Assembly (NCBI GenBank): GCA_017463485.1
Contig: JAFTPD010000013.1
Coordinates: 1 to 64,000 of the forward strand
Direction: 5' to 3'
Length of the DNA stretch: 64,000 nucleotides
From: Clostridia bacterium
GTDB taxonomy: Bacteria > Bacillota > Clostridia > Oscillospirales > CAG-272
The notes under the pieces were generated by a model, which had not been told where the DNA came from, did not search any database, and saw only the letters and a list, made by a program, of their open reading frames with translations. The position numbers were made by a program, and so were the translations under genes. Of the stretch, positions 1-64,000 are shown one piece after another; the first letter of the stretch is position 1; the number at the start of each line of letters is the position of its first letter.

Positions 1-30
1 CCTACCTGCCGCTTCGCAGACAGCTTGATT

Positions 31-59
31 ATTATACCACATTGCCCTTCCCTTGTCAA
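31..59 (-). promoter_or_regulatory. sigma-A promoter reading out of the left edge
   Basis: On the minus strand a TTGACA box (54-59) and a TATAAT box (31-36) are separated by exactly 17 bases. Transcription would start near position 24 and leave the window, so the gene it serves is not visible. Confidence 0.7.
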
Positions 60-165
60 GCACTTTTTTGAAAAATCCTTCACATTTTTTGCACAACTTT
101 TTATCTCCTCTTTCGTCATTTGTGACAATTTTTGGGGAAATGATTCGTGCAATACACACAGAGGG

Positions 166-480
166 TTAGCTGCTCGACTTTTTGGCGCGGGGAGTCCTCT
201 TTGTCTTCTTTTCAGACGCTGCGGCAAGCTCGCGTATGCGCGCATTTTCTTCCTCCTGACGCTTTGCCTGCGCCAATGCAAGCAAGGATCTTTTTGCTTC
301 CAAAAGCTTTATTGCCTTTTTCTGTTCTGCTTCATCCTCGCAACGCAAAAAGGATTCGAAAGCGTCGGGGTATGCAAATCGCTTTTCTCCAACCGCGGGA
401 TCTTCAAAAGCCACGGTTATTTTTCCGCCTTCGTTTGCCACAACAACGCCTTTTCCAAATCTCACGTGATATACTTTCAT
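166..480 (-). CDS. small protein with a Tudor/SH3-like N-terminal domain
   Basis: This is a 104-residue protein of unknown function. The first 45 residues (VRFGKGVV, then a beta-rich stretch with VAFEDPAVGEKRF) resemble the small SH3/Tudor-like domain at the C terminus of PcrA/UvrD helicases, which has an FGxGxV turn and a later G-x-K/R. The rest is a charged helix with a basic Lys/Arg/Ser-rich tail (KKTKRTPRAKKSSS), which suggests nucleic-acid or RNA-polymerase binding; that is inference. The start has a good site (GGGAGGGACAAA before ATG) and its own promoter. It is monocistronic, followed by the promoter that reads out of the window. Confidence 0.75.
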   Translation of the reverse strand: MKVYHVRFGKGVVVANEGGKITVAFEDPAVGEKRFAYPDAFESFLRCEDEAEQKKAIKLLEAKRSLLALAQAKRQEEENARIRELAAASEKKTKRTPRAKKSSS

Positions 481-525
481 TTTGTCCCTCCCGACGCTTG
501 GTTATATTTACCCAAGCATAATAAT

Positions 526-554
526 ATTTTATCACAAAATTCCATTTTTTTCAA
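526..554 (-). promoter_or_regulatory. promoter of the small Tudor-like gene
   Basis: Minus-strand TTGAAA (549-554) and TAAAAT (526-531) boxes are 17 bases apart, about 45 bases upstream of the start codon at 480. Confidence 0.65.
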
Positions 555-643
555 AGGTTGTTTTCAACAAAAATGCAGAAATATATTAAGTATTTTTGCG
601 CACAAGCCGCAATTTTTCGCGTTTATAATATAATGGAAGAAAA

Positions 644-667
644 GCAGGAGTGCCGAAGCACTCCTGC
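644..667 (-). terminator. terminator of the Gfo/Idh-TIM operon
   Basis: A perfect 10-bp stem (GCAGGAGTGC / GCACTCCTGC, loop CGAA) lies just past the stop codon at 690. On the minus strand it is followed by TTTTCTT. Confidence 0.8.
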
Positions 668-689
668 CACATTTTCTTTATGCTTGAAA

Positions 690-1859
690 TCAAACCGTAG
701 GGATTCGTATTTCGACCTCGTGTCCCAGCTCTGCACTCTTTGCGATACCGTCGAGAATCGCCTGATTGTATACGATCTGCGATGACGGAACGGGAGCCGT
801 ACCGTTGTTCTTGATCGCATCAAGGAAGCTGCGGATCTTTTTGTCAAAGAGAGAAACGCCGTCCGCCTTTGCAAGCGGAACTTCGGTTTCCATATTGATT
901 CCGCCTATAGTCTTATATATTTTCATAGGCCCGCCGACCGAGCCGTTCCAGCACTCGGTGGAAGGAATACGCAAGCCGCCCTTCGTACCGAGGATGACGG
1001 TATCACCGGGGGTGTCGATATTCATTGCCCACGCGATACGGAAATCAAGAATAATGCCTCCCTCAAGACGAATAAACGCTGCGGCGAAATCGTCAACTCC
1101 AAACAGGTCCGCGTACTCGGGATGGTTGGGATAGGTGTTGGGATCTTTACCAAAGAAATTGCTCTTATATCCCGTTACAGTGAGAGGCTTCGGGTAGCCG
1201 ATAGCGTTCAGCACCATATCGAGAGAGTAGCATCCGATATCGGCAAGCGCGCCGAGTCCTGCGGTCTTATCTTCAATAAAGGTAGTGCCGAAGGGAGTGG
1301 GGATACCTCTGCGACGTCCGCCACCCGTCTGGATATAATATATTTTACCAAGCTCGCCCGAGTCAACTATCTTCTTGATCATCTGCATATTGGCATCAAG
1401 TCGAGGCTGGAAGCCAATGGAGAGGATCTTTCCGCTCTCCTTCTCCGCCTTCATTACCTCAATAGCCTCGTCAAGAGTTACGGTAAATGGCTTTTCCAGC
1501 ATTACGTGAACGCCCTTTTTCAACGCATAAATAGTAGGAAGCGCGTGCTGACGGTTGTAGGTACAGATGGAAACCGCATCAAGAGCGAGGCTCTCGTCGT
1601 CAAGCATTTCCTTATGAGAGGCGTAGTCGGTTTTTGCTCCATCAATTTCAAACTTCTCCATAAAGGCTTGCGCTTTACCCGGGATAAGATCACATCCTGC
1701 GACGATCTCAACGTCGGGCATGCGCTTGTAGGATCTGATGTGAGATTCTGCGATCCAGCCGCATCCGATAATACCGATACGAAGCTTTTTCGCGGCATCT
1801 ATCACCTTTTCCTCCTTGACCTCATAGTCAAGACCTGCATCCATTTTTTCCTGTGCCAT
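690..1859 (-). CDS. Gfo/Idh/MocA family NAD(P)-dependent oxidoreductase
   Basis: This 389-residue protein is a sugar or cyclitol dehydrogenase of the Gfo/Idh/MocA superfamily. Residues 27-37 (RIGIIGCGWIA) form the Rossmann dinucleotide-binding turn. EKP at 122-124 carries the family's conserved lysine. DIGCYSLD at 207-214 matches the DxGxHxxD active-site motif, but with Tyr where His is most common; Tyr also occurs in some members. The C-terminal half fits the alpha/beta substrate domain. It follows the TIM-barrel isomerase gene in the same direction with a 27-base gap and an AGGAGA site, so the two form an operon. Such pairs usually act in catabolism of inositol or unusual sugars; the actual substrate cannot be read from the sequence. 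Confidence 0.93.
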   Translation of the reverse strand: MAQEKMDAGLDYEVKEEKVIDAAKKLRIGIIGCGWIAESHIRSYKRMPDVEIVAGCDLIPGKAQAFMEKFEIDGAKTDYASHKEMLDDESLALDAVSICTYNRQHALPTIYALKKGVHVMLEKPFTVTLDEAIEVMKAEKESGKILSIGFQPRLDANMQMIKKIVDSGELGKIYYIQTGGGRRRGIPTPFGTTFIEDKTAGLGALADIGCYSLDMVLNAIGYPKPLTVTGYKSNFFGKDPNTYPNHPEYADLFGVDDFAAAFIRLEGGIILDFRIAWAMNIDTPGDTVILGTKGGLRIPSTECWNGSVGGPMKIYKTIGGINMETEVPLAKADGVSLFDKKIRSFLDAIKNNGTAPVPSSQIVYNQAILDGIAKSAELGHEVEIRIPTV

Positions 1860-1886
1860 GTTCGTTCTCCTCTTTAATTACTCGGA

Positions 1887-2702
1887 TCAATGTCCGATAG
1901 ATTTAAGATATTCGCGGCTCTTTGCGGCGCATTCGAGAGCTGTAAGTCCCATCGAAGGTCTGTCCTGCTCGACCACAAGCCAAACAGCGTCTGAATCCTC
2001 TGCCGCCTTTACAATAGCGGGCATATTCTGGCATCCGTAGCCTACCGGGCGGAATTCAAAGGGAACGGCAGTTTCCTTCTTTTCGCTCTCGATTCCGATA
2101 AGCTCGTACATATTTTCGTTTTTCTGACCCACAAAATCCTTCAGATGCACAACGGGCGCTCTGCCGCTGTATTTTCTGACGTAAGACGCAGGCTCCTCGC
2201 CGCCGACGTTCACCCAGCAGGTATCCAGCTCCGTTTGAAGCAGCTCTGCGGGAACGGTATCATAAAGCACCTCGAGCGCGTACTTGCCGTCGATCTTTTC
2301 AAACTCGAAATCGTGATTGTGGTACAGCAGTACCATTCCAAGCTCCCGCGCCACCGCGCCGATAAGCTTTGCGTTTTGGATAACCTCACCGAATTTTTCC
2401 GATCCAGGTCTGTCCTCGGGGATGAGGTAAGGAATCGCTACATATTTGCAGCCTATCTTAGCGTAAGCCGACAAAACTCCGCGGGGATCCTTCAATATAT
2501 CGCGGTAAGGAACGTGGGCGGAAATGGGAGTCAGTCCCGTCTCCTCGCACATTTTCTTTACCTCTGCCGCGCTGTGTCCGAAAAGTCCTGCGAACTCAAC
2601 GCCCTCGTATCCCATTGCCTTTACCTTGGCGAGAGTACCCGCAAAATCAGCAGCCATATCATCTCTGACGGTATAAAGCTGCAATGCAACCGACAATGCC
2701 AT
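1887..2702 (-). CDS. sugar phosphate isomerase/epimerase (xylose-isomerase-like TIM barrel)
   Basis: This 271-residue protein belongs to the AP-endonuclease-2/IolE-like TIM-barrel family, whose members isomerise or epimerise sugars and sugar acids with a divalent metal. It starts with ALQLYTVRDDM, typical of this family. It carries GYEGVEFAG near the N terminus, LLYHNHDFEF in the middle, a metal-ligand region TELDTCWVNVGG, VVHLKDFVG, and a C-terminal WLVVEQDRP that supplies the last glutamate ligand. It is the first gene of the operon with the Gfo/Idh oxidoreductase downstream, so the two probably act on one substrate. An AAGGAGAA site precedes the ATG. Confidence 0.92.
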   Translation of the reverse strand: MALSVALQLYTVRDDMAADFAGTLAKVKAMGYEGVEFAGLFGHSAAEVKKMCEETGLTPISAHVPYRDILKDPRGVLSAYAKIGCKYVAIPYLIPEDRPGSEKFGEVIQNAKLIGAVARELGMVLLYHNHDFEFEKIDGKYALEVLYDTVPAELLQTELDTCWVNVGGEEPASYVRKYSGRAPVVHLKDFVGQKNENMYELIGIESEKKETAVPFEFRPVGYGCQNMPAIVKAAEDSDAVWLVVEQDRPSMGLTALECAAKSREYLKSIGH

Positions 2703-2764
2703 AATAAAAGTTCTCCTTTCGGATTTTTAAAAGTTTGCTTCGGGCAATCCGCCCTTACAGCTTA

Positions 2765-2793
2765 ATTATAAAGCAAGCCTTTCGTTTTTGCAA
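2765..2793 (-). promoter_or_regulatory. promoter of the TIM-Gfo/Idh operon
   Basis: Minus-strand TTGCAA (2788-2793) and TATAAT (2765-2770) are spaced by 17 bases, about 60 bases upstream of the start codon at 2702. Confidence 0.75.
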
Positions 2794-2864
2794 GACAAAA
2801 ATGGGCAAAAACAAGACAAATATTGCTCTTTTTCGTTTTAAAAATCCGTTCGTGCAGAAAAGCC

Positions 2865-2897
2865 CCCGCCAAACGGCAGAATATGCCGCTTGGTGGG
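2865..2897 (-). terminator. terminator of the Thr-rich lipoprotein gene
   Basis: An imperfect stem of about 14 bp (CCCGCCAAACGGCA against TGCCGCTTGGTGGG) stands 57 bases past the lipoprotein stop. On the minus strand it ends in GGGGGCTTTTCT, which suits intrinsic termination. Confidence 0.65.
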
Positions 2898-2953
2898 AGC
2901 CCGACCGCCAATCGCGTGTCCGCCGTCGCGCAACGAGCGACTTTATGCGGAGC

Positions 2954-3262
2954 TTATCTCATGAAGCGTCCTCTGGTGATACTGTCCGCGGGAGTGGTTC
3001 CCTCGGTAGTATCCGTCACGGAGCTGTCCGTGCCGTTAGTGTTCGATTCAAAAGGTGCAGTTGTGGTTTCGGTGGTGTTCGGTGCGGTGGTCGTGTTCGT
3101 CGTGGTGGTTACGACGGTAGTATCCGGCGCAGTAGTTACCGCGCCCGCCGTAGTTCCCGTTTCCTGTCCGTTCTTTTTCGTACACGATACAGCGCACAGC
3201 AACAATGCCGACATAGCCGCAGCACCAATAATAAGTCTTATGCTTCTATCGGTTCTCTTCAT
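2954..3262 (-). CDS. small threonine-rich lipoprotein
   Basis: This gene encodes about 102 residues. It has a basic N terminus (MKRTDR), a hydrophobic stretch and a lipobox ending AVSC, so it is expected to be exported, lipidated and anchored to the outer face of the membrane. The mature part is almost only Thr, Ala, Asn, Glu and Ser (TTTTNTTTAPNTTETTTAP), a low-complexity stalk with no enzymatic domain. The start at 3262 is preferred because it gives a normal signal peptide; an in-frame ATG at 3274 is the alternative, and neither has ideal spacing to the AAAGG upstream. No function can be assigned. A structured leader precedes it. Confidence 0.7.
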   Translation of the reverse strand: MKRTDRSIRLIIGAAAMSALLLCAVSCTKKNGQETGTTAGAVTTAPDTTVVTTTTNTTTAPNTTETTTAPFESNTNGTDSSVTDTTEGTTPADSITRGRFMR

Positions 3263-3299
3263 TCGTATGACCATACCTTTCGTGATTTGCGCCTACCCG

Positions 3300-3480
3300 C
3301 CGCATACCGTGATATGGTGTGCCTCGGGCTATCGGCAATCTTTTTTACCTTTATACAGTGCCTCGGCAAAACGATCCGCGTCGGCACTGAGAGCCGACGC
3401 ATTGACGCTTTAGACGCCGTGGCTTTCGACTCTGCTTTTATTATGAGCTGTTCGCGACGCTGTAAACGTGGTAATTTTTG
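3300..3480 (-). other. gene-free structured leader, possibly GEMM-like
   Basis: This stretch before the lipoprotein has no credible ORF but looks structured on the minus strand. It has a perfect 8-bp hairpin GCGTCGGC/GCCGACGC. Its segments AAAGCCACGG, GTCTAAAG and TTTTGCCGA resemble, in order, the 3' half of cyclic-di-GMP class I (GEMM) riboswitches. The 5' half does not fit well. I treat it as a leader RNA of unknown class. Confidence 0.3.
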
Positions 3481-3560
3481 ATTAATTTTTCAAAATATTC
3501 TGCCGTGGAGAATACGCGCCGTGCATTTTCAACAAGATTTTTTCAACCTTAAAAAACCAC

Positions 3561-3589
3561 TTGAAAAGAGGCGAAATTTGTGGTATAAT
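3561..3589 (+). promoter_or_regulatory. promoter of the purF-like gene
   Basis: TTGAAA (3561-3566) and TATAAT (3584-3589) are separated by 17 bases, 33 bases upstream of the ATG at 3622. Confidence 0.75.
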
Positions 3590-3621
3590 TGTTCCATTCC
3601 AAGAGATTAAGGAGATTTTCC

Positions 3622-5028
3622 ATGAGCGGTTTTTTTGGCGTTGCCTCCAAAGAGGATTGCGTATTCGACCTTTTTTACGGAACTGACTATCACTCACATC
3701 TCGGAACTCGCCGCGCAGGTCTTGCGGTCTACGACGCCCAGGACGGCTTTTCAAAGGCTATTCACAACATTGAAAACGCGCCCTTCCGCACCAAATTCAC
3801 GTCCGAATTCAGCGCGCTCAAGGGCAATATCGGAATCGGCTGTATCTCGGATTTTCAGGCGCAGCCTATTCTCGTGCGCTCACATCACGGTACGTTTGCA
3901 ATCACTACCGTCGGCAAGATAAACAACGCCGAGGAGCTGGTGGACGGCATTATTCGCGACAAGGCACATTTTTTTGAAATGCAGAACGGCGAAATAAACC
4001 CCACCGAGCTTGTCGCCGCGCTTATAAATCAAAAGGAAAATTTCATTGACGGCATACGCTACGCGCAGGAGGTTATCGACGGTTCGCTGACTATGCTCGT
4101 GCTGACTCCCAAGGGAATTTACGCCGCCCGCGACAAGCTGGGCAGAACGCCCGTGCAGATAGGCGAAAAATCAGACGGCTATTGCATCAGCTTTGAAAGC
4201 TTTGCCTACCTCAATCTCGGATACAAGGACTGCAAGGAGCTGGGACCCGGAGAGGTCGTTGTCGTGACGGCAGACGGAGTAAAAACGCTTGTCGATCCCG
4301 GCAAGAAAATGAAGATGTGTACCTTCCTCTGGATATACTACGGCTACCCTTCGTCAAGCTACGAGGGGCACAGCGTTGAGCAGGCTCGCTACAACTGCGG
4401 CAGACTGCTCGCTATGCGTGACAACGCAAAGCCGGATATCGTTGCGGGTATTCCCGATTCGGGTGTCGCTCACGCCATAGGATACGCTAATCAATCGGGA
4501 TTCCCCTACGCGCGTCCCTTTGTAAAGTACACCCCCACCTGGCCGCGCTCGTTTATGCCGCCCACGCAGTCAAAGCGTGATCTTATCGCCAAAATGAAGC
4601 TGATTCCCATTCACGATCTTATCGACGGAAAGCGGCTGTTGCTTATCGACGACTCTATCGTGCGCGGCACTCAGCTCCGCGAAACCACCGAATTTTTGTA
4701 CGAAAGCGGCGCTGACGAGGTACATATCCGCATAGGCTGTCCTCCCTTGATGTATAGCTGTAAATATCTCGGATTCTCCCGCTCCACCGCTAAAATGGAG
4801 CTTATCACTCACCGCGTCATTATGCGCCTTGAGGGCAGAGAGCCCGACGACGAGCTGATAGAGCAGTACCTCGACCCCGATAGCGAAAAATACGCCCGTA
4901 TGGTGGAGGAGATCCGCCGTGAGCTCCACTTCACTTCACTCCGCTATCACCGCCTCGACGATATGCTGAAGGCTACCGGCGTCGACCCCGATTGCCTCTG
5001 TACCTATTGCTGGAACGGCAAGGAGTAA
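3622..5028 (+). CDS. amidophosphoribosyltransferase-like protein (PurF paralogue, no N-terminal Cys)
   Basis: This 468-residue protein has the PurF layout: an N-terminal Ntn glutaminase-type domain and a C-terminal phosphoribosyltransferase domain with the PRPP loop LIDDSIVRGTQ at about 341-351. Cys233, Cys373/380 and the cluster Cys458/460/463 fall where Bacillus-type PurF binds its 4Fe-4S cluster. The start at 3622 is fixed by AAGGAG seven bases upstream. The protein begins Met-Ser-Gly-Phe-Phe-Gly, so the catalytic Cys that PurF exposes after Met removal or propeptide cleavage is missing. Glutamine-dependent activity is therefore doubtful; it may use ammonia or have another role. It is monocistronic, with repeat copy A directly behind it. 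Confidence 0.88.
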   Translation: MSGFFGVASKEDCVFDLFYGTDYHSHLGTRRAGLAVYDAQDGFSKAIHNIENAPFRTKFTSEFSALKGNIGIGCISDFQAQPILVRSHHGTFAITTVGKINNAEELVDGIIRDKAHFFEMQNGEINPTELVAALINQKENFIDGIRYAQEVIDGSLTMLVLTPKGIYAARDKLGRTPVQIGEKSDGYCISFESFAYLNLGYKDCKELGPGEVVVVTADGVKTLVDPGKKMKMCTFLWIYYGYPSSSYEGHSVEQARYNCGRLLAMRDNAKPDIVAGIPDSGVAHAIGYANQSGFPYARPFVKYTPTWPRSFMPPTQSKRDLIAKMKLIPIHDLIDGKRLLLIDDSIVRGTQLRETTEFLYESGADEVHIRIGCPPLMYSCKYLGFSRSTAKMELITHRVIMRLEGREPDDELIEQYLDPDSEKYARMVEEIRRELHFTSLRYHRLDDMLKATGVDPDCLCTYCWNGKE

Positions 5029-5035
5029 GAAGATT

Positions 5036-5232
5036 ATATGCGGGGTTTCACCCCACACCCCACAAACTTTCCCCAAAAGAAAGTTTGATCAAAGAACTTT
5101 ACCGCAAATATTTTTTGTTTAGATTTGTTCAGATGGTTACAACCGTAAACATTTCGATAACCCCCGTGGGTCCCTTACCCACTTGGTTATTTAATTAAAA
5201 AATGAAGCTTTTCGCCTTGGCGAAAAGCCTCC
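5036..5232 (+). repeat. modular palindromic repeat, copy A (sense of the purF-like gene)
   Basis: The element starts 8 bases after the stop codon. In order it carries a GGGGTTTCACCCC hairpin, the stem CAAACTTTC/GAAAGTTTG, GATCAAAGAACTTT, a TTTAGATTTGTTCAGATGG segment, the hairpin GTGGGTcccttACCCAC, and the hairpin GCTTTTCGCC/GGCGAAAAGC. It is followed by a short ATTATTC tandem tract (about 5237-5268). The same order recurs at five other sites in the window. Confidence 0.85.
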
Positions 5233-5265
5233 TCAATTATTCATTATTCATTATTCATTATTCAT

Positions 5266-5299
5266 CAAAAAGCTACCTGCCGAAGCAGGTAGCTTTTTT
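5266..5299. terminator. bidirectional terminator between convergent genes
   Basis: AAAAAGCTACCTGC-cgaa-GCAGGTAGCTTTTTT is a perfect stem with A and T tracts on both sides. It can end both the purF-like gene and the E2-like gene that converge here. Confidence 0.9.
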
Positions 5300-5302
5300 C
5301 GT

Positions 5303-6262
5303 CTATTCAATGTCCTCCACTACAACCTCGGGGCGATCGAGAAGGATTCCCGGACGCTCAACATACTTTTTGAGTATTTTGAACGCCGCTGCGTAATGGA
5401 AGCCGTCACAAATTCGCTCGTCGGTTACTACCTTGATGTCGATTTTGCGATAGGTATCACCCACGCCGCCTCGGCTGACGTGCGCGTCCATTTCTTTTTT
5501 GCCGTAAGAAATAAACAGCGGCAAATTTCCGAAATTATATATGTGATGGTATATCGGTTTGATTCCGAGCGAGCCCATGCTGGTAATTATCATACCGCCG
5601 TGGAAGGGGCTGACCTCAACCAGCGCCTTCGGCAGCTTGCCGTGGTAGTCCAGCCAGTTGAGCAGTCGCACCGTACCGCGAAGTATCGGGCGAGGCAGAT
5701 TTGCCAAGGTATTCGCCGTCTTATCAAAGTCGCTGTCAAGGTCTGCGTTTTTCTTGTTCTCCTCGACCACGGCGTTGAATTTATCGTACACGTCGTAAAC
5801 GGTATCGTCGGGCGCGAAATGCACCTTTATGCAGGTGTCGGGGGAATCCGCCGTCATTGCTTTTTTGATGGTCATGACTACCGTAATGTCGTTTCGTGCG
5901 TAAATGCGCTGTCCGTTGACGAATCTGTTAAGCGCAGGGCGCTGGGAAACAGTGCGGATATATGCCGCAAGAATTACGTGCAGGATGCTGAAATTGACAC
6001 GTCCGGACGCCACCATCTGCCGACAGAAATTCTCGGTTTCGGTAATATCAAACTCATCTGCGAACTGATTGAGTGCGTCGTTGCGGTCGGGCATTATGAA
6101 CGGCATAAACTTATTCATGGCATGAAGCGTGCGTATGTATCTGCCGTCAGGTCTGTCCTTGAATCTCTTTTTTCTCTTTGCGGGGAGTGGCGTGCGGGGA
6201 GTGTTTGGATTTTCCGCAGAAATGTTATATTCAATTCCGATATTTTGTGTTAACGTCGTCAT
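5303..6262 (-). CDS. 2-oxoacid dehydrogenase E2-like / CAT-fold acyltransferase, catalytic His missing
   Basis: This 319-residue protein resembles the catalytic domain of dihydrolipoyl acyltransferases and chloramphenicol acetyltransferases. Residues 220-255 (GGMIITSMGSLGI, then NFGNLPLFISYGKK) correspond to the trimer core of that fold. The active-site motif DHRxxDG appears as DERICDG at 281-287, so the general-base His is Glu282. There is no lipoyl or E1/E3-binding domain, and the first 40 residues are basic (KRKKRFKDRPDGR). It stands alone with its own promoter and a GAGGAG site. It may be a non-catalytic or altered acyltransferase; the substrate is unknown. Confidence 0.8.
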   Translation of the reverse strand: MTTLTQNIGIEYNISAENPNTPRTPLPAKRKKRFKDRPDGRYIRTLHAMNKFMPFIMPDRNDALNQFADEFDITETENFCRQMVASGRVNFSILHVILAAYIRTVSQRPALNRFVNGQRIYARNDITVVMTIKKAMTADSPDTCIKVHFAPDDTVYDVYDKFNAVVEENKKNADLDSDFDKTANTLANLPRPILRGTVRLLNWLDYHGKLPKALVEVSPFHGGMIITSMGSLGIKPIYHHIYNFGNLPLFISYGKKEMDAHVSRGGVGDTYRKIDIKVVTDERICDGFHYAAAFKILKKYVERPGILLDRPEVVVEDIE

Positions 6263-6291
6263 AGTCGCTCCTCGTATGTTTCGTTAAGAAT

Positions 6292-6320
6292 ATTATACAT
6301 TATATCTTATCGAAAATCAA
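6292..6320 (-). promoter_or_regulatory. promoter of the E2-like gene
   Basis: Minus-strand TTGATT (6315-6320) and TATAAT (6292-6297) are 17 bases apart, 30 bases upstream of the start codon. Confidence 0.75.
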
Positions 6321-6379
6321 GGGCTTTATTAATAAAGTTTACATTTGTTAATATTGCGGCGCAAAATTTTCATCCCCTC

Positions 6380-6408
6380 TTGATATTCACGCAAAACTGT
6401 GCTATAAT
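6380..6408 (+). promoter_or_regulatory. promoter of rnhA
   Basis: TTGATA (6380-6385) and TATAAT (6403-6408) are 17 bases apart, giving a leader of about 24 bases before the ATG at 6439. Confidence 0.8.
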
Positions 6409-6438
6409 TTTCGTAACGAATGATAGTTGAGGTTTTTT

Positions 6439-6876
6439 ATGAAGCACGTAGACATATATACCGACGGCGCTTGCCGCGGAAATCCCGGCGTTGGAGGATA
6501 CGGCGCTATTCTCGTATACAACGGCCATGAAAAGGAGCTTTCGGGCGGTGAGCGCGAAACCACCAACAATCGCATGGAATTGACAGCGGTTATCGTCGCG
6601 CTTTCCGCGCTAAAAGAGCCTTGCGACGTCACCCTTACCTCCGATTCAAAATACGTTACCGACGGTATTACCAAGGGCTGGGCGGCATCCTGGAAAAGCA
6701 AGGGATGGAAAAAAGCCGACAAGTCCCCTGCCCTCAACCCCGACCTTTGGGACGAGCTTTTGCGCCTCGTGGACTTCCATAACGTCACCTTCGTCTGGGT
6801 GCGCGGACACGCGGGTCACCCATATAACGAGCGCTGTGATGCCCTCGCAACAGCCTTTGCGGACAGTTTGAAATAA
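6439..6876 (+). CDS. rnhA: ribonuclease HI
   Basis: This 145-residue enzyme degrades the RNA strand of RNA-DNA hybrids such as R-loops and leftover primers. The RNase H fold is complete: [11 protein letters not shown] at the start with Asp9, NNRMELTA with Glu47, [11 protein letters not shown] with Asp69, the handle-type basic segment [10 protein letters not shown] at 85-94, the flexible VRGHAGH loop with His124, and ERCDALA with Asp134. All four acidic catalytic residues are therefore present. The length matches bacterial RNase HI. The ATG at 6439 is chosen because GAGG lies six bases upstream; an in-frame TTG at 6427 would overlap that site. Confidence 0.97.
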
Positions 6877-6906
6877 ATGAAGCTTTATTCATTTTTTATG
6901 AATCAC

Positions 6907-6946
6907 AAATGATGCGCCGAGCAATTTCTTGCTCGGCGCATCATTT
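6907..6946. terminator. strong hairpin terminator between rnhA and the esterase gene
   Basis: A perfect 18-bp stem (AAATGATGCGCCGAGCAA and its complement, 4-base loop) sits between the convergent rnhA stop and the stop at 6953. It is followed by ATCCTTTT on the plus strand and preceded by an A/T-rich tract. Confidence 0.85.
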
Positions 6947-6952
6947 ATCCTT

Positions 6953-8158
6953 TTAGCCTCTCCAATCGAAAGCCAATTCCGGCTCATCAAAGGGCGCTTT
7001 GAAATATTTGTCGCAAAGCGGCTCGCCCCACTTGACGTGGCGGATGACGTTTACAAGCATAGTCACGTCCTCCACCGTCTGGGCATGCCCACCGCTTCGG
7101 TAATACCACAAAAGATTTTCTTCCTTACCAAGGAATTTATAGACCTCCCCGGCGCCCATGGTAGTCTGCCACGAGCCGACGGGATTTGCCATAATATCAC
7201 TCGCCGCCTCGGACACGAAAAGCACTCTCGGCGCGACCATAGCCTTCAGGTAATGCGAATCAAAGGGCAGTTCGTCCTCTCTGCCTATATACTCTCTCAT
7301 ACCTTCACCAAGCCATGTGGGAAAATGATAAAAAATATTTGACAGCGGCTCGCTTTTCGCCTCGGTAACTCCGTCCTCGCATACAGCCTTGATATTAAGT
7401 CTGTAACAGCTACAGCCACCCGCACAGGTGGCGTTGGGATTGACTACCGTTGCGCGCTTATCAAGCGCACCCGCGAGGATAGCCACCTTACCTCCGCGCG
7501 AATGACCCGTAAAGGCGATACAGCTCATGTCCGCAAAGCCAAGCTGCTCAAGAGCATCAACGCATCTCGAATATCCCCATGCCCACGCGGATATCGCGCC
7601 GAACGGCACGTCGGGGTATACCTCTGCCAGAGGCCCGCGACGAATGCCGGAGTCAAAATCATCCGCAATCTCGCGAAGCATCTCCCGCTCCTCTGAGCCG
7701 CTGACCGCATTCCCTTCGTTGTAATGAGCTACGTCGGGAAAAAGCTCGGTGCGATTGAACAGCGCAAGGTTTATTTCGTTATTAAGAAAAGCGTCAAGAT
7801 ATTCCTTATCAAAGGCGTATTGGAAGCACAGATCTCCCGTAACGACGGTGGGCAGAGGTCTGTCTGTTGCCGCCTTGAACACCGTCATAGTAAAGCTGAC
7901 AGTCTTTTTCAGTGTGCCCGCCGTTATTTTATATACATTCGGTCTGCGTACTCCCGCAACGTACAGCGGTTCTACCTCAAACATTGTCGGCTCAGGCACT
8001 ACCGCGCCGTACTGAAGCTCAACCGCGCTCTTGAATATCTCTTCTCTGCGGCGCTCCCAATCTGCGGCGTCCTTAACTCGTCCACCGTCGTCAAATTCAA
8101 ACGGGTCGGGCAGCTTTCCTTTGAGGTTATACTCTGTTATCTGTATTTTCTTAAACAC
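6953..8158 (-). CDS. alpha/beta hydrolase related to glucuronoyl esterases (CE15-like)
   Basis: This 401-residue protein has an alpha/beta-hydrolase fold. The nucleophile elbow is GHSRGGK at 218-224 with Ser220, close to the G-C-S-R-x-G-K motif of CE15 glucuronoyl esterases. His358 in RSGGHAQT is the likely base, and Glu317 or Asp321 the acid. CE15 enzymes cut the ester between lignin and glucuronoxylan. No signal peptide is visible, so an intracellular role on imported material or another ester is likely. The start is a GTG with an ideal GGAGG eight bases upstream, overlapping the end of ade, so it is probably translated together with adenine deaminase. Confidence 0.82.
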   Translation of the reverse strand: MFKKIQITEYNLKGKLPDPFEFDDGGRVKDAADWERRREEIFKSAVELQYGAVVPEPTMFEVEPLYVAGVRRPNVYKITAGTLKKTVSFTMTVFKAATDRPLPTVVTGDLCFQYAFDKEYLDAFLNNEINLALFNRTELFPDVAHYNEGNAVSGSEEREMLREIADDFDSGIRRGPLAEVYPDVPFGAISAWAWGYSRCVDALEQLGFADMSCIAFTGHSRGGKVAILAGALDKRATVVNPNATCAGGCSCYRLNIKAVCEDGVTEAKSEPLSNIFYHFPTWLGEGMREYIGREDELPFDSHYLKAMVAPRVLFVSEAASDIMANPVGSWQTTMGAGEVYKFLGKEENLLWYYRSGGHAQTVEDVTMLVNVIRHVKWGEPLCDKYFKAPFDEPELAFDWRG

Positions 8159-9853
8159 TTATTTTTCCTCCGCGTACAGTGATTTCAAGCAGAATTCGTC
8201 TACATCAACAAGACCGAGGGTGGTCATTTTCAGCGACGGAATTACCGCAAGGCTGACAAACGCCATATTCATAAACGGCTCTACCGTCCTCGGTGCGCCG
8301 AGAGCGTAAACGGCCTGTCTCACCTCTGCGTTCTGTTTTGCGATCTCCTCGCCCGACAGCTCTGTCATAAGTCCGCCGACGGGTAGCGGCATTTCGGAAA
8401 TTATTTTTCCGTCCGCAACCACTACGTTTCCGCCGTTGCGGCAGATATGATTTGCCGCTGTTGCCATGTCCTCGTCGTTCGTACCTATGACAATGAGATT
8501 GTGCGAGTCGTGGGATACAGACGACGCAATAGCTCCGCGCCGAAGCCCAATTCCGTGGATAAATCCGACGCCCTTGTGGCCTGTGCCGTTGTGTCGTTCG
8601 ATAACGGCAAGCTTGATGATACCCCGCTCAACGTCAACGCCGTTGCTTTTGCTCCAATCAATATCGCATATCAGCTCACGGGTTATAAGCTGGCCGTGTA
8701 CCACGTCGATAACGCGACACACACTTCCTTTTTCTTCAATGTGAAAATCTGCCGCCGTGAGCTTTTTGACGTTAAAGGAGTTATACACCCGCTCCATCAA
8801 AGCAGCATCCACGGTAGGGGCTTTAATATCGGCGACCCTGCCGTTATCCACCACCTTGACGCCTGCCGAATATACGTCGCGCACAGCTACGGTGTCAAGG
8901 TCGTCAAGCACCAAAATGTCGGCTCTGTATGCGGGTGCTATCGCACCGACGTAGTCAAGTCCAAAGCACTGCGCCGCCTGAACCGTCGCCATCTGTATGG
9001 CGGTAACGGCAGATTTGCCCGCCCGTGCCGCCAAGCGGATAATATTATCAATATGTCCCTCAGCGGCGATATCTGCAGGGTGTCTGTCATCAGTCACAAG
9101 CAAGCAACGGTGGCTGTATTTTTCATCAAAAAGCGGTAGCAGAGCTTCAAGATTTCTTGCCGCCGTGCCTTGGCGTATCATTATCCATTGACCCTTTCTC
9201 AGCTTTTCTAACGCCTCGTCAAGAGTGGAGCATTCGTGGTCGCTCTTTATACCTGCGGACACGTATCTGTCAAGGTCGTGTCCCGACAAAAACGGAGCGT
9301 GACCGTCAACACCCTTGCCATGGGCGCGTGCGTCTGCGATTTTTTGAGCGACGTCACTGTCCCCCATAAGCACGCCGGGGTAATTCATCATCTCCGCAAG
9401 ACCTACCACGCGATCCTCGGCGTACAAGGGCTCAAGGTCAGCGGCGGTAAGCACTACGCCCGACTCGTCAAAAGGAGTTGCGGGAACGCAGGACGGCAGA
9501 GTAAAATACACGTTCATAGGCAAGCCGCGACTTGCTTCCAGCATATATTTTATGCCGTCAACGCCGCAGACGTTGGCTATTTCGTGCGGGTCGGCGACAA
9601 TGGAGGTTGTGCCGCAGGGCAAGCACATTTTCGCAAGCTCGACGGGGGTGAGCATAGTGCTTTCAATATGTATGTGACCGTCGATAAATCCGGGACAGAG
9701 ATACTTTCCGCTGACATCCTCGACGGTGTCGGCATCAGTATTGGCGTAATCTCCAACGCCAATGATCTTGCCGTCCTCAAAAAGCACGTCAGAGCGTTCA
9801 AGCTCGCCCGTAAATACGTTTACAACAGTTCCGTTTTTCAAAAGTGTTGTCAT
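8159..9853 (-). CDS. ade: adenine deaminase
   Basis: This 564-residue amidohydrolase should convert adenine to hypoxanthine and ammonia in purine salvage. Features of the AdeC family are visible: FIDGHIHIESTML with the metal ligands His60 and His62, GTTSIVADPHEIANV, GLAEMMNYPG, KGVDGHAPFLSG, SDHECS, and the C-terminal half with VSHDSHNLIVIGTND. The ATG at 9853 has GGAGGTG directly upstream and matches the usual N terminus (TTLLKNGTVVNVFTGE). A longer reading frame extends to 9991 but crosses repeat DNA and is not used. It is followed without a gap by the esterase gene. Confidence 0.95.
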   Translation of the reverse strand: MTTLLKNGTVVNVFTGELERSDVLFEDGKIIGVGDYANTDADTVEDVSGKYLCPGFIDGHIHIESTMLTPVELAKMCLPCGTTSIVADPHEIANVCGVDGIKYMLEASRGLPMNVYFTLPSCVPATPFDESGVVLTAADLEPLYAEDRVVGLAEMMNYPGVLMGDSDVAQKIADARAHGKGVDGHAPFLSGHDLDRYVSAGIKSDHECSTLDEALEKLRKGQWIMIRQGTAARNLEALLPLFDEKYSHRCLLVTDDRHPADIAAEGHIDNIIRLAARAGKSAVTAIQMATVQAAQCFGLDYVGAIAPAYRADILVLDDLDTVAVRDVYSAGVKVVDNGRVADIKAPTVDAALMERVYNSFNVKKLTAADFHIEEKGSVCRVIDVVHGQLITRELICDIDWSKSNGVDVERGIIKLAVIERHNGTGHKGVGFIHGIGLRRGAIASSVSHDSHNLIVIGTNDEDMATAANHICRNGGNVVVADGKIISEMPLPVGGLMTELSGEEIAKQNAEVRQAVYALGAPRTVEPFMNMAFVSLAVIPSLKMTTLGLVDVDEFCLKSLYAEEK

Positions 9854-9882
9854 TTTTACACCTCCAAAACAAATCGAGGGGA

Positions 9883-9960
9883 TGTCCGCTTCGCGGAGTG
9901 AAATACGCCTGCGGCGTGTGAAGTTGCTTCGCAGTGAAATTCGGCTTGCGCCGAGTGAAA
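9883..9960 (-). repeat. array of mini-hairpins with TTTCACT linkers
   Basis: Four short hairpins of 5-7 bp (such as TCCGCgaagCGGA and CGCCgcaGGCG) are joined by the linker TTTCACT or TTCACA on the minus strand. Each unit is about 18-20 bases. A similar array lies at 22272-22370. This one sits in the ade leader. Confidence 0.7.
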
Positions 9961-9990
9961 TGTTAAGTGCAAAAAAATTTGCACTTAACA
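9961..9990. repeat. perfect 13-bp palindrome
   Basis: TGTTAAGTGCAAA-aaaa-TTTGCACTTAACA is a perfect inverted repeat with A/T runs at its centre. It lies between the mini-hairpin array and repeat copy B. Confidence 0.75.
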
Positions 9991-9998
9991 TTATCGTT

Positions 9999-10233
9999 GC
10001 TTTTCGCCAAGGCGAAAAGCTTCATTTCTCAATTTAATAACCGAGTGGGTAAGGGACCCACGGGGGTTATAGAGATGTTCACGGTTGTCACCATTGTAAA
10101 CAAATCTAAATAAGAGATTTTTGCAGTAAAATTCTTTGATCCAAACTTTCTTTTGGGGAAAGTTTGGTGGGGCACGGGGTGAAACCCCACATATAAATTA
10201 GATCGGGGTATGGGGCAGAGCCCCAATATACTG
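9999..10233 (-). repeat. modular palindromic repeat, copy B (sense of the ABC gene)
   Basis: This copy begins at the stop codon of the ABC gene at 10234 and runs in the same direction. It has two GGGG-loop-CCCC hairpins, the CCAAACTTTC/GAAAGTTTGG stem, ATCAAAGAATTTT, TTTAGATTTGTTTACAATGG, the GTGGGTcccttACCCAC hairpin and the GCTTTTCGCC/GGCGAAAAGC hairpin (9999-10020). No separate promoter for ade is obvious in the gap 9854-10233. Confidence 0.85.
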
Positions 10234-12015
10234 CTATCCCTCAAACTGACTCTTATACAGCTTGGAGTAAAAGCCGCCGTGGGCGAGCAGCTCGTCGTGA
10301 GTTCCCTGCTCCTCGATACGGCCGTTATTCATAACGAGAATAACGTCAGCTTCGCGGATAGTTGAGAGTCTGTGGGCGACTATAAAGGAGGTCCTACCCT
10401 TCATCAGCGCCGCAAAGGCGTTTTGAATTTTAAGCTCGGTACGGGTGTCGATAGAGGACGTAGCCTCGTCGAGTATAAGCATTGGAGGCAAAGCGAGGAA
10501 CACTCGCGCTATGCACAAAAGCTGTTTTTGACCCTGCGACAGCGAGCCGCCGCCCTCACCGAGGACGGTATCGTAGCCGTTTGGCAGACGACGAATAAAG
10601 CCATCAGCGTGCGCCGCCTTTGCCGCGGCGATTATCTCCTCGTCAGTAGCATCCTCGCGTCCCATGGCGATATTTTCGCGCACGGTCGCGTTTTTCAGCC
10701 AAGTATCCTGGAGCACCATTCCGTAGCTTGAGCGGAGAGAATGTCGGGTGATATCCTTCACATTGTGTCCGCTGACCTCAATGCTTCCGCCGTCAACGTC
10801 GTAAAAGCGCATGAGCAGATTGATAACCGTGGTCTTTCCGCAGCCCGTAGGCCCTACGATAGCCACACGCTGACCCTCGCAAAGCTCAAGATTGAGATCC
10901 TTTATCAGCTCGCGGTCGGGAGTATAGGAAAATTCAACGTCGCGAAGAACTACCTTTCCGTCCACGTCTCCGTGCGAAAGCACCGCCGCGTCGGGAGCGT
11001 CGGGGGTCTCGGCGGGAGCGTCCATCAGCTCAAACAGCCTTGCCGCGCATGCCAGAGCGTTTTGCAGCTCGGCTATAACACCCGAAATTTCATTAAACGG
11101 CTTGGTGTACTGGTTTGCATACGTCAAAAACGTGGTAAGCTGTCCCACGGTAAGCGACACGCCGCCCGTTGCCACGCTCATCAAAGCGCCTATCAGAGCA
11201 ACGCCCGCGTATACGAGGTTGTTTACGAATCTGGTCGACGGATTAGTCAAGGACGAGAAGAACGTAGCACGGCGGGAGCAGTCCCCCAGCCGTCCGTTTA
11301 TCTCGTCAAACTCGGCAAGGCACTCGTCCTCGCGAGAGAACGCCGCCACTACCTTGTGGTTGCCTATCATCTCGTCAATATACGCCGCCTGCTCTGCGCG
11401 TGTTTCGGACTGCTTTTGGGACAGAGCGAAGGTGCGCTTTGCAATAAAGGACGCAACGAACAGCGACAGAGGCGTTATCACTACGACCCACAGTGCCAAG
11501 GGCGCGTTTATTTTTATCATAAAGACAAGCGTTCCGAGAATAGTGGATATTCCCATAAAGAACTGAGAAAAGCCCATGAGCAGTCCGTCGGTAAACTGAT
11601 CCACGTCGGACACGACGCGGTTGACCGTATCTCCAACGGGGTGTCTGTCAAGATAGGACAGCGGCAGTCTTTGAATATGCTCAAATGCGTCACGGCGGAG
11701 TCTGCGTGCAATACCGAAGGTGATTCGGTTGTTGCAGACGTTCATCAGCCATTGTGCAAACGTGGTGACTATAACGATAACCACCGCGCGGACGAGCATG
11801 GGGCGCAGAGCGTCAAAATCCACCCTTCCCGCCTCGATGATGATATCCATCGCTTTGCCTAACATTACGGGGAAATACAAGGAGCGCGTTACCGCTACGA
11901 GCGCGAGATTGAGTGAGAGCAATACAAGCCACTTGTAGTGCTTCAGATATTTCAGCACCTTAAAAAGCGTTGCAAGCGTGGATGCGGATTTTTTAGTCTT
12001 GGGAGTGTTACTCAC
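10234..12015 (-). CDS. ABC exporter half-transporter with a canonical NBD (heterodimer subunit)
   Basis: This 593-residue protein has a type-I ABC exporter membrane domain (about 30-330, six hydrophobic segments) and one ATPase domain. Walker A is GPTGCGKT at 388-395, the signature is LSQGQ at 492-496, Walker B is LILDE with catalytic Glu517, and the H-loop has His548. Its ATG overlaps the upstream ABC gene by four bases, so the two are translationally coupled. That partner has a degenerate ATPase site, so the pair should form a heterodimeric exporter of the LmrCD/TM287-288 or multidrug/lipid type. The substrate is unknown. Confidence 0.93.
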   Translation of the reverse strand: MSNTPKTKKSASTLATLFKVLKYLKHYKWLVLLSLNLALVAVTRSLYFPVMLGKAMDIIIEAGRVDFDALRPMLVRAVVIVIVTTFAQWLMNVCNNRITFGIARRLRRDAFEHIQRLPLSYLDRHPVGDTVNRVVSDVDQFTDGLLMGFSQFFMGISTILGTLVFMIKINAPLALWVVVITPLSLFVASFIAKRTFALSQKQSETRAEQAAYIDEMIGNHKVVAAFSREDECLAEFDEINGRLGDCSRRATFFSSLTNPSTRFVNNLVYAGVALIGALMSVATGGVSLTVGQLTTFLTYANQYTKPFNEISGVIAELQNALACAARLFELMDAPAETPDAPDAAVLSHGDVDGKVVLRDVEFSYTPDRELIKDLNLELCEGQRVAIVGPTGCGKTTVINLLMRFYDVDGGSIEVSGHNVKDITRHSLRSSYGMVLQDTWLKNATVRENIAMGREDATDEEIIAAAKAAHADGFIRRLPNGYDTVLGEGGGSLSQGQKQLLCIARVFLALPPMLILDEATSSIDTRTELKIQNAFAALMKGRTSFIVAHRLSTIREADVILVMNNGRIEEQGTHDELLAHGGFYSKLYKSQFEG

Positions 12016-13733
12016 AGCTCATCACCCCCTTTGAATTGCGACCGGTGTATCTCGCGGTATACGTCGCAGGTCTTGAGCAGATCCTCGTGCTTGCCGATAC
12101 CGCATATTCTGCCGTCGTCCAACACCACTATCTTGTCGGCGTGGCGCACGGATGCCGTGCGTTGGGTTATGATAAACACGGTGGGCTCGTGATCTAAACG
12201 CTTGATAGCGCCACGCAGAGCCGCGTCGGTAACGTAATCAAGCGCCGAGGAGCTGTCGTCCAGAATAAGCAGCTCGGGGCGTCTTACAAGTGCGCGGGCG
12301 ATAGTAAGTCTTTGCTTCTGACCGCCCGAAAAATTACGTCCACCCTCCTCGACTACGGCATCAAGCCCGCCATCCTTTGAGCGAACGAAATCCTCCGCCT
12401 GTGCATCACGCAAAGCCGCCCAAAGCTGATCGTCGGTAGCGTTTTCGTTGCCCCACAAGAGATTTGAGCGAATAGTTCCGCGGAAAAGCACCGCCTTTTG
12501 CGGAACAGTTCCTATTCTTTCGCGCAGGTCGGCAGGCTCGTAGGAATTGACGTCTTTGCCAAACACGCGCACACTGCCCTCGCTCGCCTCATAAAATCTC
12601 GGAATAAGATTTACAAGCGAGGTCTTGCCCGAGCCTGTTCCTCCGATAATGCCCACGGTCTCGCCGCGCTCTACCGTAAGGTTGATATCCGACAGCGCCG
12701 CCTCGCCGCCCTCGGCGTAGGTCATCGACACGCCCTCAAAGCTGACGGCACAGCCGTCGTCGGGAGCTTCGTCAGTGGCAATATCCATGCCCACGGGAGT
12801 ATCAAGCACAGCGCCCACGCGGTTTCCGCAAGCCACTGCCTTGGTGACGAGGAAAATGGTGTCCGCCAGCTTTACAAGCTCTACAAGAATCTGCGTCATA
12901 TAGTTCACCAGTGCCACGAGCGCACCGCGTGACAGCGCACCGCCGTCAACGCGGATTGCGCCGATCCAGATAAGCGCTATGGTCGCAAGATTGAGCAAAA
13001 GATAGGTCAGCGGATTCATCAATGCGGACAAGCGTCCCGCCGTATTCTGAAGCAGACTGTGCTCGCGGCTTATTTTTCTGAAGCCGTCGATCTCGTCATC
13101 CTCCTTGCAAAAGGCGCGGACGACGCGGACTCCGTGCAGATTTTCCCGCGTAGCCGACGTTACGCCGTCAAGCTTTGCCTGCACCTTTTTGTAAAGCGGA
13201 ATGCCGCCGAGGATTATTCCGAAAACGACTATCGCAAGCACGGGTACGGTAACGGCAAAGATCCACGCCGCCGACGGATCGATAACAAATGCAAGTATGA
13301 CCGCGCCAAAAACGATTATAGGCGAGCGCAAAAACAGTCGCAGAGTCATATTTACTCCGCTTTGAAGCTGATTTACGTCGCTTGTCAAGCGCGTTATCAT
13401 TGTGGACACACCTACCTTGTCCGTCTGCGCGTAGCTGAATCCCTGCAAATGCGCAAACAGGTCGCGGCGAAGCCGTGCCGCACTTCCCGTAGCCGCGCGC
13501 GCCGCAAAATACTGAGCGCAAAGAGCGCAGGCAAGTCCTACTATCGCCAAGGCGCACAAAACAAGGGTGAGCCTTATGATAAGCGGCTTGTCCCCTCCGC
13601 CGATTCCGTCGTCAATGATGCTCGCCACAACGAGCGGGACGAGCAGATCAAAGCAGGCTTCAAGCAGCTTGAAAAGAGGAGCAAGCACGCTCTCCCTCGG
13701 GTATTCCTTTAAAAATCTGAAAAATACCTTCAT
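12012..13733 (-). CDS. ABC exporter half-transporter with a degenerate NBD
   Basis: This 573-residue protein has a six-helix membrane domain followed by an ATPase domain. Walker A is GGTGSGKT at 364-371 and the signature is FSGGQ at 468-472. Walker B reads LILDD, with Asp493 in place of the catalytic Glu, and the H-loop has Gln524 in place of His. These two changes mark the non-hydrolysing site of heterodimeric exporters. The partner is the coupled downstream gene, which keeps Glu and His. An AAGGA site precedes the ATG, and no promoter clear enough to list was found in the short gap to asd. Confidence 0.93.
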   Translation of the reverse strand: MKVFFRFLKEYPRESVLAPLFKLLEACFDLLVPLVVASIIDDGIGGGDKPLIIRLTLVLCALAIVGLACALCAQYFAARAATGSAARLRRDLFAHLQGFSYAQTDKVGVSTMITRLTSDVNQLQSGVNMTLRLFLRSPIIVFGAVILAFVIDPSAAWIFAVTVPVLAIVVFGIILGGIPLYKKVQAKLDGVTSATRENLHGVRVVRAFCKEDDEIDGFRKISREHSLLQNTAGRLSALMNPLTYLLLNLATIALIWIGAIRVDGGALSRGALVALVNYMTQILVELVKLADTIFLVTKAVACGNRVGAVLDTPVGMDIATDEAPDDGCAVSFEGVSMTYAEGGEAALSDINLTVERGETVGIIGGTGSGKTSLVNLIPRFYEASEGSVRVFGKDVNSYEPADLRERIGTVPQKAVLFRGTIRSNLLWGNENATDDQLWAALRDAQAEDFVRSKDGGLDAVVEEGGRNFSGGQKQRLTIARALVRRPELLILDDSSSALDYVTDAALRGAIKRLDHEPTVFIITQRTASVRHADKIVVLDDGRICGIGKHEDLLKTCDVYREIHRSQFKGGDEL

Positions 13734-13777
13734 TCTATTTCCTTACAAATTTTCGTATTTTTACCACATGGTTACAA

Positions 13778-13806
13778 CGCCGCAGGCATTGGATCTGCCT
13801 GCGGCG
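13778..13806 (-). terminator. hairpin behind asd
   Basis: CGCCGCAGGC pairs perfectly with GCCTGCGGCG across a 9-base loop, 9 bases past the asd stop. The following T-run is poor (GTTGTAAC), so it may be a weak terminator or a processing stem. Confidence 0.6.
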
Positions 13807-13814
13807 CTCGTGTG

Positions 13815-14900
13815 TTAATCAAAATATCCGCGTCTGTAAAGCAGCTCTGCGATAAGCACAGCCCCGCCTGCCGCGCCGCGAAGGGTGTTGTGAGAAAGTC
13901 CCACGAATTTGTAGTCAAAGCAGCTACCCGCTACGTCCTCGCGCAGACGTCCTACCGTTACGCCCATGCCGCCGTAAATGTCACGGTCAAGAGCCGCCTG
14001 AGGACGGTTATCCTCCTCAAAGTAGGTAACGAACTGTGCGGGAGCGTGAGGAAGCTCAAGCTCCTGAGGCTGACCGCGGAAATTCTTCCACGCATCAAGT
14101 ATCTCTTCCTTGGTAGGCTTGTTTTCAAACTTTACGAACACAGCCGCAGTATGGCCGTCGGTAACGGGCACACGGATGCACTGGGTGGTGATCAGAGGCG
14201 CTGCCGCCGGAGCGATCTTACCGTCCTCGACCTTACCCCAAACGCGCAGAGGCTCCTGCTCCGATTTTTCTTCCTCGCCGCCGATATATGGAATTACGTT
14301 GTCGATCATCTCGGGCCACTCGTTAAATGTCTTTCCTGCGCCCGAAATTGCCTGATAAGTGGTAGCAACGATAAGGGTAGGCTTGAACTTGAGCAGCGGA
14401 GTAAGCGCGGGAACGTAGGACTGAATGGAGCAGTTGGGCTTTACGGCAATAAATCCGCGCTTTGTACCGAGGCGCGCTCTCTGTGCCGCTATAACCTCAA
14501 GATGCTCGGGGTTGATCTCCGGAATTACCATGGGAACGTCCTCCGTCCAGCGGTGCGCGCTGTTGTTGGACACAACAGGGATCTCGGCGCGTGCGTACTT
14601 TTCCTCCAGCGCCTTTATCTCGTCCTTTTTCATATTGACAGCGCAGAAAACGAAGGAGCAGAGCTTGCCCATCTCCTCAATATTTTCCGCGTCAAGAACT
14701 ATCATCTTTTTGTACTTTTCGGGCATGGGGGTCTTCATCTTCCAACGACCTCCCACAGCCTCCTCGTAGGTCTGTCCCGCAGAGCGAGCAGATGCCGCAA
14801 GAGCGGTTACCTCAAAATAAGGGTGATCTTCAAGCAAGGTCAGAAAACGCTGACCTACCATACCCGTAGCGCCTACGACGCCGACATTCATCTTTTTCAT
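13815..14900 (-). CDS. asd: aspartate-semialdehyde dehydrogenase (archaeal/fungal-type)
   Basis: This 361-residue enzyme reduces aspartyl phosphate to aspartate semialdehyde, the branch point to Lys/DAP, Thr and Met. The Rossmann turn is GVVGATGMVG at 7-16. The active-site cysteine is Cys157 in VKPNCSIQ. VPVTDGHTAAVFV and the C-terminal glycine-rich LRGAAGGAVL follow. Length and motifs fit the archaeal/eukaryotic branch rather than the E. coli type. ATG at 14900 is preferred over 14921 because AAGGAG lies seven bases upstream. It has its own promoter and no lysine-pathway genes next to it. Confidence 0.94.
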   Translation of the reverse strand: MKKMNVGVVGATGMVGQRFLTLLEDHPYFEVTALAASARSAGQTYEEAVGGRWKMKTPMPEKYKKMIVLDAENIEEMGKLCSFVFCAVNMKKDEIKALEEKYARAEIPVVSNNSAHRWTEDVPMVIPEINPEHLEVIAAQRARLGTKRGFIAVKPNCSIQSYVPALTPLLKFKPTLIVATTYQAISGAGKTFNEWPEMIDNVIPYIGGEEEKSEQEPLRVWGKVEDGKIAPAAAPLITTQCIRVPVTDGHTAAVFVKFENKPTKEEILDAWKNFRGQPQELELPHAPAQFVTYFEEDNRPQAALDRDIYGGMGVTVGRLREDVAGSCFDYKFVGLSHNTLRGAAGGAVLIAELLYRRGYFD

Positions 14901-14940
14901 ATATGTTCTCCTTTTTATCAAATCAAAGTATTACCTTTAA

Positions 14941-14969
14941 ATTTTATCACACTTTTCCCTAAATTGCAA
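14941..14969 (-). promoter_or_regulatory. promoter of asd
   Basis: Minus-strand TTGCAA (14964-14969) and TAAAAT (14941-14946) are 17 bases apart, about 40 bases upstream of the ATG. Confidence 0.75.
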
Positions 14970-15051
14970 GAGCTATTTGAATTTTTCAGAGCGAATACTC
15001 TCGTCATGCCAAGAAATTTTTTGTATAATACTTACAATAATCATAATATTC

Positions 15052-15080
15052 TTGACAATCGCCCCACTTTGTGATATATT
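15052..15080 (+). promoter_or_regulatory. promoter of tmk
   Basis: TTGACA (15052-15057) and TATATT (15075-15080) are spaced by 17 bases, 31 bases before the ATG at 15112. Confidence 0.8.
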
Positions 15081-15111
15081 TATTATACTACAAAAAGTGA
15101 GGTTTCGTACC

Positions 15112-15759
15112 ATGACAGATAAAAATATTCGCCCGTTGTTTATAGTTTTTGAGGGACTTGACGGCTCGGGCAAGACCACTCAGCTCCACCGACTTGCAAA
15201 TAAGCTGACGGAGGTGGGACACAAGGTGTATATTACCGCAGAGCCTACCGATTTTCCGTCGGGTAAGCTGCTCCGCTCCGCGCTTCGCGGCGATTTCCCC
15301 TCCACTCCCGCACAGCTTGCGGCGCTGTTTCTTAACGACAGAATAGTCCACAACACCGACGCGGACGGTATCGGAAAATATCTGTCAGAGGGCTACACCG
15401 TGCTTTGCGACAGATATTACTACTCATCCATGGCATATCAGGGTGCTGACACCGATTTTGATTGGGTAGCCGACATCAACCTCAACTGCCCCGAGATCCG
15501 CCGCCCGGACGGCTGTATCCTTTTTGATATTTCCGCCGAGGTCTGCATGCAGAGGATCGACAGCCGCAACGGACAAAAGGAGATATACGAAACGGTGGCA
15601 AAGCAGACCGTACTGCGCGAAAAATTCGCGCGCATCAAGGGCTATATCGCAAAAAACAGCGGTGAGCCTATGATAACAGTAAACGCCGACGGCACTCTCG
15701 ACGAGGTTGCCGAGCGCGTGTGGGATGCATACCTTGCAATCGCCGAGAACGCTGACTAA
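15112..15759 (+). CDS. tmk: thymidylate kinase
   Basis: This 215-residue enzyme phosphorylates dTMP to dTDP. The P-loop is FEGLDGSGKTT at 13-23. The DRY-type motif CDRYYYSSMAYQG holds the substrate-binding Arg. AEPTDFPSGKLLR near residues 42-54 fits the dTMP-binding region. Length is as expected for the family. GTGAGG eight bases upstream supports this ATG; the frame is open to 14977 but lacks a site there and crosses the promoter. It is monocistronic with a terminator behind it. Confidence 0.94.
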   Translation: MTDKNIRPLFIVFEGLDGSGKTTQLHRLANKLTEVGHKVYITAEPTDFPSGKLLRSALRGDFPSTPAQLAALFLNDRIVHNTDADGIGKYLSEGYTVLCDRYYYSSMAYQGADTDFDWVADINLNCPEIRRPDGCILFDISAEVCMQRIDSRNGQKEIYETVAKQTVLREKFARIKGYIAKNSGEPMITVNADGTLDEVAERVWDAYLAIAENAD

Positions 15760-15787
15760 ATTTTATCGACACGCTTTCACAGCACTA

Positions 15788-15838
15788 TACAAAAAACGAC
15801 CGTCACTCTGTCGCAAAGGCACGGAGCGTCGGTTTTTT
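15788..15838 (+). terminator. terminator of tmk
   Basis: An imperfect hairpin (ACCGTCACTCTGT against GGCACGGAGCGTCGGT) is followed by TTTTTTT about 50 bases after the stop codon. Confidence 0.7.
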
Positions 15839-15874
15839 TGATTGTAAAAAAGCATTGATGTCGAAGGATTTTTC

Positions 15875-15903
15875 TTGACTCAAAGGAATAAATTTGCTAT
15901 AAT
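15875..15903 (+). promoter_or_regulatory. promoter of the LRR lipoprotein gene
   Basis: TTGACT (15875-15880) and TATAAT (15898-15903) are 17 bases apart, 42 bases upstream of the ATG. Confidence 0.8.
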
Positions 15904-15945
15904 CCGAATACACAATCAAACTTTAAAAGTCAAGGAGATCGGAAA

Positions 15946-16731
15946 ATGAAAAAAAGTATTTTTATTCGTATGCTTTGCATAGCTATCGCCGTCACCGCCC
16001 TGTGTCTTTCCGCCTGCGCAAACGGCGGCTCGGATACCCAGTCCACAGACACGTCCTCCGCAGAGGAGGAAAGCACGCTTGAAGCGCTCGGCGGTGAAAC
16101 TACGGAAACAGGCTCGCTGAACGTGGGCGGCTACGACAGCCCGTTTCCCACGGTGACAGCTGCCGTCACCACCAAAGCCCCCGATAGCATCACCGACGTC
16201 GAAAGCACAAGCTACTCAAAGGGACTTGCCTACATAAGCCTCGGCAACGGCACCTGCACCGTTTCGGGTATCGGAAGCTGCACGGACACCTGCGTGGTAA
16301 TACCACGAGTCAATCCCAACGGAGAGATCGTCGTTTCCATAAGCGACAAAGCGTTTTTCGGCTCGTCCGTCATTTCCGCCGTTTTTCTGCCGTCAAGCAT
16401 TGCAAGCATTGGCAATATGGCGTTTGCCGCCTGCCCTTCTCTTGCCTATTTTTCGGTGGATGCGGGCAATCTCGCCTACCGTGACGTCGCTGGCGTGCTT
16501 TACACTGCCGACGGTACGACTATAATTTCCTACCCCGCCGCCAAAAGCTCGGCTTCCGTGACTATTCCTGCAAGCGTGCGCAATATCGCGGATATGGCGT
16601 TTTACGGCTGCACCAAATTGCAGACGGTAGCTTACGCGGGCACGCTTGCCCAGTGGCAGCAGATATCTGTAGGCTCGGGCAATAATAGCTTGATAGGGTT
16701 GAATATTCAGTACCAATCGTCGGGAAAATAA
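15946..16731 (+). CDS. lipoprotein with BspA-type leucine-rich repeats
   Basis: This 261-residue protein has a signal peptide with the lipobox LSAC (Cys24), so it should be anchored outside the membrane. A Ser/Thr/Glu-rich linker runs to about residue 95. The C-terminal half has BspA-like LRR_5 repeats: SDKAFFGSSVISAVFLPSSIASIGNMAFAAC is split over the first two units, then TIPASVRNIADMAFYGC. Such repeats act in binding host or polysaccharide surfaces in gut bacteria. The C terminus (GTLAQWQQISVGSGN) is typical of LRR_5 proteins. An AAGGAG site precedes the ATG and it has its own promoter. Confidence 0.85.
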   Translation: MKKSIFIRMLCIAIAVTALCLSACANGGSDTQSTDTSSAEEESTLEALGGETTETGSLNVGGYDSPFPTVTAAVTTKAPDSITDVESTSYSKGLAYISLGNGTCTVSGIGSCTDTCVVIPRVNPNGEIVVSISDKAFFGSSVISAVFLPSSIASIGNMAFAACPSLAYFSVDAGNLAYRDVAGVLYTADGTTIISYPAAKSSASVTIPASVRNIADMAFYGCTKLQTVAYAGTLAQWQQISVGSGNNSLIGLNIQYQSSGK

Positions 16732-16745
16732 TATTGAATGATTAA

Positions 16746-16771
16746 ACGGGCGGCTCGTGCGAGCCGCCCGT
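16746..16771. terminator. bidirectional terminator between convergent genes
   Basis: ACGGGCGGCTC-gtgc-GAGCCGCCCGT is a perfect 11-bp GC-rich stem. It is followed by CCTTTTTATTT and preceded by an A/T-rich tract, between the LRR lipoprotein and the GH13 gene. Confidence 0.85.
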
Positions 16772-16783
16772 CCTTTTTATTTG

Positions 16784-18760
16784 TCAATTTTCCTTTGCGC
16801 TGATGACGCACACGGAGTCCGCGCCGACGGTTATTTTCCGCGTGCCGTCTGTGTCCGCAGACGTCATATCACCCGACGAGATAAGGAGCTTTGCTCCCTT
16901 GGGGCATTCCACCGTCACTTCTCGCTCGCCGCGATTTGCTACCACGGTAATGCACTCCCCTCCTCCGCTTCGGGTATACACGATATGCTTATCCGATCTG
17001 TCTGTCACCTTGAAATCTCCGCCGTGAAGCGCGGGAGAGGTACGCATATCACCCAAGGCGCGATAAAAGCCGAGCAGCTCCTCGCGCACGGGCGCGTCCA
17101 TATCCGACCACGGGAAAGGCATACGGCAGAAGGGATCTCGGTAGCCCTCCAGACCCACCTCATCGCCGTAGAACACGGACGGTATACCAAACACCGTATA
17201 TTGCAGAGTTGCTGCCATTTTGAGCAGCTTTACGGCGGCTTTGCGTTTCTCCTCGGACAGCTTTGCCGTGGCAAGCTCGTCATTTGTTCTGTCAAAATCG
17301 CTGTCGTCGCTTCCCAGCACCGTCAGTATTCGCTCGGTGTCGTGCGTACCCAGCAGATTCATAAGCGAATCGCACACGAAGCGCGGATAAGAACCGTACA
17401 GCTCGGTGAGCGTGTTATACAGCAGGTCCGCGTCGCCGTATTTGACGAAGGACAAAATTCCCGACCTTACGGGATAATTCATTACGCTGTCAAGCTGGCG
17501 TCCGCCAAAATACCTGCGGCGGTGGCTGTAAGCTATTTTCGTAGCCGCGTTCTCCCAGACCTCTCCGATAATCACGGCGTCACTGTTTTCCGCCTTTACA
17601 GCCGCACGGAATTCATCAAGAAACTCGTCCGACAGCTCGTCCGCAACGTCAAGTCGCCAGCCGCCGATACCCGCGCGGACGTATCTTGCGCCCACGCCGT
17701 CCTTATCGGTAAAGAAGCGTCTGCACGCCTCGTTTGTGTGATTGAGCTTGGGAAGCACGCCTATGCCCCACCAAGCCTCGTACTGCTCGGGGTCGCGCTC
17801 AAAATTCTTAAAGCAGAACCAATCGTGATAGGGCGAGTCTGCCGACTGATACGCACCCAAATTCGGATACTTACCCTTGCGGTTGAAATACAGGCTGTCG
17901 TCACCCGTATGATTGAAAACGCCGTCAAGGATAACGCGCATGCCGTATTTTTTCGCTTCGCTCAAAAGGTGCATAAACGCCGCCTCGCCGCCGAACATTT
18001 CGTCAACGGTCAGGTAGTCACCAGTGTCGTATTTGTGATTGGAATACGCCTTGAAAATGGGGCTGAGATATATGACGGTCACACCGAGAGAATTGAGGTA
18101 ATCCAGCTTTTCGGCAACGCCCCACAGATTTCCGCCAAAGAACATATTGTTTTCAAGCGATGCGCCGGGGTACTCCGCATACTGCGGAATTCCATTGTCC
18201 CAATCGGGGTTGATGACGACGTCCTGCCGACTGCCAACCTCACCCTCGCCGCGGTAAAATCTGTCTACGAAAACGTGGTACATAACTCCGCCGCCAAAGT
18301 CTGCGGGGGTCTTATAGTCCTTTTCGTAGACCGTAAGATAAAACTTCTCCCCCTCGCGGTCAAGCAGCTCGAAATCCACGTTGTTTATACTGCTCGTGAT
18401 ATAGGTTTTCCCTTCTGTGAGAACGAGTATCTCGTAAAAGAAAAGCCCCGTACCCAAAGCGTCCGTATCAATGACGTACTCGAAAAAGTCCAGCTCCCCC
18501 GCACATCCCGCACGGCAAAGCTCGGTGTCTCGGCACTCTCCCCCATCGGGAGCTATTCGCATTACCACCGCTTTTACGGCGACGTGGCGCGCGATACCTA
18601 CCGTTACCTTTATCTGCTCGCCGCAGGCAAACGCGCCCAGATGGGTAGCGTCAGTGCCGCCGCTTTCTTTTTTTAAGGTGATCGTGCATCCGCCGTCGGC
18701 AGAGCTTCCCGTCACTGCGTCGGGGTGATATTTTTTATACATAGAGTTAATGTTTTGCAT
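16784..18760 (-). CDS. GH13 alpha-glucan hydrolase (cyclomaltodextrinase/neopullulanase-like)
   Basis: This 658-residue enzyme has an N-terminal beta-sandwich domain (about 1-150) typical of GH13_20-type enzymes, then a TIM barrel. The four GH13 regions are visible: DGVFNHTG at 279-286, GWRLDVADE with nucleophile Asp371, IIGEVWENA with acid/base Glu400, and LLGTHDTERIL with Asp474. A short all-beta C domain follows. No signal peptide is present, so it acts in the cytoplasm on maltodextrins or pullulan-type fragments. It lies downstream of glgP in the same direction with a 68-base gap, so the pair probably degrades glycogen or imported maltodextrins together. Confidence 0.9.
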   Translation of the reverse strand: MQNINSMYKKYHPDAVTGSSADGGCTITLKKESGGTDATHLGAFACGEQIKVTVGIARHVAVKAVVMRIAPDGGECRDTELCRAGCAGELDFFEYVIDTDALGTGLFFYEILVLTEGKTYITSSINNVDFELLDREGEKFYLTVYEKDYKTPADFGGGVMYHVFVDRFYRGEGEVGSRQDVVINPDWDNGIPQYAEYPGASLENNMFFGGNLWGVAEKLDYLNSLGVTVIYLSPIFKAYSNHKYDTGDYLTVDEMFGGEAAFMHLLSEAKKYGMRVILDGVFNHTGDDSLYFNRKGKYPNLGAYQSADSPYHDWFCFKNFERDPEQYEAWWGIGVLPKLNHTNEACRRFFTDKDGVGARYVRAGIGGWRLDVADELSDEFLDEFRAAVKAENSDAVIIGEVWENAATKIAYSHRRRYFGGRQLDSVMNYPVRSGILSFVKYGDADLLYNTLTELYGSYPRFVCDSLMNLLGTHDTERILTVLGSDDSDFDRTNDELATAKLSEEKRKAAVKLLKMAATLQYTVFGIPSVFYGDEVGLEGYRDPFCRMPFPWSDMDAPVREELLGFYRALGDMRTSPALHGGDFKVTDRSDKHIVYTRSGGGECITVVANRGEREVTVECPKGAKLLISSGDMTSADTDGTRKITVGADSVCVISAKEN

Positions 18761-18828
18761 TGTTCTCTCTTCCTGCCAAATAGTGCAAAGCAGGATGCAG
18801 ACGCCGATGCCCGCATCCCGCGAAAAAT

Positions 18829-21255
18829 TTATTTTATAGGCTTGATATTCCAGAATCTCTCCGCGTATTCGCGAATGGATCGGTCAGCCGCAAAGTGTCC
18901 CGAAGCCGCGGTGTTAAGCAGGGACATTCTCGACCAGTCTGAACGGTTACGGTAAGCCTCGACCGCCTTCTCGTGAGTAAGTCGGTAAGACTCGAAATCC
19001 GCAAGGCACATATAGGGATCTGCCACGCCGTGACCGTTAAGCAGGTAGGACGCGATATCCGCAAAGGATTCGCCTCCAAAGCCTGCCGACAGAGCAGTGA
19101 TTATTCTGCGCAGGCGGTCGTTGTTTGCGTAGTAGTCCGCAGAACGGTAGCCGCGCAGCCAAAGCTCGTCGACCTCAGCGCTGGTAAGTCCGAAGATGAA
19201 CATATTATCCTCGCCGACTGCCTCCAGCATTTCAACGTTAGCGCCGTCAAGAGTGCCAAGAGTCAGCGCACCGTTCATCATCAGCTTCATGCATCCCGTT
19301 CCGCTTGCTTCCTTGCCCGCGAGGGAGATCTGCTCACTGATATCCGCAGAAGGAACGAGTGCCTCTGCCGTGCTTACGTCGTAGTTTTCAAGGAATACGA
19401 CGCTCAGCTTTTCCTTGATACGGGGATGACGGTCGATCTCGCGGCTAAGCATGCAAAGAAGCTGAATGATACGCTTTGCCATGTGGTAGCCGGGCGCCGC
19501 CTTCGCGCCGAAGATAAAGGTCTGCGGCTGGATATCAAGGTCTGCGTTGTCGCGCAGATCAAGGTAAAGTCCGATAATATTGAGTGCGTTGAGCAGCTGA
19601 CGCTTATACTCGTGCAATCTCTTTATCTGAACGTCGTAAAGCGAGTGAGGATCAATGATCTGTCCCGACTTGCGCGCCAGATGATTTGCAAAGGATATCT
19701 TGTTTTCATGCTTGATAGCGCGTACTCTTTCAACTACCGTCTTGTCATCCGCAAACTTTGCAAACTCAGCAAGCTCGACGGGGTTTTTGCGATAGCCCGT
19801 GCCGATACACTCGTCAAGCAGTGAGGTCAGTCCCGGGTTGGAGTAGCACAGCCAGCGACGGTGTGCGATACCGTTGGTAACGTTATCAAATCTGTCGGGG
19901 TACATGCGGTAGAAGTCCTTGAAAACGCTGTCCTTAAGGATCTGCGAGTGCAGTGCTGATACACCGTTTACGCTATGGCTTCCCACAACTGCGAGGTTAG
20001 CCATACGCACCTGACCGTATCCCACAATGCTCATCTTGGATATTCTCTGCCAATTGCCGGGGAACGCATCCCAAGCCTCGCGGCAGAATCTTTCGTTGAT
20101 CTCTTTTACAATGGTATAAATTCTGGGCAACTTCAAGCGGAACAGATCCTCGCTCCAGCTCTCCAGCGCCTCGGGAAGCACGGTGTGATTGGTGTACGAG
20201 CAGATACGGCAGACCATGCTCCAAGCGGTGTCCCAAGGATAGAAATAGTCGTCCACAAGTATTCTCATAAGCTCGGGGATACAGAGAGTGGGGTGCGTGT
20301 CGTTGAGGTGGATAGCTACCTTATCCGCAAGGTTATCCAGCGTTCCGTATACCGCCATGTGGTCGCGGATGATACTCTGCACCGACGCGGACACAAGGAA
20401 ATACTGCTGGGTAAGTCTGAGCAGCTTACCCTCGGTATGGTTATCGGAGGGATAAAGCACCTTGGAGATGGTCTCGGCGTTGGTGCTTTCCTCAAGAGCT
20501 CTTGCATACTGTCCCTGGGTGAAAAGTCCCATATTGAAGTTTTGGATATCTCTTGCTCGCCACAGACGGAGCTGGCTTACAGCCTCCGAATCAGCGCCCG
20601 ATATCATCATATCGTAAGGAACTGCCTCGATAGTTTCGGCATCCTCGTAGATGATCTCAAGGTGACCGTCCTTCCACTGCTCTCTGACACGTCCGCCAAA
20701 ATGAACCTTGAAGGTTCTGTCCGTTCTCGGAACCAGCCAGACCTCGCCGCCGGGCAGCCACACATCGGGCAGCTCTACCTGAATACCGTCTACTATCATC
20801 TGCTTGAAAAGACCGTACTCGTAGCAGATGGAAAATCCCGTAGCGGGATAGTCAAGGGAGGACAGTGAGTCCATAAAGCACGCCGCAAGACGTCCGAGAC
20901 CGCCGTTTCCGAGTCCTGCGTCGGGCTCGCACTCATACAGATCGCCAAGCTCAAAGCCGAGAGCGCTGAGCGCTTCGGTATAAGTCTTATCAAGTCCGAG
21001 ATTGCAAAGATTGGTTTTGAGTGAACGTCCGAGCAGAAACTCCATGCACATATAGTACACGCGCTTACCACCCGCGCGGTTCACCTTCTTTTTATATTCG
21101 CCGCGCTTCTCCGTGAGAATATCGCGCACGGTCATAGCCGCAGCCTTATACATCTGATCGCGGGACGCCTCTGCCGAGGTGCATCCGAAATATCGCGCCA
21201 GCTTCAGCTCGATATTTTCCTTTACCTGAACAGACGTAAGATTATTTTTTGCCAT
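18829..21255 (-). CDS. glgP: glycogen/maltodextrin phosphorylase
   Basis: This 808-residue GT35 enzyme releases glucose-1-phosphate from alpha-1,4-glucans. It has the expected full length and motifs: CEPDAGLGNGGLGRLAACFMD near residue 85 (split here by its known sub-motifs DAGLGNGGLGRL and AACFMDS), HLNDTHP for the active site, KRLHEYKRQLLN, FGAKAAPGYHMAK, and the PLP lysine Lys657 in EASGTGCMKLMMNG. The gene is first of a pair with the GH13 enzyme. A hairpin of about 9 bp (GCAGGATGC/GCATCCCGC region, about 18791-18822) sits between them and might tune the ratio of the two products. An extended -10 promoter lies upstream. Confidence 0.96.
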   Translation of the reverse strand: MAKNNLTSVQVKENIELKLARYFGCTSAEASRDQMYKAAAMTVRDILTEKRGEYKKKVNRAGGKRVYYMCMEFLLGRSLKTNLCNLGLDKTYTEALSALGFELGDLYECEPDAGLGNGGLGRLAACFMDSLSSLDYPATGFSICYEYGLFKQMIVDGIQVELPDVWLPGGEVWLVPRTDRTFKVHFGGRVREQWKDGHLEIIYEDAETIEAVPYDMMISGADSEAVSQLRLWRARDIQNFNMGLFTQGQYARALEESTNAETISKVLYPSDNHTEGKLLRLTQQYFLVSASVQSIIRDHMAVYGTLDNLADKVAIHLNDTHPTLCIPELMRILVDDYFYPWDTAWSMVCRICSYTNHTVLPEALESWSEDLFRLKLPRIYTIVKEINERFCREAWDAFPGNWQRISKMSIVGYGQVRMANLAVVGSHSVNGVSALHSQILKDSVFKDFYRMYPDRFDNVTNGIAHRRWLCYSNPGLTSLLDECIGTGYRKNPVELAEFAKFADDKTVVERVRAIKHENKISFANHLARKSGQIIDPHSLYDVQIKRLHEYKRQLLNALNIIGLYLDLRDNADLDIQPQTFIFGAKAAPGYHMAKRIIQLLCMLSREIDRHPRIKEKLSVVFLENYDVSTAEALVPSADISEQISLAGKEASGTGCMKLMMNGALTLGTLDGANVEMLEAVGEDNMFIFGLTSAEVDELWLRGYRSADYYANNDRLRRIITALSAGFGGESFADIASYLLNGHGVADPYMCLADFESYRLTHEKAVEAYRNRSDWSRMSLLNTAASGHFAADRSIREYAERFWNIKPIK

Positions 21256-21346
21256 AAGTCTACCTCTTTCGCTCCACAGTGGGGTTATGTTAATATTTCA
21301 AAGCTTGCCGCCGCAAGAGTACTGTCTGCGACGACTATTATTTTAT

Positions 21347-21355
21347 ATTATAACA
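21347..21355 (-). promoter_or_regulatory. extended -10 promoter of glgP
   Basis: The minus strand reads TGTTATAAT, an extended -10 element, about 90 bases upstream of the start codon. No good -35 box is seen, so activator control is possible. Confidence 0.45.
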
Positions 21356-21461
21356 TACCCTGACGCAAAATTCCACTGTTTTCGCAATATTTTTTAATTC
21401 AATTTCATACTTTTTTTGAAAAATAATCCATTTTATCCGCCGTCGGAGGATTTTTTGCATA

Positions 21462-21490
21462 TTGCGACGGTGTTTATCATATTTTATAAC
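21462..21490 (+). promoter_or_regulatory. likely promoter of the DUF4830-like gene
   Basis: TTGCGA (21462-21467) and TATAAC (21485-21490) are 17 bases apart, 39 bases upstream of the ATG at 21530. Confidence 0.5.
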
Positions 21491-21529
21491 AGACAAAATT
21501 CCGCATTACATATTGAAAAGGAGAACCTT

Positions 21530-22063
21530 ATGTTTATTTATTCTTTGCGCGCCAGCACTCTCAAATTTTTTGGAATAGTATGCGTAGCTCTTGCGGCGCT
21601 GATAACGCTTATCGCTTTCGTACCCGCCTATGCGTCGGGCGACAGCTCACCCTCCGGCGGTGTCGGTACGCAGGCGCAAACTCCCGTTGTAGGGGAGAAT
21701 TCCGTTACTTACAATTATGATAAAGTTAAATCCGCCGACACCGCAGCGCAGTTTCTCGCTCAGTTCGGCTGGTCGGTTGACGCAGGCTCCGCCGAGTGTC
21801 GCGAGGTGACTATCCCCGCAGAATTTGACAAGGTTTTTGCAGGCTATAACGAGCTTCAGAAATCTCAAGGCCTTGATCTCTCAAAATACAAGAAAAAGGA
21901 GCTTACCCGCTATACATTCACCGTCACCAACTACCCAAAGGTCAGCGGCACGGATTATTCGGGTACCGTCTACGCTAACGTCCTCGTCTACCGTAACCGC
22001 GTCGTCGCCGGCGATATCTGCTCCGCCGACGTCAACGGCTTTATACACGGTTTTGAAAAATAA
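21530..22063 (+). CDS. membrane-anchored DUF4830-like protein
   Basis: This 177-residue protein has one N-terminal transmembrane segment (about 10-35) and an extracytoplasmic domain. That domain carries FLAQFGWSVD, VTIPAEFDKVF, YNELQKSQGLDLSKYK and a C-terminal GDICSADVNGFIHGF. I recognise the pattern as DUF4830, a domain of unknown function common in Clostridia. The ATG at 21530 is preferred because AAAAGGAG lies upstream; the frame is open further upstream without a site. It stands alone, with repeat copy C after its stop codon. Role unknown. Confidence 0.8.
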   Translation: MFIYSLRASTLKFFGIVCVALAALITLIAFVPAYASGDSSPSGGVGTQAQTPVVGENSVTYNYDKVKSADTAAQFLAQFGWSVDAGSAECREVTIPAEFDKVFAGYNELQKSQGLDLSKYKKKELTRYTFTVTNYPKVSGTDYSGTVYANVLVYRNRVVAGDICSADVNGFIHGFEK

Positions 22064-22080
22064 TTGCAGTGTACCGATTA

Positions 22081-22265
22081 ACTATATGGGGCTCTGCCCC
22101 ACGCCCCGATCTAATTGTATATGGGGTTTCACCCCACACCCCACAAACTTTTTTGAAAGAAAGTTTGATCAAAGAACTTTGCTGACAAATTTTCTTGTTT
22201 AGATTTGTTAAGATGGTTACAGCCAAAGCCATCTATATAACCCTCGTGGGTCCCTCACCCACTGC
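22081..22265 (+). repeat. modular palindromic repeat, copy C (sense of the DUF4830-like gene)
   Basis: The copy starts 18 bases after the stop codon and has two GGGG-loop-CCCC hairpins. Its central stem has a C-to-T change that keeps a wobble pair (CAAACTTT..AAAGTTTG). GATCAAAGAACTTT, TTTAGATTTGTTAAGATGG and the hairpin GTGGGTccctcACCCAC follow. Confidence 0.85.
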
Positions 22266-22271
22266 GATATT

Positions 22272-22370
22272 TATTCACGCGCCGAAGGCGCATATCACTG
22301 CGAAGCAATATCACTCACCGCAAGGCGAATATCACTTGCACACGCGAAGCGTGGTGCGACTTCCAACTTT
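22272..22370 (+). repeat. array of mini-hairpins with ATATCACT linkers
   Basis: Small hairpins (CGCCgaaGGCG, TGCgaaGCA, CGCaaggCG, CACGCgaaGCGTG) are joined by ATATCACT linkers. It is the counterpart of the array at 9883-9960, where the linker reads TTTCACT. The last unit (CACACGCGAAGCGTGGTGCG) recurs at about 38029-38050. Confidence 0.7.
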
Positions 22371-22380
22371 CATATTAAAC

Positions 22381-22408
22381 CGAGCCGGGCATTTTCTTGC
22401 TCGGCTCG
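22381..22408 (+). terminator. hairpin before the rhamnosidase operon
   Basis: CGAGCCGGGC pairs with GCTCGGCTCG across an 8-base loop. It may end transcription from the DUF4830-like gene, although the following T-run is interrupted. Confidence 0.5.
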
Positions 22409-22465
22409 CATGCTTGCCCCCCTTCAATTCCGCAAAAATGTTATAACACCATTTTCAAAGCCGTA

Positions 22466-22494
22466 TTGACATTCAAGAATGAAAATGGTATAAT
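22466..22494 (+). promoter_or_regulatory. promoter of the propeller-rhamnosidase operon
   Basis: A consensus TTGACA (22466-22471) and TATAAT (22489-22494) pair with 17-base spacing lies 45 bases before the first gene of a four-gene operon. Confidence 0.85.
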
Positions 22495-22539
22495 ATTCTA
22501 CAACAAAAATACATATTTTCCCTTACAAAGGAGCTTGCT

Positions 22540-23700
22540 ATGGACAACCTTATAAACAATACCTCCTGCGAGGTACAGATAATCACTCCAAACGACGGTT
22601 ATCATTATTTTTTCGGCTACTACGATATGCGAGCCACCGTCGGCGACTCCCGCCGCCATCTTTGCCACCGCGTGCCATTCATGGACAGGCTTCCCGTGGC
22701 GGAGGATGTCTGTGAGATCGGCTATGTAGAGGACGGTCAGTTCTTCAAGATTGGCGAGACCACCGCTTGGAATTTCCAGCAGGGTGCTATGCTTCAATTC
22801 CACCCATTCCTCCCCGACACCGTTATCTACAACGTGTACGAGGACGGCAAATTTATGACGCTGACTCACAACTTTGCAACGGGCGAAAAGAAATATGCCG
22901 ACCGTGCTACCGCCTGCATTTCCCCTGACGGCAAATGGGGACTTGGCGTAAACTTCGGACGCATCTACGACTTCCGCCCCGGCTACGGCTATGCAGGCTG
23001 GAAGGACGAATTCGCAAACGATAACGCTCCTCACGACGACGGTGTTTTCCTTGTGGATATGGAAAGCGGCACGTCAAAGCAGATCCTCTTTTACGATACA
23101 CTCGCGCCTATCGCAGGCTTTAACGAAAACGACAAGGTGCTTGTAAATCATATCACGTTTAACACCACCTCCGATCTTTTCGTTATGCTGTTCCGCAATT
23201 TTGCAAACGGCGACGGCGCGTGGAGCACGTCGCTCGTGGTATGCGACCTTGAGGGCAACGCCCGCACCGTCCTTCCCAACACCTACGTTTCACATTATTG
23301 CTTTGCAGACAGCTTCCATCTCGTCGCACATTGTACCGTCGGCGGTGTGACCTCCATGTTCAATATCGACCTGCGCGACGGCTCGGCGGAAAATTATTAT
23401 ATGCCCTATTTCGACCTGCCCGGCAACCCCGACATTCACTGCAACGTGTTGCCCGACGATCATTACATTATCGGCGACGGCTACCCCAAGAACAGATACC
23501 GCTATCTTATGGCATATAACGTAAAAACGGGCGCGGAAAAGGAATTGCTGCGCGCTAAGACCGACGTTCCGATCACCAACGACATTCGCTGTGATCTTCA
23601 CGCGAGATACGTTTTCGATAACAAATACATCAGCTTTGACACCACCCATAACGGAAGACGCGAGATCGCTCTCATTTCCGCAGAGATTTTGAATTTCTAA
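22540..23700 (+). CDS. beta-propeller protein, resembling oligogalacturonate-lyase-type propellers
   Basis: This 386-residue protein has no signal peptide and shows repeated short beta-strand blocks, as in a seven-bladed propeller. Visible marks are PNDGYHYFFGYYD at the start, QQGAMLQFHP near 85-95, DIHCNVLPDDHYIIGDGYP near 300-320, and DIRCDLHARY followed by SFDTTHNGRREI at the end. The order of conserved His residues reminds me of PL22 oligogalacturonide lyases, where His residues bind a metal, but I cannot confirm that family. It is the first gene of the operon, 16 bases before the GH78 rhamnosidase, so a role in pectin or rhamnose-containing glycan breakdown is likely by context. Confidence 0.7.
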   Translation: MDNLINNTSCEVQIITPNDGYHYFFGYYDMRATVGDSRRHLCHRVPFMDRLPVAEDVCEIGYVEDGQFFKIGETTAWNFQQGAMLQFHPFLPDTVIYNVYEDGKFMTLTHNFATGEKKYADRATACISPDGKWGLGVNFGRIYDFRPGYGYAGWKDEFANDNAPHDDGVFLVDMESGTSKQILFYDTLAPIAGFNENDKVLVNHITFNTTSDLFVMLFRNFANGDGAWSTSLVVCDLEGNARTVLPNTYVSHYCFADSFHLVAHCTVGGVTSMFNIDLRDGSAENYYMPYFDLPGNPDIHCNVLPDDHYIIGDGYPKNRYRYLMAYNVKTGAEKELLRAKTDVPITNDIRCDLHARYVFDNKYISFDTTHNGRREIALISAEILNF

Positions 23701-23716
23701 CGTCAAAGGAGTCAAC

Positions 23717-26227
23717 ATGAACAAGCATTTTATCACTCACCGTGACTACAAGACCGTGCGCTTCCCCACCCCTTGGGGCGACCATGGCTACGCCTTTGGA
23801 AAGTACAACTGCAAGGAGCTGAGCCTCGAACCGTTTGACGGTCTGCTTACCTTAAAAAAAGATTTTAAGGCACGAAAAAATCTCAAAAAGGCAACCGTCC
23901 GCGCAACCGCTATCGGCGTTTACGACCTTTTCGTAAACGGAGAGCGCGTTTTTGCCGAAATCACCGACGGCAAAAAAATATATGACGAATACAAGCCCGG
24001 CTGGACCGATCCGCGCAGTCGTGCCTTTGCCGACGAATACGACATTACTGCGCTTGTGGGTGAGGACAACCTCTTTGTTGCCGAGGTGTCTTCCGGCTGG
24101 TGCTGTGGTAGAATATCTTATGGATTTTACGATTATCCTCCCTGTGCCTTTTCTGCCGAAATAATCCTTACATACGAGGACGGCGAGGAGCGCATAATAA
24201 CGGGCGAGGATTGGCAGGCGGCTATCTGCGGCCCTGTGCTTCGTGCCGACCTCTGGGACGGCGAATATTACGACGCCCGTATTCCCCACGCATCTAAAAA
24301 TCCAAATGCGCACGAGTGGATAAGCGCTTCTATTTACGACGGCTTTTCGGGACAGGTTGTTGACCGCATAGGCCCTCCCATCCGCACGAATGAGTCGCTG
24401 TCAAGAAAGCCTTTAACTGCAAGGGTAATTGATGGCACGGTGGACAACGGCACCGACTACGGCAAGGTAAACGTCATTCGCCCCGCCGATGGCGAGGGTT
24501 GTGACGCGCAGACTCTTGCGGCAGGTCAGTCGGTTATTTTTGACATGGGACAGAATATGGTCGGACGTCCCGCAATAAAGCTTCGTGCGGCGCGTGGCAC
24601 TCGCATCCACGTTTGCGTGGCTGAAATGCTCAACGACAACGGCAAGGCGTCGGCAGGCAACGACGGCGCAGAGGGCAGCCTTTACATGGGCAACTACCGC
24701 TCGGCGCTTGCGAGAATAGTATATATCACAAGCGGCGATGGCGACGAGGTATACTTCCCCACCCACGCATTTTACGGCTTCAGATATCTTGAGATCGAAA
24801 CCGACGGTGACGTGGAGATACTGTCCGTCTGCGGCGAGGTCATTGGCTCACAGCTTGATTGGGTAGGCAATTTCGTCTGCGACCACGCTGATATAAATCA
24901 GCTTTACTCCAACGTGCTTTGGGGTATGCGCGGAAACTATTTTTCCGCCCCCACCGACTGCCCTCAGCGCGACGAGCGCTTTGGTTGGACGGGTGACACT
25001 CAGGTATTTATCGGCGCAGCTTCCTACCTTGCAAATGTGCGCGAATTTATGCGCAAGTGGCTGGGCGATATGCGCGACACGCAGATAGACAACGACGGCG
25101 CTTACTGCGACGTTGCTCCCCGAATGTTTGCAAAGCCTGTCAACAGCGGCAACTCCGCTTGGGCGGACGCTGGACTTATCGTGCCTTACAGAATGTGGGT
25201 CATGTATAAGGACAAGAGCCTTATCGAGGAGCATTTTGAGTCCATGGAGCTTTACATGGATTACATTGAGCGCAATTTCGGCATCAAGGGTGCAAAAGCG
25301 TGCTACGGTGACTGGCTGGCATACGATTACACTGATAATCGCTACGTAGCGACCGCTTATTACGTCAACGACCTGCGGCTTATGGAAAAGTTCTGCCGTA
25401 TTCTCGGCAAGTCCGAGCGCGCAGAATATTACCGCAACCGCACAGGCGAGGCGCTCGCATATTTCAGAGATACCTATTTCAAGGACGGCATGCCCATATA
25501 CGACACGCAGGCGGCCTACCTTATGGCTATCGACTTTGACCTGCTTGAGCCCGACGAGATTCCTGCCGCGGCAAAGCGACTCGAAGAAAAAATAATAGAA
25601 AACGGCTATCGTCTTTCTACCGGCTTCCTTGGAACTGCGATACTCTGCCGCGTGCTTTCCCGCGTAGGACTTACCGACCTTTGCTACGACCTGCTTTTGC
25701 AGACCGAAAACCCCTCTTGGCTGTACTCCGTCAAGCAGGGCGCAACGACTATATGGGAGCGCTGGAATTCCTACACTATTGCGGACGGCTTTGGAGAGGT
25801 GACGATGAACTCTTTCAACCACTACGCTTACGGCGCGGTGGCAGAGTGGTTCTATTCGGGCATGTGCGGAATCCTGCCTGACGAAAACAACCCTGCATTT
25901 TCACGCTTTATTATCGCACCCTGCCCCGATATGCGCACAGCGGACAAGCTGGTATGCGGACAGAAGAACATTAATTCCGCCGCCGCAGAATACAAATGCG
26001 ACTACGGAACGATAAAGAGCGGCTGGTCGCGAAAGGACGGCAAAACGACGTATACCGTCACCGTTCCAGAAGGTACGGTAGCCGAGGCTCGCTTTATCTG
26101 CAAGAGTGACCGCCTCACTCTCAACGGCAAGGTCGTTACCTCCGCCGAGCTTTGCGCACACCGCGACGGCGACAGACTTTGCTTTGACATATCCTCCGGC
26201 GACTACACGGTAGAGATCACAGACTAA
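23717..26227 (+). CDS. alpha-L-rhamnosidase (GH78)
   Basis: This 836-residue protein matches bacterial GH78 rhamnosidases in length and order. An N-terminal beta-sandwich part carries DLFVNGERVF and YKPGWTDP. A second beta domain has VIFDMGQNMVGRP. The (alpha/alpha)6 catalytic domain begins near 390 with the key motif DCPQRDER at 414-421 and GWTGD, holding the conserved acid residues. WAWADAGL-type (SAWADAGLIVPY) and TTIWERWNSY motifs follow. No signal peptide is seen, so it cleaves rhamnosides taken up into the cell. It sits in an operon with the propeller protein and a nucleoside phosphorylase-like gene. Confidence 0.93.
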   Translation: MNKHFITHRDYKTVRFPTPWGDHGYAFGKYNCKELSLEPFDGLLTLKKDFKARKNLKKATVRATAIGVYDLFVNGERVFAEITDGKKIYDEYKPGWTDPRSRAFADEYDITALVGEDNLFVAEVSSGWCCGRISYGFYDYPPCAFSAEIILTYEDGEERIITGEDWQAAICGPVLRADLWDGEYYDARIPHASKNPNAHEWISASIYDGFSGQVVDRIGPPIRTNESLSRKPLTARVIDGTVDNGTDYGKVNVIRPADGEGCDAQTLAAGQSVIFDMGQNMVGRPAIKLRAARGTRIHVCVAEMLNDNGKASAGNDGAEGSLYMGNYRSALARIVYITSGDGDEVYFPTHAFYGFRYLEIETDGDVEILSVCGEVIGSQLDWVGNFVCDHADINQLYSNVLWGMRGNYFSAPTDCPQRDERFGWTGDTQVFIGAASYLANVREFMRKWLGDMRDTQIDNDGAYCDVAPRMFAKPVNSGNSAWADAGLIVPYRMWVMYKDKSLIEEHFESMELYMDYIERNFGIKGAKACYGDWLAYDYTDNRYVATAYYVNDLRLMEKFCRILGKSERAEYYRNRTGEALAYFRDTYFKDGMPIYDTQAAYLMAIDFDLLEPDEIPAAAKRLEEKIIENGYRLSTGFLGTAILCRVLSRVGLTDLCYDLLLQTENPSWLYSVKQGATTIWERWNSYTIADGFGEVTMNSFNHYAYGAVAEWFYSGMCGILPDENNPAFSRFIIAPCPDMRTADKLVCGQKNINSAAAEYKCDYGTIKSGWSRKDGKTTYTVTVPEGTVAEARFICKSDRLTLNGKVVTSAELCAHRDGDRLCFDISSGDYTVEITD

Positions 26228-26266
26228 TCCACACCTGCGTCGCAGGGAGCATCAAGGAGAAAATAT

Positions 26267-27031
26267 ATGAGCATAATACATTCCTTTGACGAGGACCGCC
26301 ACGGCGTGGCGGATCCTTGCGACGTACTACCCAAAAGCCGGCAAAAGCTTGATGTTTGCATTATAAATTTCTCATACAAGATCATGGATGCGCTTTCCGA
26401 GGACGGGTTGCTCGTCCCCATAGACGACGTACCTGCCATAAAAAGCGTGGCTCATCTTTATCCCGTATATCTTTACAAGGGTAGCTCCGTCGGTGTGGTA
26501 CAGACCACCGTGGGTGCGCCCATAACGGCGGGACTTATAGAGGAGATATCCTACATATATTCCTGCCGCAAATTCGTTCTGTTCGGCTCCTGCGGAGGAC
26601 TTGACAAAAGCATTCCGCCAAACAAGCTTATTGTTCCCTCTCACGCATACCGCGACGAAGGAATGAGCTACCATTACGCCCCCGCCGCCGATTATATCGA
26701 AATCAAAAACTGTGATCGGGTGGCGGATATTCTGGGAGAGCTGGGGATAGACTACGTAGTCGGAAGATCTTGGACAACTGACGCCTTTTACCGCGAAACG
26801 CGCCGCAATATGGAGCGCAGACGAGCAGAGGGCTGTATCGCCGTTGAAATGGAGCTCAGTGCATGTCAGGCAGTGGCAGATTTCAGAGGCTGTGAGCTTT
26901 ACGCCTTTCTATACAGAGCAGACAACCTTGATTCTGAAACGTGGGATAAGGGTATCCTATCACTTATCTCTCTTGACGAGCGTCTGGCGCATTTTTTCAT
27001 CGCGCTGAAGATCGCGGAAAATGTAATCTGA
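26267..27031 (+). CDS. nucleoside phosphorylase (PNP/UDP family)
   Basis: This 254-residue protein belongs to the PNP_UDP_1 family, which splits nucleosides with phosphate into base and (deoxy)ribose-1-phosphate. TTVGAPITAGLIEE supplies the phosphate-binding and dimer region. FGSCGGLD (106-113) is the base-binding strand. VEMEL at 193-197 contains the ribose-binding Met-Glu pair. Substrate (purine or uridine) cannot be told from these motifs. Its place behind a rhamnosidase is unusual for nucleoside salvage; the spacing of 39 bases with a clear AAGGAG site supports one operon. Confidence 0.9.
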   Translation: MSIIHSFDEDRHGVADPCDVLPKSRQKLDVCIINFSYKIMDALSEDGLLVPIDDVPAIKSVAHLYPVYLYKGSSVGVVQTTVGAPITAGLIEEISYIYSCRKFVLFGSCGGLDKSIPPNKLIVPSHAYRDEGMSYHYAPAADYIEIKNCDRVADILGELGIDYVVGRSWTTDAFYRETRRNMERRRAEGCIAVEMELSACQAVADFRGCELYAFLYRADNLDSETWDKGILSLISLDERLAHFFIALKIAENVI

Positions 27032-27074
27032 ACCGACAAAAAATAATTGCCGCACCGGCGGCAAGGAGAGCAAT

Positions 27075-28760
27075 ATGAAAAAACTGTTTTTTCGCGCGGG
27101 CGTGATACTCTGCCTCGCCACCCTTTGCATTTCCCTTTTCGGCTGCAACAAAAGCGAGCCAACAGTGGACATGAGCCGTGTGGCTGCGGCAAACAACACC
27201 GAGGCGGTACTTGCGTCCTTTGATAACTACTACGTTCAATGGAGTGCAAAGCGGTACGGTATGCCCGAAAAGGTGCTTATCTCTGACGACTATATTTACT
27301 GCGACGACGGAGTAACGCCCGAGCTGTACGCGGGTGATCGAACCTATGAAAAAACCGACGACACCTACGTCGCCACGGTACGATTCCCCGAGGAGGTAGA
27401 GGCTTACGTATCCGACAAATACTTCAAGGCTCCCGTTATCGACAGCGGTGCGGCGGACGAGGAGGTCCTATCCGTTACGCAGGACGACTACCTTTTGAAC
27501 GTCACTACAAAGCTTTCCACCGACCGCTCCAAGGAGATCGCAGAGTCCTTTGACACAAAGAAAGCCTATTCTTACCTCAAAGCCGTGTACGTTATCAACC
27601 GCGACACGCTGACCGTGACCGACCTCACCTATTACTGTGTGCGTAGCGACGGCGGAGAAGCTCTGCTGGCAAACGCCCGTATCGCTTATGACGCCAAGGG
27701 CATCTGGGACGCGGAAAACATGTACGCTCACGCCACCGACACCTCTTACGAGATGCGCACTGTCACCATAGTACTCGACCCCGACACAAAAAATGAGCGG
27801 ACAGTAGGCTGCGTCGCGCGGCGCGGAGATCCCATCGCTCTGCGGCTCGGAGATAATTACAAGGCGGTATATTCCAACCGCGAATGTACCATTCCCTACC
27901 GAAGCGACGGAACTTACTCCGACAACGAAACGCTGTATTGCCGAGCCGTTGACGGTAGCTCTGCTGAGGTAAAGCTTTCCGACGTTATAGCAGCAAGCAG
28001 TACGAAGTCGATCCTTGAGGTATTTGAAAATTATTCTGTTCAAAAAACGGTAGGCGGCAAGCTCGTCGATGCCTTGCTGATAACCAAGGATTATATGTAT
28101 GCTACCGACGGCACTACCCCCGAGATCTATCTTTCAAGCGGACGCACATACGAAAAGGACGGTGACCGATACGTTGCGACAGTACGCGAGACAGCAGACG
28201 TGGAGGCTACCGTTGCGGACAAGTTTATGTCCCCTCTCGTTGCCGAGGGCATGGCAGATGACACCGTGCTTGAAATTGACGAGAACAACTATTATTTCTA
28301 TATCACCGTCCGCCCGTCAGCTCAGCGCACGGCAGATATTCTGTCGCTGTACGACGCGGAGGGACAGTATCAATACACAAAGGCTGAATATACAGTCAAC
28401 AAAGCCACGCTCACCCTTGTCACTGCCAGATATTTTGGAGTGAGCGAAAACGGCAGAGAAGCAGAGCTTTACCGTGTGTCCGCGACCTATAATACCGAGG
28501 ACTTGACCGAGGCGGTGGAAATGTACGAGTACGTTACCGACTCTTCGCACGATATGCGCACCGTCACCGTAATACTTGATCCAAATACGAATGACGAGCG
28601 CACAGTTTCGGCTACTGCGCGGCAGGGAGATCCTATCGCGCTGCGCTTAGGCAACGGCTACAAGGTCCTCTATACCGACCGAGAATGCACCGAGGTCTAC
28701 AAGAGCGACGGTACATACGTTGCCGACGAAATGTTGTATTGCCCGAAGGCTACGGAGTGA
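27075..28760 (+). CDS. lipoprotein made of two tandem copies of one domain
   Basis: This 561-residue protein has a signal peptide with lipobox LFGC (Cys24). The mature part is an internal duplication: repeat 1 about 36-302 and repeat 2 about 303-561. Both carry in the same order a F-D/E-N-Y-x-V-Q segment, GVTPELY/GTTPEIY, RTYEK, YVATVR, VSDKYF/VADKFM, EMRTVTIVLDP/DMRTVTVILDP, ERTV, GDPIALRLG, YRSDGTY/YKSDGTY and LYC. No enzyme motif is seen. Its position at the end of the rhamnosidase operon suggests a surface role in the same process, perhaps ligand binding. A strong terminator follows. Confidence 0.8.
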   Translation: MKKLFFRAGVILCLATLCISLFGCNKSEPTVDMSRVAAANNTEAVLASFDNYYVQWSAKRYGMPEKVLISDDYIYCDDGVTPELYAGDRTYEKTDDTYVATVRFPEEVEAYVSDKYFKAPVIDSGAADEEVLSVTQDDYLLNVTTKLSTDRSKEIAESFDTKKAYSYLKAVYVINRDTLTVTDLTYYCVRSDGGEALLANARIAYDAKGIWDAENMYAHATDTSYEMRTVTIVLDPDTKNERTVGCVARRGDPIALRLGDNYKAVYSNRECTIPYRSDGTYSDNETLYCRAVDGSSAEVKLSDVIAASSTKSILEVFENYSVQKTVGGKLVDALLITKDYMYATDGTTPEIYLSSGRTYEKDGDRYVATVRETADVEATVADKFMSPLVAEGMADDTVLEIDENNYYFYITVRPSAQRTADILSLYDAEGQYQYTKAEYTVNKATLTLVTARYFGVSENGREAELYRVSATYNTEDLTEAVEMYEYVTDSSHDMRTVTVILDPNTNDERTVSATARQGDPIALRLGNGYKVLYTDRECTEVYKSDGTYVADEMLYCPKATE

Positions 28761-28770
28761 TATAATCAAA

Positions 28771-28806
28771 GAACAGGCTTTTCGCACGTGTGCGAAAAGC
28801 CTGTTC
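28771..28806. terminator. bidirectional terminator
   Basis: GAACAGGCTTTTCGCAC and its perfect complement form a 17-bp stem with a 2-base loop between convergent genes. It is followed by TGGTTTTTAATTT. Its core overlaps in sequence with the GCTTTTCGC hairpins seen elsewhere. Confidence 0.9.
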
Positions 28807-28812
28807 TGGTTT

Positions 28813-29430
28813 TTAATTTGCTTTACCTTCCATAAAGTACGCCGCTTCCATATCCGCTACGCTCAGCGCGTATGCGAGGGGAAACATTTCAAGCGCTTTT
28901 CCAACCGTACCAGGATCCTCCGTTCCCGAAAAGCCCATGTGATAGCGAATGGCAAACGCCTCATCGCGGGTAAGCTTCATATATCCCGACAGAATATACA
29001 CCGATTTCTCGCCGTGTCCGTAGGGCAGACTGTCCTCAATGGTGTAGTAAGGAACGCTCTCCCACCTTCCCTCCGCATTCTTTACGTTGCGATAGGAGGT
29101 CTTATAGAAATTTATCTTGCACAGATCGTGCATCAGGGCGGCGATAGCCACGCTCTCCTCGGGATAGCTGATGCCGTACATATCCTTCACTCTCGGACGC
29201 GCGAGAATATCGCAAAGGCAGTCGTACACGTTAAGGCTGTGCTGAAGCAGTCCGCCTTCAAAGTTTCCGTGGTATCTCGTGGACGCGGGGGCGGTGAAAA
29301 AGTCACAGCTATCGGACGTCAAAAACGCCAGCAGCTTATCCGCGCCCTCTCTTTTGATCTTACTCGTATATATGTCGATAAATCTCTGTCGGTTTACCTC
29401 AAGCATTGCGATAGGGTCGTTGTTTATCAT
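28813..29430 (-). CDS. HD-domain phosphohydrolase
   Basis: This 205-residue protein has the HD superfamily metal motif: His64 in LLQHSLNVYD, His101-Asp102 in ALMHDLCKI, a further His in PYGHGEKSVY, IRYHMGFSG, and Asp in VADMEAAY. Members hydrolyse phosphate esters such as nucleotides or cyclic nucleotides; the substrate is unknown. The start codon is 1 base from the stop of the MATE gene, so both are co-transcribed, although no functional link is known. Confidence 0.88.
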   Translation of the reverse strand: MINNDPIAMLEVNRQRFIDIYTSKIKREGADKLLAFLTSDSCDFFTAPASTRYHGNFEGGLLQHSLNVYDCLCDILARPRVKDMYGISYPEESVAIAALMHDLCKINFYKTSYRNVKNAEGRWESVPYYTIEDSLPYGHGEKSVYILSGYMKLTRDEAFAIRYHMGFSGTEDPGTVGKALEMFPLAYALSVADMEAAYFMEGKAN

Positions 29431-29431
29431 A

Positions 29432-30817
29432 TCAAAGCTCCTTTATTTCTTTACTGCTTTTTGTCCGCATCAGCCGTTTATAGAAGAACACAAGCAGGCA
29501 CAGATGTGCGGCTGCCGTCAGCGCCCACGTGATAGGATAGCTTATGTAAAGCGCCTGAATGTTTTGCGGGAACAAGGGACACACGGTATATATCCACAAT
29601 ATACGCAAAGCGCACGAGCCGATCAGTGCCACTATCATGGGAGGAATCGCCCGCCCCATTCCGCGTACCACACCACAGAGCGTATCCATTATTCCACACA
29701 GCACGTAGAAGGTGGCTATTATATTTGTGCGGTTCATTCCCGCCGCGATAACGTCGGGCTTCCCCGGCTCGTATATGCCGATAAGCTGTTCGCCGAAAAT
29801 GAGCAGAACGGGAGTCATCACTACTGCCACGCAAGCGACAAGAGCAACGGCAAGAATGGTTATTTTCTTTATCCGTTCATATTTTCCCGCGCCTGCATTC
29901 TGCCCTGTGAAGTTTATCGCAGCCTGTGAAACTGCGTTCATGGAGGTATACATAAAGCCCTCAATATTTCCCGCCGCGGCGTTACCCGCCATTACCACCG
30001 TGCCGTAGCCGTTGACGGTGGATTGAATAAGCACATTGGAAAGTGAGAACAGCGTTCCCTGTATGCCTGCAGGAAGTCCTATGGTAACGATCTTAGCAAG
30101 AATTTTTCCCGTGGGCTTTATTCCCGTAATACGGCATATACTCTTGCCGCTGAAAAAATGAATTATCACCAGCACAGCCGAAATATACTGCGACACAGCC
30201 GTAGCAATGCCTACACCCATAGCACCGAGGTGGAAGTAGACCGTCATAACGTAGTTAAGAAGCACGTTGGCAACACCCGCTATGGAAAGGAATATCAGCG
30301 GTCGCTTGGTATCTCCCGACGCGCGTAATATCGCCGCCATGTAGTTATATACAAGGCAGGCAGGGATACCCACGAAATACGCCTTCATGTAAGGCACAGC
30401 TTCCTGCAAAACATCGCTCGGTGTTTCCATAAGCAAAAGCAACGGTTTTGACAGCACAAATCCAAACACGCCCACTGCAACTCCCGCAAGCAGGGAGGAA
30501 GCAAATGCGGTGTTGATTATTTTATTCAGGTCGTCCTGTCGCTTTGCGCCTATCGCCTGCGATGCGGTTACTCCCGCGCCTACGGACAGTCCCATAAAGG
30601 CGTTTATGATAAGCTGTATCAACGAGCCACAGCATCCGACGCCCGCGAGTGCGGCACTTCCTGCGTACCGTCCCACCATAACGAGATCGGTCGCGTTGAA
30701 CAACAGCTGTAAGATTCCCGTCAAAATAATAGGTATGGTGAACTTTATCATTTTGCCGAGCAGCGGGCCCTCGGTCATATCCACCGCGAGGCGCGTCGTT
30801 TTCGCCTGTGTGTTCAT
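29432..30817 (-). CDS. MATE family efflux transporter
   Basis: This protein of about 461 residues has 12 hydrophobic segments in two similar halves. It carries the MATE signatures PIILTGILQLLFNATDLVMVGR (seen as PIILTGIL and FNATDLVMVGRY) and GLPAGIQGTLFSLSNVLIQS in part (GLPAGIQG, LSNVLIQS). It should export drugs or metabolites by Na+ or H+ antiport. ATG at 30817 is chosen because AGGGGGGCG lies four bases upstream; the longer frame to 30964 crosses the promoter. It leads an operon with the HD protein. Confidence 0.93.
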   Translation of the reverse strand: MNTQAKTTRLAVDMTEGPLLGKMIKFTIPIILTGILQLLFNATDLVMVGRYAGSAALAGVGCCGSLIQLIINAFMGLSVGAGVTASQAIGAKRQDDLNKIINTAFASSLLAGVAVGVFGFVLSKPLLLLMETPSDVLQEAVPYMKAYFVGIPACLVYNYMAAILRASGDTKRPLIFLSIAGVANVLLNYVMTVYFHLGAMGVGIATAVSQYISAVLVIIHFFSGKSICRITGIKPTGKILAKIVTIGLPAGIQGTLFSLSNVLIQSTVNGYGTVVMAGNAAAGNIEGFMYTSMNAVSQAAINFTGQNAGAGKYERIKKITILAVALVACVAVVMTPVLLIFGEQLIGIYEPGKPDVIAAGMNRTNIIATFYVLCGIMDTLCGVVRGMGRAIPPMIVALIGSCALRILWIYTVCPLFPQNIQALYISYPITWALTAAAHLCLLVFFYKRLMRTKSSKEIKEL

Positions 30818-30869
30818 TTTTCGCCCCCCTGTAGACTCGGAATCGTTTTTATGCAAAGCATACAGTCTT

Positions 30870-30897
30870 ATTATACAACTTTTAAAATTATTGTCAA
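30870..30897 (-). promoter_or_regulatory. promoter of the MATE operon
   Basis: Minus-strand TTGACA (30892-30897) and TATAAT (30870-30875) are spaced by 16 bases, about 53 bases before the ATG. Confidence 0.75.
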
Positions 30898-30927
30898 GCG
30901 CGGTGGGCAAAAAATATCTGAAATCTA

Positions 30928-30956
30928 TTGACAAATTTTCCAAGTGGGAGTATAAT
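30928..30956 (+). promoter_or_regulatory. promoter of the folate leader
   Basis: TTGACA (30928-30933) and TATAAT (30951-30956) are 17 bases apart. Transcription would start near 30963, about 32 bases before the riboswitch. Confidence 0.85.
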
Positions 30957-30994
30957 ATTCGCATAAGTTGGAAAAAATATGTTTCCGCTTGATT

Positions 30995-31095
30995 TGAAGA
31001 GTAAAAGCACGAGCGTCAAGTGCCGATGGGACGGGGAGTTGCCGGTCGGACGAAAGTGAGATTTCGCTGCGGTTCGCGCTTTGCATCCCGCTTCA
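30995..31095 (+). ncRNA. tetrahydrofolate (THF, folT-type) riboswitch
   Basis: The leader shows the class I THF layout. P1 pairs GAAG (30996-30999) with CTTC (31091-31094). P2 pairs AAAGCACGAGC with GTTCGCGCTTT (10 of 11 positions). The conserved GCGTCAAGTG and GACGAAAG follow P2 and P3. P3 pairs CCGA with TCGG. Its loop GGGA can pair with TCCC in the conserved TTGCATCCCGC near the 3' end, forming the pseudoknot. The next gene is folT, as in known cases. Confidence 0.85.
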
Positions 31096-31135
31096 TACGG
31101 CAAAAAGAGAATTTACCGCGCATAATATTTATGCG

Positions 31136-31180
31136 CTCCTCCCTTTCCTGCCTTATGAGCAGGCAAAGAGGAGGTTTTTT
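31136..31180 (+). promoter_or_regulatory. hairpin that hides the folT ribosome binding site and ends in a T-run
   Basis: CTCCTC..TTT..CCTGC pairs with GCAGG..AAA..GAGGAG, and the 3' strand contains the folT Shine-Dalgarno GAGGAGG. Seven Ts follow directly before the ATG at 31182. The same stem could therefore block ribosomes or terminate transcription. A second palindrome (GCGCATAA/TTATGCGC, 31119-31137) precedes it and may be the switch partner. Confidence 0.7.
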
Positions 31181-31181
31181 T

Positions 31182-31769
31182 ATGCAAAAAAAGCAAAAAA
31201 ATGCGCTGTTTGGAAGTCTGTACGGCCTTGTTTTGTCGGCAAATCTTGCCGCTCTGAGTATAGTGCTCGGTAAGTATCTTGCAATAAATATCGACCAGTA
31301 TATCCGAATCAGCTTTGAAAATCTACCCATAATCGTGGGAGGATTTTTCTTCGGGCCCGTTGTGGGCGCGGTTATCGGTGCTGTGGCTGACCTTATCGGA
31401 TGCGTGATGGTGGGCTATGCCATCAATCCCATAATCACCTGCGGCGCGGCTGTTATAGGTGCTGTTGCGGGAGTAGTCGGGTGGCTTATTTTCAGAAATC
31501 AAAGCACTCGCACACGGCGCACGGTGGCGGCATTTGTCGCGACGGCGGCGGCTCACGTGCTGGGCTCAATGATAATTAAAAGTATTGGTATGTATGTATA
31601 TTACGGACATGCCCTTGAGGTTCTGTGGGTGCGTATTCCTCTTTATATCTGTATTGCCGCCGCGGAGGGCGCACTTATGGCAGTGCTTGCAAACAGCCGC
31701 GTATTCACTCGTGAGCGGGACAAGATAATTCCCCAGAGGAGGAGTAATAAAAATGATGACGTACAGTGA
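31182..31769 (+). CDS. folT: folate ECF transporter S component FolT
   Basis: This 195-residue membrane protein has about six hydrophobic segments. It carries ALSIVLGKYLAIN and IRISFENLPIIVGGFFFGP, here read as RISFENLPII and GFFFGPVVGA, which are typical of FolT. DLIGCVMVGYAINPIITCGA follows (as DLIGCVM and YAINPI). It binds folate and works with a separate EcfA/A'/T module not found in this window. The start at 31182 is fixed by the GGAGG site. It overlaps folC by 17 bases. Control by the THF riboswitch is expected. Confidence 0.92.
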   Translation: MQKKQKNALFGSLYGLVLSANLAALSIVLGKYLAINIDQYIRISFENLPIIVGGFFFGPVVGAVIGAVADLIGCVMVGYAINPIITCGAAVIGAVAGVVGWLIFRNQSTRTRRTVAAFVATAAAHVLGSMIIKSIGMYVYYGHALEVLWVRIPLYICIAAAEGALMAVLANSRVFTRERDKIIPQRRSNKNDDVQ

Positions 31770-33069
31770 GGCGCTGGAATATATACATTCGGTAACGTGG
31801 CTTGGCAGTCGCCCGGGACTTGACCGCACGCGCGAGCTTATGCGGAGGCTTGGCAACCCGCAAAACGAGCTGAAATTCATTCATATCGCGGGAACTAACG
31901 GCAAGGGCTCTACCTCTGCCATGCTCGCCGAAATACTGAAATGCGCGGGCTACAAGGTCGGTCTTTACACATCCCCCTTCATCCTCCGCTTCAACGAGCG
32001 CATGAGAATAGACGGCGAGGACATTCCCGACGACGAGCTTGCCGAGATAACCGAATACGTCCGCCCCTTTGCCAACTCCATGGAAGATACGCCCACAGAG
32101 TTTGAGCTTATAACTGCTATTGCTTTCGTTTATTTTGCAAGACACAAGTGCGATTACGTCGTGCTTGAGGTGGGCATGGGCGGCGCGCTTGACTCTACGA
32201 ATATCATTGATACAGCTGTACTTTCTATCATAACGGGAATTGCCATGGATCACACGGCGTTCCTTGGCGACACCCTTGAAAAGATCGCCGCACAGAAGGC
32301 GGGGATTATCAAGCGAGGCACTCCCGTTCTCCTCGGCACTCAGCACGGTGATTTCGATGCGGGCTTTGACGGCGGTATCGGCAAGGAGGGTGCTGAAAGC
32401 ATCCGCCGCGTCATATCGTCGGAGGCAAAGCGTCAGGACGCGCCATTTTATGGCGTTAACCTTGGACGCACCGATATCATCCGACAGGACCTCGACGGCT
32501 GTGACTTGTCCTTCGACGGCAAGAAATATCATCTCTCCCTGCTCGGCTCGTATCAGCCGTACAATGCGTTTACCGCTTTAGCCGCTTGCGATATTCTGCG
32601 CGAGACGGGCTTGAATATTCCCTACTCCGCCGAGGTCGCGGGACTTGAGCGCGTGATCTGGCGAGGACGGTTTGAAATACTCTCACGACAGCCGCTTATC
32701 ATCTCCGATGGCGGACACAATCCCGAGGGAATTGACGCGGCGGTGCGCAGTATCAAGAACTGCTTTGGGGACAAAAAGGTCAATATCGTCAGCGGAGTTA
32801 TGGCTGACAAGGACTACGGCTACATGATAAGCAGTATGGCAAGAGTAGCGCACTCTGCGTTTACCGTCCGCCCAGACAATCCGCGCGCTCTGGATGCCGA
32901 CAGATACGCCGAGGAATTCAAGGCTCACGGCGTCCCCGCAAAGGCATATCCCTCGCTTTATGCGGCACTTGAGGCGGCAACGCAAAACGGACTGCCGACC
33001 GTTTGCCTCGGCTCGCTGTATATGTACGGTCAGGTAGTTGAGGCTGTGCGCGCGCTCAGCGGCAAATGA
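31753..33069 (+). CDS. folC: bifunctional folylpolyglutamate/dihydrofolate synthase
   Basis: This 438-residue Mur-ligase family enzyme adds glutamate to (dihydro)folates, which traps them in the cell. The P-loop is HIAGTNGKGSTSAM with GTNGKGST at 47-54. YTSPFILRFNERM, ITAIAFVYFA, LEVGMGGALDSTN (typical LEVGLGGRLDATN) and the C-terminal SDGGHNPEGI are all present. AGAGGAGG lies upstream of two adjacent ATGs; the first is used. Overlap with folT shows that uptake and retention of folate are under one riboswitch. Confidence 0.94.
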   Translation: MMTYSEALEYIHSVTWLGSRPGLDRTRELMRRLGNPQNELKFIHIAGTNGKGSTSAMLAEILKCAGYKVGLYTSPFILRFNERMRIDGEDIPDDELAEITEYVRPFANSMEDTPTEFELITAIAFVYFARHKCDYVVLEVGMGGALDSTNIIDTAVLSIITGIAMDHTAFLGDTLEKIAAQKAGIIKRGTPVLLGTQHGDFDAGFDGGIGKEGAESIRRVISSEAKRQDAPFYGVNLGRTDIIRQDLDGCDLSFDGKKYHLSLLGSYQPYNAFTALAACDILRETGLNIPYSAEVAGLERVIWRGRFEILSRQPLIISDGGHNPEGIDAAVRSIKNCFGDKKVNIVSGVMADKDYGYMISSMARVAHSAFTVRPDNPRALDADRYAEEFKAHGVPAKAYPSLYAALEAATQNGLPTVCLGSLYMYGQVVEAVRALSGK

Positions 33070-33093
33070 ATTGATAAAAATTTCGGATTGCTG

Positions 33094-33122
33094 TTGACAA
33101 AAATGGCAGAATGTAGTACAAT
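33094..33122 (+). promoter_or_regulatory. promoter of the yicC-remA-rpoZ-priA operon
   Basis: TTGACA (33094-33099) and TACAAT (33117-33122) are 17 bases apart, 25 bases after the folC stop. Confidence 0.8.
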
Positions 33123-33193
33123 AATTATGTATGGTTATAAATATATATAATTTCGGCGCACGAGCGTCGGAGTCACATAAGGAGGTCGGCTTT

Positions 33194-34099
33194 TTGAAAA
33201 GCATGACGGCTTTCGGCAGAGCTACTGCCGTGGCGGAGGGCTTGGAGATCACCGTTGAGCTTCGTTCCGTCAACAACAGATACGCAGATATCAATATCCG
33301 CACGCCCAAGATATTCTCTGCCCTTGAGGAAAAGATCAAGGCGGCAATACTTACGGGCGGCGTTTCGAGAGGAAAGATAGACCTCTCCCTCTCCTACTCC
33401 AAGGAAAAAACAGAGGACGCAACCACCCTTTACGAGGCTGACGTAGAGTGTGCGAGAAGCTACGTCGAAGCGGCAAGGCTGCTGTCCAAATCTCTTGGTG
33501 TCAAAAACGATCTTACCGCATCCGCTCTTATGAAAATGCCGGGAGTTATGCTCACGGTCGCGGCGGACGCTTCCCTTTCCGAGGCGGAGGAGGACACCAA
33601 GTGGGCGACTATTTCTCCCGTGATAAACGAAGCGGTAGCACAGTTTGTAGAAGCGCGTCAGCGCGAGGGCGACAGAATTGCCGAGGACATTCGCGCAAAG
33701 CTTGACGGTATCCGCGAAATGGCGGCATCTATTGCCGAGCATTCCGAGGAAAATATCACGTCGTACCGTCAGAAATTTGAAGAAAGACTCAAGACTGCGC
33801 TTGCCGACAACAGAATAACGCTTGATGAATCCCGAATACTCACCGAATGTGCGATATACGCCGACAAGGCGGCTATCGACGAGGAGCTGGTACGCCTGTC
33901 CTCCCACTTTGTCGCATTCGAGGAGCTGTTGGCTGACAGTCAGCCCGTGGGACGCCGCATTGATTTCTTGCTTCAGGAGATCAACCGCGAGATAAACACT
34001 ATCGGCTCAAAATGCGTGGACGCAGAGATTGCTCACACCGTGGTAAACGTCAAGAGCGAGCTTGAAAAGATCCGCGAGCAGATACAGAACATTGAATGA
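33194..34099 (+). CDS. yicC: YicC family endoribonuclease
   Basis: This protein of about 301 residues starts at TTG 33194, which is in frame and stands eight bases after AAGGAGG; an ATG start at 33131 has no site. The N terminus KSMTAFGRATA and VELRSVNNRYADINIR match the YicC family. The C terminus (GRRIDFLLQEINREINTIGSK and EKIREQIQNIE, each read in parts) matches its second domain (DUF1732). YicC-type proteins cut RNA and affect sRNA stability in E. coli and Bacillus. It leads the remA-rpoZ-priA group, a common order in Firmicutes. Confidence 0.93.
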   Translation: MKSMTAFGRATAVAEGLEITVELRSVNNRYADINIRTPKIFSALEEKIKAAILTGGVSRGKIDLSLSYSKEKTEDATTLYEADVECARSYVEAARLLSKSLGVKNDLTASALMKMPGVMLTVAADASLSEAEEDTKWATISPVINEAVAQFVEARQREGDRIAEDIRAKLDGIREMAASIAEHSEENITSYRQKFEERLKTALADNRITLDESRILTECAIYADKAAIDEELVRLSSHFVAFEELLADSQPVGRRIDFLLQEINREINTIGSKCVDAEIAHTVVNVKSELEKIREQIQNIE

Positions 34100-34128
34100 T
34101 CCAAAGCATTGAAAGCGAGGACTGAAAC

Positions 34129-34410
34129 ATGAAATTTATAAACATAGGATACGGCAATATGGTCGCCGTTGACCGCATAGTCACGCTGGTCAGCCCCGAC
34201 TCTGCCCCCATCAAGCGACTTATTCAGGACGCAAAGGACGACGCTCGCGTTATCGACGTGACCTGCGGCAGAAAGACGCGCGCGGTTATCATTACCGACT
34301 CCGAGCACGTTATCCTCTCCGCGCTCCAGACAGAAACCATCGCAAACCGTCTTGACACCGAGGATGCGGGACTTGACGACGGCGACGAGGACGATTCCGC
34401 AGAAAACTGA
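34129..34410 (+). CDS. remA: RemA-like regulator (DUF370)
   Basis: This 93-residue protein matches Bacillus RemA, a ring-forming DNA-binding protein that activates matrix genes. [15 protein letters not shown] at the start, [34 protein letters not shown] and [15 protein letters not shown] are typical. A short acidic tail ([11 protein letters not shown]) follows. It lies 29 bases after yicC with an AAAGCGAGGA-type site. In most Firmicutes gmk follows here; in this window rpoZ comes next. Confidence 0.93.
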
Positions 34411-34440
34411 TACAATACCACATCAAACGAGGAGATAATT

Positions 34441-34812
34441 ATGATTTACCCTACCATCAGCGATCTTACCAAAAACGGAGATTTTAACCGCTACGAAATA
34501 GCTCTCGCGACTGCAAAATGCGCACGCATGATCACCAGCGAGTACGTTGAGCAGAGAGAGGAAGCAGAGCGCTCCATGACGGGCAACAAGGAAACTGACA
34601 AGCCCCTGCACGCTCTTATTGACCGCGAGGTCATTGACGAAAAGGCTGTAAAGCTGGCTATCGGCAGAATTCACAACGGCGAGTACACTATCGTTCACAA
34701 GGAGCCCGTAGAGGAGGAAGAGCCCGTAGAGGTTGAGCCTATCGACCGCGAGGCGGAGCTTGCCCGCATTGCCGAAACTCTGCGCGGTGAGGACGACGAG
34801 GACGAGGATTGA
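34441..34812 (+). CDS. rpoZ: DNA-directed RNA polymerase omega subunit
   Basis: This 123-residue protein has the omega core. FNRYEIALATAKCARMI supplies the conserved NRYEL-ATAKRAR segment. A later DEKAVKLAIGRIHNGEY matches the second helix. The tail after residue 85 is long and very acidic (VEEEEPVEVEPIDREAE and DEDED), which is longer than usual for omega. It assists assembly of beta' into RNA polymerase; rpoB and rpoC lie a few kb downstream on the other strand. Confidence 0.9.
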   Translation: MIYPTISDLTKNGDFNRYEIALATAKCARMITSEYVEQREEAERSMTGNKETDKPLHALIDREVIDEKAVKLAIGRIHNGEYTIVHKEPVEEEEPVEVEPIDREAELARIAETLRGEDDEDED

Positions 34813-34849
34813 TCCATCACTATAATACCATCAAAAGGAACGGTCTATC

Positions 34850-37396
34850 ATGACAAATTCGGAATTTTTCAAAGGCAGATACGCGCGCGTGTATATCCTT
34901 GACAATCCGTACGTCATAGACCGTTCCTTTGACTATTTTATCCCTCACTCCATGGAGGAGCAGATAGGTCACGCCCTGCGTCGCGGCAGCTTCGTTACCG
35001 TTCCCTTCGGGCGCGGCAACCGTAAGCAGATCGCACTTGTAACGGGCATAATTGATGCCGACGCACTGCCTGCGGGTATGGATGCGGACAAGGTAAAGCC
35101 TATCGACGGCGTATGCTCCGACCGCTCGGCGGAGGAGCTGATACTGTCCGAGGAGCAGCTCGCGCTTTGTCTGTTTTTAAAGGAGCAAACGCTTTGCACC
35201 ATAGGAGAGGCGGTACGCACCGTCGTTCCGTCGTCCGCCTTGTCACGGCTTGTGGAATATTACAAGGCTATCCCCGCAGAAAAGCCGGGCGAGCTTTCAC
35301 ATTCCGATCTTTTGGTATACGAGTACATTTTATCGCGCGGCGAGGTATCCGAGCCTTCTCTAAAAAACAGATTTGGCAGAGCGGCCGACGCCGCAGTAGA
35401 CAGGCTGATACAAAAAAAGCTCCTGACAAAGGAGCTGAATTTGCAAAAAGCCGCCTCCACGCCCACGAAGGACTATTACTCTCTGGCGATCTCTGCAGAG
35501 AACGCGGAGCTTATTGTCGCGCGGGACAAGTCCGCGCCCATCAAGCTTACGTCCGCACTTCAAACGGCGGCTCTGTCTATTATTATCCGCGAAGGCGAGC
35601 TTGATGCAGAGGCTGTATCATCTCTCTGCGGAGCTACCAAGACACAGTTAAAAGCATTGGTGGCAAAGGGAATTTTGAAAGTCACCCAACAAGTTGCGTG
35701 GCGTGACCCCTATTCCTTTACTGACGAAATTCCAACACGTGCACCCATTCTGCTCAGCGACGAGCAAGCGGAGGCCTATACTCAACTTTCGGCGCTCGCG
35801 GACAGCGGACAGCCTGCCGCTGCTCTGCTTCACGGCGTCACGGGAAGCGGAAAAACCTGCGTTATTTTGTCCGTCATTGACAAGATGCTGGACTTGGGCA
35901 AGGGCGCGATAGTTCTTTTGCCCGAAATATCGCTCACTCCGCAGATGGCGTCACAATTTTTACAAAGATACGGCGCAAAGGTGGCTGTGCTTCACTCCGC
36001 TCTTTCATCAGGCGAGCGACACGACGCATATATGAAAATACGCGCGGGACTTGCCACGGTAGTGGTCGGAACGCGCTCTGCTGTATTCGCGCCCGTCCAA
36101 AATCTTGGACTTATAGTTATTGACGAGGAGCAGGAGCACACCTACAAGTCGGACATGAACCCCAAGTATCACGCCCGCGACATCGCGCGCTTCCGTTGCG
36201 CGCACGGCTCTGCTCTCCTGCTTTTGTCCTCCGCGACTCCCTCGCTTGAAAGCTATCACAAGGCGGTGGAGGGCAAATATCACTTGATAAAGCTGAAAAA
36301 TCGCTACGGCAACGCCACACTTCCGCGCGTGGAGATAAAGGACATGCGCGACACGGGAGTCGGCGCAGTCGCCCCACTCAGCGATTCACTCATGCAACAG
36401 CTTACAGAAAATTTTGAAAGTAAAAATCAATCCGTGCTGTTTCTTAACCGACGCGGTTACAGCACCCAGCTGGTTTGCCGAAGCTGTGGCGCCGCCGTCA
36501 CCTGCACTAATTGCTCGGTGGCTATGAACTATCACACCCGACGCGGGACGTACTCGTCGGGAGATATGGTATGCCACTGGTGCGGAAGCCGTCGCAAATA
36601 TCCCGATGTCTGCCCGACCTGCTCCTCCCCGCATCTTGTGCGAATGGGCTACGGCACGCAACGGATAGAAGAGGAGCTTTCCACGCTGCTCCCCTCTGCA
36701 AAAATTCTTCGCATGGACGCTGACACTACCTCATCAAAATTCTCTTATGACGAGATGCTGGGGTCTTTCCGCGCTCACCGCGCCGACGTTCTGCTCGGCA
36801 CGCAGATGGTGACAAAGGGTCACGATTTCCCCGACGTTACTCTCGTTGGTGTGCTGATGGCGGATATGTCACTGTATCTGGATGACTACCGCGCCGCCGA
36901 GCGCACGTTCTCTATGCTGACTCAGGTTATCGGACGTGCAGGACGCGCCGACAAGGAGGGACTTGCTCTTATTCAGACCATGAATCCCGACTCCGACGTG
37001 ATAAAGCTCGCCTGCCGTCAGGACTACGAGCTGTTCTACGAGCGCGAGATAAAGCTCCGCCGTCTGCTCGTTTTCCCTCCGTTCTGCGATATCGTTCTGC
37101 TCACTCTATCCTCGCCCGACGAAAAGGAGCTGTCTCTCGCCTCCGTGCGCCTCTCACAGGAGCTTGTCGCCATGTCGGAAAAGGAATTTAGTGACGTTCC
37201 CCTCGTCAGCTTCGGACCTTTTGAAGCGCCCGTATACCGAGTGGAAAACTGCTACCGCATGCGTATGGTGGTCAAATGCCGACTCAACAAACGCAGCCGC
37301 GCGCTCTTCTCCGAGCTGCTCATGCGCTTCGCTCCCTCCCAAAAGGGTATCGCCAAGCCCATCCTCAGCATAGATTTCAACCCAAGCAGCTTGTGA
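34850..37396 (+). CDS. priA: primosomal protein N' (PriA replication-restart helicase)
   Basis: This 848-residue 3'-5' helicase reloads the replicative helicase at stalled forks. The N-terminal DNA-binding part has FDYFIP and VTVPFGRGNR. Walker A is GVTGSGKT at 329-336. The DEEH-type Walker B reads IDEEQEHTYKSD. Two zinc clusters are visible in CRSCGAAVTCTNC and CHWCGSRRKYPDVCPTC. Helicase motifs GTQMVTKGHDFPDVTLVGV (as GTQMVTKGHDF) and QVIGRAGRADKEG follow. It is the last gene of the yicC operon. Repeat copy D begins right after its stop. Confidence 0.96.
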   Translation: MTNSEFFKGRYARVYILDNPYVIDRSFDYFIPHSMEEQIGHALRRGSFVTVPFGRGNRKQIALVTGIIDADALPAGMDADKVKPIDGVCSDRSAEELILSEEQLALCLFLKEQTLCTIGEAVRTVVPSSALSRLVEYYKAIPAEKPGELSHSDLLVYEYILSRGEVSEPSLKNRFGRAADAAVDRLIQKKLLTKELNLQKAASTPTKDYYSLAISAENAELIVARDKSAPIKLTSALQTAALSIIIREGELDAEAVSSLCGATKTQLKALVAKGILKVTQQVAWRDPYSFTDEIPTRAPILLSDEQAEAYTQLSALADSGQPAAALLHGVTGSGKTCVILSVIDKMLDLGKGAIVLLPEISLTPQMASQFLQRYGAKVAVLHSALSSGERHDAYMKIRAGLATVVVGTRSAVFAPVQNLGLIVIDEEQEHTYKSDMNPKYHARDIARFRCAHGSALLLLSSATPSLESYHKAVEGKYHLIKLKNRYGNATLPRVEIKDMRDTGVGAVAPLSDSLMQQLTENFESKNQSVLFLNRRGYSTQLVCRSCGAAVTCTNCSVAMNYHTRRGTYSSGDMVCHWCGSRRKYPDVCPTCSSPHLVRMGYGTQRIEEELSTLLPSAKILRMDADTTSSKFSYDEMLGSFRAHRADVLLGTQMVTKGHDFPDVTLVGVLMADMSLYLDDYRAAERTFSMLTQVIGRAGRADKEGLALIQTMNPDSDVIKLACRQDYELFYEREIKLRRLLVFPPFCDIVLLTLSSPDEKELSLASVRLSQELVAMSEKEFSDVPLVSFGPFEAPVYRVENCYRMRMVVKCRLNKRSRALFSELLMRFAPSQKGIAKPILSIDFNPSSL

Positions 37397-37403
37397 GTGA
37401 TAT

Positions 37404-37577
37404 TGTAATATGGGGCTCCGCCCCAAACCCCGCAAGCCCGATTATATATGGGGCTCCGCCCCAAACCCCGCAAAACTTTCTTGAAAGAAAGTTTTGATCA
37501 AAGAACTTCAATGCAAGAGTTTCTTGTTCAGATTTGTTTAGATGGTTATAGCCAATAACATTTCTATAATTTTTGCG
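37404..37577 (+). repeat. modular palindromic repeat, copy D core (sense of priA)
   Basis: It starts 8 bases after the priA stop. Two GGGGCTCCGCCCC hairpins come first. The central stem has an extra A-T pair (CAAAACTTTC/GAAAGTTTTG), a compensated change. GATCAAAGAACTT, TTCAGATTTGTTTAGATGG and AACATTTCTATAATTTTT follow. Instead of the GTGGGT hairpin it continues into a GGGCGA-ended element. Confidence 0.85.
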
Positions 37578-37584
37578 GCGTTTC

Positions 37585-37679
37585 GGGCGAACACAGTTCG
37601 CCCCTACGTGATGAATGAGATGCTTTCGGTTGTTTTCAGACAAAGATTTTTATACCGTAGGGGCGACCTGCGGTCGCCC
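37585..37679 (+). repeat. 95-bp element with GGGCGA imperfect terminal inverted repeats
   Basis: The 24-base ends (GGGCGAacacagttCGCCCCTACG and the complement of GGGCGAccgcaggtCGCCCCTACG, given here in parts) match at 21 of 24 positions. Each end is itself a hairpin. A near copy lies at 48634-48727. A GCTTTTCGC/GCGAAAAG hairpin follows at about 37696-37715. Confidence 0.8.
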
Positions 37680-37738
37680 GTTTCAATGAAATGAAGCTTT
37701 TCGCAAAGCGAAAAGTCTCATCAATTATTCATTATCAC

Positions 37739-37876
37739 GGACAGTCGGGGACGCCTGTCCCTACAATTTTGAAAAGATTTTCGTTATTGGATAACAGAAA
37801 GGTAATATATACCTTTTGGCGTTGAAAACAACGAAAAATTCTAATCGTTTGTAGGGACAGGCGTCCCCGACTGTCC
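37739..37876. mobile_element. 138-bp MITE-like palindromic element with perfect 26-bp inverted repeats
   Basis: The left end (37739-37764, GGACAGTCGGGGACGCCTGT...) and right end (37851-37876) are perfect reverse complements over 26 bases. The interior is also palindromic (AAAGGTAatataTACCTTT at its centre, TTTTCGTTATT against AACGAAAAAT). There is no ORF, so it would be non-autonomous. A second, altered copy is at 50130-50280. Confidence 0.75.
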
Positions 37877-37904
37877 GTTATACGTTGGAAATCAAAATTT
37901 TTTC

Positions 37905-38050
37905 GGTGGCGGGAGGAGCCTATTTGCATGCAAATGCGCCCTCCTCTACCGCGAGATAATTAAAATGGCGCTTTTCGCAAAGCGAAAAGCATCCTTAATT
38001 TTCAATTTTCAATTTTCAATTTATTTGCACACGCGAAGCGTGGTGCGACT
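37905..38050. repeat. cluster of further palindromic modules between priA and rpoC
   Basis: An imperfect palindrome centred on ATTTGCatGCAAAT (about 37911-37953) is followed by a GCTTTTCGCaaaGCGAAAAGC hairpin (about 37970-37990). Next come four ATTTTCA units and the CACACGCGAAGCGTGGTGCG hairpin. With the elements before it, the whole 37397-38060 gap is repeat DNA; no gene is seen. Confidence 0.7.
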
Positions 38051-38073
38051 CTCAACTCTCAACTACAAAAACT

Positions 38074-38097
38074 CTCCCGCGACTTCCGTCACGGGAG
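38074..38097. terminator. terminator of rpoC
   Basis: CTCCCGCGAC-ttcc-GTCACGGGAG is a 10-bp stem with one mismatch. On the minus strand it is followed by AGTTTTTG and on the plus strand by CGTTTTTTG. Confidence 0.8.
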
Positions 38098-38107
38098 CGT
38101 TTTTTGT

Positions 38108-41100
38108 TTATACTGCTTCGCTTTCCGAAGCGTCTTCTGCAACTGCGTCAGACACGACCTCTGCCTCTGCGGGCGCGGGGGCGTTCTGAGTTTTCTCAAC
38201 GGTAACGTTCTTATAGCAGCTCATACCCGTACCTGCGGGAATCAGCTTACCGATAATAACGTTCTCCTTGAGTCCGAGCAGGTTGTCAACCTTACCGCGG
38301 ATAGCCGCCTCGGTAAGCACTTTGGTGGTTTCCTGGAAGGATGCCGCAGACAGGAAGGATTCCGTCTGCAGAGATGCCTTGGTAATACCGAGAAGCACAG
38401 GAGTTGCCTCTGCCTCGTGCAGTCTTTCCCCGCCCGCTTCTATGCGTGCGCGGATCTTATTGTTAGCGTCCTCAAGCTCTACCATATCTACAACAGAGCC
38501 TGCAAGCAGATCGGTATCTCCGCCGTCCTCTACCTTCATTCTTCTAGTCATCTGACGTGCAATGATCTCGATATGCTTATCGTTTACGTTAACCGACTGA
38601 GAACGGTATACCTTCTGAATTTCCTTGATGATATACTCGTAAACAGCGTCAAGTCCCTGTATACGCATGATATCCATGGGCGCCTTGCTACCCTCGGTGA
38701 GAGCCTGACCTACCTTGACCTGCTGGCCGTCGGTGATCGCCAGACGCATACCGTAAGGAATGTTATACTTAGCAAGCTCTACGTTCATAGCGTCGTGAAC
38801 GGTTACGTCGTTCATGCCGGGAACGTCGGGATTGCTCTGAATATACGCAGTTCCCTCGTACTCGGACATAACAGCCGCCTTCTTAGGAGCGCGTGCCTCA
38901 AACAGCTCTTCAACTCTGGGAAGACCCTGAGTAATATCCGAACCTGCAACACCACCGGAGTGGAAGGTTCTCATGGTAAGCTGAGTACCTGGCTCACCGA
39001 TAGACTGAGCCGCGATAATACCTACAGCCTCACCAACGCTTACAAGCTTACCGGATGCAAGGTCTGCACCGTAGCAATGAGCGCAGATACCGTGTCTTGC
39101 GTGACACTGGATAGCCGTACGGATATAAACCTGAGTGATACCTGCCTTGACGATAGCATTTGCCATCTCGTCGCTGATCATAGTGTCATCAGGAACGATA
39201 ACCTCGCCTGTTGTGGGATCTACTACGTCGCCAATGGTAAATCTGCCGACGATTCTATCCTGCAGAGGCTCAAGAACGTTCTTATCCTTTTCGTCAATAA
39301 CGTCGTTGACCCATGCACCCTTTGTGGTATCGCACTTGATCTCGCGGATGATGACCTCCTGAGAAACGTCAACAAGACGTCTGGTAAGGTATCCGGAGTC
39401 TGCGGTACGAAGTGCGGTATCCGACAGCGACTTACGGGAGGAACGAGCACCCATAAAGTACTCGGTGATATTAAGACCCTCGCGGAAGTTGGACTTGATA
39501 GGAAGCTCCATGGTCTTACCGTTGGTAGCAAACATAAGTCCGCGCATACCTGCGAGCTGACGCATCTGTGTCATAGATCCACGCGCACCGGAGTCCGCCA
39601 TGATCTTGATCGGGTTGAAGTTGCTGAACGAGCCGTTCAGAGCGCCGGTTACGTTGTCGGTGGTTTCGTTCCAGATCTTGATTACAGCCTGATAACGCTC
39701 CTCCTCGGACAATTCACCGCGCATAAAGTGACGGGTGATAACGTCAACCTTCTTCTGTGCGTCCTCAAGGTATCCCTTCTTCTCGGTAGGAATAGTCATA
39801 TCGTAAACCGAGATAGAGAAGGATGCGCGAGTGGAATACTTGTATCCCATCGCCTTGATATCGTCAAGCATATTTGCACAAACGGCAGTGCCGTGTGCCT
39901 TGATGCAGCGGTCAATGATCTGACCGAGCTGCTTCTTCTTTACTACGAACTCAACCTCAAGTACGAAGTCGTTTTCGGGCTTTGTGCGGTCAACGAAGCC
40001 GAGATCCTGAGGCAGGGGCTGGTTGAAGATAAGGCGTCCGAGAGTGGTAGTGATAACACTGCTTCTCTCCACCTTCTTAACCTCTCCGCTCTCCTCGTCC
40101 ACAACGTCAAAGGTGCGGTTGACTCTTACCTTGATCTTTGCGTGCAGACCGAGCTGACCGTTGGCATACGCCATCATAGCCTCGTCGAAGTCGCGGAATG
40201 CGCGTCCCTCACCGGGCTCGCCGTCCTTTTCCATAGTCAGGTAATAAGATCCGAGGATCATATCCTGAGTAGGAATGGTAACAGCCTTACCGTCCACAGG
40301 CTTGAGCAGGTTGTTTGCGGAAAGCATGAGGAATCTTGCCTCTGCCTGCGCCTCTGCGGAAAGCGGAACGTGTACGGGCATCTGGTCGCCGTCGAAGTCG
40401 GCATTGAACGCAGTACATACCAGCGGGTGCAGCTTTATTGCTCTACCCTCTACCAGCACAGGCTCGAATGCCTGAATGGACAGACGGTGAAGCGTAGGCG
40501 CACGGTTCAGAAGCACGGGATGCTCCTTGATTACGTTCTCAAGTGCGTCCCAAACCTCGGGATAAACTCTTTCGATCTTCTTCTGTGCGTCCTTTACGTT
40601 GGTCGCCTTGCCTATCTCAACAAGACGCTTTACAACGAAGGGCTTGAACAGCTCCAGCGCCATCTCCTTAGGCAGACCGCACTGATAGATTTTGAGAGAA
40701 GGACCTACTACGATAACGGAACGTCCCGAGTAGTCTACACGCTTACCCAAGAGGTTCTGACGGAAGCGTCCCTGCTTACCTCTGAGCATTTCGGACAGAG
40801 ATTTGAGAGGACGGTTGGAAGGACCGGTTACCGGCTTTCCGCGTCTGCCGTTATCGATAAGGGCGTCAACAGCCTCCTGAAGCATACGCTTCTCGTTACG
40901 GATAACGATATCGGGCGTATGGATCTCCATAAGCTTGTTAAGACGGTTGTTTCTGCTGATGACTCTGCGGTAAAGCTCGTTGAGGTCGGAGGACGCGAAA
41001 CGTCCGCCGTCAAGCTGTACCATGGGTCGGATATCGGGGGGCAATACGGGAATGGCATCAAGGATCATCCACTCCAGCTTGTTGCCGGAGGTACGGAATG

Positions 41101-41743
41101 CCTCTACTACCTCAAGACGCTTGATAAGGCGCGTCTTCTTCTGTCCCGTTGCCGTTGTCAGCTCGCTCTTGAGCTGCTCGGAAAGCTCGTTGATATCGAT
41201 TTTTGCGAGAAGCTCCTTAATAGCCTCGGCACCCATTCCTACACGGAACTCGTTGCCGTACATCTCGCGGTATTCCATATACTGCTTTTCGGTGAGCACC
41301 ATTCCCGAAGTCAGAGGCGTTGTGCCGGGGTCTACTACTACGTTCTCCGCAAAGTAGAGCACCTGCTCAAGCTGCTTGGGGGAAATGTCAAGCACCAGTG
41401 CCATTCTCGAGGGAATAGCCTTAAAATACCAGATGTGCGATACGGGACTTGCAAGCTCGATATGTCCCATGCGCTCACGGCGCACCTTTTTGGTGGTTAC
41501 GTCAACGCCGCACTTCTCGCACTTGATGATCTCCTTGCTGTGGGAATTCTTATACTTTCCGCACATACAAGCGCCGTCCTTTGTCGGGCCAAAGATACGC
41601 TCGCAGAAAAGTCCGCCGATCTCAGCCTTCAGTGTACGGTAGTTTATGGTTTCTGGCTTTGTCACCTCGCCGTAGGACCACTCTCTAATCATTTCCGGAG
41701 ATGCCAAACCGATTTTTATGGATGAAAATTCACTACGCTCCAC
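38108..41743 (-). CDS. rpoC: RNA polymerase beta' subunit
   Basis: This 1211-residue subunit forms the active centre with beta. The N-terminal zinc ribbon has CMCGKY and CEKCGVDV. The catalytic Mg2+ loop is NADFDGDQM at 447-455 with Asp449, Asp451 and Asp453. The next residue is Pro456, where nearly all bacteria have Ala ([16 protein letters not shown]). The second zinc site [13 protein letters not shown], the trigger-loop region [16 protein letters not shown] (in parts) and the C-terminal [13 protein letters not shown] are present. An Ala/Glu/Val-rich tail ends the protein. The gene follows rpoB by 77 bases; the gap has a GC-rich hairpin (41780-41802). Confidence 0.98.
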
Positions 41744-41820
41744 AGTTGTTCTCCTAATCTGTTTTCATAAATTCGCACTCTCCGCGCGCGTGTCGCGCGG
41801 AGGGATGCGTGTGGTGAGAA

Positions 41821-44800
41821 TTATTCTTCGTCGTAATCCGCGCCGATGTTCTCGTCGTCGGAGAAAATGTCGTCGATCGCTTCGTCAAGCGCGTCACCGT
41901 TCTCGTCCTGCATCATAAATGCATCAGCGAACTCGTCCGTCTCAACGCTCTGTCCTACTGCGCTGTCGATATCGTCATCGTCATACGCGGTAGCCTTGAA
42001 GTCGGGAGTCTTGCGGCGGTAGACCTGAGGCTCGTCTTCGTTGCAAAGCGTAGACAGCTCAATCTCCTTGCCGTTCTGGTCAAGCACGCGAATATCAAGT
42101 GCCAGAGCCTGAAGCTCCTTAACCAGCACCTTGAAGGACTCGGGAACACCCGGAGTGGGAATGTTCTGGCCCTTGATGATAGCCTCGTAAGCCTTGCGGC
42201 GGCCTGTGATATCGTCCGACTTGACTGTCAGGATCTCCTGCAGAGTATATGCTGCGCCGTAAGCCTCCAGCGCCCATACCTCCATTTCTCCGAAGCGCTG
42301 TCCACCGAACTGCGCCTTACCGCCGAGAGGCTGCTGGGTTACCAGCGAGTAAGGACCGTTGGAGCGCGCGTGGATCTTATCATCTACCAGATGGTGAAGC
42401 TTGAGGTAGTACATGATACCTACGGTTACGGGGTTATCGAAGGGCTCGCCCGTGCGTCCGTCGTAAAGCACCGTCTTACCGTCAAACAAGCGGAGCTTAT
42501 CCGCTACGCGGAGAGATTCGATATACTCGGGGTTAGCTCTCTCGTCGGGAGTGAGCAGGCGATAATCCTTCTCGCCGTCCTCGTTTACGATCTCCTCAAA
42601 CAGCTCCTTACCCTCGGGATTCTCGCCCGCAAACAGGTTACGGCTGTATCCTGCCATACGCAGGCACTCGCTGATATCCTTTTCGTTTGCGCCATCGAAT
42701 ACGGGGGTCATGATCTTCCAGCCAAGGCGTCTGGATGCAATACCGAGATGCACCTCAAGCACCTGACCGATATTCATTCGGGAAGGAACGCCCAGAGGGT
42801 TAAGCACGATATCCAGAGGAGTACCGTCGGGCAGGAAGGGCATATCCTCGGGAGGAAGAATACGTGAAACGACACCCTTATTACCGTGACGTCCCGCCAT
42901 CTTATCTCCGACGGATATCTTTCTCTTCTGTGCGATATAAACCTTAACTACCTTATTAACGCCTGCGGGAAGCTCGTCGCCCGTTTCGCGGGAGAATACG
43001 CGGACGTCAACAACGACACCCGTCTCGCCGTGAGGCAGACGCAGAGAAGTATCACGAACCTCTCTTGCCTTCTCGCCGAAAATAGCGCGGAGCAGTCTTT
43101 CCTCGGCAGTAAGCTCGGTCTCTCCCTTGGGAGTGATCTTACCTACGAGAATGTCACCCGAGCGCACCTCGGTACCCTTCTTAACGATACCGTCTGCGTT
43201 AAGGTCCTTCAGAACGTCCTCACCTACGTTGGGGATCTCTCTTGTAATCTCCTCCGGGCCGAGCTTGGTATCTCTTGCCTCGTGAGAATATTCCTCAATA
43301 TGCAAAGACGTGTAAACGTCTTCTCTTACAAGTCTTTCGTTGAGAAGCACCGCGTCCTCGTAGTTATAACCCTCCCAGGTCATAAATCCGATAAGAGCGT
43401 TCTTACCAAGCGAAATTTCTCCGCGGGAGGTTGCAGGACCGTCGGCGATAACCTGACCTGCCGCCACCTTTTGTCCCTTGCGAACTATGGGGCGCTGGTT
43501 GAAGCAAGTGCCCTGGTTGGTACGCTTGAACTTGCGGAGCGTATAAACGTCCTTCGCGCCGTCCTCCTGCGCGATAACGATCTTGTCAGCCTCAACGCGT
43601 TCAACGTAGCCTGCGTTGTTTGCAACGACTACGACGCCCGAGTCAACGGCTGCCTTGTATTCCATACCCGTTCCGACGATAGGACTGTCGGTAACCATAA
43701 GCGGAACTGCCTGCTTCTGCATGTTCGCACCCATGAGCGCACGGGAGTTATCGTCGTTCTCAAGGAAGGGGATCATAGCGGTAGCAACCGAAACTACCAT
43801 CTTAGGAGATACGTCCATGAAGTCGATCTTGGACGCGTCGATAGATGCGATCTCGGTTCTCTCACGCGCAGTTACCTTGCTGTTGATGAAGTGTCCTTCC
43901 TCATCCAGCGGCTCGTTACCCTGAGCAACGATATATTTATCCTCGACGTCGGCGGTCATATAGACAACCTCGTCGGTGACTATTCCCTTTTCCTTATCAA
44001 CGCGGCGGTAGGGCGCTTCGATAAATCCGTAGTCGCTGATACGCGCGTAGGTGGTAAGGTAGGAGATAAGACCGATATTAGGACCTTCGGGCGTTTCGAT
44101 AGGACACATTCTACCATAGTGGGTATAGTGTACGTCACGGACGTCGAAGGATGCGCGGTCACGGGAAAGACCGCCGGGACCGAGTGCTGAAAGTCTTCTC
44201 TTATGAGTCAGCTCTGCCAGAGGGTTGTTCTGGTCCATGAACTGAGAAAGCTGAGAAGAACCGAAGAACTCGCGGATAACGGTTGCAACGGGACGGATAT
44301 TAATAAGTGCCTGAGGAGTCAGCTTGTCGTTATCCTGCGTTGTCATACGCTCCTTGATGATCTTTTCCATACGGACAAAGCCGATACGCATCTGGTTCTG
44401 GAGCTGCTCGCCGACAGAGCGGATACGGCGGTTACCAAGGTGGTCGATATCGTCCACACGGCCCACGTCGTGAGCAAGACCCAGCATATAGTTGATGGAT
44501 GCAAAAATATCGTCTTTAGTGATGTGCTTGGGGCAAAGCTCAGCCATACGAGCCTTGACCATAGCCTTGAGGGTATCAACGTCGCCCTCTGCAGCCTCTG
44601 CGATCTCAAGCAGCACGGGAACCTTTACTCTTTCCTTAACGCCGCAGTCGGCAAGGTCGTAGCCGAGGATGTATTCGGGCTCAAGTGTGTTGTTGGACAG
44701 CACCTTTACTACCGTCTTGCCGTCCTCCATCATGAGGTCGACGGTGTTTACACCCGCTCTTTCCACTGCAAGTGCCATGTCGTAGGTAAGATAAGTGCCT

Positions 44801-45747
44801 GCCTCGTAAAGCACCTCACCCGTCAGGGGGGAGATAACGTCAGCGGCAAGAGTCTTATCTGCGATTCGGCTGTGGATAGCAAGCTTCTTATCGAACTTAT
44901 AGCGTCCTACGGGCGCTATGTCGTAACGCTTTGCATCAAAGAAATAGTTGTTGAGCAACAACTCTGCGGATTCAACCAGAGGAGGCTCACCGGGACGGAG
45001 CTTCTTGTAGATCTCCTTGAGTGCTTCAACGTGCGCAGAGGTATGATTTGCAAGAGCCAGAGCCTCGCACTCATCCTTTTCAAAGGTGATCTTGAGTCTG
45101 TCGTCCTCGCCAAGCACCGCGTAAACGTCCTCGCGGCTCTCAAGTCCGAGCGCGCGGATGAACATGGTAACGGGTACCTTGCGGTTTTTGTCGATACGGA
45201 CGTACATAACGCCGTTGATGTCGGTTTCGTATTCAAGCCATGCGCCGCGGTAAGGAATTACAGTTGCGGCGTAGGTGCGCTTACCTGTCTTGTCGATCTC
45301 GGAAGCGTAGTACATACCGGGGGAACGGATAAGCTGGGAAACGATTACACGCTCTGCTCCGTTGATAACGAAGGTTCCCGTTTCGGTCATCAGGGGGAAT
45401 TCGCCCATGAATACGTCGGTTTCCTTAACTTCGCCCGTCTGCTTGTTGGTCAGACGCACGTTTACCTTCAGGGGAGCTGCGTAGTTTACATCTCTTTCCT
45501 TACACTCCTCGACGGGATACTTCGGCTTCGAATCCAGCGAATAGGACACGAACTCGATAAGCAGATTTCCCGAGAAGTCTGTAATGGGAGAAACCTCGTG
45601 CAAAACCTCGGTAAGCCCTTCCTCCAAAAACCACTTATAGGATTTTGTCTGGATCTCGACCAGATTGGGAAGCTCAAGGTTAAAGCGAGTGCGCGAAAAC
45701 GATTTTCTCGTATTTTCGCCAAGACGTTGATCCTTAAGATTGATCAT
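41821..45747 (-). CDS. rpoB: RNA polymerase beta subunit
   Basis: This protein of about 1308 residues has the expected beta features: [15 protein letters not shown] near the start, the rifampicin region [23 protein letters not shown] (read in parts) and [29 protein letters not shown], and [34 protein letters not shown] follows near the C terminus (as [14 protein letters not shown]). A C-terminal tail of about 70 residues is strongly acidic ([16 protein letters not shown]) and extends beyond the usual end. The rifampicin region shows the usual sensitive-type residues. ATG at 45747 is preferred over 45834 because AGGAGTGG lies upstream. Confidence 0.97.
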
Positions 45748-46078
45748 TAAATAACCACTCCTATCAATTATTTTGAACGCTTGGGGCGCTTGTGGATAAG
45801 ACTCCGACTCTTTCCGTCCTCGCTCGCCCGACACGAATCTCGGACAGCTAAGCCCCCGACCCCCGCTTCAAACGGGTGGCTACCTCATCAGCTCAACGCT
45901 GAAGGACGCTTCAAACGCCTCGGTAGCAGCCAAACGCCGCCGCCTTCCCTTCTTGCCTCGGCAAAAAGCACAAAACGCGAAAAAATCTTTCGTCAAATTA
46001 TACAAGTACGAACCGCTTTTTGACAGTAAAGGGTACACCAAAGGAAAAAATGCCCATACTGCAAGCGATTATAATTCA
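45748..46078 (-). ncRNA. long structured leader of rpoB, class not recognised
   Basis: The promoter at 46086-46114 gives an untranslated leader of about 330 bases. On the minus strand, GGCTGCTACC (45922-45931) can pair with GGTAGCC (45878-45884) and close a junction holding TCAGC-gttga-GCTGA. The 11-mer CGTTTGAAGCG occurs twice (45864-45874 and 45907-45917), each time as a small hairpin. No ribosomal protein gene lies between, as rplJL would. It may be an autoregulatory or attenuation leader. Confidence 0.45.
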
Positions 46079-46085
46079 GCTTACT

Positions 46086-46114
46086 ATTTTATCACATAAA
46101 ACAAGCCTTGTCAA
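46086..46114 (-). promoter_or_regulatory. promoter of rpoBC
   Basis: Minus-strand TTGACA (46109-46114) and TAAAAT (46086-46091) are 17 bases apart. A weaker second candidate (TATAAT near 46000 on the minus strand) exists. The divergent stretch 46115-46324 is A/T-rich with no gene. Confidence 0.75.
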
Positions 46115-46324
46115 GTGTTTTTCTGCATTATTTTTTAAATTTTTTTACCTTTGTTACTTTTCATCAAAAATTCCACCCGCAAAGCCGCCTCAAAGGGCGC
46201 TTTTTCTCAAAGTCAACCGCCCGAAACGGCATTTTTGGCGCTTTTTTAGTATTAAAAGGCAAAAAGCCGCGTGACTGTGTCGAAATTTTTGTGATAAATT
46301 TTTTAAAAAAATTGAAATTTGCTC

Positions 46325-46353
46325 TTGCAATTTGAAAAAATTTGTGTTATGAT
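46325..46353 (+). promoter_or_regulatory. promoter of rpsT
   Basis: TTGCAA (46325-46330) and TATGAT (46348-46353) are 17 bases apart. The leader of about 85 bases contains a CTCATATGAG palindrome before the strong AGGAGG site. Confidence 0.75.
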
Positions 46354-46443
46354 ATAGGGGTATATGTGAGCCTGACCGCATACCCTCTCATATGAGGTTT
46401 GGTTTGAGCATAGAATCATTATTCTAACAGGAGGTTGAATTCA

Positions 46444-46710
46444 ATGCCGAATATTAAGTCTGCAAAGAAGCGTGTTAAGGTCATTCGCACCAAGACTCTG
46501 CAAAACAAGATGTTCCGCTCGCAGCTCAAGACTGACATCAAGAAGTATCAGGCTGCTCTCGCTGCAGGCGATACCGCTGCTGCTCAGGAGCTCTACCGTG
46601 TTGCTGTAAAGAAGATCGATATGGCTGCTTCCAAGGGCATCATTCATAAGAACTGCGCAGCTCACAAGAAGAGCGAGTTTACAAAGGCGCTCAACGCACT
46701 GAACGCCTAA
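46444..46710 (+). CDS. rpsT: 30S ribosomal protein S20
   Basis: This 88-residue basic protein binds 16S rRNA at the bottom of the 30S body. It starts PNIKSAKKRVKVIRTKTLQN and ends with AASKGIIHKNCAAHKKSEFTKALNAL in parts (KGIIHKN, AAHKKSEFTKAL), all typical of S20. The CAGGAGG site and spacing fix the ATG at 46444. It is monocistronic, divergent from rpoB, with a terminator behind it. Confidence 0.97.
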   Translation: MPNIKSAKKRVKVIRTKTLQNKMFRSQLKTDIKKYQAALAAGDTAAAQELYRVAVKKIDMAASKGIIHKNCAAHKKSEFTKALNALNA

Positions 46711-46765
46711 GATTCATAAAGTACGTCGCCGCACACAGCCTGACAGCCTGCGGCAACGCCAAAAA

Positions 46766-46801
46766 AACAGGGCACGGCTCTCACCCCGTGGCCTGTTTTT
46801 T
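46766..46801 (+). terminator. terminator of rpsT
   Basis: AACAGGgCACGG pairs with CCGTGgCCTGTT across a 10-base loop with one G-G mismatch, followed by TTTTT. Confidence 0.85.
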
Positions 46802-46821
46802 ATTCGATTTTCTCCCTCCCC

Positions 46822-46850
46822 TTTACATTTCAACCAAAATGTGCTACAAT
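46822..46850 (+). promoter_or_regulatory. promoter of the nitrilase-GDPD fusion gene
   Basis: TTTACA (46822-46827) and TACAAT (46845-46850) are 17 bases apart, 34 bases before the ATG. Confidence 0.7.
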
Positions 46851-46884
46851 ATAGACACAAAATATATTTCGAGGAAGGTAGCTT

Positions 46885-48489
46885 ATGAAAGTTGCAATAA
46901 TTCAGCCTTATTATTCTTTTGACGAAAAGGACACCGCCCGTTGCTATGACGAGATGGTCGCCCTTATTGACAAGTGCGACGACAGCCTTGACCTTATCGT
47001 GCTGCCCGAATACAGCGACGTCCCCGCGGATCAGTCGTCAAAAGCGAACTATCACGCCATGGTTGCAAAATACAACGACGACATCATGCAAAAGGCGAAA
47101 GACACCGCCCGCAGATGCAACGCTATCGTTTGCGTCAACGCGGCAGAACGAACAGCGAGCGGCATACGCAACACCACCCACGTGCTTGACAGGCAGGGAA
47201 ATTGCGTGGGCAAATATTTCAAGGCTCACCCCGCGCCCAGCGAAGTCAAAACGGAGGCGCAGGGCGGCAACGAGCTTGACGTCAGCTACAGCTACGATTT
47301 TGCCGAGCCTTACGTCGTCGAGCTTGAAGGTATCCGCTTCGGCTTTATGACCTGCTACGATTTCTATTTCTATGAGAATTTTGCCACCCTCGCGCGCAAG
47401 GACGTGGATATTATTATCGGTTGCTCTCACCAGCGCACCGACACTCACGAGGCGCTTTCTATCATCAACCGCTTCCTTTGCTACAACACAAACGCATACC
47501 TTGTGCGCTCTGCCGTTTCTCTCGGCGAGGGCTCCAAAATATGCGGCTGCAGCTGCATTATCGCACCCGACGGAACGGTTATTGAGGATATGAAGAGCCG
47601 TATCGGAATTGCTGTTGCCGACATTGATCCGCACGCAAAATACTACAAGGCGGCAGGCTTTAAGGGCGCGCTCAAATCCCACTATCAGTATATTGAGGAG
47701 GGTCGCCGCCCTTGGCTTTACCGAAACGGCGGTGCGTCGGTTGTTAAATTTGAGGACGTTATGCCCTACCCCCGCATCTGCGCTCACCGTGGATTTAACA
47801 CTGTCGCTCCCGAGAACACATTGCCTGCGTTTGGTGCGGCGGTGGCACTCGGAGCTGAGGAGATCGAATTTGATCTGTGGTCTACCAAGGACGGCGTTAT
47901 CGTGTCCTGCCACGACGACACGCTGGACCGCGTCAGCGACGGCACGGGCAAGATCTGCGACCGTACATACGAGGAGCTGCTCGCGCTTGATTTCGGAGCT
48001 AAGCACGGCGACAAGTTCAAGGGACTCAAAATCTGCACTTTTGAGGAGATCCTTCAAAAGTTCGCAGGCAGAGTTATTATGAACATTCACGTCAAAATCT
48101 GGGACTATGACGTAGACCCCATGTTCGAGCAGATCGTGGGACTTATCCGCAAGTACGACTGTGAAAAGCACGTGTACTTTATGACGTCAAACGACAAGCG
48201 CGTCGAGGAACTTCGCGAATTTGCTCCCGACATGAAGGTCTGCCTCGGTTGGGACGGCAACAAAGATCCCATGTCCATGGTCGACCGCGCAATAGCGTTG
48301 GGAGCGTACAAGATCCAGCTCTTCAAACCATACTTCACACAGGAAACGGTAGACACCGCACACGCAAACGGAATACTCTGCAACGTCTTCTGGTCAGACG
48401 ACCCCGACGAAGCCCGAGCCTTCCACAAAATGGGTATCGACACCATCCTTACAAACGATTACCTCACTATTGCAAATGCATTGAAGTGA
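46885..48489 (+). CDS. fusion of a nitrilase-family amidohydrolase and a glycerophosphodiester phosphodiesterase
   Basis: This 534-residue protein joins two enzymes. Residues 1 to about 275 are a carbon-nitrogen hydrolase with the full triad: Glu42 in LPEYSD, Lys113 in GKYFKAHP and Cys157 in FMTCYDFYF. Residues about 295-534 are a GDPD-type TIM barrel: AHRGFNTVAPENTLPAF with His301 and Arg302, Glu310-Asn311, EIEFDLW with Glu328 and Asp330, and SCHDDTLDRVSDGTG with His343. Both sites look intact. No signal peptide is seen, so it should be cytoplasmic. It may cut an amide and a phosphodiester in the same compound or in linked steps, for example of an amide-linked glycerophospho compound; this is inference. 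It has its own promoter and no enzyme neighbours. Confidence 0.88.
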   Translation: MKVAIIQPYYSFDEKDTARCYDEMVALIDKCDDSLDLIVLPEYSDVPADQSSKANYHAMVAKYNDDIMQKAKDTARRCNAIVCVNAAERTASGIRNTTHVLDRQGNCVGKYFKAHPAPSEVKTEAQGGNELDVSYSYDFAEPYVVELEGIRFGFMTCYDFYFYENFATLARKDVDIIIGCSHQRTDTHEALSIINRFLCYNTNAYLVRSAVSLGEGSKICGCSCIIAPDGTVIEDMKSRIGIAVADIDPHAKYYKAAGFKGALKSHYQYIEEGRRPWLYRNGGASVVKFEDVMPYPRICAHRGFNTVAPENTLPAFGAAVALGAEEIEFDLWSTKDGVIVSCHDDTLDRVSDGTGKICDRTYEELLALDFGAKHGDKFKGLKICTFEEILQKFAGRVIMNIHVKIWDYDVDPMFEQIVGLIRKYDCEKHVYFMTSNDKRVEELREFAPDMKVCLGWDGNKDPMSMVDRAIALGAYKIQLFKPYFTQETVDTAHANGILCNVFWSDDPDEARAFHKMGIDTILTNDYLTIANALK

Positions 48490-48494
48490 GGGCT

Positions 48495-48630
48495 TTATAT
48501 GGGGCTCTGCCCCAAGCCCCGCAAACTTTCTTGAAAGAAAGTTTGATCAAAGAACTTTCCTGCAATTTGTTTTTGTTTAGATTTGTTTGGATGGTTACAG
48601 CCAAAAACATTTCTATAATTTTTGCGGCGT
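48495..48630 (+). repeat. modular palindromic repeat, copy E core (sense of the fusion gene)
   Basis: It starts 6 bases after the stop codon with one GGGGCTCTGCCCC hairpin. The perfect stem CAAACTTTC-ttgaaa-GAAAGTTTG, GATCAAAGAACTTT, TTTAGATTTGTTTGGATGG and AACATTTCTATAATTTTT follow. As in copy D it continues into the GGGCGA-ended element. Confidence 0.85.
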
Positions 48631-48633
48631 TTC

Positions 48634-48727
48634 GGGCGAACACAGTTCGCCCCTATGTGGTAAATAAGATGATTTCGGTTGTTTTCAAGCAAAAATCTTT
48701 ATACCGTAGGGCGGCCTGCGGTCGCCC
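48634..48727 (+). repeat. second copy of the GGGCGA-ended 95-bp element
   Basis: It matches 37585-37679 along its length, including GGGCGAACACAGTTCGCCCC at the left and GCCTGCGGTCGCCC at the right, with a few substitutions and one missing G. A GCTTTTCGCC/GGCGAAAAGC hairpin follows at about 48745-48766. Confidence 0.8.
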
Positions 48728-48803
48728 GTTCCAATGAAATGACGCTTTTCGCCTTGGCGAAAAGCGTCATCAATTTTCCATTTTAAACTTTCAATTTTCA
48801 ATT

Positions 48804-48842
48804 AAAAAAGTCGCTGCAGAATTTCTCTGCGGCGACTTTTTT
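48804..48842. terminator. bidirectional terminator before rubrerythrin
   Basis: AAAAAAGTCGCtGCAGA pairs with TCTGCgGCGACTTTTTT across a short loop, between the converging fusion gene and rubrerythrin gene. Confidence 0.88.
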
Positions 48843-48843
48843 A

Positions 48844-49380
48844 TCAGTAGTTCTCTTTTCTTACCTCAAAGTAGCTCTGGGGATGAGCACATACGGGGCA
48901 AACGAGAGGTGCTTTCTTACCCATAACGAGATGTCCGCAGTTGCGGCACTCCCACATGGTCATCTCTGCCTTTTCAAATACTGCCTTCATCTCTACGTTA
49001 TTCAGCAGCTTGCGGTAACGCTCCTCGTGGGTTTTCTCAATAGCCGCCACCATACGGAATTTGATAGCAAGAGCGGTAAAGCCCTCCTCCTCCGCTTCCT
49101 TTGCGAATCTGTCGTACATATCTGTCCACTCGTAGTGCTCGCCCTCGGCTGCAGACAAAAGATTTGCCGCCGTGTCACCAAGTGCGCCCAGCTCCTTGAA
49201 CCACATTTTTGCGTGCTCCTTTTCGTTGTTGGCGGTAGCCTCGAAAATAGCCGCGATCTGCTCGTAGCCTTCCTTTTTAGCTACGGATGCGAAGTAGGTG
49301 TACTTGTTTCTTGCTTCGCTCTCTCCCGAAAAGGCGGTTCTGAGATTTTGCTCTGTTTTTGTTCCCTTAAGTTCTGGCAT
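48844..49380 (-). CDS. rubrerythrin
   Basis: This 178-residue protein reduces hydrogen peroxide in anaerobes. The N-terminal ferritin-like four-helix part has the diiron ligands in [26 protein letters not shown] and [14 protein letters not shown]. The C-terminal rubredoxin-like part has two Cys pairs, CRNCGHLV and CPVCAHP. Order and length are those of classical rubrerythrin. It lies 25 bases downstream of the DtxR-type regulator, so iron or manganese supply and peroxide defence are linked in one operon. Confidence 0.96.
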
Positions 49381-49405
49381 GGTTGTTTTCCTTTCTTATA
49401 TAAAT

Positions 49406-49783
49406 TTAATTTTTGTCCGAAATATGCGCCTTGATGCGTTCAAACGTTTCGTCACTGATAACGTGCTCTACCTTGCAGGCGTCACTGTCGGCAACGGACG
49501 CGCTGACCCCAATGCTCTCAAAAAAGAGGGAGAGGATTCGGTGTCGCTCATAGACCTTGGTGGCGCGCTCCCGCCCCTCGTCGGTAAGCTCAATGTAGCC
49601 GTTTTCGTCCACTGTCACCATTCCGTCGGCTTTCAGCACACCAAGAGCGCGGCTGATGCTGGGCTTGGAATAGCCCGTGTGATGCACCACGTCAATGGAG
49701 CGCACCTGCCCGAGCTTGCCCTGCAGAACGAGGATACTTTCAAGATACATCTCTCCCGATTCCTGAATATTGCTTTTGCTCAC
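49406..49783 (-). CDS. DtxR/MntR-family metal-dependent transcriptional regulator
   Basis: This 125-residue protein has the DtxR winged helix (EMYLESILVLQGKLGQVRSIDVV in parts, then SKPSISRALGVLKADGMV). The metal-binding dimerisation domain follows (RHRILSLFFESIGVS, DACKVEHVISDETFERI). It lacks the C-terminal SH3-like domain of DtxR and is therefore closer to MntR in size. It probably represses iron or manganese uptake genes and may control its own operon with rubrerythrin. A GGAGCGAC site precedes the ATG. Confidence 0.92.
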   Translation of the reverse strand: MSKSNIQESGEMYLESILVLQGKLGQVRSIDVVHHTGYSKPSISRALGVLKADGMVTVDENGYIELTDEGRERATKVYERHRILSLFFESIGVSASVADSDACKVEHVISDETFERIKAHISDKN

Positions 49784-49824
49784 AGCTGTCGCTCCTTTCG
49801 TGTTTTTTGAATCTTACTACATAT

Positions 49825-49853
49825 AATATACCACACAATCCCCGCCAAATCAA
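49825..49853 (-). promoter_or_regulatory. promoter of the dtxR-rubrerythrin operon
   Basis: Minus-strand TTGATT (49848-49853) and TATATT (49825-49830) are 17 bases apart, 42 bases before the ATG. Confidence 0.7.
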
Positions 49854-49988
49854 GTGTTTTTTGAAAATTTTATCCCTTGGGAGTCGCGCCGCGCTTCGCG
49901 TGTGTGAAAATTGAGAATTGAAAATGGAAAATTGATGAAGCTTTTCACCTTGGCGAAAAGCTTCATTTCTCAATTAAATATCGCAACT

Positions 49989-50030
49989 CACCTCATCCAC
50001 CATTTTCAGGGGCGAATGGTGGATGAGGTG
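49989..50030. repeat. perfect 16-bp stem-loop followed by a T-run
   Basis: CACCTCATCCACCATT pairs perfectly with AATGGTGGATGAGGTG across a 10-base loop; CTTTTTTG follows on the plus strand. No plus-strand gene ends here, so it is more likely a repeat module than a gene terminator. A GCTTTTCAC/GGCGAAAAGC hairpin lies beside it (about 49939-49960). Confidence 0.7.
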
Positions 50031-50062
50031 CTTTTTTGATATCAAAAAAATTAATATACAAA

Positions 50063-50100
50063 CGGCAGGACATCATTTGCTTGCAAATGATGTCCTGCCG
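50063..50100. repeat. perfect 18-bp palindrome
   Basis: CGGCAGGACATCATTTGC-tt-GCAAATGATGTCCTGCCG is an exact inverted repeat. Its centre ATTTGC..GCAAAT resembles the palindrome near 37925, so both may belong to one module type. Confidence 0.8.
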
Positions 50101-50129
50101 CCGACGAAAAAATTATGATTTTCTCGTGC

Positions 50130-50280
50130 GAACAGTCGGGGACGTCTGTCCCTACAATTTTGAAAAATTTTTCGTTATTGTATAACAGAAAGGTAATATA
50201 TACCTTTTGGCGTTGAAAACAACGAAAAATTCTAAAATGGTAGGGGACGGCGGCTTTCGCAGAAAGCGGCTCGACTGTCC
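50130..50280. mobile_element. second, altered copy of the MITE-like element
   Basis: The left end (GAACAGTCGGGGACGTCTGT) and the interior from TTTTTCGTTATT to AACAACGAAAAATTCT match the element at 37739-37876. The right end differs: it has a CGGCTTTCGCAGAAAGC hairpin inserted before CGACTGTCC. This suggests end exchange or decay. Confidence 0.7.
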
Positions 50281-50289
50281 CGCAATATT

Positions 50290-50460
50290 GAATAAATTAT
50301 AGAAGCATCTTTGGCTATCACCATCCAAACAAATTTAAGCAAAAACAAATTGCAGGAAAGTTCTTTGGACCAAACCTTTCTTTTGGGGAAAGGTTTGTGG
50401 GGCGTGGGGTGAAACCCCACATATAATTAAGTCGGGGTGTGGGGCAAAGCCCCGCATATA
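50290..50460 (-). repeat. modular palindromic repeat, copy F core (sense of the PFOR gene)
   Basis: It begins right after the PFOR terminator. It has two GGGG-loop-CCCC hairpins, and the central stem is CAAACCTTTC/GAAAGGTTTG, an insertion or change compensated on both strands. CAAAGAACTTTCCTGCAATTTG, TTTGTTTGGATGG and CTTCTATAATTT follow. It is followed by the MITE-like element. The whole gap 49860-50460 is repeat DNA without a gene. Confidence 0.85.
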
Positions 50461-50461
50461 C

Positions 50462-50490
50462 AAAAAGGCAGAGATTTTCTCTGCCTTTTT
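50462..50490 (-). terminator. terminator of the T-box operon (after PFOR)
   Basis: AAAAAGGCAGAG-atttt-CTCTGCCTTTTT is a perfect stem with A and T tracts, 4 bases past the stop codon. Confidence 0.9.
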
Positions 50491-50493
50491 GTA

Positions 50494-53400
50494 TTACTTC
50501 ATATTCTTATACTTTTCGTAGTCGCGGGCGGCGGATTCTCCCGCCTCCTTGAACATTTCCTTTGCGTTTTCGGGGAATGTGCGCGTCAGGGAGGAATATC
50601 TCACCTCGCCCATGAGGAAATCCTCAAAATTCAAGGTAGGCTCGCCCGAATCCAACGTGAGCGGCTGTTCCTTCGACGGATCGAAGCGGTACAGCTTCCA
50701 ATATCCTGCGTCTACCGCGCGCTTCATCTCCATCTGCGCGTTTCCGAGACCGCCGCGTATTCCGTGCGCGGAGCAAGGAGTGTATGCGATAATTACAGCA
50801 GGGCCGTCAAACGCCTCCGCCTCCTTTATCGCCTTGACCGTCTGGTTATAGTCCGCGCCCATCGCAACCTGCGCGACGTACACATTTCCATAAGTCATAA
50901 GTATCGCGCCGAGATCCTTCTTGGGACTCTTTTTGCCCGACGCGCAGAACTGCGCAACAGCGCCCAAGGGAGTCGCCTTTGATGACTGACCGCCTGTGTT
51001 GGAGTACACCTCAGTGTCAACAATAAACACCTTTACGGGCTCGCCCTGTGCAAGCACGTGGTCAAGTCCGCCAAAGCCAATGTCGTATGCCCAGCCGTCG
51101 CCGCCAAACATCCAAAAGCTCTTTTTGGAGAGCTGATCCCGGTGCACAATGATATCCCGCTTGACACCGTCAGCCGCGCCGTCGAGAGTACAAGCTTCAA
51201 GAGCCGACACAAGCGCTTCACCTGCCTTACGCGAACCGTCTATACTGTCAAACTCGTTTATCCAACCGTCCAGCGCGGACACAAGCTCGGTGTTACCGTC
51301 AACCATGTCACGCAATCTCTTTGCGCGGATGAGCTGTGCTTGCCTTTGCATCTTGACGGACAGGCACATACCCAGAGAGAATTCCGCGTTGTTTTCAAAC
51401 AGCGAGTTTGACCACGCGGGGCCGTGTCCCTTTTTGTTGGTGGTATATGGAATACCCGGCATGGGAGATCCCCACGCCTGCGAGCAACCCGTAGCGTTTG
51501 CCCAGTAAACTCTGTCACCGACAAGCTGGGTGAGCAGCTTTGCGTAAGGCGTTTCGCCACATCCCGCGCAAGCCGCAGAGAACTCAAGCAACGGTTGCTT
51601 GAACTGACTTCCCTTTACGGTGTAGATGTCGAAAATGTCACTCTTTTCGCTGACGGCAAGTCCGTATTTCCAAGCCTCCGACGTGTCATCTGCCTCTTCA
51701 ACGCTCACCATGCGAATCGCCTTATCCTTTGCGGGACAGCAGTTTACGCAAGAGGAGCAGCCAGTGCAGTCGTCACGGCTTATCTGCAAGGTATAATTCA
51801 GCCGAAGTTCCTTGACGCCCTTGGCGGGGACAAGCTGCATATCGGCAGGCGCACCCGCGCTTTCAGTCTCATCCAAAAGGTACGGACGAATTACTGCGTG
51901 GGGGCAGACGTAGGAGCAACGGTTACATTGCAGGCAGGCTTCGGGATTCCAAACGGGAACCTTGGTTGCAATAGCGCGCTTTTCGTAGGCGGTAAGACCC
52001 ATTTCGATAGCGCCATCCTCATATCCCTTGAATGCGGAAACGGGCAGGTCGTCGCCCTTTTGAGCATTGATAGGCTCAAGAATATTCTTTACAACGTCGG
52101 GGCGGTTGTCCTCGGCGTTATCATTTTCATCTGCGGCATCAGCCCAAGCGAACGGTATCTCGACCTTTACAAGTCCCGAGCCGCCGCGCTCTATTGCGGC
52201 GATATTGCTGTTTACAACATCCTCTCCCTTGGCGAAGTACATCTTGCGCACGCCCGCCTTCATATATTTCATCGCTTCGTCTATGGGAAGCAGTCCCGAC
52301 AGGTGGAAGAAGGCAGATTGAAGCACCATATTGGTGTGATTGCCAAGTCCGCACTCTGCGGCTATTTTTGCCGCATCGATTACGTAGAAGCTTGCGTGTT
52401 TAGCTGCCAAATCGCGCTTGACGGAGGCGGGCAGCTTTGCTTCAAGCTCCTCGGCGCTCCACGGGCAGGCAAGCAGGAACGTGCCGCCCTCCTTAAGCTC
52501 GGATATCATATCGTAGTGATATACGTAGGTAGGATTATGACACGCGACGAAATCCGCGTGCTTGACGAAATGGCTGGAGCGAATGGGATGATCTGAAAAG
52601 CGCAGGTGCGATTTGGTAACTCCGTAAGACTTTTTCGCGTCGTACTCAAAATACGCCTGACCGTATTTATCGGTGTGCTGGCTGACTATCTCGACGGTGG
52701 ATTTGTTGGCGCCTACCGTACCGTCAGAGCCGAGTCCCCAGAACTTGCAGTTTATCTGCTCGTACTTTTCGTCGTCGGGATATACGCGCTCGGTCAGCTT
52801 TAAAGAATGGTGAGTAACGTCGTCCTCAATACCGATAGTAAATCCGTTCTTTGGGCTATCAGACGCAAGATTATCGAACACGGCGATTATCTGTGCGGGG
52901 TCGGTGTCCTTGGAGGACAGACCGTATCTGCCGCCGATAACCAGCGGCGCGTTACCGCTCTGCGCGTCGTCGTAGAATGCAGTGCGCACGTCCTGATACA
53001 GTGGCTCACCCGCCGCGCCCATCTCCTTGCAACGGTCAAGCACCGCTATGCGCTTGACGGATGGGGGGATAGCCTTGCGAAAATGCTCAAACGAGAAGGG
53101 GCGGAACAGGTGTACCTGCAAAAATCCTACGCGGCGTCCCTTTGCGTTGAGGTAGTCCACCGTTTCTTTTACCGTTCCGCTGACAGAGCCCATAGCGATA
53201 ATAACATCCTCTGCGTCCTTGTCGCCGTAGTAGTTAAAGAGGTGGTATTCCCTGCCGCATATCTCGCTAAGCTTGCCGAGATATTTTTCAACGATATCGG
53301 GCAGGCTGTCGTAGTAAGCGTTTGAAGCCTCGCGTACTTGGAAGTATATATCCGGATTCTGAACGGTGGAGCGCAGAAGCGGATGCTCGGGATTGAGCGC

Positions 53401-54042
53401 GTGGGCGCGGAAGGCTTCCAGCGCGTCGTAATTTACCAGCGGCGCGAGCGACTCGTATGGCATAAGCTCCACTTTGGAAATTTCGTGAGAGGTGCGGAAG
53501 CCGTCAAAGAAATGCAGGAACGGCACGCGGCTCTCAATAGCGGCAAGGTGCGCCGCCGCGGAAATATCCATTATTTCCTGAACGCTTGCCGTGGACAGCA
53601 TAGCAAATCCCGTCTGACGGCAGTTCATAACGTCCGAATGATCTCCGAAGATGGAGAAGGCGTGAGTTCCCACGGTACGCGACGCAACGTGAAGCACGCC
53701 CGGGTGGAGCTGTCCCGAAATGCGGTGCATTACGGGGATCATCAGCATAAGTCCCTGCGAGGAGGTAAAGGAGGTGGCAAGCGCACCCGATTCGAGCGCA
53801 CCGTGCACAGCCGCCGCCGCACCCGCCTCCGATTGCATCTCCACAAGAGTCACGGGCTGACCGAAAAGATTCTTCTTTCCCTTCGCGCTCCACGCATCCG
53901 TCTTGCCCGCCATGGGCGAGGACGGAGTGATGGGATATATCGCCGCGACCTCGGTAAATGCGTAGGCTATATGCGCCGCCGCCTCGTTACCGTCCATGGT
54001 GACGGTCTCACGCTGTTGTTTTTTGATGTTTTCGTTCATCAT
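50494..54042 (-). CDS. nifJ: pyruvate:ferredoxin (flavodoxin) oxidoreductase
   Basis: This 1182-residue single-chain enzyme oxidatively decarboxylates pyruvate to acetyl-CoA and CO2 with electrons to ferredoxin. Domain order is complete: a TPP-pyrimidine domain (AYPITPSSPMAG near 35), a gamma-type domain (GLGSDGTVGANKSTV), two 4Fe-4S motifs starting at Cys703 (CLQCNRCSYVCP, then CTGCSSCVNCCP), and the TPP/Mg domain (AACAGCGETPYAK, GGDGWAYDIGFGGLDHVL, SNTGGQSSKATP). It is the last gene of the T-box operon, 16 bases after the fusion gene. Leucine-responsive control of PFOR would be unusual; it may serve 2-oxoacid metabolism linked to the LeuA-like protein. Confidence 0.96.
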   Translation of the reverse strand: MMNENIKKQQRETVTMDGNEAAAHIAYAFTEVAAIYPITPSSPMAGKTDAWSAKGKKNLFGQPVTLVEMQSEAGAAAAVHGALESGALATSFTSSQGLMLMIPVMHRISGQLHPGVLHVASRTVGTHAFSIFGDHSDVMNCRQTGFAMLSTASVQEIMDISAAAHLAAIESRVPFLHFFDGFRTSHEISKVELMPYESLAPLVNYDALEAFRAHALNPEHPLLRSTVQNPDIYFQVREASNAYYDSLPDIVEKYLGKLSEICGREYHLFNYYGDKDAEDVIIAMGSVSGTVKETVDYLNAKGRRVGFLQVHLFRPFSFEHFRKAIPPSVKRIAVLDRCKEMGAAGEPLYQDVRTAFYDDAQSGNAPLVIGGRYGLSSKDTDPAQIIAVFDNLASDSPKNGFTIGIEDDVTHHSLKLTERVYPDDEKYEQINCKFWGLGSDGTVGANKSTVEIVSQHTDKYGQAYFEYDAKKSYGVTKSHLRFSDHPIRSSHFVKHADFVACHNPTYVYHYDMISELKEGGTFLLACPWSAEELEAKLPASVKRDLAAKHASFYVIDAAKIAAECGLGNHTNMVLQSAFFHLSGLLPIDEAMKYMKAGVRKMYFAKGEDVVNSNIAAIERGGSGLVKVEIPFAWADAADENDNAEDNRPDVVKNILEPINAQKGDDLPVSAFKGYEDGAIEMGLTAYEKRAIATKVPVWNPEACLQCNRCSYVCPHAVIRPYLLDETESAGAPADMQLVPAKGVKELRLNYTLQISRDDCTGCSSCVNCCPAKDKAIRMVSVEEADDTSEAWKYGLAVSEKSDIFDIYTVKGSQFKQPLLEFSAACAGCGETPYAKLLTQLVGDRVYWANATGCSQAWGSPMPGIPYTTNKKGHGPAWSNSLFENNAEFSLGMCLSVKMQRQAQLIRAKRLRDMVDGNTELVSALDGWINEFDSIDGSRKAGEALVSALEACTLDGAADGVKRDIIVHRDQLSKKSFWMFGGDGWAYDIGFGGLDHVLAQGEPVKVFIVDTEVYSNTGGQSSKATPLGAVAQFCASGKKSPKKDLGAILMTYGNVYVAQVAMGADYNQTVKAIKEAEAFDGPAVIIAYTPCSAHGIRGGLGNAQMEMKRAVDAGYWKLYRFDPSKEQPLTLDSGEPTLNFEDFLMGEVRYSSLTRTFPENAKEMFKEAGESAARDYEKYKNMK

Positions 54043-54058
54043 TTTCTCCTTGAAAATA

Positions 54059-56575
54059 TCAATTAAGTCCGTACTTTTCTGCCGCCGCCTCGCGCATCTT
54101 ATACTTGAGTATCTTGCCTGCGGCGTTCATGGGGAAGGAATTTACAAATTCAATATATCTCGGCACCTTGTGTCTTGCCATGTGTGCGGCAACGTATGCC
54201 TTCATTTCCTCGACAGATGATTCCTCGCCCTCCTTGAGTATAATGCAAGCCATTATCTCCTCGCCGTACTGCTTATCGGGAACGCCGATAACCTGCACGT
54301 CGCGGATCTTGGGATTGGTATAAAGGAATTCCTCTATCTCCTTGGGGTAGATGTTCTCGCCGCCTCGGATTATCATATCCTTCAGTCTGCCCGTGATACG
54401 GTAAGTGCCGTTAGGCTCGCGGCAGGCGATATCTCCCGTGTGAAGCCAACCGTCAGCGTCAATAGTGGAGGCGGTTGCCTCGGGCATCTTGTAATATCCC
54501 TTCATGATGTTATAGCCGCGGGCAACGAACTCGCCGTTTACTCCGTCGGGACAGTCAAGTCCCGTTTCGGGGTCGACTATCTTGCACTCGACGTGCGGGA
54601 ACGCGCGTCCTACGGTTTCGCATCTTTCGTCCAGCGGCTCGTCTACCTCGCCCATGGTGCATCCAGGGGAAGCTTCCGTCTGTCCGTAAACGCTGACGAT
54701 TCCCGTCATGTGCATCTCGTCGGGCTGTGCGGCGCGCTTCATCAGGTCTGCGGGGCAGTTTGCGCCCGCCATGATTCCCGTTCTCATATAAGAGAAATCC
54801 GTCTTTCTGTAATCCTCGTGGTTAAACATAGCGATAAACATTGTAGGCACACCGTTAAAGGAGGTGATATGCTCTCTGTCAATGCAAGCCAGCGCGGATT
54901 TGGGGGAGAAGTAAGGAATCGGGTACAGCGTTCCTCCGTGCGTCATGGTCGCGGTCATGGACAGCACCATGCCGAAGCAGTGGAACATAGGAACTTGTAT
55001 CATAACTCTGTCGGCGGTGGACAGATCCATTCTGTCGCCGATACATTTACCGTTGTTTACTACGTTATAGTGGGTGAGCATTACGCCCTTGGGGAAGCCT
55101 GTCGTACCCGAGGTATACTGCATATTGCAAACGTCCTGCGGGGAGACCTTTGCCGCCATTCTGCGAATCTCCTCAAGAGGCACGCGGTCATATCTTGCCA
55201 TAGCCTCGTCCCACGTCTGGCATCCCTTCTGACGGAATCCGACGGTAATGACGTTGCGCAAGAAAGGCAAACGCTTTGCGTGAAGCGGCTCGCCCGCGCG
55301 GTGATTTTCAAGCTCGGGACAAAGCTCGGCAATTATTTCCTTATAGTTGGAGTCGCGATAGCCCTCCTCCATAACCAGCGTGTGGGTATCCGACTGACGG
55401 AGCAGATACTCCGCCTCGTGTACCTTGTATGCAGTGTTCACGGTCACAAGCACAGCGCCGATTTTGACGGTCGCCCAGAACGTAATATACCATTGCGGCA
55501 GATTTGTCGACCAAATGGCAACGTGGCTTCCCGCCTTGACGCCCATATCCACAAGCGCGCGGGCAAAGGTATCCACGTCGTCACGGAATTCCTCATAGGT
55601 GCGGGTATAGTCAAGCGTCGTGTACTTGAAGGCATACTGGTCGGGGAATTCCTCCACCTGCTTATCCAGCACCTCCGAGAAGGTCATGTCGATAAGCGAG
55701 TCCTTCTGCCACACGAATTTTCCCGTGTGCGTTTTGTTTTCATACAGCTTCTTGCGCTTTTTACGGACACCGCTCTCGTACTTTTGCATATAGCTTGTAA
55801 AGTGCAGGAAAATGATGTCCATATCCGCAAGCTCGCTAAGCCACGTGGGGTCCCATTCAAGCGAGATAAATCCCTCGTAGTTGATGGAGCGGAGCGCCTT
55901 CATCATGTCGTCAAGAGGGAGTGAGCCCTCGCCGATAAGACGATATTCCACCTTGTCCCCTACCACCTCTGAATCCTTGAGGTGAATATGGCGAATGTAC
56001 GCGCCGAGATTTTGCAGAGAGGTCTGTGCGCTCTCGCCCGCCGTGCGGTAGGTGTGGTGCATATCCCACAGCGCGCCGATATTGTCGTCGGCGTAGGTAT
56101 CAAGCACGCCCTTGAGTCTGCCCGTATCCGCATACGCATCAACGGTTTCGATTATAAGCGTCACGTCAGAGCCTACGGCGACGGGACGCAGGGCGTCAAG
56201 ATACTTGCAAACGGTAGCGTCAACCTCTGACGCGTCCTTATCCTTCGCACCCGTGGTGTGGATGCGCACAAAGGGAATGTGCAGAGCCGCCGCGGTGCGG
56301 ATGCATTCGGTGATCTCGCCCACACCCGCGTCAAAGCTATCGCCGTCGGCAATATTCGCCGCGGTGTCAACGCAGGGCACGCACAGTCCCCTATCCATCA
56401 GATTGCGATAGGTTGCGCGTATCATGGTGGCGTCAAAAACGTCGTTCTTTCCCGTGAATGCGGGGTGATGTATATCGTGAATTTCTATACCGTTAAAGCC
56501 AAGCTCCTCCGCCTTGTCGCAAAACTGCGCCCATGTGCAGGAATCCCAGCCCTTAGTGGAAAATGACAGCTTCAT
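54059..56575 (-). CDS. fusion of a TIM-barrel sugar isomerase/epimerase and an acyl-CoA synthetase
   Basis: This 838-residue protein has two parts. Residues 1 to about 265 are an AP-endonuclease-2-type TIM barrel (KAEELGFNGIEIHDIH) with likely metal ligands Glu143, Asp171, His197 and Glu240. Residues about 290-838 are an ANL acyl-CoA synthetase: QYTSGTTGFPKG at 486-497, YGQTEASPGCT near 630, DGWLHTGD near 708, GRLKDMIIRGGENIYP near 729, and the catalytic lysine Lys821 in NAAGKILKYK. A basic linker (VRKKRKKLYENK) joins them. Both sites look intact. It lies between the LeuA-like gene and PFOR with 16-18 base gaps. It may activate a carboxylic acid made from a sugar-like substrate; this is inference. 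Confidence 0.9.
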   Translation of the reverse strand: MKLSFSTKGWDSCTWAQFCDKAEELGFNGIEIHDIHHPAFTGKNDVFDATMIRATYRNLMDRGLCVPCVDTAANIADGDSFDAGVGEITECIRTAAALHIPFVRIHTTGAKDKDASEVDATVCKYLDALRPVAVGSDVTLIIETVDAYADTGRLKGVLDTYADDNIGALWDMHHTYRTAGESAQTSLQNLGAYIRHIHLKDSEVVGDKVEYRLIGEGSLPLDDMMKALRSINYEGFISLEWDPTWLSELADMDIIFLHFTSYMQKYESGVRKKRKKLYENKTHTGKFVWQKDSLIDMTFSEVLDKQVEEFPDQYAFKYTTLDYTRTYEEFRDDVDTFARALVDMGVKAGSHVAIWSTNLPQWYITFWATVKIGAVLVTVNTAYKVHEAEYLLRQSDTHTLVMEEGYRDSNYKEIIAELCPELENHRAGEPLHAKRLPFLRNVITVGFRQKGCQTWDEAMARYDRVPLEEIRRMAAKVSPQDVCNMQYTSGTTGFPKGVMLTHYNVVNNGKCIGDRMDLSTADRVMIQVPMFHCFGMVLSMTATMTHGGTLYPIPYFSPKSALACIDREHITSFNGVPTMFIAMFNHEDYRKTDFSYMRTGIMAGANCPADLMKRAAQPDEMHMTGIVSVYGQTEASPGCTMGEVDEPLDERCETVGRAFPHVECKIVDPETGLDCPDGVNGEFVARGYNIMKGYYKMPEATASTIDADGWLHTGDIACREPNGTYRITGRLKDMIIRGGENIYPKEIEEFLYTNPKIRDVQVIGVPDKQYGEEIMACIILKEGEESSVEEMKAYVAAHMARHKVPRYIEFVNSFPMNAAGKILKYKMREAAAEKYGLN

Positions 56576-56593
56576 TTTGATTACCTCGCTTTA

Positions 56594-58009
56594 TCAAACC
56601 TTTTCTTCGTAGGCTATCTTGTTGATAGCGTTGACGTAAGCGCGAATGGATGCGCCGATTATATCGGTGGAGATACCTGTGCCCGAATACAGCTTTCCGC
56701 CCGCACGAAGTCGCACCAGAGCGCTTCCCATAGCCTCCTTGCCCTCGGTAACGGACTGGATCTGGAAATCGTCCAGCTCATATCTCGTGCCGACAACGGC
56801 ATCAACCGCAAGGAATGCCGCGTCAATAGGACCAAAGCCCGCGCACACCTCGCTGATCATCTCGCCGTCCTTCTCTACCTGAATATTAGCGGTGGAAGAG
56901 ATGTGGCTGCCACTGTTTATAACGTAGCTTACAAGTCTGTACGTAGGAGGCACCTGCAGAGCAACCGACGCGATAATAGCATCCAGCTCTCTTGCGTCAA
57001 CCGTCTTTTGACGGGCAACGGTGCAGAAGGACTCGTATACCTTGGACACGTCCTCGTCGGACAGGTCGTAGCCCAGCTTCTTTATCGCCTTTGCGACGGT
57101 GGCAATATCGTCGTTTTTATCCAATACAAAGCTTTCGGTGGAGTCTGCGTCCTCGGTCTGAACAGCTACGCCTGCGATTTTTTCCACAAGTCCGAGCTGA
57201 CGGAGCGAGCGCTGAAGCTCGGTGGTCTTGATTCCACACGAAAAGCCGCAATCGTCGCCCTTTATTCTCATTATCTGTGCCATTTCGGACAGAGCAGGCG
57301 CGCTGTCACCGCCACCGACGGACACGCAAACGCCGCACACAGTCTCGTTCTTGACAGCCGCTACGGCGCACGCCGCGCCTACGGAGAGTGCATTGGAGCA
57401 TTGTACGCTTACGGCAATTCCCTTTTCCGAAATAACGGGAGCCGCCGCCATAACGTCAGCAATAAAATTCGCCATCTCATCAGGCAGGAAAATTCCCGCG
57501 CTGTCGCACAGAGTTACCTCTGTCGCGCCGTTATCAACCGCCGTTTTTATCGCTTCGGCGAGAATGGGCATATCGCTTCTGGTCGCGTCAACAGCCGCGA
57601 AGTTTACTCGCTCACATTTTGCTCTTGCCACGCCTACAAGCTCCGAAATCATTTCCATTACCTTGGGCGCTTTTCTATGACAAATATATTCCATCTGCAC
57701 CGCAGATGTGGGAACGGCAACAAGCAGCTCCGGCTTCTTTGCAACGGATACAGCGTTCCATGCAAGCTCAACAGACTCAGCCGTAAATCCTACGGGCATG
57801 GAAAGCACGCTGTTCTTTACCACTGCCGCCATGGTGCGGACGATCATGGTATCAGCCGTCACATTTGCTATGGGGGACAGACAAATTCTGTCAACGTGCA
57901 ATTTATCCAGCACCTTTGCGATCTCTACCCTTTCCTTAAAGGTGTAGACACTCTCTCCTCCCTTGAAGCTATCTCGCAGAGTCACGTCGGTAAAAACTAC
58001 TTTTTTCAT
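56594..58009 (-). CDS. LeuA-like (2-isopropylmalate synthase family) protein without HxH metal ligands
   Basis: This protein of about 471 residues has the HMGL-like TIM barrel (FTDVTLRDSFKGGE at the start, VNFAAVDATRSD near 135-147) and the LeuA C-terminal allosteric domain. That domain shows YELDDFQIQSVTEG and GISTDIIGASIRAYVNAINK. In LeuA the barrel binds metal through HxHND; here the segment reads SVQCSNAL (about 201-208), so both His are lost, while Asp13 and Asn206 remain. The GxGERAGN loop is replaced by VGGGDSAPAL. Classical acetyl-CoA condensation is therefore doubtful. ATG at 58009 is used; the frame continues into the T-box, which is not coding. It leads an operon with the TIM-acyl-CoA synthetase fusion and PFOR. 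Confidence 0.82.
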   Translation of the reverse strand: MKKVVFTDVTLRDSFKGGESVYTFKERVEIAKVLDKLHVDRICLSPIANVTADTMIVRTMAAVVKNSVLSMPVGFTAESVELAWNAVSVAKKPELLVAVPTSAVQMEYICHRKAPKVMEMISELVGVARAKCERVNFAAVDATRSDMPILAEAIKTAVDNGATEVTLCDSAGIFLPDEMANFIADVMAAAPVISEKGIAVSVQCSNALSVGAACAVAAVKNETVCGVCVSVGGGDSAPALSEMAQIMRIKGDDCGFSCGIKTTELQRSLRQLGLVEKIAGVAVQTEDADSTESFVLDKNDDIATVAKAIKKLGYDLSDEDVSKVYESFCTVARQKTVDARELDAIIASVALQVPPTYRLVSYVINSGSHISSTANIQVEKDGEMISEVCAGFGPIDAAFLAVDAVVGTRYELDDFQIQSVTEGKEAMGSALVRLRAGGKLYSGTGISTDIIGASIRAYVNAINKIAYEEKV

Positions 58010-58046
58010 TTTTTTGCCCTTCTTTCTGAAAATTTCCACGGAGGCA

Positions 58047-58325
58047 TAATAAAAGCCGCCTCCATGACTTAATGCCATGGGGACGGCTGAAATACATTTC
58101 AGTCGCGGTACCACCCCGCTTGCCGCCAAGATACAGGCGACCTCTCATACGGTTCACTTTCAAACCGCCGCGCTTTAACGGGCGCTCCCGTGACTCTTTA
58201 CTATTGTTTCAAAAGTCCTGCTCCGGAATGAGACAGCAACTTCGTCCCTACGCATTGGCTCGCACCCACCGCCAACTCTCTGTGTGCTGTAACGAAGTCC
58301 TTAATTCCATCAACGCATTTTGCTT
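58047..58325 (-). ncRNA. T-box leader, probable leucine specifier CUC
   Basis: The minus strand carries the T-box sequence GGGGTGGTACCGCG (58104-58118 region), a Stem I with AGAGAG-TTGGCGGTGGGTGCG-AGCCAA (given in parts), and a terminator hairpin (58047-58090) ending GGCGGCTTTTATTAT. In the specifier region CTC followed by A lies at 58230-58232, between pairing arms ACAGCA/TGCTGT and GGAAT/ATTCC. CUC reads as leucine, which agrees with the LeuA-like gene behind it. Uncharged tRNA-Leu should stabilise the antiterminator and switch the operon on. Confidence 0.9.
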
Positions 58326-58336
58326 TTATACTAAAT

Positions 58337-58365
58337 ATTATAATCACTCGCCGCCAATTTGTCAA
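58337..58365 (-). promoter_or_regulatory. promoter of the T-box operon
   Basis: A consensus minus-strand TTGACA (58360-58365) and TATAAT (58337-58342) pair with 17-base spacing. It lies just after the amidohydrolase gene, with no clear terminator between, so some read-through is possible. Confidence 0.88.
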
Positions 58366-58402
58366 TATGGTATTTTTAATGTTTTTACACTTTGCCAAGG
58401 CA

Positions 58403-59212
58403 TCAAACGTTGGGCATATTAAACAATCTTTTGAAATTTTCGGAGAATACAAGCTCAAATTCCGCGTCGGACAGGGGTAATTTTTCCACCTTTTCGACCT
58501 CAACCGAGGGATTCCATATTGGAAAATCCGTGCCGAACATAAATTTATTCACTCCAAACCGCTCGATAAGCCGCATGGCGTTGTCGTAGGACAGTATTCC
58601 CAGCGAGCTTGACGTGTCAAACCACAGATTTGGGGATGGCGGCAGTGTGTCAAGCGCCTCCTCCCACCGCTGATATCCGCCGAAATGCGCGGCTATGACG
58701 GTAAGATCGGGAACGGCGCGCATAAGCTGTGCCAGACGGCAGGGACGGGAGTATTCATATCTCTCGTCGCCCATGTGAATAAGCAGAGGAAGTCCTCTTT
58801 TGGCGATAGCGCGGTACATGGGAATGAGCCGCTCCTCGTCCATATTGAAGCGTTGAAAATCGGGGTGCAGCTTGACTCCGCGAAGTCCCATTTCAATTCC
58901 GCGGTCAAGCTCCTCCTCGTAATTTTCAAAATCGGGATGAAGTGCCATCAGCGCAGTAAATTCGGGATGTGCCGCCGCGACTGAGGCAATAAAATCGTTG
59001 ATATGCTCTACCTGCGACACCACGGTGGCAGTCGAGCAGACGAGATAATGGCAAGCGCCGATCTCATTACCCGCCGAAATAAGATTGTCAACGGACGCGG
59101 GGCTATACCAATCCAGCCCGTAAAACGCGCCTATGTTTTCGGACACCTTTTCGGCAATTTTGTCGGGAAATATGTGAGTATGTGCATCAATTATTTTTCT
59201 TTTGGGTTTCAT
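58403..59212 (-). CDS. metal-dependent amidohydrolase (ACMSD/amidohydrolase-2 type)
   Basis: This 269-residue TIM-barrel hydrolase has the metal motif DAHTHIF with His11 and His13, a lysine in RGVKLHPDFQ, LLIHMGD, VIAAHFGG and the C-terminal Asp in KFMFGTDFP. It belongs to the amidohydrolase-2 family, which includes decarboxylases of the ACMSD type and lactonases; the substrate is unknown. It is the last gene of the ABC-add operon, 15 bases after adenosine deaminase. Confidence 0.9.
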   Translation of the reverse strand: MKPKRKIIDAHTHIFPDKIAEKVSENIGAFYGLDWYSPASVDNLISAGNEIGACHYLVCSTATVVSQVEHINDFIASVAAAHPEFTALMALHPDFENYEEELDRGIEMGLRGVKLHPDFQRFNMDEERLIPMYRAIAKRGLPLLIHMGDERYEYSRPCRLAQLMRAVPDLTVIAAHFGGYQRWEEALDTLPPSPNLWFDTSSSLGILSYDNAMRLIERFGVNKFMFGTDFPIWNPSVEVEKVEKLPLSDAEFELVFSENFKRLFNMPNV

Positions 59213-59227
59213 TTTTAGATTCAGCTT

Positions 59228-60241
59228 TCAAAAACAGTTTTGGATTTTTTTCTTCATAAACGCCACGGTCTCAGCGTCCGCAAAGGACGACTCTGCCGTG
59301 TCGCAAAGTATTTTTTTCACCTCTTGCGCGGTCAGCGAAAACTGCGATATAACGCAGTCCCACTCCCGTCTTATCGAGGTGCGGGAAACGGCTGTGTTAT
59401 CGGTGTTGATACTGATTCGGACACCCGCCGCCATCAGCTCTCGCAGAGGATACTGCGAAAGGTTTTCAAACATATTGGTATTAAGATTACTCGTGGGACA
59501 AAGCTCGAGGAGAATTTCTCTCTCGACCAAGGACTTGACTACCGCCCCGTCCTCAAGGCTTCGCACGCCGTGACCGATACGCCGCGCGCCCATCTCAAGA
59601 GCGGTACGCACGCAATCAGCACCCGACGCCTCTCCTGCGTGGAGAGTAAAGGGCAGGCATAGCTGACGGGCGAGGGCAAATTCTTCCTCAAATCTCGCGT
59701 TTTCAAACAGTGCCTCAGCACCCGCCAAGTCTGCGGCGCACACGCCGCATCCGAGATACTTGGCAGCGAGGCGGATACTTTCAAGATTTTCCGCCTTGTT
59801 GTCACCCATTCGCATACAGCACAGAATAAGGCTTGCGCGAAGCGGCGAGCGGCTGTTGCCGTCTATTGCGGCACGCACCACCTGCTCTTGCGTGAGTCCT
59901 CGGCGCGTATGAAGCTGGGGCGCAAAGCGTATCTCCGCATACATTACACCCTCGTCGAGCAATCTGTCCTCCAGCGACTGCACCGCGTATGCGATAGCCT
60001 CCTCGGTTTGCAGCAGGGACAGAGGAAAATCGAATTTTTCAAGGTATTCGTTAAGGTCGCGACAGCCCTCCGACACCGACAACATTCTGTCAAGCTCGTC
60101 GCCGTCGGGAACGTCTATCCCCTGCATCTTTCCAAGTCGGCGCACGCAGTCCGCCGACAGCGAGCCGTCAAGATGAAGGTGAAGGTCGATAAGGCAATCC
60201 GCCTCGCGCGGAAATTCCTTGAGTATCATTTCGGAGCTCAT
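59228..60241 (-). CDS. add: adenosine deaminase
   Basis: This 337-residue enzyme converts adenosine to inosine. All family motifs are present: LIDLHLHLDGSL with His21 and His23, YAEIRFAPQLH, PFTLHAGE with the metal His and catalytic Glu, RIGHGVR, LCPTSNLNT, and SINTDNTAVS with the metal Asp. It lies 15 bases after an ABC exporter gene. Together with adenine deaminase and the nucleoside phosphorylase it shows strong purine salvage in this region. Confidence 0.95.
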   Translation of the reverse strand: MSSEMILKEFPREADCLIDLHLHLDGSLSADCVRRLGKMQGIDVPDGDELDRMLSVSEGCRDLNEYLEKFDFPLSLLQTEEAIAYAVQSLEDRLLDEGVMYAEIRFAPQLHTRRGLTQEQVVRAAIDGNSRSPLRASLILCCMRMGDNKAENLESIRLAAKYLGCGVCAADLAGAEALFENARFEEEFALARQLCLPFTLHAGEASGADCVRTALEMGARRIGHGVRSLEDGAVVKSLVEREILLELCPTSNLNTNMFENLSQYPLRELMAAGVRISINTDNTAVSRTSIRREWDCVISQFSLTAQEVKKILCDTAESSFADAETVAFMKKKIQNCF

Positions 60242-60256
60242 CTCTCTCCTCCTTAT

Positions 60257-62074
60257 TTATTTAAATTGCGCGTTGTAAAGAGATGCGTAAAATCCGCCTT
60301 TATCAAGCAGCTCGTTATGCGTTCCCTGCTCCTCAATGCATCCGTCGCGTACCACAAGTATCCTGTCTGCGTTCTGGATGGTGGAAAGTCTGTGGGCGAT
60401 AACGATACACGTTCTGCCCTCCATAAGCGCATACAGCGCGTCCTGAATCAGCTTTTCGGTACGTGAATCCACGTTTGACGTTGCCTCGTCAAGTATCAGA
60501 ACGGGTGCGCGGGAAAGCATAGCTCGGGCTATGGTGATAAGCTGCTTTTGTCCCTTGGATATGTTAACGCCGTCATCCGACAAAACGGTATTATATCCCT
60601 CGGGAAGAGTCATTATAAAGTCGTGAATACGCGCCGCCTTCGCCGCGCGGATAACGTCTTCTTTCGTCGCACCGTCGGTACCGTAGGTGATATTATCAAA
60701 CACCGTTCCGCAGAACAGCCAGGTGTCCTGAAGCACCATAGTATACGCGGAGCGCAGGCTGTCGCGGGTAAGGCTGGACAGCTCCTTGCCGTCAAACATT
60801 ATCTTGCCGCTGTCATGATCGTAAAAACGCATAAGGAGATTTATGACCGTGGTCTTTCCGCTTCCCGTAGGTCCTACAATAGCAATGGTTTTACCCCGCT
60901 CGGCGTGAATATTTACGCCGTGAAGTATCTCCTTTGTCTCGGTGTAGCCGAAGCGCACGTCCTCCATTTTGATATCTCCCTCGGCATCCGAGAGGACGAC
61001 AGCATCCCCCCTATCCGCAGGCTCGGTAGGCTCGTCGAGCAGAGCAAACACGCGCTCTGCGGCAGAGGTAGCCGACTGTATTTCGCTTAAAATATTTGCA
61101 AACTCGTTGATAGGGCCGAAGAATTTGCGTGAATACTGCACGAATGCCGACACCATTCCAAGGTCGATAACGAGTATGAGCGGGAGATTCGGATCGGTTA
61201 TGCTGAACAGATAGAACAGTCCGCCCAGTGCCGTTATCAGCGTCAGTGACAGATTGTTTATGAATATCATAGTAGGTCCGATAACGGAGCCGTGGTAGTC
61301 TGCGCGATAATATGCGTCGCAAGCATCCTCGTTGTGTCCGTCAAAGCGATCCACTATGATGTTTTCAATGCTGTACGCCTTGATAGTACGCTGTCCCGAC
61401 AGCATCTCCTCCGCATAGCCGTTAAGCTCGCCCAGCTTCTTTGATCGCTTGCGGAACATGGGACGCACCTTTTGCGTTCTGTACTTTGCAAACACAAGCG
61501 ATATCGGCACGGTTACCGCAAAAACAAGGGACAAGATCGGAGATATTGACAGCATCATTGCCAGCGATCCGACCACCGTAATAACACTCGTGGCGATCTG
61601 AAGCAGATCGTTTGAAAGAGACGCGTTTACGGTATCAATGTCGTAGGAGATGTGGCTGATGATGTCGCCCGTCTGGTGGCTGTCAAAATAGCTTACGGGG
61701 AGATTCGTCAAATGGTCGAACACCTGTCGGCGCATTCTTGCGCCTATCCGCTGACTTATCCTTACCATGATAAAGGACAAAAGATAGGTAAACGCCGCCG
61801 ACACAACGTATATTACTACAAGCAGAGTGCAGTAGTATCCGACAGTTTCAAAATCCACACTGCCGCGTCCCGGCTCAATGGCGTTTATCACCAGTCCAGA
61901 ATAGTAAGGCGCGACAAGCGCGATAAGGTTTGCAACCAGCATAACGGCAAAGGCTGTAAGCATAAGCCATTTATGCTCGAAAATATATCCGCACACGCGC
62001 CACAGCACGCGGCGTCGGGAGGTCTTTTTCTCGGCGGGAGAAGTATTCTCCGCCATATTCTTACGTTTAGTCAA
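60257..62074 (-). CDS. ABC exporter half-transporter with a canonical NBD (second heterodimer)
   Basis: This protein of about 605 residues has a six-helix exporter domain and an ATPase domain with GPTGSGKT, signature ISKGQ, Walker B LILDE and H-loop VIAHRLS. The start is taken as TTG at 62074, because GGGAGG lies eight bases upstream and the codon overlaps the stop of the partner gene (TTGACTAA); ATG at 62056 is the alternative and has no site. The partner has the degenerate ATPase, as in the pair at 10.2-13.7 kb. Both pairs are similar in order and motifs. Confidence 0.92.
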   Translation of the reverse strand: MTKRKNMAENTSPAEKKTSRRRVLWRVCGYIFEHKWLMLTAFAVMLVANLIALVAPYYSGLVINAIEPGRGSVDFETVGYYCTLLVVIYVVSAAFTYLLSFIMVRISQRIGARMRRQVFDHLTNLPVSYFDSHQTGDIISHISYDIDTVNASLSNDLLQIATSVITVVGSLAMMLSISPILSLVFAVTVPISLVFAKYRTQKVRPMFRKRSKKLGELNGYAEEMLSGQRTIKAYSIENIIVDRFDGHNEDACDAYYRADYHGSVIGPTMIFINNLSLTLITALGGLFYLFSITDPNLPLILVIDLGMVSAFVQYSRKFFGPINEFANILSEIQSATSAAERVFALLDEPTEPADRGDAVVLSDAEGDIKMEDVRFGYTETKEILHGVNIHAERGKTIAIVGPTGSGKTTVINLLMRFYDHDSGKIMFDGKELSSLTRDSLRSAYTMVLQDTWLFCGTVFDNITYGTDGATKEDVIRAAKAARIHDFIMTLPEGYNTVLSDDGVNISKGQKQLITIARAMLSRAPVLILDEATSNVDSRTEKLIQDALYALMEGRTCIVIAHRLSTIQNADRILVVRDGCIEEQGTHNELLDKGGFYASLYNAQFK

Positions 62075-63854
62075 GAATAGCACCTCCCATCTGCGACTCG
62101 GATATCTCGCGGTACACGTCACAGCTCTCAAGCAGCTCCTCGTGAGTTCCGCTGCCGATTATCTTACCGCCGTCAAGCACCAGAATAAGGTCTGCATACT
62201 GCACCGAGCTTATACGCTGTGCAACGACGATAGAGGTTATGGGAGTTCCGCCCTCGCCCGAAAGCTCACGCAGCCGAGCGCGAAGCGCGGCGTCGGTGCG
62301 ATAGTCCAGCGCGGAGGATGCGTCGTCAAGAATGAGTATCTCGGGGCGTCCCGCAACGGCGCGGGCAATAAGCAATCTCTGCTTTTGTCCGCCGCTGAGG
62401 TTAGTACCCTTTGCGGTGATCTTATGGTCGTAGCCGTCTGCAAGCGCGCCTATAAAATCAGCCGCCTGCGCTATCTCTGCGGCGCGGACTATCTCCTCGT
62501 GGGACAGCCCTCTGCCAAAGTCGATATTCTCTTCAATAGTTCCCGCATACAGAAAGTCGTTCTGCATAGCGATTCCCACGCGACGGCGAAGCTGACGCGG
62601 AGGTATCTCTCGGATGTCCCTACCGTCAAGCAATATTCTGCCGCAATTTGTCGGAAGCTCGTAAAAGCGCATGAGCAAGGACAAAACCGTAGTCTTTCCG
62701 CTACCCGTGGCTCCGATAATTCCGAGCGTGCCGCCCCGTCGAAGTGAAAAGCTTACGTCCGACAGATTCAGCGCGCCTCCCTTGTCCCCGAAATAGGAGA
62801 AGTCCACACCGTCAAACGTGAGATAGTCGCCGTCACCGCTCGTGATGTCGGACGGCTGATCCTCTACCTGTGCAGGCTGAGCATTTGCCGCATCGATAAC
62901 CTCGCAAATTCTGTTCATAGACGCACTTCCCTTGGTGCACATCATAAATATGCGCGTGACGAACAGCATGGCGTTTGAAATAAGTGTAAAATATTGAATG
63001 AACGCAATTATCTTACCCGGTGCGCACTCGCCACCGTCAACGCGCAAAGCGCCAACGAAAAGCACGGCAACAAGTCCGAGATTAAGGAAAATGTTCATCA
63101 GGGGATTTGAAATTGACATGGTAAGAGAAGCCCGTGTTTCCGCGCCCACCAGCTTGTCCACGGATGCGGCATACCGCTTCCGCTCGTAATACTTTCTCGA
63201 CAGAGCCTTGATAACACGGATGCCCTGAACGTCCTCTCGGACGATACGCACCATCTCGTCACCCGCCCTCTGCGAGCTGCGGTACAGCTTCACGCCGCGC
63301 TTGGAAACGATATAAACGGTAAGCGATATAAAAGGCAGTACCGCAAGCATTACAAGCGCAAGAGTTGCGTCAAGTGACAGGGTAATGGCAATTCCGCCGA
63401 TAAGCAGAATGGGCGCGCGCACTCCGAGGCGCTGTATCATTCCGATAACGTGATGCACGTTGTAGGTATCGGAGGTAAGTCGGGATTCAAGGCTGGGAAC
63501 GGTAAATTCGTCCACCTGATTGCAGGACAGCCGCATTGTGCTGTCAAACAGATCGTGGCGGATATTACGCGCCGCGTCCTTTGCCACACCCGACGCCATT
63601 CGGTTGGCGATAATATTCAATATCAGTGCCGACACGGTGCACACAAGCATCATACAGCTCCAAAATATTATGCCGCGGATGCCTGCCTTCGTGTCTCCTG
63701 CCGCCGCCGCGGCGGGAACTGCCTCGTCCAGAATAATGCTCAAAATATAAGGGAGTGCCAGCTCGACAAGCGTTCCCATGATCTTGATAACAAGACCTAC
63801 CGACATCCGTTTTCCAAACGGACGCAGATATCCGAACAAACGCTTCAAAGCCAT
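62067..63854 (-). CDS. ABC exporter half-transporter with a degenerate NBD (second heterodimer)
   Basis: This protein of about 595 residues has a type-I exporter membrane domain and an ATPase domain with GATGSGKT, NLSGGQ, Walker B LILDD (Asp instead of Glu) and VVAQRIS (Gln instead of the H-loop His). It is therefore the non-hydrolysing half. The start is uncertain: ATG 63854 and GTG 63857 stand too close to GGGAG, while TTG 63848 has ideal spacing. It overlaps its partner by 8 bases. It follows the truncated membrane protein gene at the window edge by about 25 bases. Confidence 0.92.
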   Translation of the reverse strand: MALKRLFGYLRPFGKRMSVGLVIKIMGTLVELALPYILSIILDEAVPAAAAAGDTKAGIRGIIFWSCMMLVCTVSALILNIIANRMASGVAKDAARNIRHDLFDSTMRLSCNQVDEFTVPSLESRLTSDTYNVHHVIGMIQRLGVRAPILLIGGIAITLSLDATLALVMLAVLPFISLTVYIVSKRGVKLYRSSQRAGDEMVRIVREDVQGIRVIKALSRKYYERKRYAASVDKLVGAETRASLTMSISNPLMNIFLNLGLVAVLFVGALRVDGGECAPGKIIAFIQYFTLISNAMLFVTRIFMMCTKGSASMNRICEVIDAANAQPAQVEDQPSDITSGDGDYLTFDGVDFSYFGDKGGALNLSDVSFSLRRGGTLGIIGATGSGKTTVLSLLMRFYELPTNCGRILLDGRDIREIPPRQLRRRVGIAMQNDFLYAGTIEENIDFGRGLSHEEIVRAAEIAQAADFIGALADGYDHKITAKGTNLSGGQKQRLLIARAVAGRPEILILDDASSALDYRTDAALRARLRELSGEGGTPITSIVVAQRISSVQYADLILVLDGGKIIGSGTHEELLESCDVYREISESQMGGAILD

Positions 63855-63878
63855 CACTCCCTTAAACTAAATGTGGTA

Positions 63879-64000
63879 TCAGCGGCGCAATTTTTCTGCC
63901 GCCGACATGTTGAAGATTTTTTGATTTTTCTCAAGAAGAAATAACAATAGAAGTCCTATCACCCACGCGGAAATTATCTCGCCTATTCCCACGGTAAGCA
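63879..64000 (-). CDS. C-terminal fragment of a membrane protein, possibly an ECF S component (QueT-like)
   Basis: On the minus strand a frame enters from the right edge and ends at TGA 63879-63881. The 39 visible residues read as GIGEIISAWVIGLLLLFLLE, then a charged tail KNQKIFNMSAAEKLRR. One membrane helix preceded by G-x-G-E and followed by Leu-Glu-Lys resembles the last helix of QueT-type ECF S components. The fragment is too short for certainty. It heads the operon with the ABC exporter and adenosine deaminase. Confidence 0.5.
   Translation of the reverse strand, partial: LTVGIGEIISAWVIGLLLLFLLEKNQKIFNMSAAEKLRR

Follow-up and report, generated by a model that had tools for sequence, protein, structure and literature searches.

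What recurs behind six genes of a Clostridia bacterium (CAG-272 lineage), and is its form kept as RNA, as mobile DNA or as a DNA structure? Six palindromic cores had been described in an earlier note on the window, by which we mean the whole stretch of 64,000 nucleotides analysed, and all six are re-found at their positions and with their order of modules: copy A (5036-5232, plus strand) after a purF-like gene, copy B (9999-10233, minus strand) after an ABC gene, copy C (22081-22265, plus strand) after a DUF4830-like gene, copy D (37404-37577, plus strand) after priA, copy E (48495-48630, plus strand) after a nitrilase-GDPD gene, and copy F (50290-50460, minus strand) after a PFOR gene. These gene names agree with Pfam, which assigns ABC, DUF4830, PriA domains, CN_hydrolase plus GDPD, and PFOR domains to the respective neighbors, and supports the purF-like gene through GATase_7 only. 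Each core starts 0-33 bases past the stop codon, in the sense of that gene. With ≤3 mismatches allowed, the window contains GTTTGATCAAAGAACTTT 5 times, vs. 0.02 expected.

The element is composed of units A and B. Unit A has the layout GGGG-loop-CCCC-nn-CCCC; in unit B, strand 1 (a purine block joined by C or CC to a T-rich block) is followed by a small loop, strand 2, a turn of ~1-2 bases (mostly A), and a third segment. In copy A, on the plus strand, hairpin A is GGGGTTTCACCCC (5042-5054; sequence and ssDNA fold), its third block is ACACCCC (5055-5061), stem B is CAAACTTTC/GAAAGTTTG (5063-5071, 5079-5087; ssDNA fold), and the third segment is ATCAAAGAAC (5088-5097). The 3′ half of this copy (5131-5182, plus strand) comprises an AGATGG..CATTTC module, in which compensated changes are absent, and a terminator-like GTGGGTCCCTTACCCAC hairpin (5166-5182, plus strand). 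The remaining copies were delimited, from the hairpins A to the third segment, by sequence and ssDNA folding. Copy B (10131-10224, minus strand) has two hairpins A (10212-10224, 10176-10188), stem B CCAAACTTTC/GAAAGTTTGG (10158-10167, 10141-10150), and third segment ATCAAAGAAT (10131-10140). Copy C (22088-22177, plus strand) has two hairpins A (22088-22100, 22123-22135), a stem B with one G-T wobble (22144-22152, 22159-22167), and a third segment at 22168-22177. Copy D (37412-37506, plus strand) has two identical hairpins A (37412-37424, 37450-37462), stem B CAAAACTTTC/GAAAGTTTTG (37471-37480, 37487-37496), and a third segment at 37497-37506. Copy E (48501-48555, plus strand) has one hairpin A (48501-48513) with GCCCC as its third block (48516-48520), stem B at 48522-48530 and 48537-48545, and a third segment at 48546-48555. 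Copy F (50360-50453, minus strand) has two hairpins A (50441-50453, 50406-50418), stem B CAAACCTTTC/GAAAGGTTTG (50388-50397, 50371-50380), and third segment GTCCAAAGAAC (50360-50370). The loops of copies A, B, and F are rich in C, and the T-rich block of these copies is short (TTTC).

The stem B variants reported for copies A-F match the sequence as read, and the compensated changes claimed for the element hold for hairpin A (GGGG) and stem B but not for the 3′ hairpin. In hairpin A, 4/8 predicted pairs are changed on both sides (RNAalifold, which missed stem B because the alignment is out of register there). Stem B lacks any mismatch in 26 of the 27 parsed copies of the host genome (a count that leaves out a 28th, unparsed copy, L016), across 9 different strand-1 sequences. 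For the 3′ hairpin AGATGG..CCATCT, no cell has both sides changed. Of the 24 rows whose arm is 14 bases long, alignment A3 retains 18; those dropped are three duplicates (L057, L309, and one L303), two rows whose loops have three bases (L043 and L279), and L125. Its rows were selected for perfect stems, which makes the 100% pairing circular and leaves it without value as evidence. When folded as ssDNA, each of the six window copies forms stem B and either a single GGGG hairpin or two (z -4.2 to -5.7), with the third segment mostly unpaired in 6/6. RNA folding gives z values between -2.7 and -4.3, and the best RNA structures for copies B, D, and E pair a GGGG run with a different partner. A force preserving the structure is supported.

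The segment after stem B (GATCAAAGAAC) is not random with respect to that structure: comparison of the copies shows it following the stem in parallel order. Purine positions of strand 1 are answered by T (for A) and C (for G), pyrimidine positions by A (for T) and G (for C). The third segment re-lists the base pairs of the stem in order from base to loop. For 79 distinct pairs of third segment and own strand 1 (114/140 hairpin rows parsed), the parallel complement scores z 6.1-6.6 and the "pyrimidine of the pair" z 5.7-7.0, with 0/2000 permutations as high for either. For 41 pairs fetched later (109/140 rows parsed), the mean shared suffix is 3.71 vs. 1.83 (z 10.7, 0/5000); the direction of the rule was set before fetching, and the "minus one" form was written after viewing the loci. 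A clean repeat on 16 unseen pairs with a fixed formula (29/37 rows parsed) gives 3.00 vs. 1.67 (z 4.4, 0/5000). All of these shuffling statistics leave shared descent in place. Among 18 equal-length copies, in a register (skip at position 8) picked after looking at the data, 66/72 cells agree vs. 47.4 when shuffled (z 6.5), and shifting the register by one or two columns gives z -0.5, 2.1, 0.5, and 0.1. T-run/A-run pairs (n = 76) include TTTT with AAAAA (26), TTTCT with AAAGAA (23), and TTCT with AAGAA (13); in unit A, CCCT accompanies GGGA in 7/9 scored cases and CCCC accompanies GGGG in 72/82. Exceptions to the rule are L316, L324, L343, and L353.

Other relations also exceed shuffling, to a lesser extent, for the 79 pairs (identity z 2.7-5.0, reverse 2.2-4.6, reversed pyrimidine order 0.2-3.6), as, for the 41 pairs, do the reversed complement (z 6.8) and the purine block taken by itself (z 6.3), for which the replicate gives 3.0 and 0.9, respectively; these scores arise in part because numerous purine blocks are identical in either reading direction. 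Order, where decidable, is parallel in 16 and reversed in 3 of the 41-pair set (ties 6), and parallel in 5 and reversed in 0 of the replicate (ties 3), or 21/24 pooled (two-sided p 0.0003). This bears on a mutational origin, by which template switching in quasi-palindromes would match both arms without selection: such switching would yield compensated stems that have no function, but it copies reverse complements, whereas the third segment matches in parallel order, with reversed order losing 21 to 3, and we consider this origin very improbable. Pairing of strand 2 with the third segment as an antiparallel hairpin was also rejected, being possible by eye in A-rich types and lost in GG/GGG types. 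A first broad test of 662 flank sides gave z 18.9, inflated because many loci had been chosen with the motif; it falls to z 6.6 (plain reverse complement 5.9) once motif-holding flanks are dropped, and to z 3.0 (plain reverse complement 3.6) when stems are also clustered. As a general property of hairpins the rule was rejected (z -0.4 over 108 flank sides, all from perfect hairpins in sequence that had not been selected).

The third-segment rule is the sequence rule of an intrastrand foldback triplex, and from it we infer that such a triplex may form and function. In unit B, the third segment would bind strand 1 for as long as that strand is purine (pyrimidine motif, T.A-T and C.G-C) and, past the C, would bind the purine stretch of strand 2 (purine motif, A.A-T and G.G-C), making the fold an alternate-strand one. 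We propose that stem and third segment stay matched because the three-stranded fold, rather than the sequence, is kept. The match to the hairpin in parallel order by triplex rules is found as a property of the family of copies, and in part in single copies. The published rule for such folds (ITxF) specifies one homopurine strand, a stem of 6-15, loops of 1-6, and ≤1 mismatch (PMC4666352). Recoded for classes II and III on both strands, leaving out class I (T in the third block), it finds 8 motifs in the window vs. 0-2 in four shuffles, flagging copy E at 48526-48554 (7 triads, one mismatch) and, in copy D, a 6-triad stretch that uses other bases. Copies A, B, C, and F are unflagged by these two classes. 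Overall, we lean slightly toward an element that is dispersed, non-coding intergenic DNA of a gut-bacterium host, built of "hairpin plus third segment" units that would fold as triplexes.

The earlier note had favored a transcribed 3′-UTR RNA structure, from repeats that each lie directly after a gene and share its orientation. This position holds for all six window copies, but genome-wide for 24 of 30, with 6 exceptions (30 of the 36 copies in the host genome are tabulated, the others being L027 and L028 at contig edges and 4 that are weak, at an edge, or unparsed; spurious sister-genome rows lacking hairpin A were left out). Thirteen of the 24 lie between convergent genes, where either orientation follows a stop codon in sense, and thus fit regardless. 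In the tabulation of distance and sense that had been proposed, the distances from gene ends depart strongly from randomness across the 30 copies, but in the 17 same-direction spacers 11 elements run with the genes and 6 against (two-sided binomial p 0.33; 0.14 if L007, a doubtful exception where a gene appears to have escaped the gene finder, is counted as sense). In 5 of the 6 exceptions the GGGG end is 29-58 bases from a gene start, reading away from the gene. The fixed feature is a GGGG end ≤60 bases from a gene boundary.

An RNA element that ends or protects mRNA, perhaps through a short RNA triplex (unit A plus the purine block of unit B), would account for the 24 copies in sense, for the absence of copies from divergent spacers and gene interiors among the 30, and for the stable RNA folds. 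The structure is indeed kept, but the orientation split leaves an RNA role not well supported, and the terminator reading was rejected, since no listed terminator-like site overlaps the conserved part (hairpin A to third segment) in any of the six copies; such sites lie in the 3′ modules or further off. Furthermore, the purine triplex motif cannot form in RNA (PMC4666352, introduction), so the AAAGAAC part of the third segment, which would follow that motif, makes an RNA role less supported still. Conserved hairpins are shared with Rfam families, but a scan of the whole window left every family below its gathering score over the core, and at a relaxed threshold the region 48400-50600 gives weak matches far below each family's gathering score. 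We regard the RNA explanation as unlikely. A DNA triplex would be tolerated beside gene ends, but excluded from genes and divergent promoters.

The estimate of hundreds of copies per genome proved too high: the 1.74-Mb host genome yields 36 blastn matches, relative to which the window is a dense patch. The element is present in 89/245 genomes sampled from the host's family. Its dispersal, and the location of two host copies at contig ends, would also suit a mobile element of MITE/REP type, its hairpins read by a transposase and its third segment serving not as a third strand but to guide the enzyme or mark its cleavage site. Consistent with this, full-length relatives (L036, L038, L048, L057) have terminal inverted repeats, carrying the same module inverted at the other end (the 3′ half of the window copies differs), and the spacer of copy F lacks the element in a sister genome. 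That spacer holds unrelated DNA there, however, with neither a clean empty site nor a target duplication; copies D, E, and ten others align through in the sister genome, and mobility alone leaves unexplained the position-by-position match along the whole stem. The REP tags GTAG/CGTC are absent between hairpin A and third segment in 29/30 host copies; L030 has CGTC inside hairpin A. Synteny with one sister genome shows a large break at 5029-22435, from copy A to copy C (a comparison without a control group). BOX, REP, and MITE-type repeats are modular, palindromic, intergenic, and dispersed, and the element shares this modular palindromic dispersal but adds the third-segment rule and shows no target duplication. 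Mobility is, in our estimation, a rather improbable explanation.

With the triplex reading preferred, the nearest known systems are the PIT/BoxC/TM triplex repeats, and a switch of the purine strand within one stem is outside their published classes. H-DNA uses both strands of a homopurine duplex; mirror symmetry is common to H-DNA and the element (here between strand 2 and the third segment), but the element has a mixed tract and would fold a single strand back twice. In laboratory-designed alternate-strand triple helices, the third strand crosses between purine tracts at a purine-pyrimidine step; the same crossing is proposed here, but in a candidate that is a natural repeat, and our literature search on alternate-strand triplexes found no paper on natural repeats. 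Nor did the listings retrieved for Faecalibacterium/Ruminococcaceae palindromic repeats, Firmicutes triplex repeats (a swamped search), or mirror repeats contain a description of the element; the motif letters gave no match, although such strings may escape text search. PIT repeats were reportedly described in papers of 2000 and 2002. The element shares with PIT/BoxC/TM-ECO a hairpin followed by a parallel third block, and short, intergenic, dispersed copies (PMC4666352). In TM-ECO, which is rich in G/C, a single strand is homopurine (Holder et al., 2015; PMC4666352), whereas in stem B of the element the purine run changes strands partway along, and stem and third segment covary between copies; no sequence likeness is apparent by eye. 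TM-ECO is associated with unstable, unusually rearranged loci, and footprinting in living E. coli did not show a stable triplex (PMC4666352). As in TM/PIT repeats, the structure expected here would be transient, able to stall polymerases, and destabilizing to spacers.

The chances are about even that the element represents a natural class of intrastrand triplex that switches strands (alternate-strand) and falls outside the four published classes, its duplex and third strand co-evolving (triple covariation). Such a class would be spread through a single bacterial family, with an identical 27-base core occurring in other phyla. Bacterial intrastrand triplexes are known as sequence motifs and folded oligonucleotides. 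It is possible that the host makes use of the element. If stem and third segment truly co-change across copies, evolution would here report on a three-stranded structure, and the natural variants would constitute a panel on which to test the pairing rules of triplexes, strand switching among them, both in vitro and in cells.

The six window repeats were confirmed with their common module order at 5036–5232 (+; copy A), 9999–10233 (−; copy B), 22081–22265 (+; copy C), 37404–37577 (+; copy D), 48495–48630 (+; copy E), and 50290–50460 (−; copy F), each beginning 0–33 bases past a stop codon. The gene names proposed upstream are consistent with our results, the match behind the purF-like gene being a weak one to GATase_7 only. 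As single-stranded DNA, all six copies fold into one or two GGGG–CCCC hairpins (unit A, which has a CCCC third block) and a central stem (unit B, comprising strand 1, loop, strand 2, and a third segment), with energies 4.2 to 5.7 SD below shuffled sequence; RNA fold energies are 2.7 to 4.3 SD below shuffled sequence, and the best RNA fold of copies B, D, and E pairs the GGGG run elsewhere. No Rfam family reached gathering score over the element core in a whole-window search, which found a tetrahydrofolate (THF) riboswitch (30995–31095, +) and a T-box leader (58076–58322, −). Copies B and C each have a Gut-1 RNA match directly 3′ of them and opposite in strand (9896–9966, +, and 22267–22337, −). 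Another dispersed repeat, 107 bases long at 95% identity, occurs near copies D and F (37738–37844 and 50129–50235), in spacers that are also filled by small repeats (GCTTTTCGC..GCGAAAAGC and GGGCGACCTGCGGTCGCCC).

Compensated changes, which the earlier note cited for the central stem, hold for unit A, where 4 of 8 predicted pairs are altered on both sides in some copy, and for stem B, which is mismatch-free in 26 of the 27 parsed copies of this genome, with nine different strand-1 sequences among them (such as CAAACTTTC, CAAATCTTTC, CAAACCTTTC, CAAGCCCTTTC, and CAATCCCTTTC). They do not extend to the AGATGG..CCATCT hairpin of the 3′ half, in which no pair is altered on both sides, and were thus found in the 5′ half alone. 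The most interesting feature, absent from that note, is that the third segment changes jointly with the stem. It starts past a short turn and re-lists the stem base pairs from base to loop, with T for A and C for G of strand 1, a retained C at the purine-to-pyrimidine step, and beyond it A in place of T and G in place of C; strand 1 CCAAGGAAACTTTTTG is accompanied by AACCTTCAAAAAC, CCGGAACCTTTCTTG by CCTCCAAAGAAC, and CACGAGAAACTTTTTG by GCTCTTCAAAAAC (relatives). In unit A, GGGA goes with CCCT in 7 of 9 scored cases and GGGG with CCCC in 72 of 82.

Across 79 distinct pairs, the parallel-order match of the third segment to its own stem beat all 2000 permutations (z 6.1–6.6). The relation "pyrimidine of the pair" gave z 5.7–7.0 in parallel order and 0.2 (end-anchored) or 3.6 (local alignment) in reversed order, and the alternative relations of identity and reverse gave z 2.2–5.0. 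The idea was recorded before the loci behind a further test were fetched; the 41 pairs seen afterwards gave z 10.7 for parallel order, whereas reversed order reached 6.8 and the purine block itself 6.3; order was decidable as 16 parallel and 3 reverse, plus 6 ties. A replicate with the formula fixed drew on 40 further places with 37 hairpins, of which 29 could be parsed; its 16 unseen pairs gave z 4.4 in parallel order vs. 3.0 reversed and 0.9 for the purine block itself (5 parallel to 0 reverse, 3 ties). Pooled, these two sets show parallel order in 21 of 24 decided pairs (p 0.0003). An alignment of 18 equal-length copies shows agreement in 66 of 72 cells vs. 47.4 when shuffled (0 of 20000); z is 6.5 in register and lies between −0.5 and 2.1 for shifted columns. 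Shuffling tests of the rule leave shared descent in place. A broad test of hairpin flanks is inflated, many of its loci having been picked with the motif; hairpins at large, in sequence unselected for the rule (108 flank sides), do not follow it (z −0.4). A homopurine mirror repeat at several loci, GAAGAGAAAAAAG-CGGC-AAAAAAGAGAAG, obeys the rule, yet is a separate repeat. A hairpin family different from the element, whose third block is a homopurine mirror (L060, L080, L085, L102, L123, L131, and L171; e.g., GCCGCTTTTTTCTCTTC-acc-GAAGAGAAAAAAGCGGC-AAAAAAGAGAAG), fits the rule almost perfectly.

The element is built like an intrastrand foldback triplex, i.e., a hairpin and then a third block in parallel order, a plan to which the bacterial PIT, BoxC, or TM repeats belong (PMC4666352). 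According to that paper, TM repeats lie between genes with no bias for either strand, show neither promoter nor terminator activity, and mark unstable loci; a TM repeat in isolation folds as a stable triplex, and footprinting in living cells showed no stable triplex. The triplex search rule printed there, re-coded for classes II and III on both strands, gave 8 motifs in the window vs. 0–2 in each of four shuffles, flagging copy E, with 7 triads and one mismatch, and a short part of copy D, and leaving copies A, B, C, and F unflagged. Most copies have loops too long or too dissimilar for the published classes, and stem B swaps its purine strand midway, a switch that the four classes forbid; by published definition, therefore, the element is no member. 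It resembles a known kind of triplex in its working, yet stands outside that definition. Purine-strand switching is known from designed alternate-strand triplexes. Judged by sequence, the element would form a triplex with a chance slightly better than even, since the three copies that have C-rich loops (A, B, and F) match only in part.

Copy E as query has matches in 25 of 97 genomes (own genome counted); beyond the own genome and its sister genome (G009), nearly all matches stop near base 63, after CAAAGAACTTT, and the complete 3′ half is confined to these two. A full-length relative as query matches 89 of 245 family genomes, in 37 of 71 genera (own included). Within the genus, 11 of 12 genomes (own included) have the core pattern, but a stricter pattern, also requiring the third block of hairpin A, is limited to 5 of 394 genomes in the order. 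Among 80 listed of at least 118 stretches, the 27-base core occurs in records labeled as Oscillospiraceae, Gemmiger, Pseudoflavonifractor, and Phascolarctobacterium faecium, as well as Rikenella, Acetobacteraceae, and Deltaproteobacteria; the last three are all metagenome bins, and binning errors possibly lie behind them. Four full-length relatives (L036, L038, L048, and L057) carry the same module again, inverted, at the opposite end. One genome (G031; L046, 1521–1700) has a short tandem array of CAAAGAACTTTACTCAAAAAAGTTTTG units.

Alignment to the sister genome runs through copies D and E as well as ten further copies (L003, L004, L010, L011, L016, L019, L020, L024, L029, and L226); there, the copy F spacer is unrelated DNA and the copy A spacer holds a strongly diverged element. 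The one large gene-order break seen in the window (5029–22435) extends from copy A to copy C; pieces of the segment between them lie on sister contigs C5, C54, and C35 in changed order, and there is no element at the C5 junction. The flanks of another copy (L017) map to two places there, in opposite sense. On one genome comparison without a control, the break and this split resemble the instability that PMC4666352 reports for TM loci.

The earlier note expected hundreds of copies per genome, always 3′ of a gene and in its sense; across the 1.74 Mb of this genome, blastn with copy E found 36 places. They are unevenly spread, from dense contigs (C6, C7, C17, and C18: 7 in 158 kb, 6 in 109 kb, 6 in 73 kb, and 3 in 33 kb) to sparse ones (C10 and C21: 2 in 223 kb and 2 in 415 kb); the 73 kb contig is that of the window. 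Two copies at contig starts (G000:C7:1-93 and G000:C3:2-72) share much sequence, and the repeat may have caused assembly breaks. Neighboring genes were predicted for 30 of the 36 copies (codon model trained on the window), none of which lies in a divergent spacer or gene interior. In 29 of the 30, the GGGG end is 6–58 bases off a predicted gene boundary, the exception being L007, where the gene finder apparently overlooked a gene. In 24 copies the boundary is a stop codon whose gene reads in the element's sense, and in the other 6 it is not; convergent spacers make up 13 of the 24, and in these a stop codon is met in either orientation. Same-direction spacers number 17; the element shares the direction of both genes in 11 of them and opposes it in 6 (five of these certain), a bias that is not significant.

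The observation was thus genuine but over-read as to sense and number, and a transcribed 3′-UTR RNA structure is only partly supported: the position behind same-sense stop codons speaks for it, and the orientations in same-direction spacers against it. The AAAGAAC part next to a T-rich strand 1 would give a purine-motif triplex, a kind described as impossible in RNA (PMC4666352). Taken with the weak sense bias, this favors a constraint acting on the element at the DNA level.
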